From positions 24,284,167-24,348,166 of the forward strand of contig NC_069135.1 of assembly GCF_026914265.1 (NCBI RefSeq): 64,000 nucleotides of DNA, in the 5' to 3' direction. Both the position numbers and the translations under genes were made by a program. The DNA is from Mya arenaria. Lineage: Eukaryota; Mollusca; Bivalvia; Myida; Myidae. Positions within the stretch are counted from its first letter, which is position 1, and every line of letters starts with the position of its first letter. Under the pieces are notes generated by a model, which was not told the DNA's origin, made no database searches, and worked only from the letters and a program-made list of their open reading frames with translations. Shown piece by piece: positions 1-64,000 of the stretch.

Positions 1-164
1 AGCTGGTGGTGGTATTTTCCTCGTGCACAGCGCACTCATATTTTGTTGATGGAGACGTAAACATCGTTTGATAAATTTTGAAACTTTATTGTTTTATTTC
101 TTCATAAAAGTGTATTTGGATAATTGCAGTCGCCCTGAGAGACGAACCATTTTCATTCGCGACA

Positions 165-1120
165 CAGACAATACGTAGGAGCATCAAAACAGTGCGAAGA
201 AGCGTCAAAGACAATGCCTAGGAGCATCAAAAACAGTGCGAAGACGCGTCAAAGACAATGCCTAGGAACATCAAAAACAGTGCGAAGACGCGTCAAAGAC
301 AATGCCTAGGAGCATCAAAAACAGTGCGAAGAAGCGTCAAAGACAATGCGTAGGAGCATCAAAAACAGTGCGAAGAAGCGTCAAAGACAATGCGGAGGAG
401 CGTCAAAGACAATGCGGAGGAGCGTCAAAGACAATGCGGAGGAGCGTCAAAGGCAATGCGGTGCATCAAAGACAATGCGTAGGAGCATCAAAACACAGTG
501 CGAAGAATCGTCAAAGACAATGCGTAGGAGCATCGAAACACAGTGCGAAGAATCGTCAAAGACAATGCGTAGGAGCATCGAAACACAGTGCGAAGAATCG
601 TCAAAGACAATGCGTAGGAGCATCGAAACACAGTGCGAAGAATCGTCAAAGACAATGCGTAGGAGCATCAAAACACAGTGCGAAGAATCGTCAAAGACAA
701 TGCGTAGGAGCATCGAAACACAGTGCGAAGAATCGTCAAAGACAATGCGTAGGAGCATCAAATACAGTGCGAAGAATCGTCAAAGACAATGCGTAGGAGC
801 ATCAAATACAGTGTGAAGTATCGTCAAAGACAATGCGTAGGAGCATCAACACACAGTGCGAAGAATCGTCAAAGACAATGCGTAGGAGCATCAAAACACA
901 GTGCGAAGAATCGTCAAAGACAATGCGTAGGAGCATCAAAACACAGTGCGAAGAATCGTCAAAGACAATGCGTAGGAGCATCAAAACCAGTGCGAATGGG
1001 CATCAACGACAATGTGGAGAAGCATCAAAGACATTTCGGAAAAGCATCAACGGCGGCGTAAAGAAGCCTCGAAGACACTACGAAAAAACATCAGAAAAGC
1101 GTAGAAGCATCAAGAAAAAT
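165..1120. repeat. 45-bp minisatellite
   Basis: About 21 head-to-tail copies of a unit of 44-45 bp, with core words GGAGCATCAAAACACAGTG and GAATCGTCAAAGACAATGCG. The first copies are 44 bp or shortened; the central block (480-980) is almost homogeneous at 45 bp; the copies decay after about 1000. The unit length is a multiple of three and free of stops in several frames, so open frames on both strands across this block are by-products. There is no sign of a gene. Confidence 0.9.
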
Positions 1121-2879
1121 GCGAAGATGCTGGTAACATCTTTTTCTTAATATTCATATACTTAAACTATGATATATTGGCGTTGTAAGATTTTTCATCT
1201 GCTGCAATATTCTGCGATCATGTTCAATGGTTGCATGTTTTAAACGTGTATACATACATCGTTTTATAAACAATGTTTTACCCTAATACAATTCGTGCAA
1301 CTTATTACCTGCAACATACAGCCCCCTAAACCCCACACCGCCGCTTCCTGGTGTCAAAGAGTCATATTAATAACTAAGTTCAAATTGATTCTCAGTGAAG
1401 TGTCTTATTATATAAATCATGAAGATTCCAAAGACTGAAGTCCTTAATATTAGCTGCTAAATTGAAATAACTACGCGATCTTCTTGCAGGTTTATTCCCT
1501 GTAAAGAATTCTGTCATTGTGAACCGTCCATATACATCGAGTTCTCCAGTTCTCGAAGAAAACTTAAGTAGCTTATTTGGTCACCATTTTGTTTTTACTT
1601 GATAAACCTGATTCTGATAAATAAAACTAAGTATTTCGTGATTATCAGATTATTGACTTCAAAAAGCTGTCAAGAAACTTAAAAATAAGTAAATATTTCA
1701 CAATTTAGAAGAACAAAAATATTATGCGTAGCTTGATTGTGTAATAACCGACTTAAGTAGTTTCGAGATATCGGCCCGAGGTTGTTTTCTGTTTTGCCGA
1801 GGTGCTCCGATTGACCGATTCACCTGGCACCAAATAACTCTCCACAATGGTTAATTACCATCTTACCAACAAAACATTTTTGTAGGAAAATGTTTAACAT
1901 ACTAAGTGGTCTCATATGGTTTTGTGGATAAACTTCTTTATACATGTTTCACGCATCCAACATGAGTGACGCGACGCCATATTGGTCCAGGACTGGTCCC
2001 GTAGTGACCCCATATTTTCCATATTGGGTCACCAAATTTATATGGTACCAAAATGACATATATATTCCGATGAATGAAAGAAAATTTCCGAAAAATTGAT
2101 CAATGTAAGCAGGTTTTCGACGTGATATATACGTTATGGGGTTAGCATGTGACCAGATATGGGATATACGGGGCACAGGAAACCACATAGACGGCAGCTC
2201 CATCACTAAGCGGTGGTGCAAAGAAAATGCGCTGTCGACACTTCCGTGGTGCAGCTGTGCCTTGTGTTTACTTCTACACACGTGAATGTGAATTATATTG
2301 TATTTGATAATTTTATCAAACGGACACATTTCGAAAATCGGAGAATGTGGTATCGTGTAAGAACACTTGCACTGAAGGTTGGTGACGATTTCGTTTCAAT
2401 ATTGTGCGAGCTGTGATGCTTAGGGAGCTTTTCTCCCGAATCGGACTTGTGCATATTTTTTAGAACTGCTAGCATTTAAAGTACACTCCATTGCTTACAC
2501 GCACCGTAAGAACATCCTGGCCCATGCAAATATAACTATGATGTAAAGTATTTACGCTGGAACACAACATAACCAGTAAGTATGTCAGTACAGAAGGATT
2601 CGGACGACGGGTTGGAGGGATCTGGACAAGACGGATCAGAGGGGTCATGGGCAAGACTCCCGATCAGCCTGGGCTACGAGCGCCAGACTCAGCACTTGTC
2701 GAAATAAATAAAAAAGAAAGAAAAAGATCATATTGTTTTATGTTTATGATGATATGCAAACCAAAACAAGGTTTACACTTGAAATGCATTATCATATTTA
2801 GTAAAAAAATGTTATCATATTTAGCTCATTTGACATTCATGAACACAAAACACAAACACAAAATTTGGTTTGTGTGGTT
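1121..2879. other. No recognisable gene
   Basis: AT-rich sequence with only short open frames on both strands. A locally GC-richer patch at 1940-2280 has a minus-strand frame of 126 codons, but it shows no recognisable domain and no good splice context. I see nothing else to annotate here. Confidence 0.5.
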
Positions 2880-3721
2880 AAAAAAGACGTCACCAAATTG
2901 TATAGAGTTATTAAAAACAACGCTGATGAAGATATTCTTCAAGATGATGTCTAGCGCATGTGTGAATGCCAGAATGGAGCAATACGTACTTGGGTATTGA
3001 AATTCAATATTAAAATGGTAAGGTTATCCATTTTGGCTAAATTCATTTTAACACGGATTACGTCATGTTTGACTCTAAAATCATATATTCTGAAATCGAA
3101 GAAGACGTCTCTGAAAAGAGCTTCGGTATACATTTCTGAAATAGCTTCAGTTTTGACTCACACATAAACAAAACAGTAAGCAACGCAAACAGCTGGATAG
3201 ATCTTGTTAAGAGAAAGTTTGTGATTATGGACAAAAAACACTTTCTGATGATGTACAAAACCCTCATTCGACCTCATATATTGACTATGGAGATCTGATA
3301 TATAACCCTTGCCTTGAGAAACATAAACAGACTATTGAACATTGTGAAAATTAGTTCCGGAAATGTCTCATCTACCATATAAGCAGCATTTGATTAAAGT
3401 GAACTTGCCACCTCAAGAATACAGAAGGTTGAGAGGTGAAGTCGTACAAGTATTCATAATGATACATCACATCGATGACATAGACTTTACCACTTTGTTT
3501 ACCTTATCCACCAACACATCGAACCGTGAACATAATTACAAGATGCAGAAACCATACGCTAATAAGAACACACATCTATACTCGTTCGCCAATAGAGTCA
3601 TACACAATTGAAATGCTTTACCAGTAGATATTGTAAATAAAAAATATGTGATAATATTCATGTCAAAACTAGATAAGCTGTGGCAAGCGAAGAGGTTAAC
3701 TCTTGAAAATGTATACTGATG
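2880..3721 (+). mobile_element. Decayed non-LTR retrotransposon (reverse transcriptase C-terminal part)
   Basis: Read across several frames, this stretch gives the usual order of the C-terminal part of a LINE reverse transcriptase. First comes an ...EDVSEKSFGIHF block near 3096-3135, then FDSHINKTVSNAN near 3150-3190, then a YKTLIRPHI/DYGDLIYNP block at 3255-3310. After these follow LPPQEYRRLRGEVVQVF at about 3405-3455 and DDIDFTTLFTLSTNTSNRE at about 3475-3530, ending near NRVIHNWNALPVD at 3590-3630. Stops (for example the TGA after GIHF) and frame changes separate the blocks, so it cannot be active. The fingers and catalytic core and any endonuclease are missing upstream, as expected for a 5'-truncated copy. 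The exact clade (CR1/RTE/Jockey-like) cannot be decided by eye. Confidence 0.75.
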
Positions 3722-3955
3722 ATGCACCAGTCAATTGTAACCACGGCCCCCCGGGTCCGGGGAATAGCGGGGACTTTGACTCTCGGTCCAGCCAAACCCG
3801 GGCAAAATCCCCGCCCTGCGGGGACGAACAGCTCTAGGTAAGGCCCATTCCCCACTATATTTGGCGCGAAGTCAAAAACACGGCCCGTTTCCCCGGCTAT
3901 CCCCGGTACACACCCGGACCGGGGGCGGGGGCGTGGTTACAATTGACTGGTGCAT
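3722..3955. mobile_element. MITE family A, complete copy, 234 bp
   Basis: The ends are perfect 24-bp terminal inverted repeats: 3722-3745, starting ATGCACCAGTCAATTG, and 3932-3955. The interior is very rich in C and G runs (CCCGGGTCCGGGG, CCCCGCCCTGCGGGG) and has no coding capacity. It is inserted directly after the LINE relic. Related copies lie at 28171-28491 and 48196-48505, with fragments at 22449-22508 and 54742-54775. Confidence 0.85.
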
Positions 3956-5692
3956 TATACAAAACTTGCCAAACCGGACTGAAGACAACCCAAAACTAAA
4001 CATCGAGGGGAAGGACAGGCCTTAGGGGCCAAACATTTTCACGCAAGAACCAGATAGAACCAAGTAAATCATAAGCCTGTTTTATCCTTAAAAGTAAATA
4101 AGTTAACAAATGGCATTTTGTTTGAATCAATCAAGTGTAAACTATACTATGCCCCCTAAAAGCACGAATTGAAATGCCATACGGGCTTCGACCGCCGCCG
4201 CTGCAAACATTTCGTCATCGGAATAAAACTGCCGGTTCTTGTACGTGCGTATTAACGGAATAAAGAACAGGGCCGATCTTCATAAAACATCTTGAGCCAT
4301 TTTATAGCCTAAGTTAATTTCCGCAAGTTTTTCATAATCGAATTAAAAGTAAAGAATACGTGATTTTAGCGTAAAGGTATGTTTTTTTCAATTAAAACAA
4401 TGATAATGCAGTATTCCAAATTGTATTGAGTTAAGCTAATACTAAACTTAAGAAAAATGGCTTAAGATGTTTTATAAATACCGGCCCAGGACAAGAGAGG
4501 GTGGTTAGAGCCACTATACACTGTTTATTTACAACCGATAACAAGGACACATTGACAATGTTGATGATATGCAAGCAACGGAATTTGCGAGCAACGGTTT
4601 TATGAACACACTTGAAAAAATGTATGCGAAAACTTAACGTCATTTCGGTTTAGAAATTGTTAAAATTGTCTACGGGAATACGGAGAATACCCCCACGCCC
4701 TCCTGACAACACTTGAAAAGCTTACGCCCCTAAGTTACGCCCCCTATCACGCCAAATTCTGTAACCGCCCCTGCATGGTTTCAAATTCTTAAACAAAATA
4801 GTTAACGTGAACAACAAAATAAAACTTTTGACCTACTGTCAATAACCACATGGAACAACAAAAGTATTTGGAGTCTGTGAGCACACGAGTATGGTTGGTG
4901 GTCGCCGGGCCGAAGATGTTGGTTTCCCCTACAACTAAAGACCACACTCTAGTGCAAAACCGTGCCAACGAGATTGACTTTGCATAATTAATTTATCCCC
5001 TTCACAATTCCTATTTTTTCATTGTTTTTGCTGCATCTTGCATATCAGACTCCAAAACCTCACTTAAACCGTTGCAGATTCGGAATACCGTTATAATAAG
5101 TTTAAATTAAAAGAAGTATTGAAAAAAACTCAACAGTAACAATACAATGCTGAATTCCACCATACCGCGACCTGATGCGCTTCTGATCACAATGGTATAT
5201 TCTCTCTCCGTCACCGACCCGCGGCCAGTAGTTTTAAGGCAGCTCAGCTACGACCCACTGGTGGCACAGCTGTACCGCTTCCTGTGGCACCAACCATGCA
5301 CGGGGGAGGTACAATTTGAGCTGATTTGTTTTGTTTTAAGTAATTTACCTGCAGCAAACTTAAAAATATCGATAACTCATTTTGGAAAGTCTGTTACATA
5401 ATGTGATCATTTATGTAATTGCCTTTTTTGGGGATGGAGAAACACGCAATACAATAAATGGATGGTAAACAGCTTATGAATAATTCGCAATATGCTTCAA
5501 AAACATATTATTCTAATATTCGAGAATAAAATTTATGTAAATTCTTTGATAACAATTTTTAAGCGCAATGGGAATCTTTCTTTAAAACGTTCTCAAAGTT
5601 GAGACAATTACTTTTGATTTCAAACACAAATTACCTCCATATCTTTTTTAGTTAAATTAAACATATGATGTTAGTTCTGTCACTTTACAGAC
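3956..5692. other. No recognisable gene; possible SINE scrap at about 4888-4980
   Basis: AT-rich, with no convincing gene. A short stretch at 4888-4980 (GGTTTCCCCTACAACTAAAG and then CGTGCCAACGAG) resembles the body and tail words of tRNA-derived mollusc SINEs. The open frame at 5147-5401 is discussed among the rejected items. Confidence 0.4.
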
Positions 5693-6192
5693 TTAAAGGG
5701 ACTGTGTCACAGATTGGCACCAAAAAAGTTTTTTTTCTGTAACGAATCTCAGGACAATTATCTAATAGAATGTATTACGCTTTGATATCATAATTGTAAA
5801 AAAAGTACCAAAATGTAAAAAAAAATGTGTCGGAGACCGGGTTCGAACCCGCGTCGCCAAAATTGAAGTATAGCGTCTTACTCATTGAGCTACAAAAGCT
5901 CATTCTAATCGGGTGACATAATTAATCTATACACCTACCTAGGTAATATCACGTGATAACACCGACTAGCCAATCACGTATCAGGAATGAATTCTACCTG
6001 GTAGACATACCCAGTAATCTTTTTTAATGGAAAAATACGAAATTACTGCTAAACTTAAATAAATTGTAAACTATGTGGTACTTCAGTAAGTTAGTGTCAA
6101 TGCATTGTACACATCGATGCCAAGTTTATGTCAGTTTTCGGCAATTTTCTTTTTTTCCCGCTATTTTATCATACGTGAGACAGCCCCTTTAA
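5693..6192 (-). mobile_element. 500-bp TIR element containing a tRNA-derived SINE-like promoter
   Basis: The ends are 18-bp inverted repeats, TTAAAGGGACTGTGTCAC at 5693-5710 and the complement of TTAAAGGGGCTGTCTCAC at 6175-6192 (two mismatches). TTAA at both outer edges could be a target duplication. Inside, on the minus strand at 5827-5900, lies a tRNA-like module with an A-box-like GTAGCTCAATGAGTAAGA and a B-box-like GGTTCGAACCC, i.e. an RNA polymerase III type II promoter. A second, diverged copy of the left half with the same tRNA-like module is at 33984-34250. SINEs do not normally have inverted termini, so this is either a MITE that captured a tRNA/SINE or a SINE inserted in a MITE and then spread as one unit. 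Confidence 0.75.
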
Positions 6193-7159
6193 GGAACCGT
6201 TTACCAACGATTTGCAAATAGTCATCAACTTTATAATTTCCATTTGATTGTATTATCTTATGTTATGTATTTAGCACCGAATCTGAAAGTATTTATTGTA
6301 AGATCATATAATAAACCAGCCATTGTTTAAATTGAAGAAATGAATAATCCAAACGAGAGTTTTTGCTATTGTTTTTTAAATTTGCCAAAGAGTATTATGA
6401 AATATTAAATATTAAACTTTTTCGAACTACGTGCATTTCAATTCATGACGTAGGTGTGTTGCATTTCGAAAATCCAAGACGCCCGCCCTTAATGATTTTT
6501 TTTTAATATCATGAATATTACTTCTCATAATGTGCCCCCACCCCCCGTCTTCCCAACCCCCACCCAATTTGAAATGCAGCTTTAACAACCACAAAGGTAT
6601 GGGGTTTCTTCTTCAGGATGAAAGTACGAAACGAATTCCCAAACCGTTTATGTTCTGTGTGTGTAAAAAAATGGTTGTATGTTCCCTAATTTAAATAATA
6701 GTTTATGAGAATGTGAGCAGATTGATATTAACTTGCCTCAGTTTCATATCATAACATCGTGCCAACGGTGGTCGCAAGATTACTGTTGCTGTTGTGGAAA
6801 AATGTGCTTGTGCTGCTAGCTATATAATCAGACATAATAGATTAACTGAAAAAAGACACTTTTCGATAAAATAAAAATGTTGTTTATATACTTGTTATGT
6901 ATATCTTCCCCTCCCCCAATACCCCTCTCCCATAAAACAACAACAAAAAACAACAACATACACAAAAAATACACAAATATTTGGATGCTAAACGGGCAAA
7001 ATTGAAATAGTTCAAGAAATCAACAATCCAGTTATAGTTTAATAATGTAAAGGGCCGGAACCGTGAGCATTTAATTTTTGGTATGTAAATAGCATTTACT
7101 TCCCTTTTATCAACTATAACGAAAATACAAATAATTATATTTTTGCTTTGAATCATTGT
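6193..7159. other. No recognisable gene
   Basis: AT-rich with homopolymer runs, including a C-rich patch at 6535-6570. The minus-strand frame at 6884-7156 has no recognisable domain. Confidence 0.5.
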
Positions 7160-8017
7160 GACTAGTTGGTGAATAGTGATGGCGTTGCGAGTAGTGGTGG
7201 CGCTGTTGGTCTAGTGATGGCGTTGCGAGTAGTGGTGGCGCTGTTAGTTTAGTGATGGCGTTGCGAGTAGTGGTGGCGCTGTTGGTCTAGTGATGGCGTT
7301 GCGAGTGGTGGGGGCGTAGTTGCTCTAGTGATGGCGTTGCGATAAGTGGTGGCGCCGTTACTCTAGAGATGGCGTTGCGAGTAGTGGTGGCGCTGTTGCT
7401 CTAGTGATTGCGTTGCGAGTAGTGGTGGCGCTGTTGGTCTAGTGATGGCGTTGCGAGTAGTGGTGGCGCTGTTGGTCTAGTGATGGCGTTGCGAGTAGTG
7501 GTGGCGCTGTTGGTCTAGTGATGGTGGCGCTGTGATGGCGTTGCGATCAGTGTGGGCTCTGTTAGTCTAGTGATGGCGTTGAGAGTAGTGGTGGCGCTGT
7601 GGGTTTAGTGATGATGTTGGGAGTAGTGGTGGCGCCGTTGGTTTAGTGATGGCGTTGCGAGTAGTGGTGGCGCTGTTGGTCTATTGATGGCGTTGCGAGT
7701 AGTGGTAGCGCCGTTGGTCTAGTGATGGCGTTGCGAGTAGTGGTGGCGCTGTTGGTCTATTGATGGCGTTGCGAGTAGTGGTGGTGCCGTTGGTTTAGTG
7801 ATGGCGTTGCGAGTAGTGGTGGCGCTGTTGGTCTATTTATGAGGTTGCGAGTAGTGGTGGCGCTCTTGGTCTATTGATGGCGTTGCGAGTAGTGGTGGCG
7901 CCGTTGGTTTAGTGATGGCGTTGCGAGTAGTGGTGGCGCTGTTGGTCTATTGATGGCGTTGCGAGTAGTGGTGGCGCTATTGCTCTAGTGATGGTGTTGC
8001 AAGTAGTGATGGCGCTG
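7160..8017. repeat. 38-bp minisatellite
   Basis: About 22 tandem copies of a unit beginning GATGGCGTTGCGAGTAGTGG; successive starts at 7178 and 7216 give a 38-bp period. Variation (CTGTTGGTCTAGT against CCGTTGGTTTAGT against CTGTTGGTCTATT) alternates in a higher-order pattern from about 7620 onward. One shortened copy is at about 7515-7535. Confidence 0.92.
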
Positions 8018-8407
8018 TCGTATGTCTTGCGTCCGAAGTAAAATGAAAATATAACGCTTTTGGAATGAATACAACATAAAGGTGGCTATGTGTATCATAG
8101 AATGTAATTATATTACTGATTTCGATACTATTGTCTGTTTTAAACCACCGTTCGGTTACCGTAGCATTTGACACCAATATTAGTTTAAACAGTATTTATT
8201 TTACAACGATTGTGAAGAAAGACATGATAACTTATTCTAAGTCACTCTCGTTGGCACGATGTTGCGCTAGAGTTTTTTAATCATATTTTATTGCTCTTTT
8301 TTAAACAGAATTATTTTGCATACAATTTACACGTACACTTACAATCAAACAAAAAGTACAAATGGGTTAGGCTACAAGTTATTACAACATTAGTTTCAGC
8401 GGGTACC

Positions 8408-8546
8408 ACTCAAAATACCCACGGTCAAAATACCCACGGTCAAAATACCCACACCTCAAAAATGGCAGTCAAAATACCCACAGCAGAATTTTCAGGGTAT
8501 TCAAAATACCCACAGTAGAATTTTCAGGGTATTCAAAATACCCACC
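8408..8546. repeat. Short tandem repeat with core CAAAATACCCAC
   Basis: Three adjacent 15-bp units (TCAAAATACCCACGG) are followed by two or three longer 33-bp units that add AGAATTTTCAGGGTATT. This makes a small composite array with seven occurrences of the core. Confidence 0.8.
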
Positions 8547-8691
8547 CTGGGTTGTCACAAGTCCAAAATTAATATGATTGTTAAAAACACACTCACTGAA
8601 AAATTAAGCCATTTAGCAAGTTTTTTTACCAAACTGATAAAAGTTTGTTATTATAATACCCTTACTCAGTTTGTCAAACTGTGAATTTATC

Positions 8692-8770
8692 AATTGTTTT
8701 GGGTCACCTTTAGGGATTTTCTGTCACCTAATGACAATGGTAAAAGTGCTAAAAGTGACCCAAAACAATT
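8692..8770. repeat. Near-perfect inverted repeat (hairpin)
   Basis: AATTGTTTTGGGTCAC at 8692-8707 is the exact reverse complement of 8755-8770. The pairing extends about seven bases further inward with one mismatch (CTTTAG against CTAAAAG). The loop is about 33 bases. It abuts the tail of the SINE at 8771-8945. Confidence 0.8.
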
Positions 8771-8945
8771 AATAAGCCTAGAGGGCCTTGTGTTGTCGGG
8801 GAAACCGGAATACCGGAGAAAACCCACTTGTCCGGCTTGGTAATCACAAACCAAACTCGCATGCACCCAGGCTGGGAATAGAACCCGTGTCGCCTTGGTG
8901 AGAAGCGAGTGGGATAACAAATGCGGTAACCGGACGACCTAACGC
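8771..8945 (-). mobile_element. tRNA-derived SINE, minus strand
   Basis: On the minus strand a tRNA-like head lies at about 8880-8940, with GGTTACCGCATTTG in the A-box position and GGGTTCTATTCC in the B-box position. It is followed by GTGCATGCGAGTTTGGTTTG and a body ending in the CTCCGGTATTCCGGTTTCCC type of sequence, which is common in SINEs of molluscs and other marine invertebrates. The B-box has mutated (TCTATT for TCGATT), so the copy is probably old. Confidence 0.65.
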
Positions 8946-9959
8946 TAAAAATAACATTATGTAACTTATTTCGAAACGAGCCCTTTGGCACTTATATAAA
9001 TGCGGACAAAAGCATATTATATAGGATTATTGTACAAGTGCAATGAAAATAACAATAGGTCAATTCAAAGGTCAGCAAGTGTTTTTGTTAAATATTTAAT
9101 GGCTTAAGATTATAAATATCATTGTTGATAACACCCATATACAAACGTTCTTTAAACGCTTAAACCATTCCATTGACAGAAGTTGAATAAACACATTGAA
9201 TTCTACATTTGTGAAACATATCTATATATTGTTTGAATAATTTGTGTGGGTTTTTTAAAGTTAACGTCCATACTGCAGTGGAAATAATCAGTAAATTGTA
9301 TTTGATCAATTTCGCGTACGGTGCATATCATATATTTGTTTAAAACCGAAAACATCTTGAGAACAAATAATGTTTACATATACATTGAGGCAAACTACAG
9401 TCTGTCTCTAAGAACAAAATGCGATATGCATAATTTCAAAAGGTTTTAGTGTAAACACAAAATCATATAAACACAAAAACACGGACAAATTAAGACAGTC
9501 GAAGTTAATGACATAAAGACGCTTTAAAATATAAATAAAAAGCGAGGAAGCCAAATATATCATATAGGCTTAGGCTAAGGATGTTACGATAGGCTCAACA
9601 AAGAGAACCAAGGAAATATCTTCACTCGAAAGTTTAAAACATCGGCAGTTTTAGAAAACTCAAAATTGAAGCTGCGGTAGATGTCTGCCACCGGAAATGA
9701 GATTGCAGTGAAGTTAAATCGATGATGCAGTCAATGAAATAGGTATTGAGGTTGCTAGAACGATCACCGGATGTAAGGCGGTAGAAACGCGCAAACAAGA
9801 AACGGCCATCGGAAGGTATACGACGGAAGCGTTTATCAGAAGTGTGGCGACAATAACGACGGGAGTGGCGGTAACCGGAAGGTAGACGAAAGAAGCTGCA
9901 AACAGACACCAGGCTTAAGGGTCGGCTACCGGAAGTGAGACGATCGATTCGGGACCACC
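8946..9959. other. Upstream region of the rolling stone-like gene
   Basis: No gene was recognised. Sequence from about 9640 to 9940 is less AT-rich and repeats loosely around the words CCGGAAG and CGGTAG. It leads directly into the first coding exon and may include 5' UTR. The minus-strand frame at 9634-9909 has no recognisable domain. Confidence 0.4.
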
Positions 9960-10055
9960 ATGCGTGGAGGCGGATGCAAGGAGCTTCGGGAGGAATTTCG
10001 TGTCGCCCGTCTTGGGCTTCATCACGAGAACCCTCGGGATTTTGTCATACCGCAG
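9960..10055 (+). CDS. Rolling stone-like gene, exon 1
   Basis: Thirty-two codons from ATG to CAG, with donor CAG|GTCAGT and phase 0. The peptide ends ...HHENPRDFVIPQ; family members usually have an FVxSQW motif here, and in this gene the next exon supplies Cys where Trp is usual. This exon was too short to stand out as an open frame and was found by motif and phase. Confidence 0.8.
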
Positions 10056-13000
10056 GTCAGTTATTTTAATAATTGAGGTCAAATATGTTTAAGGAACATG
10101 TTCAGATTGTAAAGGGTCGGCAAGAACTATATCACAGAAGCATTTCAAACTGATAGTTAACAATTTTCTCAAAATTTGCTGTTTCTTTATCTGTTTTATT
10201 CTGACGTCACAAATCATTCAATCAAAAGCGCACAATAAAGTCGATGCCATGTTTTTTTTTAAATTTTAATGCATTGTCATGTTTGACTCATTTGACTCTT
10301 GATAAATAGCTATACGTGGCCACGTATCTGGTTAAAATTTTGAGACTTTGTACACTTGCAGGAAATATAATTATGATTGAAAAAAGCTCAGGACCCACTC
10401 TGGATTAATCCAATATGGCTGCCAAAATTCAAGATGGCCGCCATTACCATATAAATGTTTATATAATGTTGAATGTGACCTATTATTATTAACAAGATGT
10501 GTTGTGTTACCCTGGCAACCATAATTTTCCTGAAAATATATTTTTTTTATCGATTTCAAGAACCCTAAGTTTTCACTCACATCTTTTTTATATGTAGCTT
10601 GTTTACCACTGGGTGTGCTAAAGTAGGGCCATTGTATGGTTGACTTGACTTTTAATATGGGAAAAGAGTTAAACTATGATTAAAACTGTTTTGTAATTTT
10701 AATTATATTATGTCTTTTTCAAATACAACGAAGATATAAGTAATAGTTCTGTCGTTGTTGGCCATATTTGGTCATTTTGACATTCAAATCATTTTGACAA
10801 TGATTTTGAAATGGGTTATTAAAATAAGTGTTGTGTACATGTATGTCAGTATGAAATTACATTATGAAACAGTTATATCATATATTTATTACGATATGTT
10901 GCGTTTTAAGGCCACGTGTGCAAATTTTCACCTCGGGTAATTTTTGGACTTGTTTATATGGTATTTGACAACATTGCTTTTGTAATAAAATGCCACTAGG
11001 TTGTGTTGAAAAGATCATTAGACATAATGATGAAGCTAATATTTTCACGAAGTTAACGATATCTATATTTGATACAACTTATTCACTTAGCGATATTATT
11101 TTGTAGAATCTTAAGAGATATATGTTATCCTGTCAGAAACCATTTAAGCTGCACGCATTCACGTTTTCTCCCCATTATATCATATATTCATAACGATATG
11201 CTGCGTTTTAAGGCCACGTGTACAAATTTTAACCTCGGGTGATTTTTGATTGAAAGTATTAGCTGAAATAGGAGTGTGATAGCTTTTATTATTTAATGTA
11301 TTTTACATTTAAGCACTCCATTTTGATAGTATATGAATCTCAAAGAAAGTCAGGCTATCTAGTTATGGTTTGCAAATTGCACTTAGTCAGAAACATACTA
11401 ACTGGTTAACTGGATATAACACGAATCTTATTACGTTAACCAGTTAGTATGTTAATTATTAAGTGGAATTCTCAAACCATAACTAAATAACCAGTTACTG
11501 CTAGAAGCCAAAAGTGCATTTATAGATAAGTGGTAACACGCATCTTATTACGTTAACCAATTATTTTGTTACTTATAAAGTGAAATTCTCAAACCATAAC
11601 TAGTTAACCTGTTAGTGTTGTATAGCTAAAAGGGTAAACAATGGCAGTTCTGGGCACTTTCAAGCCTGTTTTTAGTCTTATGATATTTACCTTACCAAAA
11701 AATATCGCGAATATTAACTAGATAGCTAGATAATTATCGGGAATATTAAGTGGTTAACACGAAACAATTTGCGAACGCTATTAAGTTCTCTTACGGCAGA
11801 ATTATGCCATCATAAAATGCTTCTGCAAAACAATCGCAATGGAAATCTACACTATGTGTAGACATACCACTAAATATTCACATGAGTTTAATATATGTTG
11901 TATAAAAATGGATATAGTGAAATGTATATATCATAAAGTTAAACAAATGCCATGCATTGAACCAAATTATTACCTTATTCGTTATATAAAATACAAATCT
12001 GTTACTTTTGCTGTTTGGCATGAAAGCTGTCAATGCGTCTTGGAATGAACTATTGTCTAGTTACACAGTATTTATAACTATTTCCTTCTTTTAGACGGCA
12101 TATCGCTAAAGTTTTTTTATGCTTTAATAAGCTATTTGAATAAAATTTTGATCAGATATTGAAGCACTTGTTTCTTTTTTGTTTAGATAACATTTTGATC
12201 ATGTAATAAGAGAGCTATGAGAAAACAGCAACATGGCAGCAAGTACAGTGGAGCCATGTGAGCTTTAATCGTCTAATTGTATTGCGCATAGATTAACAAT
12301 GTCCAGGGTCGATATTCACTGAACGTCTTGAGTCCGATTTTGAGATTCAGAAAAAGCGAGTTCTTAAATGTTTAAAAATATCTATAATGTTAATAATTTT
12401 GACAAAATATGTATGATTTTAATTGTATTATATATCATCTTTGCTCCTGTAATATTTTTTTTTTACAATAAAATCAAGATCTTGCTTTTCTGAGTTTGAG
12501 TCTCCAATTTGTCGAAGAAGTTTATTTCAGTTTGTCAAATGTTTTACTTAATCTTAAAATTTACTTTAAAAAAAATCAGTTGATTGTGATAATCAAAGAA
12601 AAAAACATTTGCTCTTGGTTGTCTTAAAGTGATTTATGGTTGCGAGTTTCTCCTTGATTTATCGCTTATTTTCGCCTTTTCTCATACTTATTTTATAATA
12701 GTTCCAAATTAGGCCTGCACAGGTGGCGAGAAAACCTGACCACGCATGCATCGTTCATTATCCGGGCTCTCAACAATCTTTCAGGTATCGTCGAAACCAA
12801 GGGCTTAATTTTTCTGGTAACTACGTAATAGTTAACAGAGTAAAGATACCATTCATCGAAATCACACAACCACCTCCAGGATTCAACTAGTAATACTTCT
12901 CTGTCTGCCCACACAAAAGGCGTAAAATGTTTTTTGAGTGAAAAATGTTAAATTTGACCATTTTATAACTACCATTTTATACAATAGCGATAAAACCTTA

Positions 13001-16000
13001 TATAGGTCGGTTTGGTACAGAATGCCGCGGTTCTCCAACAAAAATTGGCCGTTTAATACAGGTTTGTATGTAGGTAGAACTACTTAAACCTTCGGTAAAA
13101 ACACATCGAACAGTAAAACCGAAGCGTTATCAGAAAGCAAAGCTATCAAACAAATATGAAATGCAACAATAAATCACTCTTTTTTGTGCGACCGAATTTA
13201 CTCATAAGAAATATTACCTGTTATCAAGCAAACAAGCAAGTAGAACTCACTCTACATCAAGGTCATGGTAAAGGTGTCAACCAGCCAGATTAGATCGCAG
13301 TTTTCATATTTACGTTTTAAAAGCAATGTGTATGGCTAAAAGCAATACTAACGCCTTACAAATGCTTGTTTATGCATAAAACATCATTTTTTTAAAGTTG
13401 ATATGAAATCTGCTATCTGATCTTTTGTCAGCAGTCTTATATCACTGGTTGCCAGACATTTACGCCAATATTGGCTTATTCTAAGACAAACATTAAAAAC
13501 AGAGTCGCTAAAAGGTTAATCTGTGAGAGCGCATCTTTAAATAGTTAAGATATACCTTTTACTGTATTGTGATGCATGCGTCCACATTTTACAGGCGTCA
13601 AAATTCCACGGTGTTGAGAAGCATGCTTCTACATTTAACAATGGCATGCGTCAATACTTACATGTATGTCTATGCATGAGGTACACTTTACAGTGAAGCT
13701 ATGCATGCGTCAACATTTTATAGTGTGGCTATAAAGTATGCAACATTATTCAGTTGGGGGGGGGGGGGGGTCGATTCTTGCTTCCTCATTTTATTTTAGA
13801 GTGCAGCAATGCTTGCATCAAGAATTTTACTTTGTGGCGATACCAACACTAATATTTAAATTGAGAGGCGAGGTATGCGCCAACATTTAAAAGTATTGTG
13901 ATGCATATCCAACATTTCACTGTGTGATTATGCAACATGCTACATTTTGACGATGCATGGGTATAACGCTTTACAGTGTGGCATAGCATCGTACGTCGAC
14001 ATTTTACAGTGTGACGATTCTTGCGTCATTAAATTATAGTTTGGCGATGTATGCGTCACATGCTACAGTATGTTGATACTTATGTCGACATTTGGATTGG
14101 GGCTATGCTTGCGCCTTACTTTAAAAGTTTGCGTCAATATTATGCTGTGTGGAGATGCAACATTTTACAGTGCGACAATGCATGCGCAAACAATTTACTG
14201 CTAGACTTTGCATGCACCAACATAATATCTACGATGTAGAATGGCATAAGTGAACAATTTACTGTTAGACCTTGCATGTGCCAACATAATATCTACGGTG
14301 AAGTAATGCATGCGTGAACAATTTACTGTTAGACCTTGCATGCGCCAACATAATATCTACGGTGAAGTAATGCATGCGTGAACATTTTACTGTTAGACCT
14401 TGCATGCGTCAATAGCATATATACCTTGTAGCAATGCATGCGCCAACAATGAAAAGTGAGGCGCTTAAAGCTTTCACATCTTACTGTTAGGCTTTGCATG
14501 CTCAGATATATTACAGTGTGGTGATGCAAAAACAAACATTTTACAGTCATGGGATGCAAACGTTAAGAAAATGTATTGTGTGGGAAGGTCGATGCAATGC
14601 AGGCGTAATTATTTAACTGAGTGACGGTGCAGGCACCTACATTGTATGTTCTTATTATACATGCACCAACAGTTTACAATTTGGGTATGTGTATAGTGAC
14701 TGTATACCAATATCTTACAGTGGGTTGATATACGACCAACATGGAAATGGAAGCCACAATAACTTACAACTCTCTAGACTACCAAGCCAAGTTTGTTAAG
14801 AGATGCTTTAATTATAACTTTCTGCTATTAAATAATGTAAATTGATTTTGTTTTTCAGTGTTTAGGTCCTCGAATATACATCCTATGGACAGTTTTATGG
14901 GCCGTCTACTACATCAGCACACAGGCACTACAGGTGTACTACAACAGCGATGCTGGTGCAGAGTATTTCATATACCTGACAAATTGGTCCTACTTTCTTC
15001 AGAGTATGGTCGTATTTTTGGATTGTGTCGTCACAATTTTCGTCCAATGGAAACGGAAGGATATACTAGATGGTAAGTAAGACCACAATAAATCAAACGC
15101 GTGATTGGCGTTTCCGTTTACAAAGAAATAAATATCTTTATAATAATATCACCTTAGAGAGATAAAACAAGTTTCGCGTTGTGGGAAGTTTTGTCAGGCG
15201 GACGGGAAACGCCAAGCATATATTTATTAATTGTGGCCTATCATATCAAAATTGCGTGGGATGCATGCATGATTTTTTTAAAAAGCAAAAAAATCCTTTA
15301 TTCAAATAAAAGATCAATACAGCCATGTATAACAAGTGGGCATCTTGGCGAACGCATTAAGTATTATGTCAATAAACTGAATAAATATTAGTGTGCACTG
15401 AATTAATATGTGAAATCTTCTTGAGTGAAAAACGAGGACTGCTAGTTCTTTTGCACCGAATTTCCTTACTCGTTCTGATCCTATTTGTAACTTAAGTCTT
15501 ATACCTAATAATACGAGTGTATACCCTATTACATGATATAACATTAAATGGTTATAAAGTAGTACCATTGTTCAAAGTGTTTTATACGCCGCTTGTCAAA
15601 AGTCACTCCTAAATTGACGCGGCATTAAGGCCAAATCCAATAAAACCTTTTGAATGAATTCAATTTACGAAACGTTCCCTTCTCACGGAGCCTAAACACG
15701 ATTTGGAACCAGCTATTTGAGCCGTTCAGTCTGTGGTCTGCTTTTTGAATAATTAAACTTGTGCTTTGACAGTGCCATTAGTTCACATATACAACGGTTA
15801 TAACATAAGTTCGTTATGTTTAATTCAGCATTTCTTTTTATTTTATTTTGGCCTTTGTGTAGATAATACATGCATTAATAATTTGATTTTTTAAACAACG
15901 TAAGTACTAAATACAAAACAACAAGATTATGGTACTGTTCAATGTGGGTGATCTACAATACGATGGGTGCGGTAAAGATTGTTGTAGATATTTGAACGGT

Positions 16001-17417
16001 TCTCTTACCTCAGCCCAGTGGCGGTCCCAGAGGGGTGCACAAGGGTCCATGCCCATCTCCAAGTTGACCGGTATATTAACCCTAAAACACATAATTTTAA
16101 CCTTAAATTGACATATTGACAATTAATACGCGGAGTTTTACGGTTGCTCCGCCCTCTAGTTTTGAATTCCTGGCCCGCCACTTCCTCAACCATCACTTAT
16201 TTCCGTAACTACATGCCATATTTAAGGATGGATTCTGGTTTATATGTGTCAGAAATAAAGAACTCGCACATTGGGTGTTTGCAATTATTTTCTGGGCCAG
16301 TTACAGTCGTGGACTTTTCAAATGTTCTGTACATTTATTTAACGTAGATTGAATGTCAGAATGCACTAAAACACCAATTTCGACGATCTACAAAATAAAA
16401 GAAATCTCCCTCGGCCTGTTTATCGCCAACATTGAACGTTTAATTTTCATATGATCAATGAAATGGAGTAATGATATGTTCAAATATAAGTAACCATACG
16501 TGACATATTAGTTATGCACATGGTGGGGGACAAAATATTTGCTGTACATGCTAGAACATTTCCCCCAAACTCCTTCCGATATAAAATACTGAATTAATGA
16601 AAACTATTAAAATGTTCTATTCATTTTATTACAATTTTTTCTTGAAAACGATAAAAATTGCCATTATATAATGATACTGATTCTCTGACGAAGTGTAACG
16701 TATATTTTCAGGTGACGTAAAGACAACACCGTGGTATGTACGTACATTGTGGCTCTTGTTCAACGTGAGTAACGCATGTTCTCTCGTCGTTACGGTGTCT
16801 TACTACGCACTTCTAGAGCCAGGTAACGTAGTCTCTGATATTTAATAGTTTAATTTATGAAGTGTTTAATTCAACATGTTTTTAAATATATACATAATAT
16901 GGTAATATAATTGTTTTAAATATTTGAGTATTTTTTTTAATTGTCAACAAACAATGAGTTTTCTTATTTCTTGTTTTTCAAAATATATTATTTGCCATTT
17001 GTAGAATTCGGCTATGGGAGCATCTATACACATCTACTGAACTCTGTCTACACAATACTTACCTTGTTATTTTGTGCCAAACCTGTGTTCATACTCCACG
17101 TGTATCAACCAATCATCTACAGCGTCATATACGTCCTCTTCTCAATCATATATCACGTGACCGGAAATGACCCAGTTTACCCAGTTTTAGACTGGAGTAA
17201 ACCTGGATCTACATCAATAACTGCTCTGTTGATAGTGTTAGTAGGGGTGCCGGTAATGCATATGGTGATATTTTCATTATACACTTTAAGACTTTTCGTT
17301 TGCACGAAGATAAATTGCTTTTCCAAAGTAACTGCTGCTGAAAAGGACGAAGAAGCCATCAGAAGGGAAGTCACGTCACGTGAAGTCAATCTGGAGATTG
17401 CTGCAACCAATCAATAG
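9960..17417 (+). CDS. Rolling stone-like multipass membrane protein (4 exons, 277 aa)
   Basis: Exons 9960-10055, 14859-15072, 16712-16822 and 17005-17417 join in phase (96+214+111+413 = 834 nt, 277 codons plus TAG). Every intron is GT-AG. Rolling stone proteins are multipass membrane proteins first linked to myoblast fusion in Drosophila; the role here is unknown. Seen in the sequence: N-terminal LREEFRVARLGLHHENP-type motif (about residues 9-25), the family hallmark FIYLTNWSYF (69-78), WYVRTLWLLFNVSN (111-124), HLLNS (150-154) and YPVLDWSKPG (199-208). At least five hydrophobic segments lie between residues 38 and 240, followed by a charged cytosolic-looking tail. The length matches the family, commonly about 275-300 residues. 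The start ATG at 9960 follows GACCACC, a good Kozak context. Intron 1 (4.8 kb) is full of repeats. The last 20 or so codons and the 3' flank were copied to 43.6 kb. Confidence 0.88.
10877..11250 (+). repeat. Diverged direct duplication of about 72 bp in intron 1
   Basis: The block around 10877-10948 (GTTTTAAGGCCACGTGTGCA, then CACCTCGGGTAATTTTT) recurs at 11176-11248 with roughly 90% identity by eye. About 227 bp lie between the copies. Confidence 0.7.
11345..11640. repeat. Intron 1 tandem and inverted repeat around TTAACCAGTTAG
   Basis: Two to three diverged copies of a unit of about 115 bp, containing CTTATTACGTTAACCAGTTA and then TTCTCAAACCATAACTA, at 11420-11500 and 11545-11615. The first copy is preceded by the inverse CATACTAACTGGTTAACTGG (11394-11413), which can pair with CCAGTTAGTATG at 11440-11451. 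Confidence 0.65.
13560..14735. repeat. Degenerate minisatellite, unit about 30 bp, rich in GCATGC
   Basis: Repeated loose units built from TTTACAGTGTGGCGATGCAT and GCGTCAACA. From 14205 to 14420 a higher-order unit of about 63 bp is nearly exact in three to four copies, with ACTGTTAGACCTTGCATGCG and CATAATATCTACGGTG. A run of about 16 G occurs at 13756-13771. It ends about 120 bp upstream of exon 2. Confidence 0.75.
14859..15072 (+). CDS. Rolling stone-like gene, exon 2
   Basis: Acceptor TTTTTCAG|TGT and donor GATG|GTAAGT; starts in phase 0 and ends in phase 1. It encodes the first membrane segments and the FIYLTNW hallmark. Confidence 0.88.
15073..16711 (+). other. Intron 2 of the rolling stone-like gene
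   Basis: AT-rich intron. Open frames at 15907-16347 on both strands have no recognisable domain. No transposon was recognised. Confidence 0.6.
16712..16822 (+). CDS. Rolling stone-like gene, exon 3
   Basis: Acceptor TATTTTCAG|GTGACG and donor CCAG|GTAACG; phase 1 at both ends, 111 nt. It encodes the WYVRTLW...SYYALLEP membrane segment. Confidence 0.88.
17005..17417 (+). CDS. Rolling stone-like gene, terminal exon
   Basis: Acceptor ATTTGTAG|AATTCG in phase 1; stop TAG at 17415-17417. It encodes the last membrane segments and the charged C-terminal tail. Confidence 0.88.
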
Positions 17418-18515
17418 AAACAAACTGTTCTGTTTTATCACACGCAAGATACCATTTGACAACGGAAATCCAATGTACTTATCTAAAAATGTGTTGAAAT
17501 CTTATGCATAAATCCTGAAAATATTGTTAACAGAAAGGAAATGGGTAAATATAATTATCCTTTATAAGGTTGTTGAATATGTAAAAAACAGTTTACAACA
17601 TCAATATAATATATTAGTATAAGATTATATGACTCTTACACAACCATTTCAAACCATGCTTAGTTGTAAAGTATAAGTAATTGAGTTATTGCTTAGGTAC
17701 TTTTGACCAATCGGGGTCAGGTTTGAAAGTGCCTTATTTCATTTTGCCAAACTGCTTGCTCATATTTGACTTTCCCAATCAAAATGCATTGTGTTGTTAT
17801 TGTCTTTAAAGTTATAACATGTTAAAGTCCCAGCACTATTTACAACTTATATCAATACAACAAAGGTGGCCTATTAAGGGACTTTGGAATAGCTAGAGAA
17901 ATTGGGGCCAGAAGAGAAAAATAAGTTCATAAGTTCACCGTTATTTTTGTGCGAAAACCCCTTTATATATATTTATTTATTCATTTATAGAAAAACAATC
18001 ATACACGGCGAAGCACTATGCATCATATGCCACTTGAACGTCAATATGTGTTAGGCTAGATAAACAGCTTATATTACATGTGTGATGTTTGTTTTGTCCC
18101 ATTTGTGCATTTGATGACAGTTTCCTAACTTTTGAACCTTACGATTTTGGCGGGTTTACTCTGCCTTTGAATCTGATTTTTGTTTACTAGATGTAGTTGT
18201 TGCATTAAAAACATTTGTACTACAACCGACGTTAAATACACGCATGTCTTTTTACCATTTTATATTTTGTAGAATGCTGATGCTTGTTAGGTTACGCAAT
18301 GTAATATTAATATCATAGTGTGTCCAGTGTTCCTGTACAGTGTACATATACTATTAACTTATATAAAAGTGGATGAATGGCGATCCCATAGTATCATTTG
18401 AGAGGCTTTTATGTACAGAAAACGAAAAAGTAACAAATTTACAGAAAATCTTGAAACAAGTCTTTTCGCTTTGAAACATTGTAAAGTATATACTTGCACG
18501 TTCTATATCAGTTGA

Positions 18516-18521
18516 AATAAA
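18516..18521 (+). promoter_or_regulatory. Candidate poly(A) signal, rolling stone-like gene
   Basis: AATAAA about 1.1 kb past the stop codon. A second AATAAA-type hexamer is near 18606. Which is used is unknown; choice is by position only. Confidence 0.3.
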
Positions 18522-19736
18522 AACCTACATACTTGTGTTGATGCTTTTCAGATTTTATTTCTATCTGGACCATCTTTGTTTACTGTTGAACATATCGCAC
18601 TGTCAAATAAAATGTATGTTTTTTATATATTATGACGTTATAATGAATGAAAACTTACCCTTTAAATATTGATATGGCCCTTGCATCCATATTATCATGT
18701 CTGTGTACAACCACCACTATTATAACACGGCAATGGCAACGCGCCAAGCTTAAAAATGTAATAAATAATTTATTCCAGAAACTAATTAACGCATGTACAT
18801 GAAATGCTTCTCCGAGATAACCGGAACTATAATAGGATCAAGCAATATGCGAATCAGACTGTTAAAGATACTTATAAAAACTATTTTGGACAGTAACTCT
18901 ATTTGCAACAAAGAAATAAGAACTCAGAGAAATATGTTTTACTCATTATGAAAGAATATAATATTGCTGCACCCACAATCCAAGTTAATAAAATTATTCA
19001 CGAGCGCGTAATATACTTCCTATCACGAGTGTTGTGAGTGTTCTAACAGTTTTGGATACTATTGCCAAGGACTACGTTCAATTAACAGCCCGGGGCATAA
19101 GTATATAGGGTTGTTATTTATCCACACGATAGTTATAGCACGGTTAAGCTACGCCTACCTTGTTACCGTTCCGATATTGCGCCTACCTTGTTACCGTTCT
19201 GATATTGGAGTTAATGCATAAACGAAAATATAAAAAAACACACTCAAACATGGTAAAAGTATTAATAAACATCCTAACATATATTCGTCATGGGTCTCAC
19301 AAGTATGTAGTGTTCTACAAACAATAACTGTTGAGTCACGTCATATACCAATCCATGTCCCATTAAAAGCGCAATGACCCGACCTTGTACCGGAAAGTAT
19401 TTTTTTTTCTTCAATACAAAGAAATGTCCTGTTAGATGTCACTGATTCAAACGGCAGGCAAATTTGGAAGTTCAGGGTCTAGTATTCACCAACGTTTTCA
19501 GTTTGAGTTTCAGACGCGTAACTCTTAACTTGCTTAAAAATTATTCTAAACCAATGATACCATTGGTGTAAATGTTACAGAAAACCAGTTCTATTATTTG
19601 AAAAGCAAATACTGTTTTAACAGTAAAAACTTTGCATCTCTAAGTACGAGTCTTAAATCAGTGAATACGGGCCCGACTGGTGAAAAGGAAGGCATTCGGT
19701 CATTACAAAGTGGGTAAATTACCTCCAAATATAGCA

Positions 19737-19808
19737 AATTTCTCCCTTCGCCCTTGTCAAGCATCCAAAGACGTGTTCAGCAGGCGTCACGTGTACTACC
19801 TAAGGTTG
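19737..19808 (-). pseudogene. Propeller fragment relic in D copy 1
   Basis: A short minus-strand piece (reading ...VTPAEHVFGCLTRAKG...) matches the NHL-like motif VTPAGHVFVCS of the four nearby genes. It is the truncated counterpart of the longer relic at 46005-46340. Confidence 0.5.
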
Positions 19809-20534
19809 CATTGGTCGGAGTCATATAGTTTAGTTTAGATTTTTTCTGTTTATCCTCCATAAATGAAGAGAAGTATAGCTTTGCAAATATATACAATACG
19901 AAGTATAGACATAGAAAAATAACAACATAAACACACAAACATTATGGACACATATAAAGCACCAGGTTATGGACACCACATTAACTCTGACATTCTGACA
20001 GGAACAGGCGCTTATCGTCTGTTTGTATTATAGTTAGTTTATCATTGTGTTCTGGTTACAATGGCATACATTGTCAATTTATTTTTCTCGCAAAACTCGA
20101 GATCAGTGAATCTTCTAAACATCTCAATAAGTTCATGGTGCAGATTTAATAAAATCAAGCGTCTAGAGTTCTTCACCTAAGAGATTTATAAGTTTGTACC
20201 ATAGCCGTGTCAAAATATGGACAAAAGAACGCACTATGCAGAACAATTTCATTTGTTACTGCATCACACTAATAACATGTATACAGCATAATAGTTCACT
20301 GGAAGAAATGATCTACACTTGGATGTTAACGGAATCATCCATAGCGACCAAAATAGTACCAAGCCAAAGCCAACGTGTCGACAGATGACAGGCTGCAAAG
20401 AATACAACATGGGGCTCTAGCTTATGTGTTATCTGGGGAGTTTGTGAATTGCCAGGTTGGAGAGAATTTGAATGTAGATAGAAACAAATGTAATGTGAAA
20501 ATCCTAAATCAGAATAATGTGATGTCCCATACTT

Positions 20535-20990
20535 ATTTTTGCCCGGAACACTACTGGAAAAGTCTTCAAGGTATTGACTTCAAAAATTAAAGACAAATAT
20601 CTCACTAAGGAGAAGTGCATTGCACATGATCCATAACTCTGGCTGCAGTTTTTCCCCCTTTTTTAATATTCATACATTGTTTGCCCGGAGTATAACTTAA
20701 AAAGTCTTTGAGGTATTGTCTTCATACACCATACACAAATGGATGTCATCAGGGAGAAGTGCAGTGCATAAGGACCATGACTCCGGGTGCAGTATTTTGT
20801 AGTTATAACCCTTTTTAAATTTTCGTACATATTATTTGTCCTGGGCATACCTTGACATGTCTTTAAGGTATTGACTTTAAACTTCATATACAAATCTATC
20901 ACGTTGGGGAGAAGCACAGTGTACACGATCCATTACTCTGGGCGCAGTATTTTGTGAGTTATTGCTCTTTGTACATTCTGCTAAACTTGC
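20535..20990 (+). repeat. Tandem copies of a dispersed repeat of about 150 bp
   Basis: Three copies, spaced about 150 bp (GGCTGCAG-type ends at 20640, 20788 and 20941). Each holds a CCCGGA(A/G)CA...AAAAGTCTT, a GGTATTGACTTCAAA and a GGAGAAGTGCAGTGCA word. The same module is at 30345-30760, 34375-34665 and 56395-57070. There is no coding potential. Confidence 0.7.
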
Positions 20991-22448
20991 TTCTCAATTC
21001 TGTCGTCGTGATTTTGTTTTGTGCATATATAACTTGTATATGTTTTACGTACTATTACCACGGTAAATCCTTAGAGTGTGAGTAAACTGACGCGTATATA
21101 CAATTGATAAAAATAAGTGTGTAATTTTTACAAATCTAACTCGGGAAATGTTGATTAAATTGTTAAAAATTAGTGTCTTTTGGTTTAAAGTTTAATAATG
21201 TCTTCAGAGATTTTTTTTTATATTTTGGTTTTGAGAATATGGTTAGCTTTTTACCAATCTACTCTAAAATATGATTGTTCATTTCGTTCTTATATATTGC
21301 CACACAGCGTCCACCTCCAACGCCCCAGACCGCATAATACTCTCAAACAAACAGTTAACATGTGATTGCATATGGTTGTGAAGATAAAGACCGTACTGAA
21401 ATCTGCTTGAGGAAATGCATTCGGAACATCTCGGCCATTTTCCATAAAAACACATCGGATAAGAATTACCTTGTATCGTGAATTGAGATGATGATACGTC
21501 ATTGTTTTTAAAGGGTTTTAGAATGTTGAACGTTTTATTATTGTTGTACTTGTACATTACTCGTCAGAATATATATGCAATAGAGGGAAATCGACATCCG
21601 CTGATTGGAAGGGTTTACACCGAATATGCAGTTTTGATACGCGTTTGAGTAGTTACGGAAACACATTAGCGCAGACACATTACGTTTGCTTCAAAGTTAC
21701 AAAGAATGAGAACCAAAACGGCCATGCAATTTGAACGTTCACAAGATCGAGGGCACAAAATATACAAAAAAGGACCGACATTTTGTAAAGAGACTTCCTG
21801 ATGTCATTTACAAAAACATATTGTAAAGGTAAACGCTTAAATATAAAGAACGATAACTCTTTATTTGGACTTTGTCAATATCGAACTTTAGCGAGTTGTG
21901 TTTGTTCTAGGCGAGCAGATTTTTTTTTGTTCAGAAGTATTACATTCAACACAACATATTAACCAGTTCTTTTAAATATCCGACGTATGCATCTCTGAAT
22001 GAAAAACAATAGACCACATGTAGAAATTGTTTCGTTGCCTATATATATATTTGGCTCTTTACATCACCTTTATGTTTCTTAAAGAATGAAAAACGAAAAA
22101 CGGATATTTTGCGCTTTCTTGCGGGAAAGCTAGTGGATGTGTTAATTGTATAAAGCGCTTAAATCCATTTGTTTTGAATAAAAATTGTCTGCAAGACTTG
22201 TAAAGGCCTCTGTTATTATGTTTTCCATGCGTAACATTGCGTTTATTTAAATATCAACAATTCATTGTAACGTAATGCTATGTAGTGTATGCTTGTTTAT
22301 TATTTATGTCAGAAATCAGCTTATTAGGGTAATGTTCTTTTTGTTATCATATTAACGACTTTAAAAATCGTTTCTGTTGTGTGTACAATCAAGACCGACA
22401 AATCGGAGTTGCTTGCATTTAGCACATAGAAACCTCTGAAGTACCAGC

Positions 22449-22508
22449 AGTTCGTCCCCGCAGGGCGTGGGTTTTACCCGGGTTTTGCTGGACCGAAAGC
22501 CAAAGTCT
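22449..22508. mobile_element. MITE family A fragment
   Basis: An internal piece only (GTCCCCGCAGGGCG and then TTTGCTGGACCGAAAG), in the same orientation as the copy at 48196-48505. Both termini are missing. Confidence 0.65.
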
Positions 22509-23075
22509 ATATATAACACATGTTGTACTCTATTCTGTATGCTGTCGCTTCGAAGTGATCAATAATAAATCATTTCTGCAGATTTTGAAAAACACAGCAA
22601 GTCAATATCTTGAAATGAAATGTATTTTGTATATATAAAGAAAACATGAATTTATATTAACTGCATATTACTTGTATACACGTAAGAGTTATTATGATAA
22701 ATGGAAAGCAATCACGTATTAAAAGAAAAAAGACAAATGATTTCGTTCTCGGTATGAGAGATATAAATCCGGCATGTGCTCCACAATACATAGTCTGTAC
22801 AGCATACAATCACGGTAACGTAATAGATAAATGATTGCCGCCATTAAAAAAAATGATAACCAGACATGAAGATAAAACTGTGGACATAGTATCTCTTACT
22901 CATGTTAAAAGATATAAAACGCAGTATAATGACGCTAGCGAACATATAAGTTCTTATTCATATTGTTTACAATGTACAGTTAGCGTAAATTTATTAACTA
23001 ACACTTTTTTGCGTATATGTGTTATGTAAGTCACTACACAATGTCGTACCCCAAACTGTTCACTCAATACTGACT

Positions 23076-24411
23076 TTACTGCAAAGAAATGTGCATAAGA
23101 GAATTCATATGTCCTCCCACGATTATACCGGACGTTCTATTGCTGAAAAACAAAGCCATCGGTGCTTTTAAATGTCCTTTATTTCCGTACAATGTGGCCA
23201 ACTTCCTCTTTCCGTCCTTCTCGATTTGCATGATTAAATTAGAGGTCCAGCTGCAGACAAACACGTGTCCAGCAGGCGTCACATATATTCTGCTAGGTTG
23301 TCTCATGTCAGGGTCAATGCAAATGATTCGGGCGTTCTCACGATCGGTGATGTACACAACGTTGCCGTCTCCTCTGAACGAACATCTCTCAACGGTCAAA
23401 CCACCCGATTCGTCCTCGTAGAACGTTTGCATCATCTGTCCAGATTTCATGTAGACGTACAGAGTATTGGCCGAGCAGACGTAAAGCATGTCCTCATGAT
23501 AAGCTACATCAAAACAGGGGTGTGTACAAGTTATCGTTTTTGTTTTCAATATCTTTCCTTTCGTGATATTGATAAACTGCAACTCACGGCCAATACAAAC
23601 GACAACTTCATTCCCTCCAATGTGGCACACGCCTAATGGATTACTGGGTACATCCCAGTGGTTGACCACCTTGTACTCCTGATCCAGGAGTTTCACTTTA
23701 AGGTTATTGTAGTCTGCAATGACAATTTCTCCACTTGGTAGCTCACATATACCCCAGATAAAACAGTGTTTAGTGTCAATACTCAACGCCACGTTGTATA
23801 CTTTATATCCAGTTTCCTTAAAGACATGGTTTGGGTCGAGATATTGACTTGGTGCTAATTTGGTCTCCACGGTTAATTCTTCAATTTCTACAAAAATACT
23901 AACCGACGACAGCATTTCCTCCAGTACGCTATTAGCCCTAAATGATACAGCGTATGTATCAACTTCATAGCTACGTGGAATGAGCCTATTCACTTCCCTT
24001 ATTTTAGCTTTGCATTTCCTGTATCTGATATATCATGAGGGTGCATTATTTCTTCTATTTGAGGCCTCAATGAAGTTCACGAAATCCTTTAATTCGTTGT
24101 CCATTCGAGCACAATTTACTACATCTTCTTTTATCCTATCTTCGAGCTTATCTACCAAGCAGTTCAATTCTTTAATGGATGTCCTTTCTATTTTATCAAT
24201 GATTTCATTTATCTTTTTCCGAATAGCCTTAATTTCATTTAGGATGGCTGCCCTTGTGCTTTTTAATGATGCTGTATTTTTCTTTCGTGCTTCTTCCATG
24301 TCATGAAGTTGTTTTCTAAGTTCTGAAACTTTGCCAGGCAGGCTTTTAAAGTCGGCGTCCTTGTAGATTCCCTTTGCAAGATCTGGAATGTGCTGCACCT
24401 TGGAACATTTC
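23076..24411 (-). pseudogene. TRIM-like gene 1, coiled-coil/propeller exon with in-frame TGA
   Basis: The exon starts GAAATGTTCC after TTGCAG. It encodes KCSKVQHIPDLAKG, then the coiled coil, then TGA at 24035-24033, then an otherwise open propeller segment containing VTPAGHVFVCS (NHL-like). Confidence 0.85.
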
Positions 24412-25671
24412 CTGCAATAAACAATGTACATGTGTATTGCTAATTATGAACTATTATTATAAACATGGCTATATCTTTCTTCCTTTCGACTTTCAATTTA
24501 TAATTACGTTTGCACAGCTGACATTAAGAATAAATATTCATACAATATCATTGCATCGTTTTCAACCGTATGCTCTGTTTTGTTACACCGGGGGATGTGT
24601 CAAAGGTCCAAGGCTTCCAAAAATCATTTGATGATAAACCAACCGGCCACGTCAGTTTTCCGTCTTTAATATCCCGCCTGTCGCGAACCACCCACTGTCT
24701 TATGATATCCCCTATATGCCCCGCCCAACATCCCAATGGTACAAAACAATGATTGAGTCTTGTATATACACATTTCGCAGGTAATTTCTATATTAACAGC
24801 AAAGCGCTATAAACAATTACAATACCTTTGAAAAAAACAACGTCGGCTGACTATTTATTAAATGACGTTTCACATCTTCGGTTTATTAAGGTATCCAGCT
24901 ACAATTTCTCGAAAATTCTTAACCGTAACTTACAACTTAAGTATCTTACTGCATTCAGCAATATTACTCATATAAATATGATTTTATGAAACACCACGAA
25001 GTTTATCCTATTTATCTCAAATATTATCTACTTTAAAGAGTCAACAAATTTTAAAATCGTAATATAACACAATTTATACCAAATCAAAAATAGCGTGCTG
25101 TGCTTGATCCTGTTATGAGGGACTTAAGATGTTTCGAGAAATTGGATGAACAATTATGTGGATTTTGATGCCTGGTGACAGCCATATTTTGTGTTATTAC
25201 TTGGAAAGAGTATATGTTTAGAGAAATAATATCTTCACAATATACCGAAAAGATAATTACAAACACGATTGTTTGCCCTCGAACGATTGAAAAATAGGCT
25301 ATTTCGGATTTTAGTTGAAGATTTTTTAATATAAAATGAAATTTTACTTTAAAGCTCATTGCACTCTCACATTTTGACCGTATTGAAAACTTTCTTATTT
25401 TTTATCTATGAATGAGCGAATTGCTGAGCAAATTTCTGGAAACCAGTGATATGAGACTGCTGACAAAAAATCAGATCACAGATTTTCATATTGACTCAAT
25501 TGAGGCATTGATGACAAAAATCAACTTATCTTGAGACAAATATAAAAAGACAACACGTAAAAACTTTCCATTAGTGAGAGTGCCGCTTTAAAATGCAATG
25601 CATTTTCAATCCTTAGTTGCATTTTCGTTATCAGCAAGCAATACCATATCTAATTTTTATACCAAACATTT
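24412..25671 (-). other. Gene 1 intron, array-distal part, with an old MITE family B copy
   Basis: This sequence is shared with the introns of genes 2, 3 and 4. A diverged TIR element at 24897-25147 (left end ACAATTTCTCGAAAATTCTT, right end GACTTAAGATGTTTCGAGAA) lies at the same place in all four introns, so it predates the gene duplications. Confidence 0.65.
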
Positions 25672-26834
25672 ATTGGGTAACTCGGCAGTGTAATGTACAT
25701 TAACGGTCTGGAGTAACAATGTATCATAATGCACATTAGGGGCCTTGGGTAATAAGGCATTATAATGTACATTAGGGGCCTGGGATAATAAGGCATGGGG
25801 ACCTGGGGTAATAAGGCATTATAATGTACCTAAGGGACCTGCAGTAACAATGTATCATAATGTATCTGAGGAGCCTGGGGTAATAAGGCATCATAATGTA
25901 CCTGAGGAGCCTGGGGTAATAAGGCATCATAATGTACCTGAGGAGCCTGGGGTAATAAGGCATCATAATGTACCTGAGGAGCCTGGGGTAATAAGGCATC
26001 ATAATGTACCTGAGGAGCCTGGGGTAATAAGGCATCATAATGTACCTGAGGAGCCTGGGGTAATAAGGCATCATAATGTATCTGAGGAGCCTGGGGTAAT
26101 AAGGCATCATAATGTACCCGAGGAGCCTGGGGTAATAAAGCATCATAATGTACCTTAGGGGCCTGGGGTAATAAGGCATCATAATGTATCTGAGGAGCCT
26201 GGGGTAATAAGGCATTATAATGTACCTGAGGAGCCTGGGGTAATAAGGCATCATAATGTATCTGAGGAGCCTGGGGTAATAAGGCATCATAATGTATCTG
26301 AGGAGCCTGGGGTAATAAGGCATCATAATGTACCTGAGGAGCCTGGGGTAATAAGGCATCATAATGTACCTGAGGAGCCTGGGGTAATAAGGCATCATAA
26401 TGTATCTGAGGAGCCTGGGGTAATAAGGCATCATAATGTATCTGAGGAGCCTGGGGTAATAAGGCATCATAATCTACATTAGGGGCCTGGGGTAACAAGG
26501 CATCATAATCTACATTAGGGATCTGGGGAAACAAGGCATCATAATCTACATAAGGGGTCTGGGGTAACAAGGCATCATAATCTATCGTAGGGGCCTGGGG
26601 TAACAAGGCATCATAATCTACATTAGGGAACTGGGGAAACAAGGCATCATAATCTACATTATGGGCCTGGGGTAACAAGGCATCATAATCTACCTTAGGG
26701 GCCTGGGGTAACAAGGCATCAAAATCTACATTAGGGGTCTGCGGTAACAAGGTATCATAATCTACCTCAGGGGCCTGGGGAAACAAGGCAGCATAATCTA
26801 CATTATGGGTCTGGGGTACAAGTCATCATAATGC
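25672..26834 (-). repeat. 36-bp intronic minisatellite, gene 1 array
   Basis: About 32 copies of a 36-bp unit (GGTAATAAGGCATCATAATG, then TACCTGAGGAGCCTGG) between the B-box exon and the C-terminal exon. Units at 26470-26830, nearest the B-box exon, are a distinct variant (CAAGGCATCATAATCTACAT). Frames reading PQAPQVHYDALL and MMPYYPRLLRYI are open in the sense direction. Confidence 0.93.
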
Positions 26835-27071
26835 TCCCTCAATTTTCTTTGGCAATTTTTAGTCCAAAATGGTGCATTTTGGGCGTATTTTATTACTTTT
26901 ATCATCCCGTATTGAAATAAAAAGTAAACTTGAACGATTTTGGACGGGCGCGTGGCGGGTGTCTCTTGCTCCCCCCCCCCTCTCCGCACGATCCGCTAGT
27001 GAACAAGGACAGTGTTTCCAATATAATTGATGCAACCGTTTACATACAACAAACGAAACCATTACATTTAC
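26835..27071 (-). other. Gene 1 intron, donor-proximal part with C10 tract
   Basis: Sequence conserved in all four genes: a CCAAAATGGTGCATTTTGGG block, then GAACGATTTTGGACGGGCGC, then a run of C (26972-26981; G in the transcript) about 90 bp downstream of the donor site. Confidence 0.7.
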
Positions 27072-27409
27072 CTGTGGTCAACTGCGATGCACACGTGGCA
27101 GCATAGTTGGTCATGGTCATCACAAACAAGTTCCAATGACTTGCCGGGATGTCTCTCGCATATCTCTACAGCATTTGAAATCGTCGTCGTTGAACCTGCC
27201 CAGTTGTCCAGGTCCTTGCGCCCAAAAACCGTGTGCCTGTTATATAATGTATTGTGAACCGGTGCACATTTGTTGCAGTAATATTTCGAACATTCTTTGC
27301 AAAAATGTTGAGCTTCCGTGTTAAGTCCGTTTTCTTCACATGGAGAACATGTAAAATCATGGATGAAATCACCACCTCTGTGAATAGATGATTCAAACTT
27401 TGAAGCCAT
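27072..27409 (-). pseudogene. TRIM-like gene 1, B-box exon
   Basis: Open for 113 residues from MASKFESS to VDHR, carrying all B-box 1 ligands and all but the last B-box 2 ligand. It is nearly identical to the gene 2 exon. The exon itself is intact; the gene is broken in the next exon. Confidence 0.85.
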
Positions 27410-28170
27410 TTTTATTTTGAAATTAAATTAATATTTTGTGAAAACGTAGATGTCCTTCGTGTTTCGACAACGCCTCCTATCAACAAGGAAGTAAATTGTA
27501 CCAAATATGTCATATGACTCAATCGATCCATAAAGAAATGGGAGGTAATACCATCATCTTAGATCGCTGGTGTTACACACATAATTTCATATTATTTGAC
27601 TTTTTCAGATAACTTAACAAAAATGAAGAGAAAAACAACAAGCTAAATTACGTATATATCTACAACAGTTGCAATACAAAGTATGTATTTGTGTGATGTG
27701 TATTATTATTATTACATTCCCTATTCTTGCTAGCCAAATTAAGTTCACATGTAAAAAATTAAGACAAATTTGATTTATTTAAGTTTGTTTGTGGCATATT
27801 CATATATTCTGCGTCTGGTTGAAATTCAATTAGGTTTATCCACGTTCATATATAAATAAAAAAAATATAATATTATCGTTTACAACATAATGGGCTCATT
27901 ATGTAATAATTAGATGACATGAATTAAATTCTTAATTATTACGAATGGGCGGAGTGAGCGTGGCGAACGAGCCCTTCTTTATCATTAAGGTATTACTTTA
28001 TTTCATCTAACTGACTAAGAATACAACCTCATTGGCTGATACATTGACAACGCAAAATCTGACGCAGGGAGTGTGTATCGGATGAGTGACAGCAGGCGGA
28101 CTGAAATTCTTTATAATTTAGCATAGTACTTAATAATTGCCTATCTGCAATTGCATTGGCTTGAAATGTA
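27410..28170. other. Upstream region of TRIM-like gene 1
   Basis: The first 130 bp (AACGTAGATGTCCTTCGTGT, then CAACAAGGAAGTAAATTGTA) are shared with genes 2 and 3 in part, and probably include 5' UTR or promoter. The remainder shows nothing recognisable. Confidence 0.5.
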
Positions 28171-28491
28171 ATGCACCTGTCATTTTAATCACGGCCCCCA
28201 GGTCCAGGGAATAGCGGGGACTTTGACTTTCGGTCCAGCCAACTCCGGCTAAAATCCCCGCCCTGCGGGACGAACAGAGGTAAAATCCCCGCCAAATGCC
28301 CCCGAACCCCAGGGACCCAAGGTAAGGCCCTTTCCCAGCTAAATTTAAAGCGAAGACAACACCACCGCTTTCAACCGGCACTGCGGGGCAACCTGAAAGG
28401 TAAAAACACGGCCCATTTCTCCGGCTTTCCCCAGTATACCTATACGCCCGGACCTGGGGGGGGGGGGCGTGGTTACAATTGACTGATGCAT
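28171..28491. mobile_element. MITE family A, 321-bp copy
   Basis: Left end 28171-28193 (ATGCACCTGTCATTTTAATC) and right end 28468-28491 (the complement matches ATGCATCAGTCAATTG). The interior matches the 3722-3955 copy but keeps about 85 bp missing there. It sits upstream of gene 1 and at the start of segment E. Confidence 0.8.
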
Positions 28492-30760
28492 AATTTGTAT
28501 TCTAAATGTTGATAGATTCATGTCAGTTTAGATACATTTCGACATTGGATAACGTATGGACTGTAAATTCTTAAAATGTCTCATGTGTTCAGATCGTATA
28601 CTTAGTAGGTACCATTTCTAACATCTTTAGAAAACGAGTATTTTAGCGAGTGTTTAACATGATCTGCACGGTTTCAAAACGTTTGTAAAAACAACTTTTA
28701 CGTATCCGAACCATGATGGATGCTGTGTTATGTCCGGCCACCAAATGTAGTTTTGTTGTGAATACAGGGGCTTTTGTTAGTTATATCTGGGAATAGGGAC
28801 AGTTTTCCAAAACAAAATCGGTATATTACCTTGATTTTGACCATGGAGTGTTGGTCAATAATCCATGACATGAATAATGCGCGCTTTCAAATTCAAATAC
28901 AAACTTAAGTATATACAAAAACGTGGTTCTCATGTAATTTTAGTCATTTAAAAAAACGTAACTTTTTTAGTTAAGTTTCTTAACATATATAAATGTTTTC
29001 AGTAAGTGATCGAATGTCTTAAACGCAATCTTCTTAAACTCTTCGTTTGAAGTTTTAACTGGTCTAAGTAAAAAGAAAAGTTTAAATCAAAAGCGAATCC
29101 AGGAAGGGGGGCGGACCCGGCGCCCGCCCTCCCAATATCCAAGTTCAATTTGATTTCAATAAAAGACAACATAGTAATAAAATAGGCCTATAATGCATCA
29201 TTTCGGACTAGAAGTTATTAAAAAGTTCATGGGGGGGGGGGGGTATCCCAAACCCACTGGCATGACTTTAAACCAAATAAATGTTTGTTAAAGAGGGAAC
29301 ATTTTTTTCTGTCATTATCTCAATCCAAAACTGGACATATTCATATTCAAAAGAAGGAAACTTCAGCTGTATGTAGCCGTTTTCTTTTAAGCTGATGTAA
29401 AGATTCATTTTTTTTATTACTTTAATATTATGATGGGGATAATACATACAAAAAGTATCTATATAGTTACATCTTTCAACATGTTTTAAAAATTGTTTTT
29501 ACTAATGCCGGTTCCGATTAAGTTCAATAACAAGTAAATTAATGCTTTATTTTACAAAGTTTTTCAGTATACTGTTTCGGTTTAAACATATATTCTTTGA
29601 TGAACAGGTACTAACCAAATGACAATATATATTTCAAAACAATTATTCGAGAGTTTGATCGGAAGATAAAATCATATAAAGATCATAGTTATTCTTTGGC
29701 AACAAACAGTAATGTTTAACAAACAGTAATGTTTAACAAACAGTAATGTTTGTTATCTGGTTGTCTTACAGAATTTCAAAGATGTGTTTGTTTCAAGATA
29801 AAATATTAATGGCCTTAAAGAGCTAAAGTATTATCATTATAATATTATGATGGAGAATACTATCTAATACAAACACATATACCATCTTTACAGATAACGG
29901 TCAAAAAGCGGAAGTTAAAATAACAACTCACTAACAACTGGGCGTCACATTCTCTTTGGGAAATCTTACCCTGGCAGATGAAGAGGTCCTAGAAAATGTT
30001 TAGCCTGCTCGAGTTGTTTCCATTTCCAATATGAATATTGAAACAGAAAATGTGATTCTCTAAAATACAGAAGGCGAAAACATAAACTTAAGCTATTCTT
30101 CAATAAAAAGAATCTCAATACACTTATTCCATCCCGAGTAGGGGATACAACCTAGTGCAATTTTCGAATTTTGTACACATTCGTAATATATTATGTAAAA
30201 AACAATTGTTATCGAATTCCTTCTTTTCATGTACACTATCATCGTGGAACGCTTCCAAAAATAGTTCCTCATTTATATCCCCCGCCGAAAGGTGAAGGTG
30301 ATATAGTAATGGTAGGCGCATGTGTGTGCATGTCCAGACAATCTTGTCCGGAGCATAACTTGAAGTATTGACTTCATACTTCATATACAGAAATATCAGG
30401 AGAAGTGCGGATTACACGAACCATATTTTTTTAATAATTGCCCTTAACTTGCATACTTATTTTTTTCCTGAGCATAAACAAGTAGTTAAGGTATTGACTT
30501 CAAATTTCATATACAGATAAGATATATCTCATTGCGAAAATGTGCAGTAAACACAAAAAATAACTCTGGGTGTAGTTATTGTTATTGCCATTTGTTAACT
30601 TTTATAAAAAAAATTCGGAGCACAACTTGAAAAGTATTTGAGGTATTGCCTTCAAACTTCATAATCAAATATCTCATTTCGGAAAAGTGCAGTGTATAGG
30701 AACTGTAAGTTGTTTTAGTAATTGCCCTTTGTTGATAATTAGCCTTTTTTAGTGATTGGT
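28459..30760. repeat. Segmental duplication E, copy 1
   Basis: Matches 54742-56790 almost throughout. Anchors are GGACTAGAAGTTATTAAAA at 29205 and 55663, TTCGGAAAAGTGCAGTGTAT at 30678 and 56706, and GGGCGTCACATTCTCTTTGG at 29940 and 56370. It carries no recognisable gene. A small 19-bp tandem triplication (AACAAACAGTAATGTTT) is at 29702-29752. Confidence 0.85.
30345..30760 (+). repeat. Dispersed 150-bp repeat, three diverged copies
   Basis: The same module as at 20535-20990: CCGGAGCATAACTTGAA, GTATTGACTTCA and GAGAAGTGC words repeat three times with decay. Confidence 0.6.
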
Positions 30761-31054
30761 TTATGAGATTGCACTGGGGACGGAAATGAATGATTATATC
30801 CTTTCGATTGTAAGTGTATGCACAGAAAAGTGTTGTTGAAAATTTAGAATCAGAGAATGATATTATTTTGACTACTGTTGGAGTGATTTCTATTTATCTT
30901 TTTTTCTTTTACCTAATTGGCAAAAAGTGTAGCGAAATAATGTAATTTGTCTATTTCGAGGCGTATAAACAAGGGCCCTGAGGTCAATAACTCCTTTCAA
31001 TTCTTGAGCATGTGCAAAGTAATTCTACGCATGCGATGCGGGGTGATACAGGAA

Positions 31055-31562
31055 TCCAGTGGATTTCGTGAAATCACTCAAAACGTGAAATCCATTCATT
31101 GCTCATTTAATCTAATTAATAAATTATTTTTTTTGTATTTATTTTGGAAAGTGCCCCATGAAGGGAATATGTTTCAAATTTTATTGAAATCTGTCGAAAT
31201 ATGAAGAAGTTAGAGCAATTTTACGATGTTTTTTCGAAAATTGATCGGAAATCGAGGTGAAATCCAGATTTCGAGAAGTGAAATCCACTCAAAATTCATT
31301 AATTTTAATTAATAATTTTATATTTCAAATATCATTGAAATTGTTATAAAATAAAGAAGTTAGAGCAATTTTTCATAAATAGATCGGATATCGACTGGTG
31401 AAATCCAGAGTTCGAGAAGAAAAATCCACTCATAAAATTAACTCATTTATCTTAATTAATATTTTTTTTATATTTTTGTATATATATTGGAAAGTGCCTC
31501 ATAAAGGGTTTATATTTCAAATTTTATCGAAATTGTTCAAAATATGAAGAAGTTAGAGCAAT
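31055..31562. repeat. Tandem repeat, unit about 125-170 bp
   Basis: Three imperfect units, each with a GTGAAATCCA(C/G) word, an AATTAATAA-type AT-rich stretch, a TTTCAAATTTTAT(T/C)GAAAT word and GAAGAAGTTAGAGCAATTT. Confidence 0.7.
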
Positions 31563-32035
31563 TTCCACAGGTGCAAATCACTTCTTACGGCTGTATATTG
31601 ACATTTTGCAAACCTTAGTATTTGAACTTTCGCTTTCTGTTTACAAATACTTCCCACAGGTGCAAATCATTCATTACAGCTATTGACATTCCACCTTTTT
31701 AAACCTTAGTATTTGAACTTTCGCTTTCTGTTTACAAATACTTCCCACAGGTGCAAATCACCAAATTTTGCACACCTTAGTATTTGAACGTTCGTTTTTT
31801 GCAAAGAAATACTCTGCACAAGTGCAAATCCCTCATAATGGCTATTGACTAGACCACTTTTGCACAACTTTGTATTTGAAGTTTCGATATTTGCTAACAA
31901 ATACTTTGCACAGGAGCTAATCACTCTTTAAATAATGACTATTGACACACCAACTTTTGCTCATTTTAGTATTTGAACTTTCGAACATGTTGAACAAACT
32001 TTGAACATGTGCATTTTAATCTATTTTATCAACCA
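31563..32035. repeat. Tandem repeat, unit about 70-90 bp
   Basis: Five to six imperfect copies containing CACAGGTGCAAATCA, a GGCTATTGACA-type word and CCTTAGTATTTGAACTTTCG. It directly follows the previous array. Confidence 0.75.
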
Positions 32036-32269
32036 TTGGCACAACAACTTTTGCACTCCTCATATTTAAACTTTCTGACACCAATATTAACACGATGTGC
32101 ACATATTAATACACAGATTGCTTTTAAATACATGTGTGTTATTTAATGGACATTATTTTAACTTTGTTTGTGTGAATTCAAACACGATCAGTAAATATGT
32201 AGCTAACTATGTACAATTATGTTTCATTTCTTTTTGTAAAAATGCAGTAACATTATAAAGATCATTTGA

Positions 32270-33172
32270 AATGTTAATTTGATATACATGCTATTGTTGC
32301 TGATTTCTTAATATTGATCACCAGTAAAATTTTGCCAAATTGTTTTCCAGTCTTGAGAGTTACAGGCAGCAGTTCAATTTAAATGCTATTGTTAACTGAT
32401 TTTCAGTATTGATCTCCAACAGCAATTTGGCCAAACTGTTGTATAATCTCTGATCGTTGAAGGCCGCAGTTTGATTTACATGCTATTGTTAAGTACTCTT
32501 TAGTATTGATCTCCCACAGTAATTTGGCCACACTTATACTTGTATAATGTCTGACGGTTGAAGGCCGCAGTTTGATTTACATGCTGTTGTTAACTACTTT
32601 TCAGTATTGATATTTTACAGTAATTTGGCCAAACTGTTGTATTATCACTGACGGTTGAAGGCCGCAGTTTGATTTACATGCTATTGTTAACTACTCTTCA
32701 GTATTGATCTCCCACAGTTATTTGGCCACACTGTTGTATAATATCCGACCCTTGAAGGCCGCAGTTTGATTTACATGCTGTTGTAAACTACGTTTCAGTA
32801 TTGATCTCTTACAGTAATTTGGCCAAACTGTTGTATAATGTCTGACCCTTGAAGGCCGCAGTTTAAATTACATGCTGTTGTTACTTTTCAGTATTGATCT
32901 CTTACAGTTATTTGGCCAAACGGTTGTATAATGTCTGACGGTTAAAGGCCGCATTTTTATTTACATGCTGTTGTTAATACTTTTCAGTATTGATCTCCAA
33001 CAGCACTTTGGTCAAACTGTTGTTAAACTCTGACGATTGAAGGCCGCGGTTTGATTAACATGCTGTTGTTAACTTCTTTTCAGTATTGATCTCTAACAGC
33101 ACTTTGGTCAAACTGTTGTATAATCCGTGACGATTGAAGGCCGCAGTTTGATTTACATGCTATTAATTACTG
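32270..33172. repeat. 97-bp tandem repeat
   Basis: About nine copies. GGCCGCAGTTTGATTTACAT recurs near 32461, 32563, 32661, 32757, 32853, 32946, 33043 and 33138, a period of 93-102 bp. Each unit also has CAGTATTGATCTC and TTGGCCAAACTGTTGTATAA. Confidence 0.88.
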
Positions 33173-33229
33173 TTTCTTAATACTGCAGAAGCAATTTTTC
33201 CCTTTTAAGGTCAAATTACCGAACAAACA

Positions 33230-33370
33230 CACACATTCGAATATGATCATTTCACACATTCATTTTCTTACAGGTCCTTTTTAACATTGAAATAGCTGTT
33301 GCATGTTTCTTCGTGTTCTTCGAATATGATCATTTCACACATTCATTTTCTTACAGGTCCTTTTTAAAGA
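33230..33370 (+). repeat. Direct duplication of about 50 bp
   Basis: The stretch TTCGAATATGATCATTTCAC ... CTTACAGGTCCTTTTTAA occurs at about 33236-33287 and again at 33317-33368 with no difference seen. Confidence 0.75.
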
Positions 33371-33983
33371 TTTTCTTTAGTTTTCAATAACTATTTGCCA
33401 ATGTATAAAACTGTGTATAAAGTTGTTTTTTGTTCTCTTAATGAATGCTCATAATGCCACTCTATTGAATACCAACCTTTCTGTTGAACTTTTGTTACAC
33501 AATGATAGCATTCATTTGTGGAAACAACTAAATTTATTCCATTTATAAGACTTTTCAATAATCCTTTTCTATTGCTTTAAAAATTCTGACATGATCATTC
33601 CCATTCGTTATCATCGAACTGCTAGAATAAAATGTAAATACCTTGCACATTTGCAACAAATGTTCATTTCATAAAACTGTTCTTACAAATTGTTTTGCTT
33701 CTTTACCCTTTGAAAGCATTGTTGTGTATGTTAATGTTATTCACATTCAAAAAATTACCAACATTTCTTTTTCATCTCTTTTTCAAATTTTGAAATCATC
33801 TATTTGTATGTTGTTGTTAAAATTCTTCATCTTAAAAACTAATGTACTTTAATCTTTATTTCTCAAAACCAATCCTGCCTTTAGTATTGGACTCTTCTAA
33901 AGACTGCTTCACTGTGTTGTGCTTTGTTGTATATAAGTATGTATATATGTTAACATCCATTTATCCCATTTCAAACTATTTAT

Positions 33984-34250
33984 TTGAAGGGACTGTACAC
34001 CAGATTGGCACCAAAAAAGGTGGGGTTTTTTGTAACAAATCTCAGGACAATTATTTAACAGAAGGTGTTACGCTTTGATATCATAATTGTATAAAAGGTA
34101 CCAAAATGTAAAAAAAAAATGTGTCGGAGACTGGGTTCCAACCCGCGTCGCCAAAATTGCACTCGAGCGTCGTACCCACTGAGCTACGACGGCTTACTCT
34201 GATCTGATGACATAATTAAGCTAAAAATTAAAAACGAACCTAGGCTGATT
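33984..34250 (-). mobile_element. Second copy of the TIR/tRNA element, partial
   Basis: Matches the left half of 5693-6192 (GGGACTGTACACCAGATTGG, then AATCTCAGGACAATTAT). The tRNA-like module is at 34120-34195 on the minus strand, with a mutated B-box (GGTTCCAACCC complement). The right terminus was not found. Confidence 0.7.
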
Positions 34251-34374
34251 AAAATTTTCATGTGTCAGTACTGAAACCGCCCATTTCACAAAACACAATC
34301 TGTACATTGCTAGGGATCGTAGAGCGAGCCTTTTTGCTGTCTCCTACAGCAATTTTGTACTTGTTCTACTTAGT

Positions 34375-34670
34375 TTTTGTCTGGGGCATAACACGAAAGG
34401 TCGTTGAGGTATTGACTTCAAACATCTAAGACAGATATATCTTACTAAGGAGAAGTGCAGTGCACTGGAACCATGACTCTGGCTGCAGTATTATTTGTTA
34501 TATCCCTTTGTTTATTTTCATAGTTATTTTTTGTCCGGAGCATAACTTGAAAAGTCTTTAACGTATTGACTTCAAACTTTAGATACAGATAGATCGTATT
34601 GAGGAGAAATACAGTGAATTAGAACCATACCTATGGGTGCACATTTTGTGAGTTATTGCGCTTTGCTAAT
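34375..34670 (+). repeat. Dispersed 150-bp repeat, two copies
   Basis: GGGGCATAACACGAAAGG, GGAGAAGTGCAGTGCACTGG and CTCTGGCTGCAGTATT, followed by a second unit. Equivalent to 56790-57070 in the duplicated block. Confidence 0.65.
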
Positions 34671-34685
34671 GTTCATTGATATCCT

Positions 34686-34922
34686 TTGTCGAATGGCGTA
34701 ATTTCTGTACTCAATTCGGCAGGGGATATGGCTGTCTGTGACTGCTCTTGTTACTATGAGAGTGGATGTGATTTAAGTGTCGCTCATGTAAGTCTGCGGA
34801 AGAACTATAGTAATCTTAATGAACATTTGTTCCCTAAAATATTGTCAATAACGCCAATTCCCAATGTTGAGAAATTGAAGACACCTATCATATCGCCAGG
34901 TGGCGTTTATAAGCACGAATGA
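34686..34922 (+). other. Unrecognised small open frame shared by both E-flanked genes
   Basis: Seventy-eight codons from ATG to TGA, no family recognised. It includes a Cys-rich stretch (AVCDCSCYYESGCDLS). The paralogous stretch at 57104-57250 keeps the first 49 codons almost unchanged and then stops after a small deletion. It could be an exon fragment of an older gene or a chance frame; there is no splice evidence. Confidence 0.25.
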
Positions 34923-35025
34923 TTCGTGCGCATTACCGTGAAAAAACCACAAAGGCGATATCTTATGAAATGAAATGTATTTTGTAAAAATAAAGATGAA
35001 ACATAAAAATAATACATGTATGCAA

Positions 35026-35104
35026 TAAATCCACCGGCAGCAGGATTCGATTCCGGCTACTCTACATCTGCTTCATACATCTTCACCACTGCGCCATTGT
35101 AGTC
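35026..35104 (-). mobile_element. tRNA-derived SINE head, minus strand
   Basis: The minus strand reads TGGCGCAGTGGTGAAGATGT (A-box type), then GGAATCGAATCCTGC (B-box type). Copies in the paralogous 3' flanks lie at 48735-48810 and 57438-57516; gene 1 has lost it. Confidence 0.6.
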
Positions 35105-35833
35105 AGAAAATGTTTTATGTTTTTTTGTATGAAACATATAATATACAGTTCATAATAGTGGAGGAATTTATCCGCTGTGAGAAATGTTGCCATAATTTAA
35201 ACCATACTTATATTTTATGTTTTTACATAGTTATTGCACCACAACGATAAAGACTATCGATCGATTGTGAAATCAAATGCAATTAAATATGTTAATATAC
35301 ATATATATATATATTCGTATACACGTACGAGTTATTATGTGTATGGAACACAGTGGATACATTGAAACTATTATAGCATGAACAATGTGAATCAGGTTAG
35401 GTTTTTAAAGATACCAAGCTAACAATTTCAACAGTTCTAATATTAACAATAACGTATTTAAAGTAATAAATTATTACTAAAACACATTATTTCGTTATCA
35501 TGATAAGATACATAGTATAAAGGCAAAAGAACATATATCCGGCATGTGCTGCAGAAAACATTGTCTGTACAGCATACAATCACGATAACGCAATAGATAA
35601 ATTATTGCCGCCATAAAATCACGCTAACAAGACATGAAAATTAAACTGTGGATAAAGTGTTTCTTTTAACTCATTATAAGAGAAATAAAGTATAAAACAC
35701 TAGAGAACATAAGTTCGAATTTATATTATTTAGTATGTACAGTTTGTGTCAGTTTAAGAAACCTTAAAGCGTTCATACGTTATATACGTCCCTGCACAAT
35801 GTTGTACCTGAAAATGTTCACTCAATACTGACA

Positions 35834-37196
35834 TTACTCCAAAGAAATTTTCAGAAGTGAATTACTGTATCCTCCCACAATTAGACCGGACGTTCTGCTG
35901 CTGAATAACAAAGCCCGCGGTGATGTTAAATGTTCTTTCTTTACGTGCAATGTGGCCAACTTCCTCGTTCCGTTCTTGTCGATTTGCAGGATTAGATTAT
36001 CTGTCGAGACAAACACGTGTCCAGCTGTCGTCACGTGTATACTGGTAGGTTCTCTCATGTCAGGGTCAGTGAAAGTATTCAGCTTATTGCCACTTCTGTC
36101 AAGGCAAATGATTCGGGCGTTCTCACGATCGGTGATGTACACAACGTTGCCGTCTCCTCTGAACGAACATCTCTCAACGGTCAAACCACCCGATTCGTCC
36201 TCGTAGAACGTTTGCATCATCTGTCCAGATTTCATGTAGACGTACAGAGCGGTGCCCGAGCAGACGTAAAGCATATCCCCATGATAAGCTACATCACTAC
36301 AGGAGTGTGTGCAATTTATCCTTTTTGTTTTCACGATCTTTCCTTTCGTGATATTGATAAACTGCCACTCAAAGCCAATACAAACGACAGCGTCATTCCC
36401 TCCAATGTGACACACGCTAAATGGATTTTGGGGTACATCACAGTGGTCGACCACCTCGTACTTTTGATCCAGGAGTTTCACTTTAAGGTTGTTGAAGTCT
36501 AAAACGGCAATTTCTCCACCTGGTAGCTCACATATATCAACGATTAAACAAACTTTAATGTCAGTACTCAACGCAACGTTGTATTTTTTATATCCAGTTT
36601 CCTTAAAGACATGGTTTGGGTCGAGATGTTGGCTTGATGCTAATTTGGTCGCCATGGTTAATTCTTCAATTTCTCCAAAAGTACGTACCGACGACAGCAT
36701 TTCCTTCAGTACGTTATTAGCCCGAAATGATACAGCGTAAGTATCAAGTTCATACCTACGTGGAATGAGCCCATTCACTTCCCTTATTTTAGCTTTGCAT
36801 TTCCTGTATCCGATATATGATGAGGGTTCGTTATTTCTTCTATTTGAGGCCTCAATGAAGTTCACGAAATATTTTAATTCGTCATCCATTTGAGCAAAAT
36901 TTACTCCATCTTCTTTTATCCTATCTTCGAGCTTATCTACCAAGCAGTTCAATTCTTCAATGGTGGTCCTTTCTATGTCATCAAGGATTTCATTCATCTT
37001 CTTCCGAATAGCCTTAATTTCGTCTAGGATGGCTGCCCTAGTGGTTTTCAATGATGCTGTATTTCCCTTTCTTGCTTCTTCCATGTCATGAAGTTGTTTT
37101 CTAAGTTCTGAAACTTTGCCAGGCAGGCTTTTAAAGTCGGCGTCCTTGTAGATTCCCTTTGCAAGATATGGAATGTGCTGCACCTTGGAACATTTC
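35834..37196 (-). CDS. TRIM-like gene 2, coiled-coil/propeller exon
   Basis: Uninterrupted from the acceptor TTGCAG|GAAATG to the stop codon. It contains the KCSKVQHIP junction, a long charged heptad-rich helix and the whole propeller. Confidence 0.9.
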
Positions 37197-38946
37197 CTGC
37201 AATAAACAATGTACATGTGTATTGCTAATTATGGCATATATGATAAACATGTCTAGTTCTCCCTTTCTTTCGAACTTAAATTGATAAGTTGGCATCAAAA
37301 TGAAAAATTCATACAATATTATTCGGTCGTTTTCAACCGTATAAAACGTATGTGAACTGTTTTGCTCCATCGGGTGGATTTGTCAATTGTTCAAGGCTTC
37401 CAAAGATTATTTGATAAGAACGCCAGTTTTCCATATGTAAATATCTCGCCTGTTAGGAATCACCCGCTGTCTAATGATATCCCCTATATGTCCCGCCCAA
37501 CATCCAACAGGGCAAAACAACATTTATTGATTTATATACACATTTCGCAGGTAATTTTTATATGAACAGCACAGCGCTATAACGTCATTGTTTCTTACAC
37601 AAATACAATACCGTTGAAAATTCAACTCGGTTGACAATTTTTATGCCGAATGGCGTATCAAATGACGTTTCAAATCATCTGGCCCCAATTTCTCGAAACT
37701 TCTTAAGCTTAACAGGCTTAAGGTATTAGCCGCGTAATACACACTTTTTTAAAAGCTTTAACCGACAACATAGTTATAATCACGGTACACTATGGGACTT
37801 TTATCCAAACTTTGAAGATTTTTTGCCGTGAATTAAAAAAGTTATTTATGTTTCATTACACCCACCCCCAACTCCAAGGGCTACAAAGAGCGACAAGTAA
37901 ATATTTTGTCTATATTTGAATTGTTTTTGCATTATCAGAGATTATGAAATAAACACAACAGTTTCTGGTAAAATTAACTTCAGTTAACAGAAAACTAAAG
38001 TTCAAACGAACACATTATTGATACACATGGAAAAAAATCATTTTGATTGATCTTATGATTCTTCGGAAAAGAGCAGTTTTTCGATGTTTGAAAATATATA
38101 GCAGTTTTATAAAATTTGTAAAAAATAGTTAACTATAAGGCAAGCTGCTGAAATCATTTTAGATATTATCTATGATGTCTATTGAACAATTTAAAAGACA
38201 ATTTATGATAGTTTACCGTCCAGTTTTGAAGAAAATATACATAATGTCATGTTACCATACATTTTTATAGCTAATAAAATGCTTAAAAATCAACCTTTTT
38301 CTTGTAAAAATTTATAAAGCTTAATTGGACTTATTCATAAAATGTACTCTTTCAAATAAATGAATTTTACTTATGATACTAACTCAGAATACAGAGTTTA
38401 AAACAAATGAGTGTACTTTTAAACTAAAATATGTGAAGAAACAAGAACAATAAGTGGGCTCGCCCCTCCAAAAATATCAGAGTGAAAGTTCTCAACTAAT
38501 GTTGTTGTTTTTTAATATAATAACATGTAAACAATCTCTGTGGGTAATTTGATGTATATCTGTTTTATTATGTCATTGGTATTCTAACAATTATTTTTTT
38601 TTCACAATAATTCTTCACTCTTCAACATTTGAAGTTTGTTCTGTTCCCATGCTTTGTACTTGTAGTGTGTGCACAGATGATAACTACTCAATGCTAAGTC
38701 AATGCTGATTTGGTTTTCATGCACCTTCAGGTACTTTACCCATCAAGAATGTTTAGTGCTGTAAAGGAAAAAAAGTTGTACTTTAAAACCTTTCTAACTA
38801 ATTAGTATAGATAATTATACTGCCATACATATACAAAATAAAATATAAACAGTTTAATATTTCTCGACATTATTTTGAAAAAAACAACAACAAGCTGATA
38901 CATACATGAATATATATAAAGAAAATTATTAAATTTATCAATAAAA

Positions 38947-38992
<46 letters not shown>

Positions 38993-41900
38993 CACCACCA
39001 CCACCACCACCACCACCACCATCACTTGATTATTGAATACAGTAGGTTTATAAAAACAAAAACCACAGGTTAATTTTGAAAATATGCATTTTGTAAACAA
39101 ATAACGGGTATGTACATGTATTGTGGTATGTTAGAAATAGGTCACGTACCAAAACACATCATTTTTAAACAAAATTTTAATTCTAATATTTTTCTAAGAT
39201 AAAACAATCAATTTAAAGATTACATACTCATATCATTTCTTAAACATAAGTTATGTACATAAGTACATATAACAATATGTAACATGTACATAAGTACATG
39301 TAAAATATGAACATGCTGTCTAAACATGTAGCTAATAAAAATGACTTAAGAATCCCAAAGATAAATTAAAAAACAAACGTTTTTGAACACATCAACGTAC
39401 AAAACTGCTCAACGATACTTACATTTTGAGCCCTTTGATACGAATATCCCAGTTCCATGCCAATTGTTGACAGTTCGTTTTTTCGAGAGAAAATCTTCTC
39501 TTACGCGTATATTTCACTTATAATCCATGTTTTACTGTAATGACTCAAATCGTTAGATGTATCGTAATCAACTGTCAGCGTGTACTTTTAGTGTTAATTT
39601 ATTTTAAACGTATATTCATGAGAAAAACATCACAATGTTTCCAAATCCTACGATGTAGAAATTCCATTATTGACCGATGAATAGCCGGGAAATACCTTCT
39701 GTTTCTAAAAATAGCAACATCCGGTACAGGTCGAATACGCCCGTTGTTCGTCGCGATCTGTTATGGCGAGTGGCGATATATGTCGATGTTACCCGATGTT
39801 TCGCTTATTTCAATTAGCCAAAACACATACTAATAATGGATTTTGATAAAATGGAAAAATGGTTTCTTCTAATGAGCATACATTTTTTTCTTATATAATT
39901 TCTAAAAACTCTTAAAGAAGTAAAAATAACGAATATTATAGAACAACAATTATAGTGAGTTTAGCTTACACCTGTTATAAGGGACTTAAGAAGTTTCGAG
40001 AAATTGGGGCCGGTTTATAAAGGTATCCGGCCCCAATTTTTCGAAACTTCTTACTCGTAACTCACTATTTAAAGTATCTTGTTGAATTTAGCAATGATAC
40101 TTAGAAAACTATGATTTCATGAATTAACACGAAGTTTATCTTATGATTCTCAAATGATACTTACTTTAAAAGCCTCGGAACATAAATAAAAGAAGAACAC
40201 ACATTTTATACCAAATCAAAGATAGCATGCTGAGCTTGATCCTGTTATGAGGAATTTACGATGTTTCGAGCACTTGGATGTACAGTTATGTGGATTTTGA
40301 TGCCTGGAAACAGTCATAGTTTGTGTTATCATTTGGAAAGGTTATATGTTTAGAGAAAGAATATCTTCATAATATACCGAAAAGATTATTACAAACACGA
40401 TTGTTTGCCCTCGAAAGATTGAAAAATAGGCTATTTCGGATTTTAGTTGAAGAATTTTTATACAAAATGAAAATTGTACTTTCAAGCTGCACTCTCACAT
40501 TTTGACCTATTGAAAACTTTCTTATTTTTATATCTATGAATGAGCGAATTGCTGAGCAAATTTCTGGAAACCAGTGATATAAGACTGCTGACAAAAAATC
40601 AGATCACAGATTTTTATATTCACTAAACTGAAGGTATTGATGACAAAATCAACTGGCCCCAATTTCTCGAAACTTCTTAAGTCCCTTATAACAGGATTAA
40701 GCTAAACTCACTATATTTGCTGTTCTATAATATGCGTTATATTTACTTCTTTAAGAGTTTTTAGAAATTATGTAAGAAAAATCTGTACGCTTATTAGAAG
40801 AGACCGATTTTCATTAATCAAAATCCATTATTAGTATGTAATATGGCTAATTGAAATAAGCGACTTAAGCCTGTTTAGCTTAAGAAGTTTCGAAAAATTG
40901 GGGCCAGATTCTGAGACAAATATTTAAAAAAAACACGTAAAAACTGTCAACCAGTGAAAGTGGCGCTTTAAAATGTAATGTTTTTTCAATCCATCAGTTG
41001 CAATTTCGTAATCAGCAAGCAATACCATACCTTATTATTAGACCAAACATTTATTGGGTAATTAGGCAGTGTAATGTACCTTAACGGTCTGGAGTAACAA
41101 TGTATCATAATGCACCTTAGATTGAAAAATGTAGATGGCGATAGCGGATCACAGAAATGGGTAATAAGGCATTATAATGTACCTTAGGTGCCTGGGATAT
41201 AAAGGCATCATAAAGTACCTTAGGGGCCTGGGGTTAATAAGGCAACATAATGTACCTGAGGAGGCTGGGGTAATGAGGCATCATAATGTACCTGAGAAGC
41301 CTGTGGTAATAAGGCATCATAATGTACCTTAGGGGCCTGGGGTAATAAGGCATCATAATGTACCTTAGGGGCCTGGGGTAATAAGGCATCATAATGTACC
41401 TGAGGAGCCTGGGGTAATAAGGCATTATAATGTACCTTAGGGGCCTGGGATAATAAGGCATCATAATGTACCTGAGGAGCCTGGGGTAATAAGGCATTAT
41501 AATGTACCTTAGGGGCCTGGGATAATAAGGCATCATAATGTACCTGAGGAGCCTGGGGTAATAAGGCATCATAATGTACCTTAGGGGCCTGGGGTAATAA
41601 GGCATCATAATGTACCTTAGGGGCCTGGAGTAACAAGGCATCATAATGTACCTTAGGGGCCTGGGGAAATAAGGCATCATAATGTACCTTAGGGCCTGGG
41701 GTAATAAGGCAACATAATGTACCTGAGGAGCCTGGGGTAATAAGGCATCATAATGTACCTTAGGGGCCTGTGATAATAAGGCATCATAATCTACATTAGG
41801 GGTCTGGGGTACCAAGGCATCATAATCTATCTTAGGGGCCTGGGGTAACAAGGCATCAAAATATACATTAAGGGTCTGGGGTATCAAGGTATCATAATGT

Positions 41901-42635
41901 ACCTTAGGGGCCTGGGGAAACAAGGCATCAAAATCTACATTAGGGGTCTGGGGTAACAAGGTATCATAATCTACCTCAGGGGCCTGGGGTAACAAGGCAT
42001 CATAATTTACATTATGGGTCTGGGGTACAAGTCGTCATAATGCGCCCTCAATTTTCTTTAGCAATTTTTAGTCCAAAATGGTGCATTTCGGGCGTATTTT
42101 ATTACTTATATCATCCCGTATTGAAATAAAAAGTAAACTTGAACGATTTTGGACGGGCACGTGCCGGTTGTCTCCTGCTCCACTCCCCCCCCCCCTCCCC
42201 CCTCGCACGATCCGCTAGTGAACAAGGACAGTGTTTCCAGTATAATAACACATTGATGCAACCGTGTACATACAACGAACGAAACCATTATATTTACCTG
42301 TGGTCAACAGCGATGCACACGTGACAGCATAGTTGATCATGGTCATCACAAACTAGTTCCAATGACTTGCCGGGATGTCTCTCGCATATCTCTACAGCAT
42401 TTGAAATCGTCGTCGTTGAACCTGCCCAGTTGTCCAGGTCCTTGCGCCCAAAAACCGTGTGCCTGTTATATAATGTATTGTGAACCGGTGCACATTTGTT
42501 GCAGTAATATTTCGAACATTCTTTGCAAAAATGTTGAGCTTCCGTGTTAAGTCCGTTTTCTTCACACGGAGAACATGTAAAATCATGGATGAAATCACCA
42601 CCTCTGTGAATAGATGATTCAAACTTTGAAGCCAT
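35834..42635 (-). CDS. B-box/coiled-coil/NHL-like propeller protein (TRIM-like) gene 2, intact, 566 aa
   Basis: Exons 42635-42298 and 37196-35834 (338+1363 nt = 566 codons plus stop) join as ...GACCACAG|G AAA TGT. The start is the MASKFESS methionine conserved in genes 1-3; an upstream in-frame ATG at 42689 exists only here. Domains: B-box 1 at 21-59, B-box 2 at 84-120, coiled coil at about 140-235, and from about 300 a beta-propeller with NHL-like repeats (for example IHVTTAGHVFVST...ILQIDKNGTRKLATL). There is no RING, so ubiquitin-ligase activity is not expected from this protein alone. TRIM-like proteins often act in innate immunity or RNA control, and bivalves have many; the function here is inferred only from family. 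The 5.1-kb intron holds the 36-bp array and two gene 2-specific transposon insertions. Confidence 0.88.
37681..40011. mobile_element. 2.3-kb TIR element, family B long form, in the gene 2 intron
   Basis: It begins GGCCCCAATTTCTCGAAACT and ends with the inverse (...GTTTCGAGAAATTGGGGCC). Genes 1, 3 and 4 have an uninterrupted empty site here (CATCTTCGGTTTATTAAGG). The last 210 bp (39803-40011) and the first 40 bp match the whole 251-bp element at 40655-40905 in inverse orientation. The 251-bp form therefore looks like this one with about 2.08 kb (37722-39802) removed. The middle is AT-rich and holds microsatellites, with no transposase frame. Confidence 0.75.
38951..39022. repeat. Trinucleotide microsatellites (ATC)n then (CCA)n
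   Basis: About 14 ATC units followed by about 10 CCA units, inside the 2.3-kb TIR element. The open frames over them are artefacts. Confidence 0.95.
40028..40280. mobile_element. Old MITE family B copy in the gene 2 intron
   Basis: This is the copy at the same place as 24897-25147, 52380-52630 and 60121-60373 in the other genes. Left end CCCCAATTTTTCGAAACTTC, right end ACTTACGATGTTTCGAGCAC. Confidence 0.6.
40655..40905. mobile_element. MITE family B, 251 bp, gene 2 specific
   Basis: The terminal inverted repeats of about 27 bp are GGCCCCAATTTCTCGAAACT ... with one mismatch. Genes 1, 3 and 4 have the uninterrupted site (ATCAACTTATC(T/C)TGAGAC). No coding capacity. Confidence 0.85.
41045..42040 (-). 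repeat. 36-bp intronic minisatellite, gene 2 array
   Basis: About 27 units, interrupted at about 41120-41155 by unrelated bases. Units nearest the B-box exon (41790-42030) are the CATCAAAATCTACATTAGGG variants also found at that edge in genes 1 and 4. Confidence 0.92.
42170..42205. repeat. C-rich tract near the gene 2 donor site
   Basis: CCCCCCCCCCCTCCCCCC-type run about 100 bp downstream of the B-box exon in the direction of transcription; the transcript would carry G runs. Equivalent tracts are at 26972, 54272 and 63657. Confidence 0.8.
42298..42635 (-). CDS. TRIM-like gene 2, B-box exon
   Basis: 113 codons, all zinc ligands of B-box 1 and seven of eight of B-box 2. The last ligand (H120) is on the next exon. 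Donor CACAG|GTAAAT. Confidence 0.88.
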
Positions 42636-43636
42636 GTTTTGTTTTAAATGAACATTTTGTGAAAACGTAGATGTACTTTGTTTTGACAACGCCTCGTATC
42701 AACAAGGAAGTAAATTGTACTAGATATGTCACATGACTTAATCGATCCCCAAAGAAGATATATATACAAAATCTAGTTAATATTCGGTTAAATTTTATTA
42801 AGCAATGCGCTGAACAAATTATTGCTGTATTGGCAAAATAAACCTGTTTCTACTTAGATCGCTTGACCATATCATATATGACTTAAAATATTAAATTCAA
42901 ATATATTTTTTTCTAGATAACTAAGCAAAAATAAAGGGAGGAACAACAAGCTCTAGAATACTTATATACCAAACAATGTATTTGTGTGAACTGTGAAGCG
43001 TTGAACAAATGTTTTCTGTTAAAGCCAAATACGGTTTAATATTAATACACTATTATTTTTTGCTAGCCAAATTAAGTGCCCAATAATTTATAAAAAAAAA
43101 AATAGATTTGCAGTTGTTTTCAATCTTTAATTTTTGTCTTCTTCATATCAGTATTTCCATATATGATATGGTAATTGAGAACATATATTAATATACATCT
43201 TAATGAGAATTGCGGTCTATAGGAAAACTGTCCGCCTTTCATGCGTCCGAGGGTTAAGTATAATTGTTTATCCCCAGAAGAGTTTATTTTATTTTGGGGA
43301 TAGCGTTTAAAATAAACATACTATTAAACTGTCTGAGAGAACGAAAGAAACGAATGAGTCCATACAGAGAGAGAGAGAGAGAGAGATTATCATTATGGCA
43401 TAATGACGGGGAAAATATATGAAAACATGCATTCAGTTACTAGTGTGTATTATACTGTATATATGTATATCATAAAAATAAATGTGTGTGTCTAACAGCA
43501 GACAAATTACGTCAATCATTATAACAGCGTAAACCAGGAACACTGTGTCAACAAGTTAACTTTTTATAAAATCTGATTTTTTATAGTGTTATAACTTTTC
43601 CTCTGATCAGTACTGGGAGTTGGTGTGGTCGGTTCA
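42636..43636. other. Upstream of TRIM-like gene 2; up to the block junction
   Basis: About 120 bp of shared upstream sequence, then unrelated AT-rich DNA with a (GA)n run at 43367-43386. The second copy of segment D starts at about 43637, so the tandem block junction lies at or just before that point. Confidence 0.5.
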
Positions 43637-43702
43637 GAAGCCATCAGAAGATCACGTGACGTGAAGTCAATCTGGAGATTGCTTCAACAAATCAATAGCA
43701 CC
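43637..43702 (+). pseudogene. 3' end fragment of the rolling stone-like gene
   Basis: Matches the final 65 nt of the terminal exon (GAAGCCATCAGAAG ... CAATCAATAG type), but a net loss of 4 nt shifts the frame. All upstream coding exons are absent, so this is a duplicated tail, not a gene. Confidence 0.8.
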
Positions 43703-46004
43703 AAACACATTTCCTGTTGTATCACACGCAAAATAGCATTTAACAAAGAAGAGTCAATGTACTTATCTCTAAATGAATTGGACTTATGCATAAATCCTGT
43801 AAATATTGTTAACACAAAGGAAATGTGTTCATGTAATAAACCTTTATGATGTTATTTAACATGTAAAAACAGTTCAGAACATCATTATAGTGTTTACTAG
43901 TTTTATAAGAGATAACTCTTACAAAGTAACATTTAACATTTTAAACCATGTTTAGATGTAAACACGTTTTTGAGTAATTGCTTAGGTACTTTTGACAAAG
44001 AACACCTAATTTGGTCAGGTTTGAAAGTGCCTTATTTCATTTTGCCAAACTACTTCTTCATATTTTACTTTCCAAATAAAAAGTAGTTTGTTTTTATATA
44101 ACCTTAAAATTAATTAATAATTAATATCAAAACAACAAAATTGGCCTTGGTCTGAACCTGCTGTAGAGGACTTAGGAGTTGCTTGAGAAATTGGGGCCAG
44201 AACTGAAGGGAAATGAATTCATACATTCACCGTTAGTTTTGTGTGAAATCTCCTATATATGAAATATATACAAGTGTATTTAGAAACCAAACAAACAAGG
44301 CGACGAACTACGCATCATTTGCCGCGTGACCGTCAATATGAAGTGGACTGGAATACAGTTATTACATGTTTGATATTTATTTGGATCCATTTGTGCATTT
44401 GATATCAGTTTCCTACTGTATCTGTAATTTGGCGTTTTTACTTTGCTTTTTTATATGTTTTTTTGTTAAGTTAATGTAGTTGTTGCATTAAAACATTTAT
44501 ACTACACCCGGCTTTAAACACACACAGGCCTTTTTCCATTTTAAAGTTGGTAAAATTATGTTGCTTGTTAGGTTGTAATATTAATATCATATTGTGTCCA
44601 ATATTCCTGTACAGTGTATATATACCATTAACTTATATAAAAGTGGATGAAGGGCGATCCCATATTGGTATCATGTCTGAAAGGCTTTTATGTACAGGAA
44701 ACGAAAATCTAACAAATAGACACCAAGTCTTGAACACAGCTTTTTGACTTTGAAACATTGTTAAGTTTGTACTTTCACGTCCTATATCAGTTGAAATAGG
44801 AAACTACTACATGATTTCTTTGATGCTATTGTGAGAGTTGTTCTATCTGGACCATATTGTTAACTGTTGAACATATCGCATTGTGGATGGTCAAATAAAA
44901 TGTATGCTATATATTTATTATGACGTAATAATGTGTGAAAACTTACCCTTTAAATACTGATATGGCCCTTGCATCCATATTATCATGTTTGTGTACAACC
45001 ACCACTATTATAACACGGCAATGGCAACGCGCCAAGTTTCAAAATGTAATAAATAATTTATTCCAGAAACTAATTTACACATGTACATGAAATGCTTCTC
45101 CGAGATAACCGGAACTATAATCGGATCAAGCAATATGCGAATCAAACTGTTAAAGATACTTATAAAAACATATTTGGGCAGTAACTCCATTAACAACAAT
45201 GAAATAAGAACTCAGAGAAATTTGTTTTACTTGAAAGAATATAATAGTTGCTGCACTCACAATCCAAGTTATTAAAATTATTCACGAGCGCGTAATATAC
45301 TTCCTAACACGAGGGTTGTGAGTGTTCTAACAGTTTTGGATAATGTTGTCAGGGACTACGTTCAATTAACAGCCCGGGGCATAAGTATATAGGGTTGTTA
45401 TTTATCCACACGATAGTTATAGCACGGTTAAGCTCCGCCTACCTTGTTACCGTTCCGATATTGCGCCTACCTTGTTACCGTTCTGATATTGGAGTTAATG
45501 CATAAACGAAAATAAAAAAAACACACTCTCAAACATGGTACAAGTATTAACACACATCCGCACATATATTCGTCATGGGTCTCACAAGCATATCATGTTC
45601 TACATACAGTAACTGTTGAGTTACGTCATATACCAATCCATGTCCCATTACAAGCGCAATAACCCGACATTGTACTGGGGAAGTGTTTGTTTTTCTTCAA
45701 TAAAAAGAAATCTCCTGTAGCATATCAGAGATTCAAACGGCAGGCAAACTTGGAAGTTCAGTGCCTATTATTCACTAACGTTTTCAGTTTGAGTTTGAGT
45801 TAAGCCTTAACTTAAAAATGGTTCTAAACCAATGATACCATTGGTGTAAATGTTACAGATAACCAGTTCTACTATTTGAAAAGCAAATACTGTTAAATAC
45901 ATTAAAAAATCGCATCTCTGAGTACGAGTCTTAAATCAGTGAATATGGTCCCAGCTGGTTGGGAACAAGGCCTTCGGTGATTGCATAGTGTGTTTATTCT
46001 CTCC

Positions 46005-46340
46005 AGATATAGTCAATTTCTCCCTTCGCCCTTGTCAAGCATTCAAAGACGTGTTCAGCAGGCGTCACGTTTACTCCCCAGAGTTGCATTTGTCGGAGTC
46101 GGAAAGTGTGGCCAGGTGATGCCGCTGTTGTCTACGGTGATCATTTGATGATCAGTCGTTGATCGTTGGTGTTCGCGATATTCCCGTCTTCACTGACCAC
46201 GCCTATCCAAATTGTATACTCGAATATGTCAGCTTCTTTATCAACTGCCCCGACATCGTGTACACGTAAAGGGCTGTATTGTTGGTAATGTAAAACTGGC
46301 CGTCGTAGTGAGCTACAGCAACACGTCTTAAGGTGACACT
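46005..46340 (-). pseudogene. Diverged propeller relic (fifth family member)
   Basis: Minus-strand pieces read VAVAHYDGQFYITNNTALYV (complement of about 46260-46320) and NVTPAEHVFECLTRAKGEID (complement of about 46015-46075). They correspond to VAYHGDMLYVCSGTALYVY and HVTPAGHVFVCS...LQID in the intact genes. Stops and frame changes separate them. The divergence is far greater than among genes 1-4, so the duplication is old. B-box and coiled-coil parts were not found. Confidence 0.7.
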
Positions 46341-47049
46341 TTACTTTCTTGTTTTTACGAACTTTCTGTCTTTAATTTTAAATTCTTTTGAAGATCACGG
46401 CTGGTATCAACACACTGAAATTAACTTTTATTGAACATTAAAGCTGAATGGAATTAATATTTTTTTAATATATATATATAAATATACATGAATATACAAT
46501 TCATAAAAAATGTGCGTGTAATTTTAACAAGTCCAACTCGGGGAAAAGTTGGTTAACTCGTTAGACATTTGTGTCTTTTGGTTTTGAGTTCAATAATGTC
46601 TTCAGAATATTTTGATTTCTTATATTTTAGTTTTGAGAATATGGTTTTTTTTATCAATCTACTTTAAAACATGATTGTTTATTTCGTTATTATAGATTGC
46701 CACAGCGTCCACCACCAACGCCTCAGACCGAATAATATTCCCAAACTAATAGACATGTGATTACCTATGGTTGTGATGATAAAGACCTGAAGACTCTGCT
46801 TTGGAAACGCATTCGGAACACCTCGGCCATATTCCATAAAAATCACCTCGGATAAAAGTTACCTTGTATCGTGAATGATGATAAGTCATTGTTTTAAAGG
46901 GTTTTGTAATGTTGAAAGTTTTATTATTATTGTACTTGTACATTACTCGTCAGAGTGTATCTGCAATACAGGGAAATCGACCCCCACTAATTAGAATGGG
47001 TTCCACCAAATATGCAGTTTTGATACTCGTTTTAGTATTAACGAACACA

Positions 47050-47382
47050 CATATATTTTTTTTTTAATTGTATACTACATGTATATAATGAAAAAAGGTT
47101 CTTGAGAATCTCTCATTGTTAGAAGAAAATGAAAAGCAATTATTTACTCTCCTCTCTTCAACTTAAAGAGGGAGTCATGAAAAAGAGAAAGCAAGAGCAG
47201 AGAGAAATACTGGGGAGTTATGGGATCCATAATTGGATCTGTGACAGGAAGCTTTGGACAAGAGTGAATAATTATCTAACAATGAAGGAATTAAGAAAGA
47301 TATAAATCGACCCCCACTGATTGTAAAGGCTTTAAAGATGTTGATACTCGTTTTAGTATTAACGAACACACATTAGCGCAGA
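47050..47382. repeat. Insertion with flanking duplication in D copy 2
   Basis: The words AATCGACCCCCACT and TTGATACTCGTTTTAGTATT occur at 46976-47045 and again at 47305-47372. Between them are about 250 bp absent from D copy 1. The content was not recognised. Confidence 0.55.
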
Positions 47383-48195
47383 CACATTATTACGTTTCCT
47401 TCGAATTTTCAATGAATGAGAATCATAAAGGTCATGCAAGGTCACTTCAACATTACATTGGCATTGGCTCCACAACGTTCACAATCTCGAGTCTAGTGAA
47501 CCAAATATACCCCAAAAGGACCAACATTTTGTAATGAGGCGACCTGTTGGCATTTACAAAACATATTGTAAAGGTAAACGCTTTAATATATAAAACGATA
47601 ACTCTTTATTTGGACTTTGTCAACATCGAACTTTAGCGAGTTGTGTTAGTTCTGGGCGATCAGTAATTATTTTTTGTTCAGAAGTATTACATTTAACTGA
47701 ATATACTAATCAGTTCTTTTAGATATCCCACGAATGCATCTCTAAATGAAAAACAATAAAACCACATATGTAGAAACGCATTTTCAGCATTGTAATATAT
47801 AAGAAACAGATAGGCAAAATAACCCTGTACATAATACCTCGATCCTAAGTAATACTAATTATGGAATGACATCTATGGAATGAATGAATCCCACTGTGAG
47901 TTACATACGTAAAACACGCTGTTTATATGTCTAATAAAACTATGAATATTAGAATCATCGGTTTGGAGAGATAAAGGATTTTTATTGGTTATGATTATTG
48001 TTACTTTAAGGAGTGGGTTATATAGGAGTATTAAACTTTTTCGTGCTAATCGAATGAGTACCATAGGGGCTACAAAAACCTTTTGTTTCAACGTTGGAGT
48101 TTATACTTCGTACATTTCATACAAATAATAATCGAAAACATATTATTTCCTCTGAAAGGCTTGAAACTGGTAGTGTCCTTGTACAGTTCACAGTT

Positions 48196-48505
48196 ATGCA
48201 CGTGTGAATTGTAACCACGCCCCCACCCCCATGTGCGGGGATATCCGGGAAAATGGGCCGTGTTTTTACCTTCCAGGTGGCCCCGCAGTTTCGGGTGAAT
48301 GCGGTGGTTTTGTCTTCGCGCCAAAAATATCGGGGAATGGGCCTAATCTGCGTTCCCTGGGGTGTGGGTGCATTTGGCGGGGATTTTACCAACAGTTCGT
48401 CTCCGCAGGGCAGGGATTTTACCCGGGTTTTGCTGGACCGAAAGTCAAAGTCCCCGCTATTTACATGAAGTGGGGGAGGGGCTTGGGTACAATTGACTGG
48501 TGCAT
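48196..48505. mobile_element. MITE family A, 310-bp copy
   Basis: Ends 48196-48219 and 48485-48505 are inverted copies (ATGCACGTGTGAATTGTAAC against ATGCACCAGTCAATTGTA). The interior is in the opposite orientation to 28171-28491. Confidence 0.8.
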
Positions 48506-48734
48506 TATAATATGCTATCATGGTTACTGTCGCCTGTACCTACACTTCCTACACTCTCGGGTGCGTGCGTGCGTGCGTGCTTGTACTGTATGCTGTTGCT
48601 TCGAAGTAATCAATTATAAATCATTTCTGCAGCTTTTGAAAAACACACCAAGGCAATATCATAAGAAATGAAATGTATTTTGTAAATATAAAGATACAAC
48701 AGAAAAGATAAAAATAACACATTTATGCAATAAA

Positions 48735-48810
48735 TTCGCCGAAAGCAGGATTCGATTTCCGGGTTCTCTGTATCTGCAGTCGGACACCTTCACCACTGCA
48801 CCATGTTATC
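48735..48810 (-). mobile_element. tRNA-derived SINE head, 3' of gene 3
   Basis: The paralogue of 35026-35104, with CACCACTGCACCATG and AGCAGGATTCGATTTCC words on the plus strand. Confidence 0.55.
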
Positions 48811-49600
48811 AGATACGTTTTATGTTTTATTCAGCATATAAACATAGTTCATAATAGTGGCGGAATTCATTGTCATTATTTAAACCATACTTACACTTAA
48901 TGATTTGTTTTTAAAATTGCCATAGTTGTTGCACCAAAACGATACAAACTGTCCATAGGTTTTGAAATCATATGCAATTAAATTATATATAAAATTAATT
49001 TATATACTTGTATACACTAAGAGTTATTATTCTTAATGGAACGCAATGGACACATTGAAACTATTCTAGCATGAACAAAGTGAATCAGGTCAGATTTTTT
49101 TAAGATAAAACGCTAACAATTTCAACAGTTCTAATATTTACAATCATGAATTAAAAGTAATAAATTTCCGACACATTATTTCGTTATCATGATGAGAGAT
49201 ATACTATAAAGTCAAAAGAACATATATCCGGCATGGGGTCCACAAACATGGTCTGTACAACATACAATCACGATAACGTAATAGATAAATGATTGCCGCC
49301 ATAAAAATACGCTAACAAGACATGAAGACAAAGTATTTCTATAAACTCATTATAAGAGAATTAAAACGAAGTATAAAAACACTAGAGAACATAAGTTCGA
49401 ATTTATATTGTTTACTATATGCAGTTAGCGTAAGTTTATTAACTAACACTTGTTTAGATTACCGGACTAAAAAAACCTTAAAGCGTTCATGTTTTATATA
49501 CGTCACTGCACAATGTCGTACCCGAAACTGTTCATTCAAGACTGACTTTACTGCAAAGAAATGTGAATAAGTGAATCCATGTTTCCTCCCACAATTAGTA

Positions 49601-50600
49601 TGGAAGGGGATATCCGCCAGTTAATTCATGCTGCTTGATGACATTTCTCATTTTAAATTGCAATTGCATTCGTCTAAATGGCAGGTGCCTTCGTGCAATT
49701 GTTCGTGCCTTTTTGTTATTGACAAAAACATTTGTCTATGTATACAACTTTAAGATGCCTTCACTTTATTGCTTAGTGTTAACGTCTTAACGACAAATGA
49801 CAAGTTCTTACATTTAAATAACTAAATAACTAAATTGTGTACAAAACTACAATTTAACTATAAAGACTAAATAACTAATAGTATTTATATACTGTAATAA
49901 GACCATTGAAAGCTAAATAAATATTTATCAATAGCAGTATGCATTTGTCAATAAGCATATAGACGATAGACGAATGCATTTAGACGAACGCATCTAAACG
50001 AATGGAATTCAAAGGGAACCAGTAAATATTGGTATCCTGCGACAGCAATATTAAATGGGAATGGAAACCAAATGCTGGTACCCTTCTTATCCACGGGAGA
50101 GCACTCTCGACACTTTTGCTTCGGTGGCAGTCAACAGTTTTCGTGCAGGAGCTATCAAAAATATATTTATAAGAGGTCATGTATAACATTATCTGAACTT
50201 AAAAAATTAATACTGCTTGATGCTATTTTCTGCTGATTATTTTTTTTCCTGGATGTTTTTATTCGGTACTGAGTTAGACACATATCCAAATTCTAATCTG
50301 CGTTTCGGCCTAAATTTAAAATGTGTTGTCTACTAGGCGGTGACCAATTGTCGATGGATAACATGTTTTGAAATTTCTGAGGCCATCAAACAAAATCCAA
50401 GTATGAGCTTAGTGCTATCATTCGCAAGAAAATATGTACGCCTGGCTGTCATGTATAGAAATCTATGCATGTGTTTCATTCACTCAAATTTTCAATTTCT
50501 TTTCCTTCACTGGCTTCAGGACAGCCAAAGCATGTATACTAGAAATCTGTTATCAGCATCACTAGTGAATCCCGGGGGAGGGGATGGAGGTGCTGGAGGT
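49601..50600. mobile_element. Insertion of about 1 kb in the gene 3 terminal exon, with an internal TIR element
   Basis: It interrupts homology with the other three terminal exons. GGAAGGGGAT on the left and GGAGGGGATG on the right may be a target duplication. Inside, 49666-49680 (GCATTCGTCTAAATG) and 49977-49991 (inverse, one mismatch) bound a 326-bp MITE-like stretch. No coding frame was recognised. Confidence 0.55.
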
Positions 50601-53146
50601 AATGCTGAAGAACAAAGCCTTCGGTGACATTAACTTTTCTTTATATCCGTATGTGGCCAACTTCCTCTTTCCGTCCTTGTCGATTTGCAGGATTAAATTA
50701 GCGGTCGTGCTGCAGACAAACATGTGTCCAGCAGGCGTCACGCGTATCCCGGTAGGTTGTCTCATGTCAGGGTCAGTGAATGTATTCAGCTTATTGCCGC
50801 TGCTGTCAATGCAAATTATGCGGGTGTTCGTCCGATCAGTGATGTACATAACTTTGCCGTCCCCTCTGACGTAACATGTTCCAACGGTCGAACGACCTAA
50901 TTTGTCCTCGTACAGCTTTTTCACTAGCTGTGCAGATTTCGTGTAGACGTACAGAGCATTGCACGAGCAGACGTAAAGCATATCCCCATGAGAAGCTACA
51001 TCACTACATGAGTGTGTACAGTTTTTCATTTTTGTTTTCAATAACTTTCCTTTCGTTATATTGATAAACTGCAACCCAACGTCAATACAAACGACAACTT
51101 CATTCCCTCCAGTGTGGCACACGCCTAATGGTTTATTGGGTACATCACAGTGGTCGACCACCTTGTACTCTTGATCCAGGAGTTTCACGTTAAGGTTGCT
51201 GTAGTCTAAAATGACAATTTCTCCACCTGGTATTTCACATATACTCCAGATTAAACAATCTTTAGTGTCAGTACTCAACGTGACGTTGTATTATTTATAT
51301 CCAGTTTCCTTAAAGACATGGTTTGGGTCGAGATGTTCGCTTGATGCTAATTTGGTCGCCATAGTTAATTCTTCAATTTCACCGAAAGTACGTACCGAAG
51401 ACAGCACTTCCTCCAGTACGTTATTAGCCCGAAATGATACAGCATATACATCAATTTCATAGATACATGGAATGAGTTCATTCACTCCCTTATTTTATTT
51501 TGGCACTTCCTGAATCCGATATATGATGAGGGTGCGTTATTTCTTTTATTTGATGCCTCAATGAAGTTCACGAAATCTTTTAATTCGTCATCCATTTGAG
51601 CACAATTTACTCCATCTTCTTTGATCCTATATTCGATGTTATCTACCAAGCAGTTCAATTCTTCAATGGTGATCCTTTCTATTTCATCAAGGATTTCATT
51701 CATCTTTTTCCGAATAGCCCTTATTTCATCTAGGATGACTGTCCTTGTGGTTTTCAATGATGCTGTATTTTTATTTCGTGCTTCTTCCATGTCATGAATT
51801 TGTTTTCTAAGTTCTGAAACTTTACCAGGCAGGCTGTCGGTGTCCTTGTGATTCCCGTTGCAAGATCTAGAATGTGCTGCACCTTGGAACATTTCCTGCA
51901 ATAAACAATGTTCATGTGTATTGCTAATTAAGAACTATGTAATAAACATGGCTATATCTTTCTTCCTTTCGACTTTAAATTTATAATTACGTTTGAACAG
52001 CTGACAATAAGAATAAATATTCATACAATATCATTGCATCGTTTTCAACCGTATGCTCTGTTTTGTTAGACCGGGGGATGTGTCAAATGTCCAAGGCTTC
52101 CAAAAATCATTTGATGATAAACCAACCGGCCACGTCAGTTTTTCGTCTTTAATATCCCGCCTGTCGCGAATCACCTACTGTCTAATGATATCCCCTATAT
52201 GCCCCGCCCAACATCCCAATGGTACAAAACAATGATTGAGTCATGTATATACACATTTCGCAGGTAATTTATAAATTAACAGCAAAGCACTATAAACAAT
52301 TACAATACCTTTGAAAAAACAACGTCGGCTGACTATTTATTAAATGACGTTTCACATCTTCGGTTTATTAAGGTATCCAGCCCCAATTTCTCGAAAATTC
52401 TTAACCGTAACTTACAACTTAAGTATCTTACTGCATTCAGCAATATTACTCATATAAATATGATTTTATGAAACACCACGAAGTTTATCCTATTTATCTA
52501 AAATATTATCTACTTTAAAGAGTCAACAACCTTTAAAATCGTGATATAACACAATTTATACCAAATCAAAAATAGCATTCTGGGCTTGATCCTGTTATGA
52601 GGGACTTAAGATGTTTCGAGACATTGGATGAACAGTTATGTGGATTTTGATGCCTGGTGACAACCATATTTTGTGTTATTACTTGGAAAGGTTATATGTT
52701 TAGAGAAAGAATATCTTCACAATATACCGAACAGATAATTACAAATACGATTGTTTGCCCTCGAACCATTGAAAAATAGGCTATTTGGGATTTTAGTTGA
52801 AGATTTTTTAATATAAAATGAAAATTTTACTTTAAAGCTCATTGCACTCTCAAATTTTGACCGTTTTGAAAACCTTCATATATTTTTTGATTAGGAATGA
52901 GCGTATGGTTAGGAAATCTCTTGAAACCAATGATATAAGACTGCTGAGAAAAGATTATATCACCGATTTTCATATTGACTCAATTAAGGCATTGAATCAA
53001 CTTATCCTGAGACAAATATTAAAAAAACAATGTAAAAACTGTCAATCAGTGAGAGTGCCGCTTTTAAATGCAATGTATTTTTAATCCTTAGTTGCATTTT
53101 CGTTATCAACAAGCAATACCATATCCAATTACTATACTTAACATTT

Positions 53147-54130
53147 ATTGGTAAACAAGACAGCGTAATGTACCTAAACGGTCTGTTGTAACAATGTTTC
53201 ATAATGTACCTTAGGGGCCTGGGGTAATAAGGGGTCATAACGCACATTAGAGGCCTGGGGTAACGAGGCACCATAATTTACCTAAGGGGCCTGGGGTAAC
53301 AAGGCATTATAATGTACCTTAGGGGTCTGGGATAACAAGGCATCATATTTTACTTTAGGGGCCTGGGGTAACAAGGCATCCTATATTACCTTAGGGGCCT
53401 GGGGTAACAAGGCATCATAGTGTACCTTAGGGGCCTGGGGTAACAAGGCATCATATTGTACCTTAGGGGCCTGGGGTAACAAGGAATTATTATGTACCTT
53501 AGGGGCCTGGGGTAACAAGGCATTATAATGTATCTTAGGGGCCTGGGGTAACAAGGTATTATAATGTACCTAAGGGGCCTGGGGTAACAAGGCATTATAA
53601 TGTACCTTAGGGACCTGGGGTATCAATGCATCATAATGTACCTTAGGGGCCTGGGGTAACAAGGCATTATAATGTACCTTAGGGGCCTGGGGTAACAATG
53701 CACCATAATGTAGCTTAGGGCCCGTGGTAACGAGGCATCATAATATGCCTTAGGGGCCTGGGGTAACAAGGCATTATAATGTACCTTAGGGGCCTGGGGT
53801 AACAACGCATTACAATGTACCTTAGGGGCCTGGGGTAACAAGGCATTATAATGTACCTTAGGGGCCTGGGGTAACAAGGCATCATATTGTACCTTAGGGA
53901 CCTGGGATAACAAGGCATTATAATGTACCTTAGGGGCCTGGGGTAACAAGGCAATATAATGTCCCCTGAGGGACCTGGGGTAACCAGGCGTCATAATGTA
54001 CCTTAGTGCCCGGGGGTAACGAGGCATTATAATGTCCCCTGAGGTAACAAGTTATCATAGTGTACCTTAGGGGCCTGGTGTAACAAGGCATCATAATATA
54101 CCTTAGGGGTCTGGGATATAAAGTCATAAA
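53147..54130 (-). repeat. 36-bp intronic minisatellite, gene 3 array
   Basis: About 27 units, mostly GGTAACAAGGCATTATAATG and then TACCTTAGGGGCCTGG. Indels at 53690-53760 and 53950-54060 break the 36-bp register. It is less homogeneous than the gene 4 array. Confidence 0.9.
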
Positions 54131-54741
54131 TATGCTCCTTCAATTTTCTTTAGCAATTTCTGGTCCTAAATGGTGCATTTTGGGCGTATTTAAATACTTT
54201 TATTCTCCCGTTTTAAAATAAAATGTAAACTTGAACGATTTTGGACGGGCGCGTGCCGAGTGTCTCCTGCTCCCCCCCCCCCCCGCACGATCGGCTAGTA
54301 AACAAGGATATTGTTTCGAGTATAATAACAAATGCAACCGTGTACATACAACGAACGAAACCATTACATTTACCTGTGGTCAACTGCGATGCACACGTGA
54401 CAGCATAGTTGATCATGGTCATCACAAACAAGTTCCAATGACTTGCCGGGATGTCTCTCGCATATCTCTACAGCATTTGAAATCGTCGTCATTGAAGCTG
54501 CCCAGTTGTCCAGGTCCTTGCGTCCAAAAAGCGTGTGCATGTTATATAATGCACAAAAAATGTTGAGTTTCCGTGTTAAGTCCGTTTTCCTCACATGGAG
54601 AACATGTACAATCATAGATGAAATCACCACCTCTGTGAATAGATGATTCAAACTTTGAAGCCATGTTTTGTTTTAAATTAATATTTTGTGAAAACGTAGA
54701 TGTCCTTCGTGTTCCGACAACGCCTTCTGTCAACAAGGAAG

Positions 54742-54775
54742 GGGTGGGGGGCGTGGTAACAATTGACTTGTGCAT
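54742..54775. mobile_element. MITE family A right terminus only
   Basis: GGCGTGGTAACAATTGACTT is joined directly to the gene 3 upstream sequence (CAACAAGGAA). In gene 1 the same two sequences are about 970 bp apart, so a deletion has fused them here. Confidence 0.75.
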
Positions 54776-54944
54776 AAGTTGTATTCTAAATGTTGATAGA
54801 TTCACGTCAGTTTAGATAAATTTCGACATTGGATGACGTATGTATGGACTGTAAATTCTCAAAATGTCTTATGTGTACAAATCGTATACTTGGTAGGTAC
54901 TATTTCTAACATCTTTAGAAATCGAGTAATTTAGCGAGTGTTAA

Positions 54945-55092
54945 ACATGTACGGTTATCCATGCTCTGCAATTTAGCGGGTGTTTAACATGAACGGTTAT
55001 CCATACTCTGCAATTTAGCGGGTGTTTAACATGAACGGTTATCCATGCTCTGCAATTTAGCGGATGTTTAACATGTACGGTTATCCATGATC
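54945..55092. repeat. 42-bp tandem repeat private to E copy 2
   Basis: Three to four copies of GCAATTTAGCGGGTGTTTAA, then CATGAACGGTTATCCATACT. E copy 1 has a single counterpart near 28645-28670. Confidence 0.85.
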
Positions 55093-56394
55093 TGCACGGT
55101 TTCAAAACGTTTGTAAAAACAACTTTTACGTATCCAAATCATGATGGATGCTGTTTTATGTCTGGTTACAAAATGTAGCTTTTTTGTGAATACAGGGGCT
55201 TCTGTTAGTTATATCTGGGGAATGGGACACTTTGCCAAAACAAAATCGGTATCTTACCTTGATTTTTACAATGGAATATTGGTCAATAATTCATTATATG
55301 AATAATGCGCGCTTTCAAATTGAAATACAAACTTAAAGTATATACAAAAACATGGTTCTCGTGTAATGTTAGTAATATAAAAACATAACTTTTTGAGGAG
55401 CAACATATATAAATGTTTTCAGTAAGTGATAGAAGGCCTTAAATGTAATATGACATTTAGTATAATATCGCACAATTCTTCGTTCGAAGTTTTTAACTGG
55501 TCTAAGTAAAAAGAAAAGAAATGAAATGTTTAATGCAATAGCGAATCCAGGGAGGGTGCGGACCCGGCGAACCCCCCCCCCCCCCTCCCAATATCCAAGT
55601 TCCATTCGATTTCAATAAAAGACGGTACAGTATTAAAATAGGCCTAGAATGCACCATTTCGGACTAGAAGTTATTAAAATGTTCATGGGGGAGTACCCCA
55701 AACGCACTGGCAACACTTTAAACCGAATAAATGTTTGTTAAAGAGGGAACATTTATTTTGGTCATGATCTCAATCCAAAACTGGACATATTCATATTCAA
55801 AAGAAGGAAACTTCAGCTGTATGTAGCCCTTTTCTTTTAAGCTGACGTGAAAGAGTTATTTTTTATTATTTTAATATTATGATGGGGATAATACACACAA
55901 AAAGTATCTATATAATTACATCTTTCAGCATGTTTTAAATATTGTTTTTACTATTACCGGTTCCGATTAAGTTCAATAACATGTAAATTAATGCTTTATT
56001 TTACAAAGTTGTTCAGTCTACTGTTTTGGTTCAAACATATATTCTTTTATGAACAGGTACTAACAAAATGAAAATATATATTTCATATCAATTATTCGAG
56101 AGTTTGATCGGAAGATAAAACCAGATGAAGATCATATTTATTCTTTGGCAACAAACAGTAATGTTAAAACAAACAGTAATGTTTGTTATCTGGTTGTCTT
56201 ACAGAATTTCAAAGATGTGTTTGCTTCAAGATAAAATATTAATGACCTTAAAGAGCTAAAGTATTATCATTATAATATTATGATGAAGAATACTATCTAA
56301 TACAAACACATATAGCATCTTTATAGATAACGTTCAAAAGGCGTATAAATAACAACTCACTAACGACTGGGCGTCACATTCTCTTTGGGAAATC

Positions 56395-57075
56395 TTATTG
56401 TCCGGAGCATAACTTAAAAAGTCTTTAAAGTATTGACTTCAAACGGATTTCACGAACCTTTTTTTTATAATTGCCCTTAACTTGCATACTTATTTTTTCC
56501 TGAGCATAAAAAAGTAGTTAGGTATTGACTTCAAACTTCATATACAGATAAGATATATCTCCTTGCGAAAATGTGCAGTAAACACAAAAAATAACACTCG
56601 GTGTAGTTATTGTTATTGCCATTTGTTAACTTTTATATATTTTTTTTTCGGAGCACAACTTTGTATTTGTGGTATTGCCTTCAAACTTCATAATCAAATA
56701 TCTCGTTTCGGAAAAGTGCAGTGTATAGGAACTGTAACTCTAAGTGCTTAGTTTTTTTTAGTAATTGCCCTTTGTTGATAATCATACTTAGTTTTTGTAT
56801 GGCGCATTACACGAAAAGTCGTTGAGGAATTGACTTCAAACATGTTACACAGATATATCTCACTAAGGAGAAGTGCAGTGCACTGGAACCATGACTCTTG
56901 CTGCAGTTTTATTTGTTATTTCATTTTGTTTATTTTCATAGTTATTTTTTGTCCGGAGCATTACTTGAAAAGTCATTACCGTATTGACTTCAAACTTCAC
57001 ATACAGATAGATCGTATCGAGGAGAAATACAGTGAATTAGAACCATAACTATGGGTGCACTTTCTGTGAGTTATT
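56395..57075 (+). repeat. Dispersed 150-bp repeat, about five diverged copies
   Basis: Fusion of the arrays equivalent to 30345-30760 and 34375-34670, with GGAGAAGTGCAGTGCACTGG at 56867 and GAGGAGAAATACAGTGAATT at 57019. Confidence 0.65.
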
Positions 57076-57437
57076 GCGCTTTGTTCATTGATATCCTTTG
57101 TCGAATGGCGTAATTTCTGTACTCAATTCGGCAGGGGATATGGCTGTCTGTGACTGCTCTTGTTACTATGAGAGTGGATGTGATTTAAGTGTCGCTCATG
57201 TAAGTCTGCGGAAGAACTATAGTAATCTTAATGAACATTTGTTCTCTTAAATATTGTCAATAACGCCAATTCCCAATGTTGAGAAATTGAAGACACCTAT
57301 CATATCGCCAGGTGGCGTGTATAAACACGAATGATTCGTGCGCATTACCGTGAAAAACCCACAAAGGCGATATCTTATAAAATGAAATGCATTTTGTAAA
57401 AATAAAGATGAAACATAAAAATAATACATGTATGCAA

Positions 57438-57516
57438 TAAATCCACCGGCAGCAGGATTCGATTCCGGCTACTCTACATCTGCTTCGTACACCTTCACCA
57501 CTGCGCCATTGTAGTC
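57438..57516 (-). mobile_element. tRNA-derived SINE head, 3' of gene 4
   Basis: The paralogue of 35026-35104, nearly identical. Confidence 0.6.
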
Positions 57517-58279
57517 AGAAAATGTTTTATGTTTTTTGTATAAAACATATATACATAGTTCATAAAAGTGGAGGAATTTATCCGCTGTGAGAAATGTTGC
57601 CATATTTTAAACCATACTTAAAGTTTATGTTTTTTACTGAAAATTGACATAGTTGTTGCACCACAACGATAAAGACTATCGATCGATTGTGAAATCAAAT
57701 GCAATTAAATATGTTAATATACATATATATATATTCGTATACACGTACGAGTTATTATGTGTATGGAACGCAGTGGATACATTGAAACTATTATAGCATG
57801 AACCATGTGAATCAGGTTAGGTTTTTAAAGATACCAAGCTAACAATTTCAACAGTTCTAATATTTACAATCACGTATTAAAAGTAATAAATTATTACTAA
57901 AACACATTATTTCGTTATCATGATAAGAAATATAGTATAAAGGCAAAATAACATATATCCGGCATGTGCTGCAGAAAACATAGTCTGTACAGCATACAAT
58001 CACGATAACGCAATAGTTAAATGATTGCCGCCATAAAAATACGCTAACAAGACATGGAGAATAAAATGTGGATAAAGTGTTTCTATTAACTCATTATAAG
58101 AGAAATAAAACAAAGTATATAAACCCTAGATAACATAATTTCGAATTTATATTGTTTACTATGTACAGTTTGTGTAAGTTTATTAACTAACACTTGTCCA
58201 GCTTTACAGGACTAAGAAACCTTAAGGCGTTCATACGTTATATACATCCCTGCACAATGTCGTACCCCAAAATGTTCAC

Positions 58280-59663
58280 TCAATACTGACTTTTTTGCAA
58301 AGAAATTTTCAGAAGTGAATTACTGTATCCTCCCACAATTAGACCGGACGTTCTGCTGCTGAATAACAAAGCCCGCGGTGATGTTAAATTTTCTTTCTTT
58401 ACGTGCAATGTGGCCAACTTCCTATTTCCGTCCTTGTCGATTTGCAGGATTAGATTATCTGTCTGGCTGCAGACAAACACGTGTCCAGCAGGCGTCACGT
58501 GTATTCCGGTAGGTGAACTCATGGCAGGGTCAGTGAAAGTATTCAGCTTATTGCCACTTCTGTCAAGGCAAATGATTCGGGCGTTCTCACGATCGGTGAT
58601 GTACACAACGTTGCCGTCTCCTCTGAACGAACATCTCTCAACGGTCAAACGACCCGTACAGCTTTTGTCCTCGTACAGCTTTTTCACCAACAGTGCAGAC
58701 GTGTAGACGTACAGAGCGGTGCCCGAGCAGACGTAAAGCACGTCCCCATGATAAGCTACAGCAGTACAGAAGTGTGTGCAATTTATCCTTTTTGTTTTCA
58801 CGATCTTTCCTTTCGTGATATTGATAAACTGCAACGCACCGCCAGTACAAATGACAACGTCATTCCTTCCAATGTGACACACGCCAAATGGATTATCGGG
58901 TACATCACAGTGGTCGACCACCTTGTACGCCTGGTCTAGGAGTTTCACTTTAAGGTTGTTGTAGTCTGAACAAACAATTTCTCCACCTGGTAGCTCACAT
59001 ATACCCCAGATAAAACAATCTTTAGTGTCAGTACTCAACGCCACGTTGAATTCTTTATATCCAGTTTCCTTAAAGACATGGTTTGGGTCGAGATGTTGGC
59101 TTGATGCTAATTTGGTCGTCATGGTTAATTCTTCAATTTCTCCGAAAGAACTAACCGACGACAGAATTTCCTCCAGTACGTTATTAGCCCGAAATGATAC
59201 AGCGTATGTATCAATTTCATAACTACGTGGAATGAGCCCATTCACTTCCCTTATTTTATTTTGGCACTTCCTGAATCCGATATATGATGAGGGTTCGTTA
59301 TTTCTTCTATTTGAGGCCTCAATGAAGTTCAAGAAATCCATTAATTCGTCATCCATTCGAGCACAATTTACTCCATTTTCTTTTATCCTATCTTCGAGCT
59401 TATCTACCAAGCAGTTCAATTCTTCAATGGTGATCCGTTCTATTTCATCTAGGATTTCATTCATCTTTTTCCGAATAGCCCTAATTTCAACTAGGATGGC
59501 CGTCCTTGTGGTTTTCAATGATGCTGTATTTCTCTTTCTTGCTTCTTCCATGTCATGAAGTTGTTTTCTAAGTTCTGAAACTTTGCCAGGCAGGCTTTTA
59601 AAGTCGGCGTCCATGTAGATTCCCTTTGCAAGATCTGGAATGTGCTGCACCTTGGAACATTTC
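58280..59663 (-). CDS. TRIM-like gene 4, coiled-coil/propeller exon
   Basis: Open from the acceptor TTGCAG|GAAATG to TGA. HVTPAGHVFVCSQTDNLI and LQIDKDGNRKLATL show the NHL-like repeat. Confidence 0.9.
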
Positions 59664-62600
59664 CTGCAATAAACATGTACATGTACATGTGCATTGCTAA
59701 TTATGAACTATTTAATAAACATGGCTATATCTTTCTTCCTTTCGACTTTAAATGTATAATTACGTTTGAACAGCTGACATTAAGAATACATATTCATACA
59801 ATATCATTGCATCGTTTTCAACCGTATGCTCTGTTTTGTTACACCGAGGGATGTGTCAAATGTCCAAGGCTTTCAAAAATCATTTGATAATAAACCAACC
59901 GGCCACGTCAGTTTTCCGTCTTTTAATATCCCGCCTGTCGCGAAACGCCCACTGTCTAATGATATCCCCTATATGCCCCGCCCAACATCCCAATGGTACA
60001 AAACGCAGGTAATTTCTATATTAACAGCAAAGCGCTATAAACAATTACAATACCTTTGAAAAAACAACTTCGGCTGACTATTTATTAAATGACGTTTCAC
60101 ATCTTCGGTTTATTAAGGTATCCAACCCCAATTTCTCGAAAATTCTTAACCGTAACTTACAACTTAAGTATCTTACTGTAATCAGCAATATTAGTCATGT
60201 AAATATGATTTTATGAAACAAAACGAAATTTATCCTATTTATCTCAAATATTATCTACTTTAAAGAGTCAACAATCTTTAAAATCGTAATATAACACAAT
60301 TTATACCAAATCAAAAATAGCATGCTGAGCTTGATCCTGTTATGAGGGACTTACGATGTTTCGAGAAATTGGATGAACAATTATTTGGATTTTGATGCCT
60401 GGTGACAGCCATATTATGTGTTATTATTTGAAAAGGTTATATGTTTAGAGAAAGAATATCTTCATAATATACCGAAACGATTATTACCTACACGATTGTT
60501 TGGCCTCGAAAGATTGAAAAATAGGCTATTTCGGATTTTAGTTGAAGATTATTTATCTAACATGAACATTTTACTTTAAAGCTGCACTCTCACATTTTGA
60601 CCGTTTTGAAAAATTTCTTATGGTAATAAGGCATCATAATGTACCTTAGGAGCTTGGGGTAATAAGACATTATAATGTACCTTAGGAGCTTGGGATAATA
60701 AGGCATTATAATGTACCTTAGGAGCTTGGGGTAATAAGGCATCATAATGTACCTTAGGAGCTTGGGGTAATAAGGCATCATAATGTACCTTAGGAGCTTG
60801 GGGTAATAAGGCATCATAATGTACCTTAGGAGCTTAGGGCAATAAGGCATTATAATGTACCTTAGGAGCTTGGGGTAATAAGGCATCATAATGTACCTTG
60901 GGGCCTGGGGTAATAAGGCATTATAATGTACCTTAGGAGCTTGTGGTAATAAGGCATTACAATGTACCTTAGGAGCTTGGTGTAATAAGGCATTATAATG
61001 TACCTTAGGAGCTTGGGGTAATAAGGCATTATAATTTACCTTAGGAGCTTGGGGTAATAAGGCATCATAATTTACCTTAGGAGCCTGGGGTAATAAGGCA
61101 TCATAATGTACCTTAGGAGCTTGGGGTAATAAGGCATTATAATGTACCTTAGGGGCCTGGGGTAATAAGGCATCATAATGTACCTTAGGAGCTTGGGGTA
61201 ATAAGGCATTATAATGTACCTTAGGGGCCTGGGGTAATAAGGCATCATAATGTACCTTAGGAGCTTGGGGCAATAAGGCATTATAATGTACCTTAGGAGC
61301 TTGGGGTAATAAGGCATTATAATTTACCTTAGGAGCTTGGGGTAATAAGGCATTATAATGTACCTTAGGAGCCTGGGGTAATAAGGCATTATAATGTACA
61401 TTAGGGGCCTGGGGTAATAAGGCATCATAATTTACCTTAGGAGCTTGGGGTAATAAGGCATTATAGTGTACCTTAGGAGCTTGGGGTAATAAGGCATTAT
61501 AGTGTACCTTAGGAGCTTGGGGTAATAAGGCATTATAATGTACCTTATGGGCCTGGGGTAATAAGGCATCATAATGTACCTTAGGAGCTTGGGGTAATAA
61601 GGCATTATAATGTACCTTAGGAGCCTGGGGTAATAAGGCATTATTATGTACATTAGGGGCCTGGGGTAATAAGGCATCATAATTTACCTTAGGAGCTTGG
61701 GGTAATAAGGCATTATGGTGTACCTTAGGAGCTTGGGGTAATAAGGCATTATAGTGTACCTTAGGAGCTTGGGATAATGAGGCTTCATAATGTACCTTAG
61801 GAGCCTGGGGTAATAAGGCATTATAATGTACCTTAGGAGCCTGGGGTAATAAGGCATTATAATGTACCTTAGGAGCTTGGGGTAATAAGGCATTATAGTG
61901 TACCTTAGGAGCTTGGGGTAATAAGGCATTATAGTGTACCTTAGGAGCTTGGGGTAATAAGGCATTATAATGTACCTTAGGAGCTTGGGGTAATAAGGCA
62001 TTATAGTGTACCTTAGGAGCCTGGGGTAATAAGGCATCATAATGTACCTTAGGGGCCTGGGGTAATAAGGCATCATAATGTACCTTAGGAGCTTGGGGTA
62101 ATAAGGCATTATAATGTACCTTAGGAGCTTGGGGTAATAAGGCATCATAATTTACCTTAGGAGCTTGGGCCAATAAGGCATTATAATGTACCTTAGAAGC
62201 TTGGGGTAATAAGGCATTATAATGTACCTTAGGAGCCTGGGGTAATAAGGCATCATAATGTACCTTAGGGGCTTGGGGTAATAAGGCATTATAATGTACC
62301 TTAGGGGCCTGGGGTAATAAGGCATCATAATGTACCTTAGGAGCTTGGGGTAATAAGGCATCATAATGTACATTAGGAGCTTGGGGTAATAAGGCATTAT
62401 AATGTACCTTAGGGGCCTGGGGTAATAAGGCATCATAATGTACCTTAGGAGCTTGGGGTAATAAGGCATCATAATGTACATTAGGAGCTTGGGGTAATAA
62501 GGCATCATAATGTACCTTAGGGGCTTGGGGTAATAAGGCATTATAATGTACTTTAGGAGCTTGGGGTAATAAGGCATTATAATGTACCTTAGGAGCTTGG

Positions 62601-64000
62601 GGTAATAAGGCATCATAATGTACTTTAGGGGCTTGGGGTAATAAGGCGTCATAATGTACCTTAGGAGCTTGGGGTAATAAGGCGTCATAATGTACCTTAG
62701 GAGCTTGGGGTAATAAGGCATTATAATGTACCTTAGGAGCTTGGGGTAATAAGGCATCATAATGTACCTTAGGAGCTTGGGGTAATAAGGCATCATAATG
62801 TACCTTAGGAGCTTGGGGCAATAAGGCATCATAATGTACCTTAGGGGCCTGGGGTAATAAGGCATCATAATGTACCTAAAGGGTCTGGGGAAATAAGGCA
62901 TTATAATGTACCTTAGGGGCCTGGGGTAATAAGGCATTATAATGTACCTTAGGGGCCTGGGGTAATAAGGCATCATAATGTACCTAAAGGGTCTGGGGTA
63001 ATAAGGCATTATAATGTAACTTATGGGCCTGGGGTAATAAGGCATCATAATGTACCTTAGGGGCCTGGGGTAATAAGGCATCATAATGTACCTTAGGGGC
63101 CTGGGGTAATAAGGCATCATAATGTACCTTAGGGGCTTGGGGTAATAAGGCATTATAATGTACCTTAGGGGCCTGGGGTAATAAGGCATCATAATGTACC
63201 TTAGGAGCTTGGGGTAATAAGGCATCATAATGTACCTTATGGGCCTGGGGTGATAAGACATCATAATGTACCTTAGGAGCTTGGGGTAACAAGGCACCAT
63301 AATCTACATTAGGGGTCTGGGGTAACAAGGCATCATAATCTACCTTATGGGCCAGGGGTATCAAGGCATCATTATCTACCTTAGGGGTCTGGGGTAACAA
63401 GGCATCAAAATCTACATTAGGGGTCTGGGGTAACAAGGTTTCATAATCTACCACAGGGGCCTGGGGTAACAAGTCATCATAATCTATATTATGGGTCTGG
63501 GGTACAAGTCATCATAATGCTCCCTCAATTTTCTTTGGCAAGTTTTAGTCCAAAATAGTGCATTTTGGGCGTATTTTATTACTTTTATCATCCCGTATTG
63601 AAATAAAAAGTAAACTTGAACGATTTTGGACGGGCGCGTGCCGGGTGTCTCCTGCTCCCCCCCCCCACACCGCGTGCCGGGTGTCTCCTGCTCCCCCCCT
63701 CCTCCGCACGATCTGCTAGTGAACAAGGACAGTGTTTCCAGTATGATAACAAATTGATGCAACCGTGTACATACAATGAACGAAACCTTTACATTTACCT
63801 GTGGTCAACAGCGATGCACACGTGACAGCAAAGTTGATCATGGTCATCACAAACTAGTTCCAATGACTTGCCGGGATGTCTCTCGCATATCTCTACAGCA
63901 TTTGTAATCGTCGTCGTTGAACCTGCCCAGTTGTCCAGGTCCTTGCGCCCAAAAACCGTGTGCCTGTTGTATAATGTATTGTGAACCGGTGCACATTTGT
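58280..64000 (-). CDS. B-box/coiled-coil/NHL-like propeller protein (TRIM-like) gene 4, 5' end outside the window
   Basis: The C-terminal exon 59663-58280 is open and joins in phase to the B-box exon, of which 63799-64000 is visible (from ...KCAPVHNT to VDHR). If the missing 136 nt match the siblings, the protein has 573 residues. B-box 2 ligands are all present (CERH, CDDH, CCHVC, DHR|KCSKVQH). Coiled coil and propeller are as in gene 2, with a small SCTGR insertion in one blade. The C-terminus runs past the usual ISL(Q/E) stop to ISLQKSQY because the stop codon has changed. The intron holds the largest 36-bp array of the window. Confidence 0.85.
59664..60618 (-). other. Gene 4 intron, array-distal part
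   Basis: Homologous to 24412-25400 and 51896-52860. It includes the old MITE family B copy at 60121-60373. About 200-300 bp present next to the array in genes 1-3 are absent; homology ends at GAAAAATTTCTTAT and the array starts at once. Confidence 0.65.
60619..63520 (-). repeat. 36-bp intronic minisatellite, gene 4 array (about 80 units)
   Basis: Highly homogeneous units GGTAATAAGGCATCATAATG, then TACCTTAGGAGCTTGG. The GGAGCTTGG type dominates at 60630-62800, and GGGGCCTGG is commoner at 62820-63260. At 63290-63515 are the CTACATTAGGGGTCTGGGGT variants shared with the other arrays. Sense frames of 743 codons (complement of 60590-62821) and 382 codons (complement of 62152-63300) result from the stop-free unit. 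Confidence 0.95.
63655..63705. repeat. Duplicated C-tract segment near the gene 4 donor site
   Basis: GCGTGCCGGGTGTCTCCTGC plus a C run occurs twice in tandem (about 63636-63664 and 63671-63698). The siblings have it once. Confidence 0.85.
63799..64000 (-). CDS. TRIM-like gene 4, B-box exon (partial)
   Basis: Visible residues start within B-box 1 (NKCAPVHNTLYNRH) and end at VDHR with donor CACAG|GTAAAT. No lesion was seen. Confidence 0.85.

What the first reader, a model, noticed from the sequence alone, without database searches (positions are those of the whole stretch)
25672..63520. The same 36-bp minisatellite occupies one intron of all four TRIM-like genes
Arrays at 25672-26834, 41045-42040, 53147-54130 and 60619-63520 all lie between the B-box exon and the C-terminal exon. 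They have survived several rounds of gene duplication and pseudogenisation, and vary from about 27 to 80 units. A neutral array may simply have been carried along, but the conserved place, unit length and variant edge suggest it may affect transcription, splicing or gene conversion among the copies.
Basis: partly seen in the sequence, partly recalled or inferred. Interest (0 to 1): 0.7.

Follow-up and report, generated by a model that had tools for sequence, protein, structure and literature searches.

The report
Intron minisatellite inherited through gene duplications
A block of 36-letter repeats in one intron was copied along when a gene (probably a clam's) was duplicated, giving five neighbouring gene copies that each carry their own changing version; nothing found so far shows that it does anything, so it is a fairly ordinary case.

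Summary
Four arrays of one 36-bp unit (33, 28, 28 and 81 units, partial edge units included) lie in the intron between the B-box exon and the NHL-propeller exon of four minus-strand paralogues. A fifth gene with a 70-unit array lies just right of the window. Two genome-wide DNA searches, with the copy 1 and the copy 5 array, each gave only these five arrays in 1.22 Gb (the first look is not exhaustive). The B-box family is huge (1,469 candidates, 150 scored). None of 26 sampled relatives shows the unit within 1.5 kb, and the five carriers form one clade. The two units next to exon 2 carry the same odd variants in copies 1, 2, 3 and 5, so the array most likely predates the duplications. Edges stayed, interiors turned over, as slippage and unequal exchange predict. 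Tests for a role did not support one: no coding constraint, splice-like sites not kept, and divergence that rises towards the array, against array-centred conversion. Most likely a neutral passenger. Allele lengths, transcription and the order of duplications remain open.

The parts
23076..24411 (-). copy 1, exon 2 (coiled-coil-like stretch + NHL), in-frame stop at 24033-24035
   Evidence: ORFs; acceptor; Pfam NHL 32.3 bits
25675..26833 (-). copy 1, 36-bp array, 33 units, in intron 24412-27071
27072..27409 (-). copy 1, exon 1 (B-box)
   Evidence: Pfam zf-B_box 34.1 bits; donor
35834..37196 (-). copy 2, exon 2, open
41056..42042 (-). copy 2, 36-bp array, 28 units, interrupted near 41119-41158, in intron 37197-42297
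42298..42635 (-). copy 2, exon 1 (B-box), open
50560..51895 (-). copy 3, exon 2, broken frames (lower end approximate)
53154..54140 (-). copy 3, 36-bp array, 28 units, in intron 51896-54373
54374..54664 (-). copy 3, exon 1, about 47 bp shorter than the others, frame broken
58280..59663 (-). copy 4, exon 2, open
60622..63519 (-). copy 4, 36-bp array, 81 units, in intron 59664-63798; about 277 bp of exon-2-side flank and the array edge are missing
63799..64000 (-). copy 4, exon 1, cut by the window end (continues to 64136 in the contig)
26834..27000 (-). 5' part of a dispersed (MITE-like, my reading) repeat that abuts the array in copies 1-4; 2,257 first-look candidates genome-wide, 40 scored

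Best explanation
One minisatellite arose in the intron after the B-box exon of the ancestor of a five-gene tandem cluster. It was copied with the gene at each duplication, including a block duplication of about 26 kb that carried two genes (shown: shared terminal units and flanks, block matches; inferred: the events and their order, which the data do not settle). After each duplication the interior of each array turned over by slippage and unequal exchange, so that interiors differ and lengths run from about 1.0 to 2.9 kb, while units near the ends escape turnover and keep older variants (pattern shown, mechanism inferred). It is a passenger: it is removed with the intron (inferred from the splice sites; no transcripts seen), and no effect on the gene is needed to explain its place, unit length or edge.
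For: The same 5 of 5 first-look candidates in the 1.22-Gb genome with the copy 1 array and with the copy 5 array. The five carriers form one clade, support 1.000, in an exon 1 tree with 26 relatives. The last two units on the exon-2 side carry the same rare variants in copies 1, 2, 3 and 5; copy 4 lacks that edge. The first 7 units on the exon-1 side match in register among copies 1, 2 and 4 (permutation P 0.0004-0.0028). Interiors: mean unit distance within arrays 0.031-0.120, between arrays 0.079-0.161, copies 1-4. No stop depletion or synonymous excess in the open gene-strand frame, 154 of 170 units. Unrelated minisatellites of 45, 38, 64, 97 and 42 bp lie in the same window, so arrays are common here.
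Against: The array is kept in 5 of 5 copies, three of them with broken frames. The exon-1-side edge of copy 3 matches less well (P 0.017-0.097), and a permutation of the last 4 units on the exon-2 side is weak (P 0.042-0.080 among copies 1-3, which is near the smallest possible; 0.84-1.0 with copy 4). Copies 1 and 2 differ between each other (0.079) no more than copy 2 does within itself (0.085), so interiors are not cleanly private. The TTATTA unit variant is common in copies 1, 2 and 4 but not in 3 or in the copy 5 consensus, which does not follow the block pairs 1-3 and 2-4 and needs a loss or an exchange. The exon 1 tree pairs copies 4 and 5 (0.935), against copy 5 as the outsider that the shared junction of copies 1-4 suggests. 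A different 32-bp minisatellite lies downstream of exon 1 in 10 of 26 other members, so this intron may favour arrays for a reason.
Confidence: 0.85

Rival explanations
1. The arrays promote gene conversion or unequal crossing-over among the copies.
For: The genes are mosaic: copy 2 differs from copies 1 and 4 by 20% over about 500 bp of intron next to exon 2 (98/485 and 95/458), while four-fold sites differ by 7/129 and 6/150 and its exon 1 region is 97.8% and 96.4% identical to theirs. Interior variants are shared across copies 1, 2 and 4.
Against: Divergence rises towards the array: 0.00-0.07 per 100 bp in the 600 bp next to exon 2 (six pairs of copies 1, 3, 4, 5), 0.07-0.16 in the last 260 bp (the three pairs with data). 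Copies 1 and 4 differ about as much in that intron (17/487) as at four-fold sites (4/126). The odd stretch of copy 2 does not touch the array.
Confidence: 0.07
2. The array regulates transcription or splicing of the gene (length-dependent intron element, decoy splice sites).
For: Similar place 233-279 bp after the donor in copies 1-4; many units hold a donor-like AAG|GTA.
Against: AAG|GTA is present in only 2 of 33, 13 of 28, 17 of 28, 67 of 81 and 25 of 70 units. Consensus frequency per column runs 0.50-0.99, mean 0.90, with no block that stands out to me; not formally tested. Relatives L018, L019 and L026 have introns of only about 380-410 bp and no array there.
Confidence: 0.05
3. The array is coding: the 36-bp unit is 12 codons and reads QAPKVHYDALLP without stops for up to 761 aa on the gene strand.
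For: Long open frames of 330 and 761 aa.
Against: On 72 distinct changes: stops 5 observed, 4.6 expected; synonymous 15 observed, 17.9 expected. Frame-breaking indels in copies 2 and 3 and one in copy 4. By my reading of the sequence, exon 1 (phase 2) cannot be spliced into that frame at the CAG sites of the units. One of the 42 frame tests had a nominal P of 0.037 for synonymous excess (copy 4, an antisense frame).
Confidence: 0.01
4. The array moves as, or with, a transposable element.
For: In copies 1-4 it abuts a dispersed repeat with 2,257 first-look candidates.
Against: 0 of 26 inspected dispersed copies (about 1.5 kb each side) have unit-like DNA. In copy 5 the DNA before the array matches the 3' part of the same repeat (16 of 26 inspected copies match), followed by other intron DNA. 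No array outside the cluster in two searches.
Confidence: 0.02

Closest known systems
Ordinary intronic minisatellite (VNTR) carried through tandem gene duplication
   Same: Head-to-tail units of 10-100 bp, homogenised interior, spared edges, length differs between copies, position shared by descent.
   Different: Nothing essential; here five paralogues of one cluster show edges and interiors side by side. Allele variation not tested.
[quoted passage not shown] PMC3087553, passages seen)
   Same: Minisatellite-like repeats at an intron of a gene-family member; concerted evolution inside, boundaries excluded; AG/GT signals in many but not all units.
   Different: Mirage units contain the exon/intron boundary; here the unit shows no similarity to either boundary of copy 1 (P 0.60 for both).
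KIR intron 1 minisatellite shared by paralogous immune receptor genes (recalled; no paper seen; one search listed 10 of 26 papers, none evidently on it)
   Same: From memory, the same kind: one intron minisatellite shared by a tandem family of fast-evolving receptor genes.
   Different: Different gene family, unit and animal; comparison from memory only.

Membership tests
Minisatellite | Tandem units of about 10-100 bp with high identity | tested here: met
   36 bp, 28-81 units; 81-92% matches in the window arrays
Minisatellite | Length varies between alleles | not testable with these tools
   One assembly only; paralogous arrays differ from about 1.0 to 2.9 kb
Amphioxus-type mirage | Unit contains the exon/intron boundary sequence | tested here: not met
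   Smith-Waterman score 7 at the donor and at the acceptor of copy 1; shuffled-unit means 7.1 and 7.0; P 0.600 and 0.598
Coding repeat | Purifying selection on a reading frame | tested here: not met
   No stop depletion, no synonymous excess in the open gene-strand frame
Repeat tied to a mobile element | Dispersed copies of the unit | tested here: not met
   5 of 5 candidates, all in the cluster, in two searches; the first look is not exhaustive and the exact-pattern scan did not complete
TRIM protein | B-box | tested here: met
   PF00643 34.1 bits versus cut-off 24.1 for copies 1 and 2
TRIM protein | RING domain | tested here: not met
   No RING match at E 0.1 in exon 1 of copies 1 and 2 (113 aa) or in exon 2 pieces of copies 1, 2 and 4; further upstream exons not excluded; copies 3 and 5 not scanned
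TRIM protein | Coiled coil | tested here: inconclusive
   TRIM_CC 13.6-18.4 bits, below its cut-off of 30
TRIM protein, NHL class | NHL repeats | tested here: met
   PF01436 22.1, 26.0 and 32.3 bits versus cut-off 20 for copies 2, 4 and 1

The most novel reading that the evidence does not exclude
The intron after the B-box exon is a repeated birthplace of long minisatellites in this very large gene family (36-bp arrays in this cluster, a different 32-bp array downstream of exon 1 in 10 of 26 sampled relatives, a 59-bp array in one more, L039, which the exon 1 tree places next to the cluster). Such arrays would help neighbouring copies misalign and exchange, and so speed the birth and loss of recognition-type genes.
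Probability: 0.1. Interest if true: 0.5.

Novelty: new member of a known kind. Interest (0 to 1): 0.22.

Why it matters
Modestly. Five copies of one array, with recognisable edges and changing interiors, make a natural series for measuring minisatellite turnover against flanking divergence. The array also serves as a marker for this cluster. If arrays in this intron turn out to drive exchange among family members, that would bear on how bivalve recognition-type gene families expand.

Tried and rejected
Coding repeat: long open frames suggested it; rejected by the stop and synonymous tests (16 of 170 units with gaps, insertions or partial ends were left out). Mirage origin: rejected. Splice decoys: AAG|GTA not kept. 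G-run pairs on the + strand as a structural motif: CCCCAGGCCCC (sense) occurs only 5, 8, 16, 15 and 7 times in arrays of 33, 28, 28, 81 and 70 units. Topology switch across the array: suggested by BLAST identities; informative sites on exon 1 and the short intron flank were too few to decide, and the divergence gradient spoke against array-centred conversion. Recent homogenisation of the intron: suggested by dS of 0.08-0.13 in exon 2 but not borne out at four-fold sites for copies 1 and 4. Origin in the adjacent dispersed repeat: rejected. An empty site without the array: not found; among the 40 scored of 2,573 candidates the 82 bp nearest the array matched only cluster copies, and a diverged empty site could have been missed. 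Unit in viral contigs (one exact 23-mer) and prokaryote genome contigs (one degenerate 23-mer): 0 matches. Paper searches; none of the listed rows is evidently on this array. Seen as passages: PMC9210306, PMC3087553, PMC10663159; all others as listings only.

Full report
What is there. Four arrays of one 36-bp unit are real and in the stated places. All four genes read on the minus strand. Exon 1 encodes a B-box (PF00643, 34.1 bits for copies 1 and 2) and exon 2 a coiled-coil-like stretch plus NHL repeats (copies 1, 2 and 4). No RING was found in the pieces scanned, so 'TRIM-like' is fair and 'TRIM' is not shown. Donor and acceptor sites are present in all four copies and put the arrays inside the intron, 233-279 bp after the donor. 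Copies 2 and 4 have open exons (exon 1 of copy 4 is completed outside the window); copy 1 has an in-frame stop in exon 2 and copy 3 is broken in both exons.

The genome. The window lies in an assembly of 1,216,080,610 bases in 18 contigs. [quoted passage not shown] the species is my inference and was not tested (an early note of mine, said Dreissena-like, from memory). A search with the copy 1 array gave 5 first-look candidates, all scored: the four window arrays and a fifth at C14:24357867-24360395. A search with that fifth array, the one with the lowest TRF match percentage, gave the same five. The tool warns that its first look is not exhaustive, and my exact-pattern scan did not complete.

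The family. Exon 1 has 1,469 candidates in the genome. The 150 scored (four of the five cluster copies among them) match at E 2.7e-35 or better; 143 of the 150 are on contig C14. I examined the next 26 with 1.5 kb on each side: 0 of 26 have the unit. A tree of exon 1 puts copies 1-5 in one clade with support 1.000. L018 and L019, the best-scoring relatives, have introns of about 380 bp with no array, and L026 one of about 410 bp. So the array looks like a derived feature of one small tandem cluster, not of the gene family.

History. The two units nearest exon 2 carry the same unusual changes in copies 1, 2, 3 and 5, while copy 4 has lost that edge; a permutation test on the last 4 units is weak (P 0.042-0.080 among copies 1-3; 0.84-1.0 with copy 4; copy 5 not included). 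The exon-1-side edge matches in register among copies 1, 2 and 4 (P 0.0004-0.0028) and less well with copy 3 (P 0.017-0.097). The exon-1-side flank in copies 1-4 is the 5' part of a dispersed repeat cut off by the array. Copy 5 keeps DNA like the 3' part of that repeat (16 of 26 inspected copies match it), with other intron DNA before the array. The simplest reading is that the array was in the ancestor of all five, and that a deletion joined the repeat to the array in an ancestor of copies 1-4. Against that order, the exon 1 tree pairs copies 4 and 5 (support 0.935); I leave the order open. A block of about 26 kb with two genes was duplicated: pieces of 17351-30739 match pieces of 43636-56782, and 34367-37713 matches 56785-60156 (in which hits under 150 bp or inside arrays were dropped).

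Turnover. Interiors differ between copies. Mean unit distance is 0.031 (copy 1), 0.085 (2), 0.120 (3) and 0.077 (4) within arrays, and 0.079-0.161 between them; copies 1 and 2 overlap (0.079 between, 0.085 within copy 2). Few exact units are shared (1-2: one kind, 1-4: two, 2-4: two, 1-3, 2-3 and 3-4: none). The TTATTA variant dominates the interiors of copies 1, 2 and 4, while copy 3 and the consensus of copy 5 have TTGTTA. That does not follow the block pairs and needs a loss or an exchange.

Function tests. Coding: the unit is 12 codons and one gene-strand frame is open for long stretches, but among 72 distinct changes in 154 units there are 5 stops against 4.6 expected and 15 synonymous against 17.9 expected. 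Splicing: AAG|GTA is present in 2 of 33, 13 of 28, 17 of 28, 67 of 81 and 25 of 70 units. Boundary origin: no similarity to the boundaries of copy 1. Constraint: consensus frequency per column runs 0.50-0.99, mean 0.90, over 240 units, with no block that stands out to me (no formal test).

Gene conversion. In the intron between exon 2 and the array, copies 1, 3, 4 and 5 are about 96% identical over the first 500 bp and 91-93% over the array side. Per 100 bp the mismatch is 0.00-0.07 in the 600 bp next to exon 2 and 0.07-0.16 in the last 260 bp next to the array. Copy 2 is the outlier, with 20% difference in the first stretch against 4-5% at four-fold sites. Copies 1 and 4 differ there about as much as at four-fold sites (17/487 and 4/126), so recent homogenisation is not shown. 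The genes are mosaic, but the array is not at the centre of it.

Closest known. It works like any intronic minisatellite. Amphioxus mirages are the nearest described gene-family case of which I saw passages: they share concerted interiors and spared boundaries, but not the defining boundary-containing unit. The KIR intron 1 minisatellite is recalled only.

Verdict. Real, found only in a five-gene cluster, inherited by descent, changing inside. A passenger is the best reading (0.85; the facts mended on re-checking, such as the unsettled order of duplications, do not bear on it). Interest is low to moderate.

Noticed in passing
genome, mostly contig C14: A very large B-box exon family: 1,469 first-look candidates, 150 scored, all of these at E 2.7e-35 or better, 143 of them on C14.
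   Followed up: partly
L021-L024, L027, L032, L034, L038, L041, L042 (downstream of exon 1): A different 32-bp minisatellite in 10 of 26 sampled relatives, in 7 of the 10 about 1.2 kb after the donor, so presumably in the same intron (exon 2 of these ten was not located; several of the ten are near-identical copies). L039 has a 59-bp array there. Not searched genome-wide.
   Followed up: partly
23076-24411, 35834-37196, 58280-59663 versus exon 1 of copies 1, 2 and 4: The C-terminal two thirds of exon 2 have dN/dS (NG86) of 0.97-1.20 while exon 1 has 0.00-0.16: relaxed or diversifying change in the likely recognition part.
   Followed up: partly
37197-37713: The intron of copy 2 next to exon 2 differs by 20% from copies 1 and 4 although its exons are 90-98% identical to theirs.
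   Followed up: partly
25349-25492 in copy 1 and genome-wide: Part of the exon-2-side intron flank is a dispersed repeat, often in inverted pairs.
   Followed up: no
54928-55096: A 42-bp array of 4 units in the second block; most of it has no counterpart at the matching place of the first block.
   Followed up: no
166-1029, 7174-8018, 14177-14450, 32278-33164: Other unrelated minisatellites of 45, 38, 64 and 97 bp.
   Followed up: no
window coordinates 86146-87009 (L011, outside the window): A sixth exon-2-like fragment (62% aa identity) with no exon 1 match to the end of the stretch read.
   Followed up: no
window coordinates about 72480 (L010, outside the window): Copy 5 has TTGCAAG where copies 1-4 have the acceptor TTGCAGG, besides a TAA in exon 1.
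   Followed up: no
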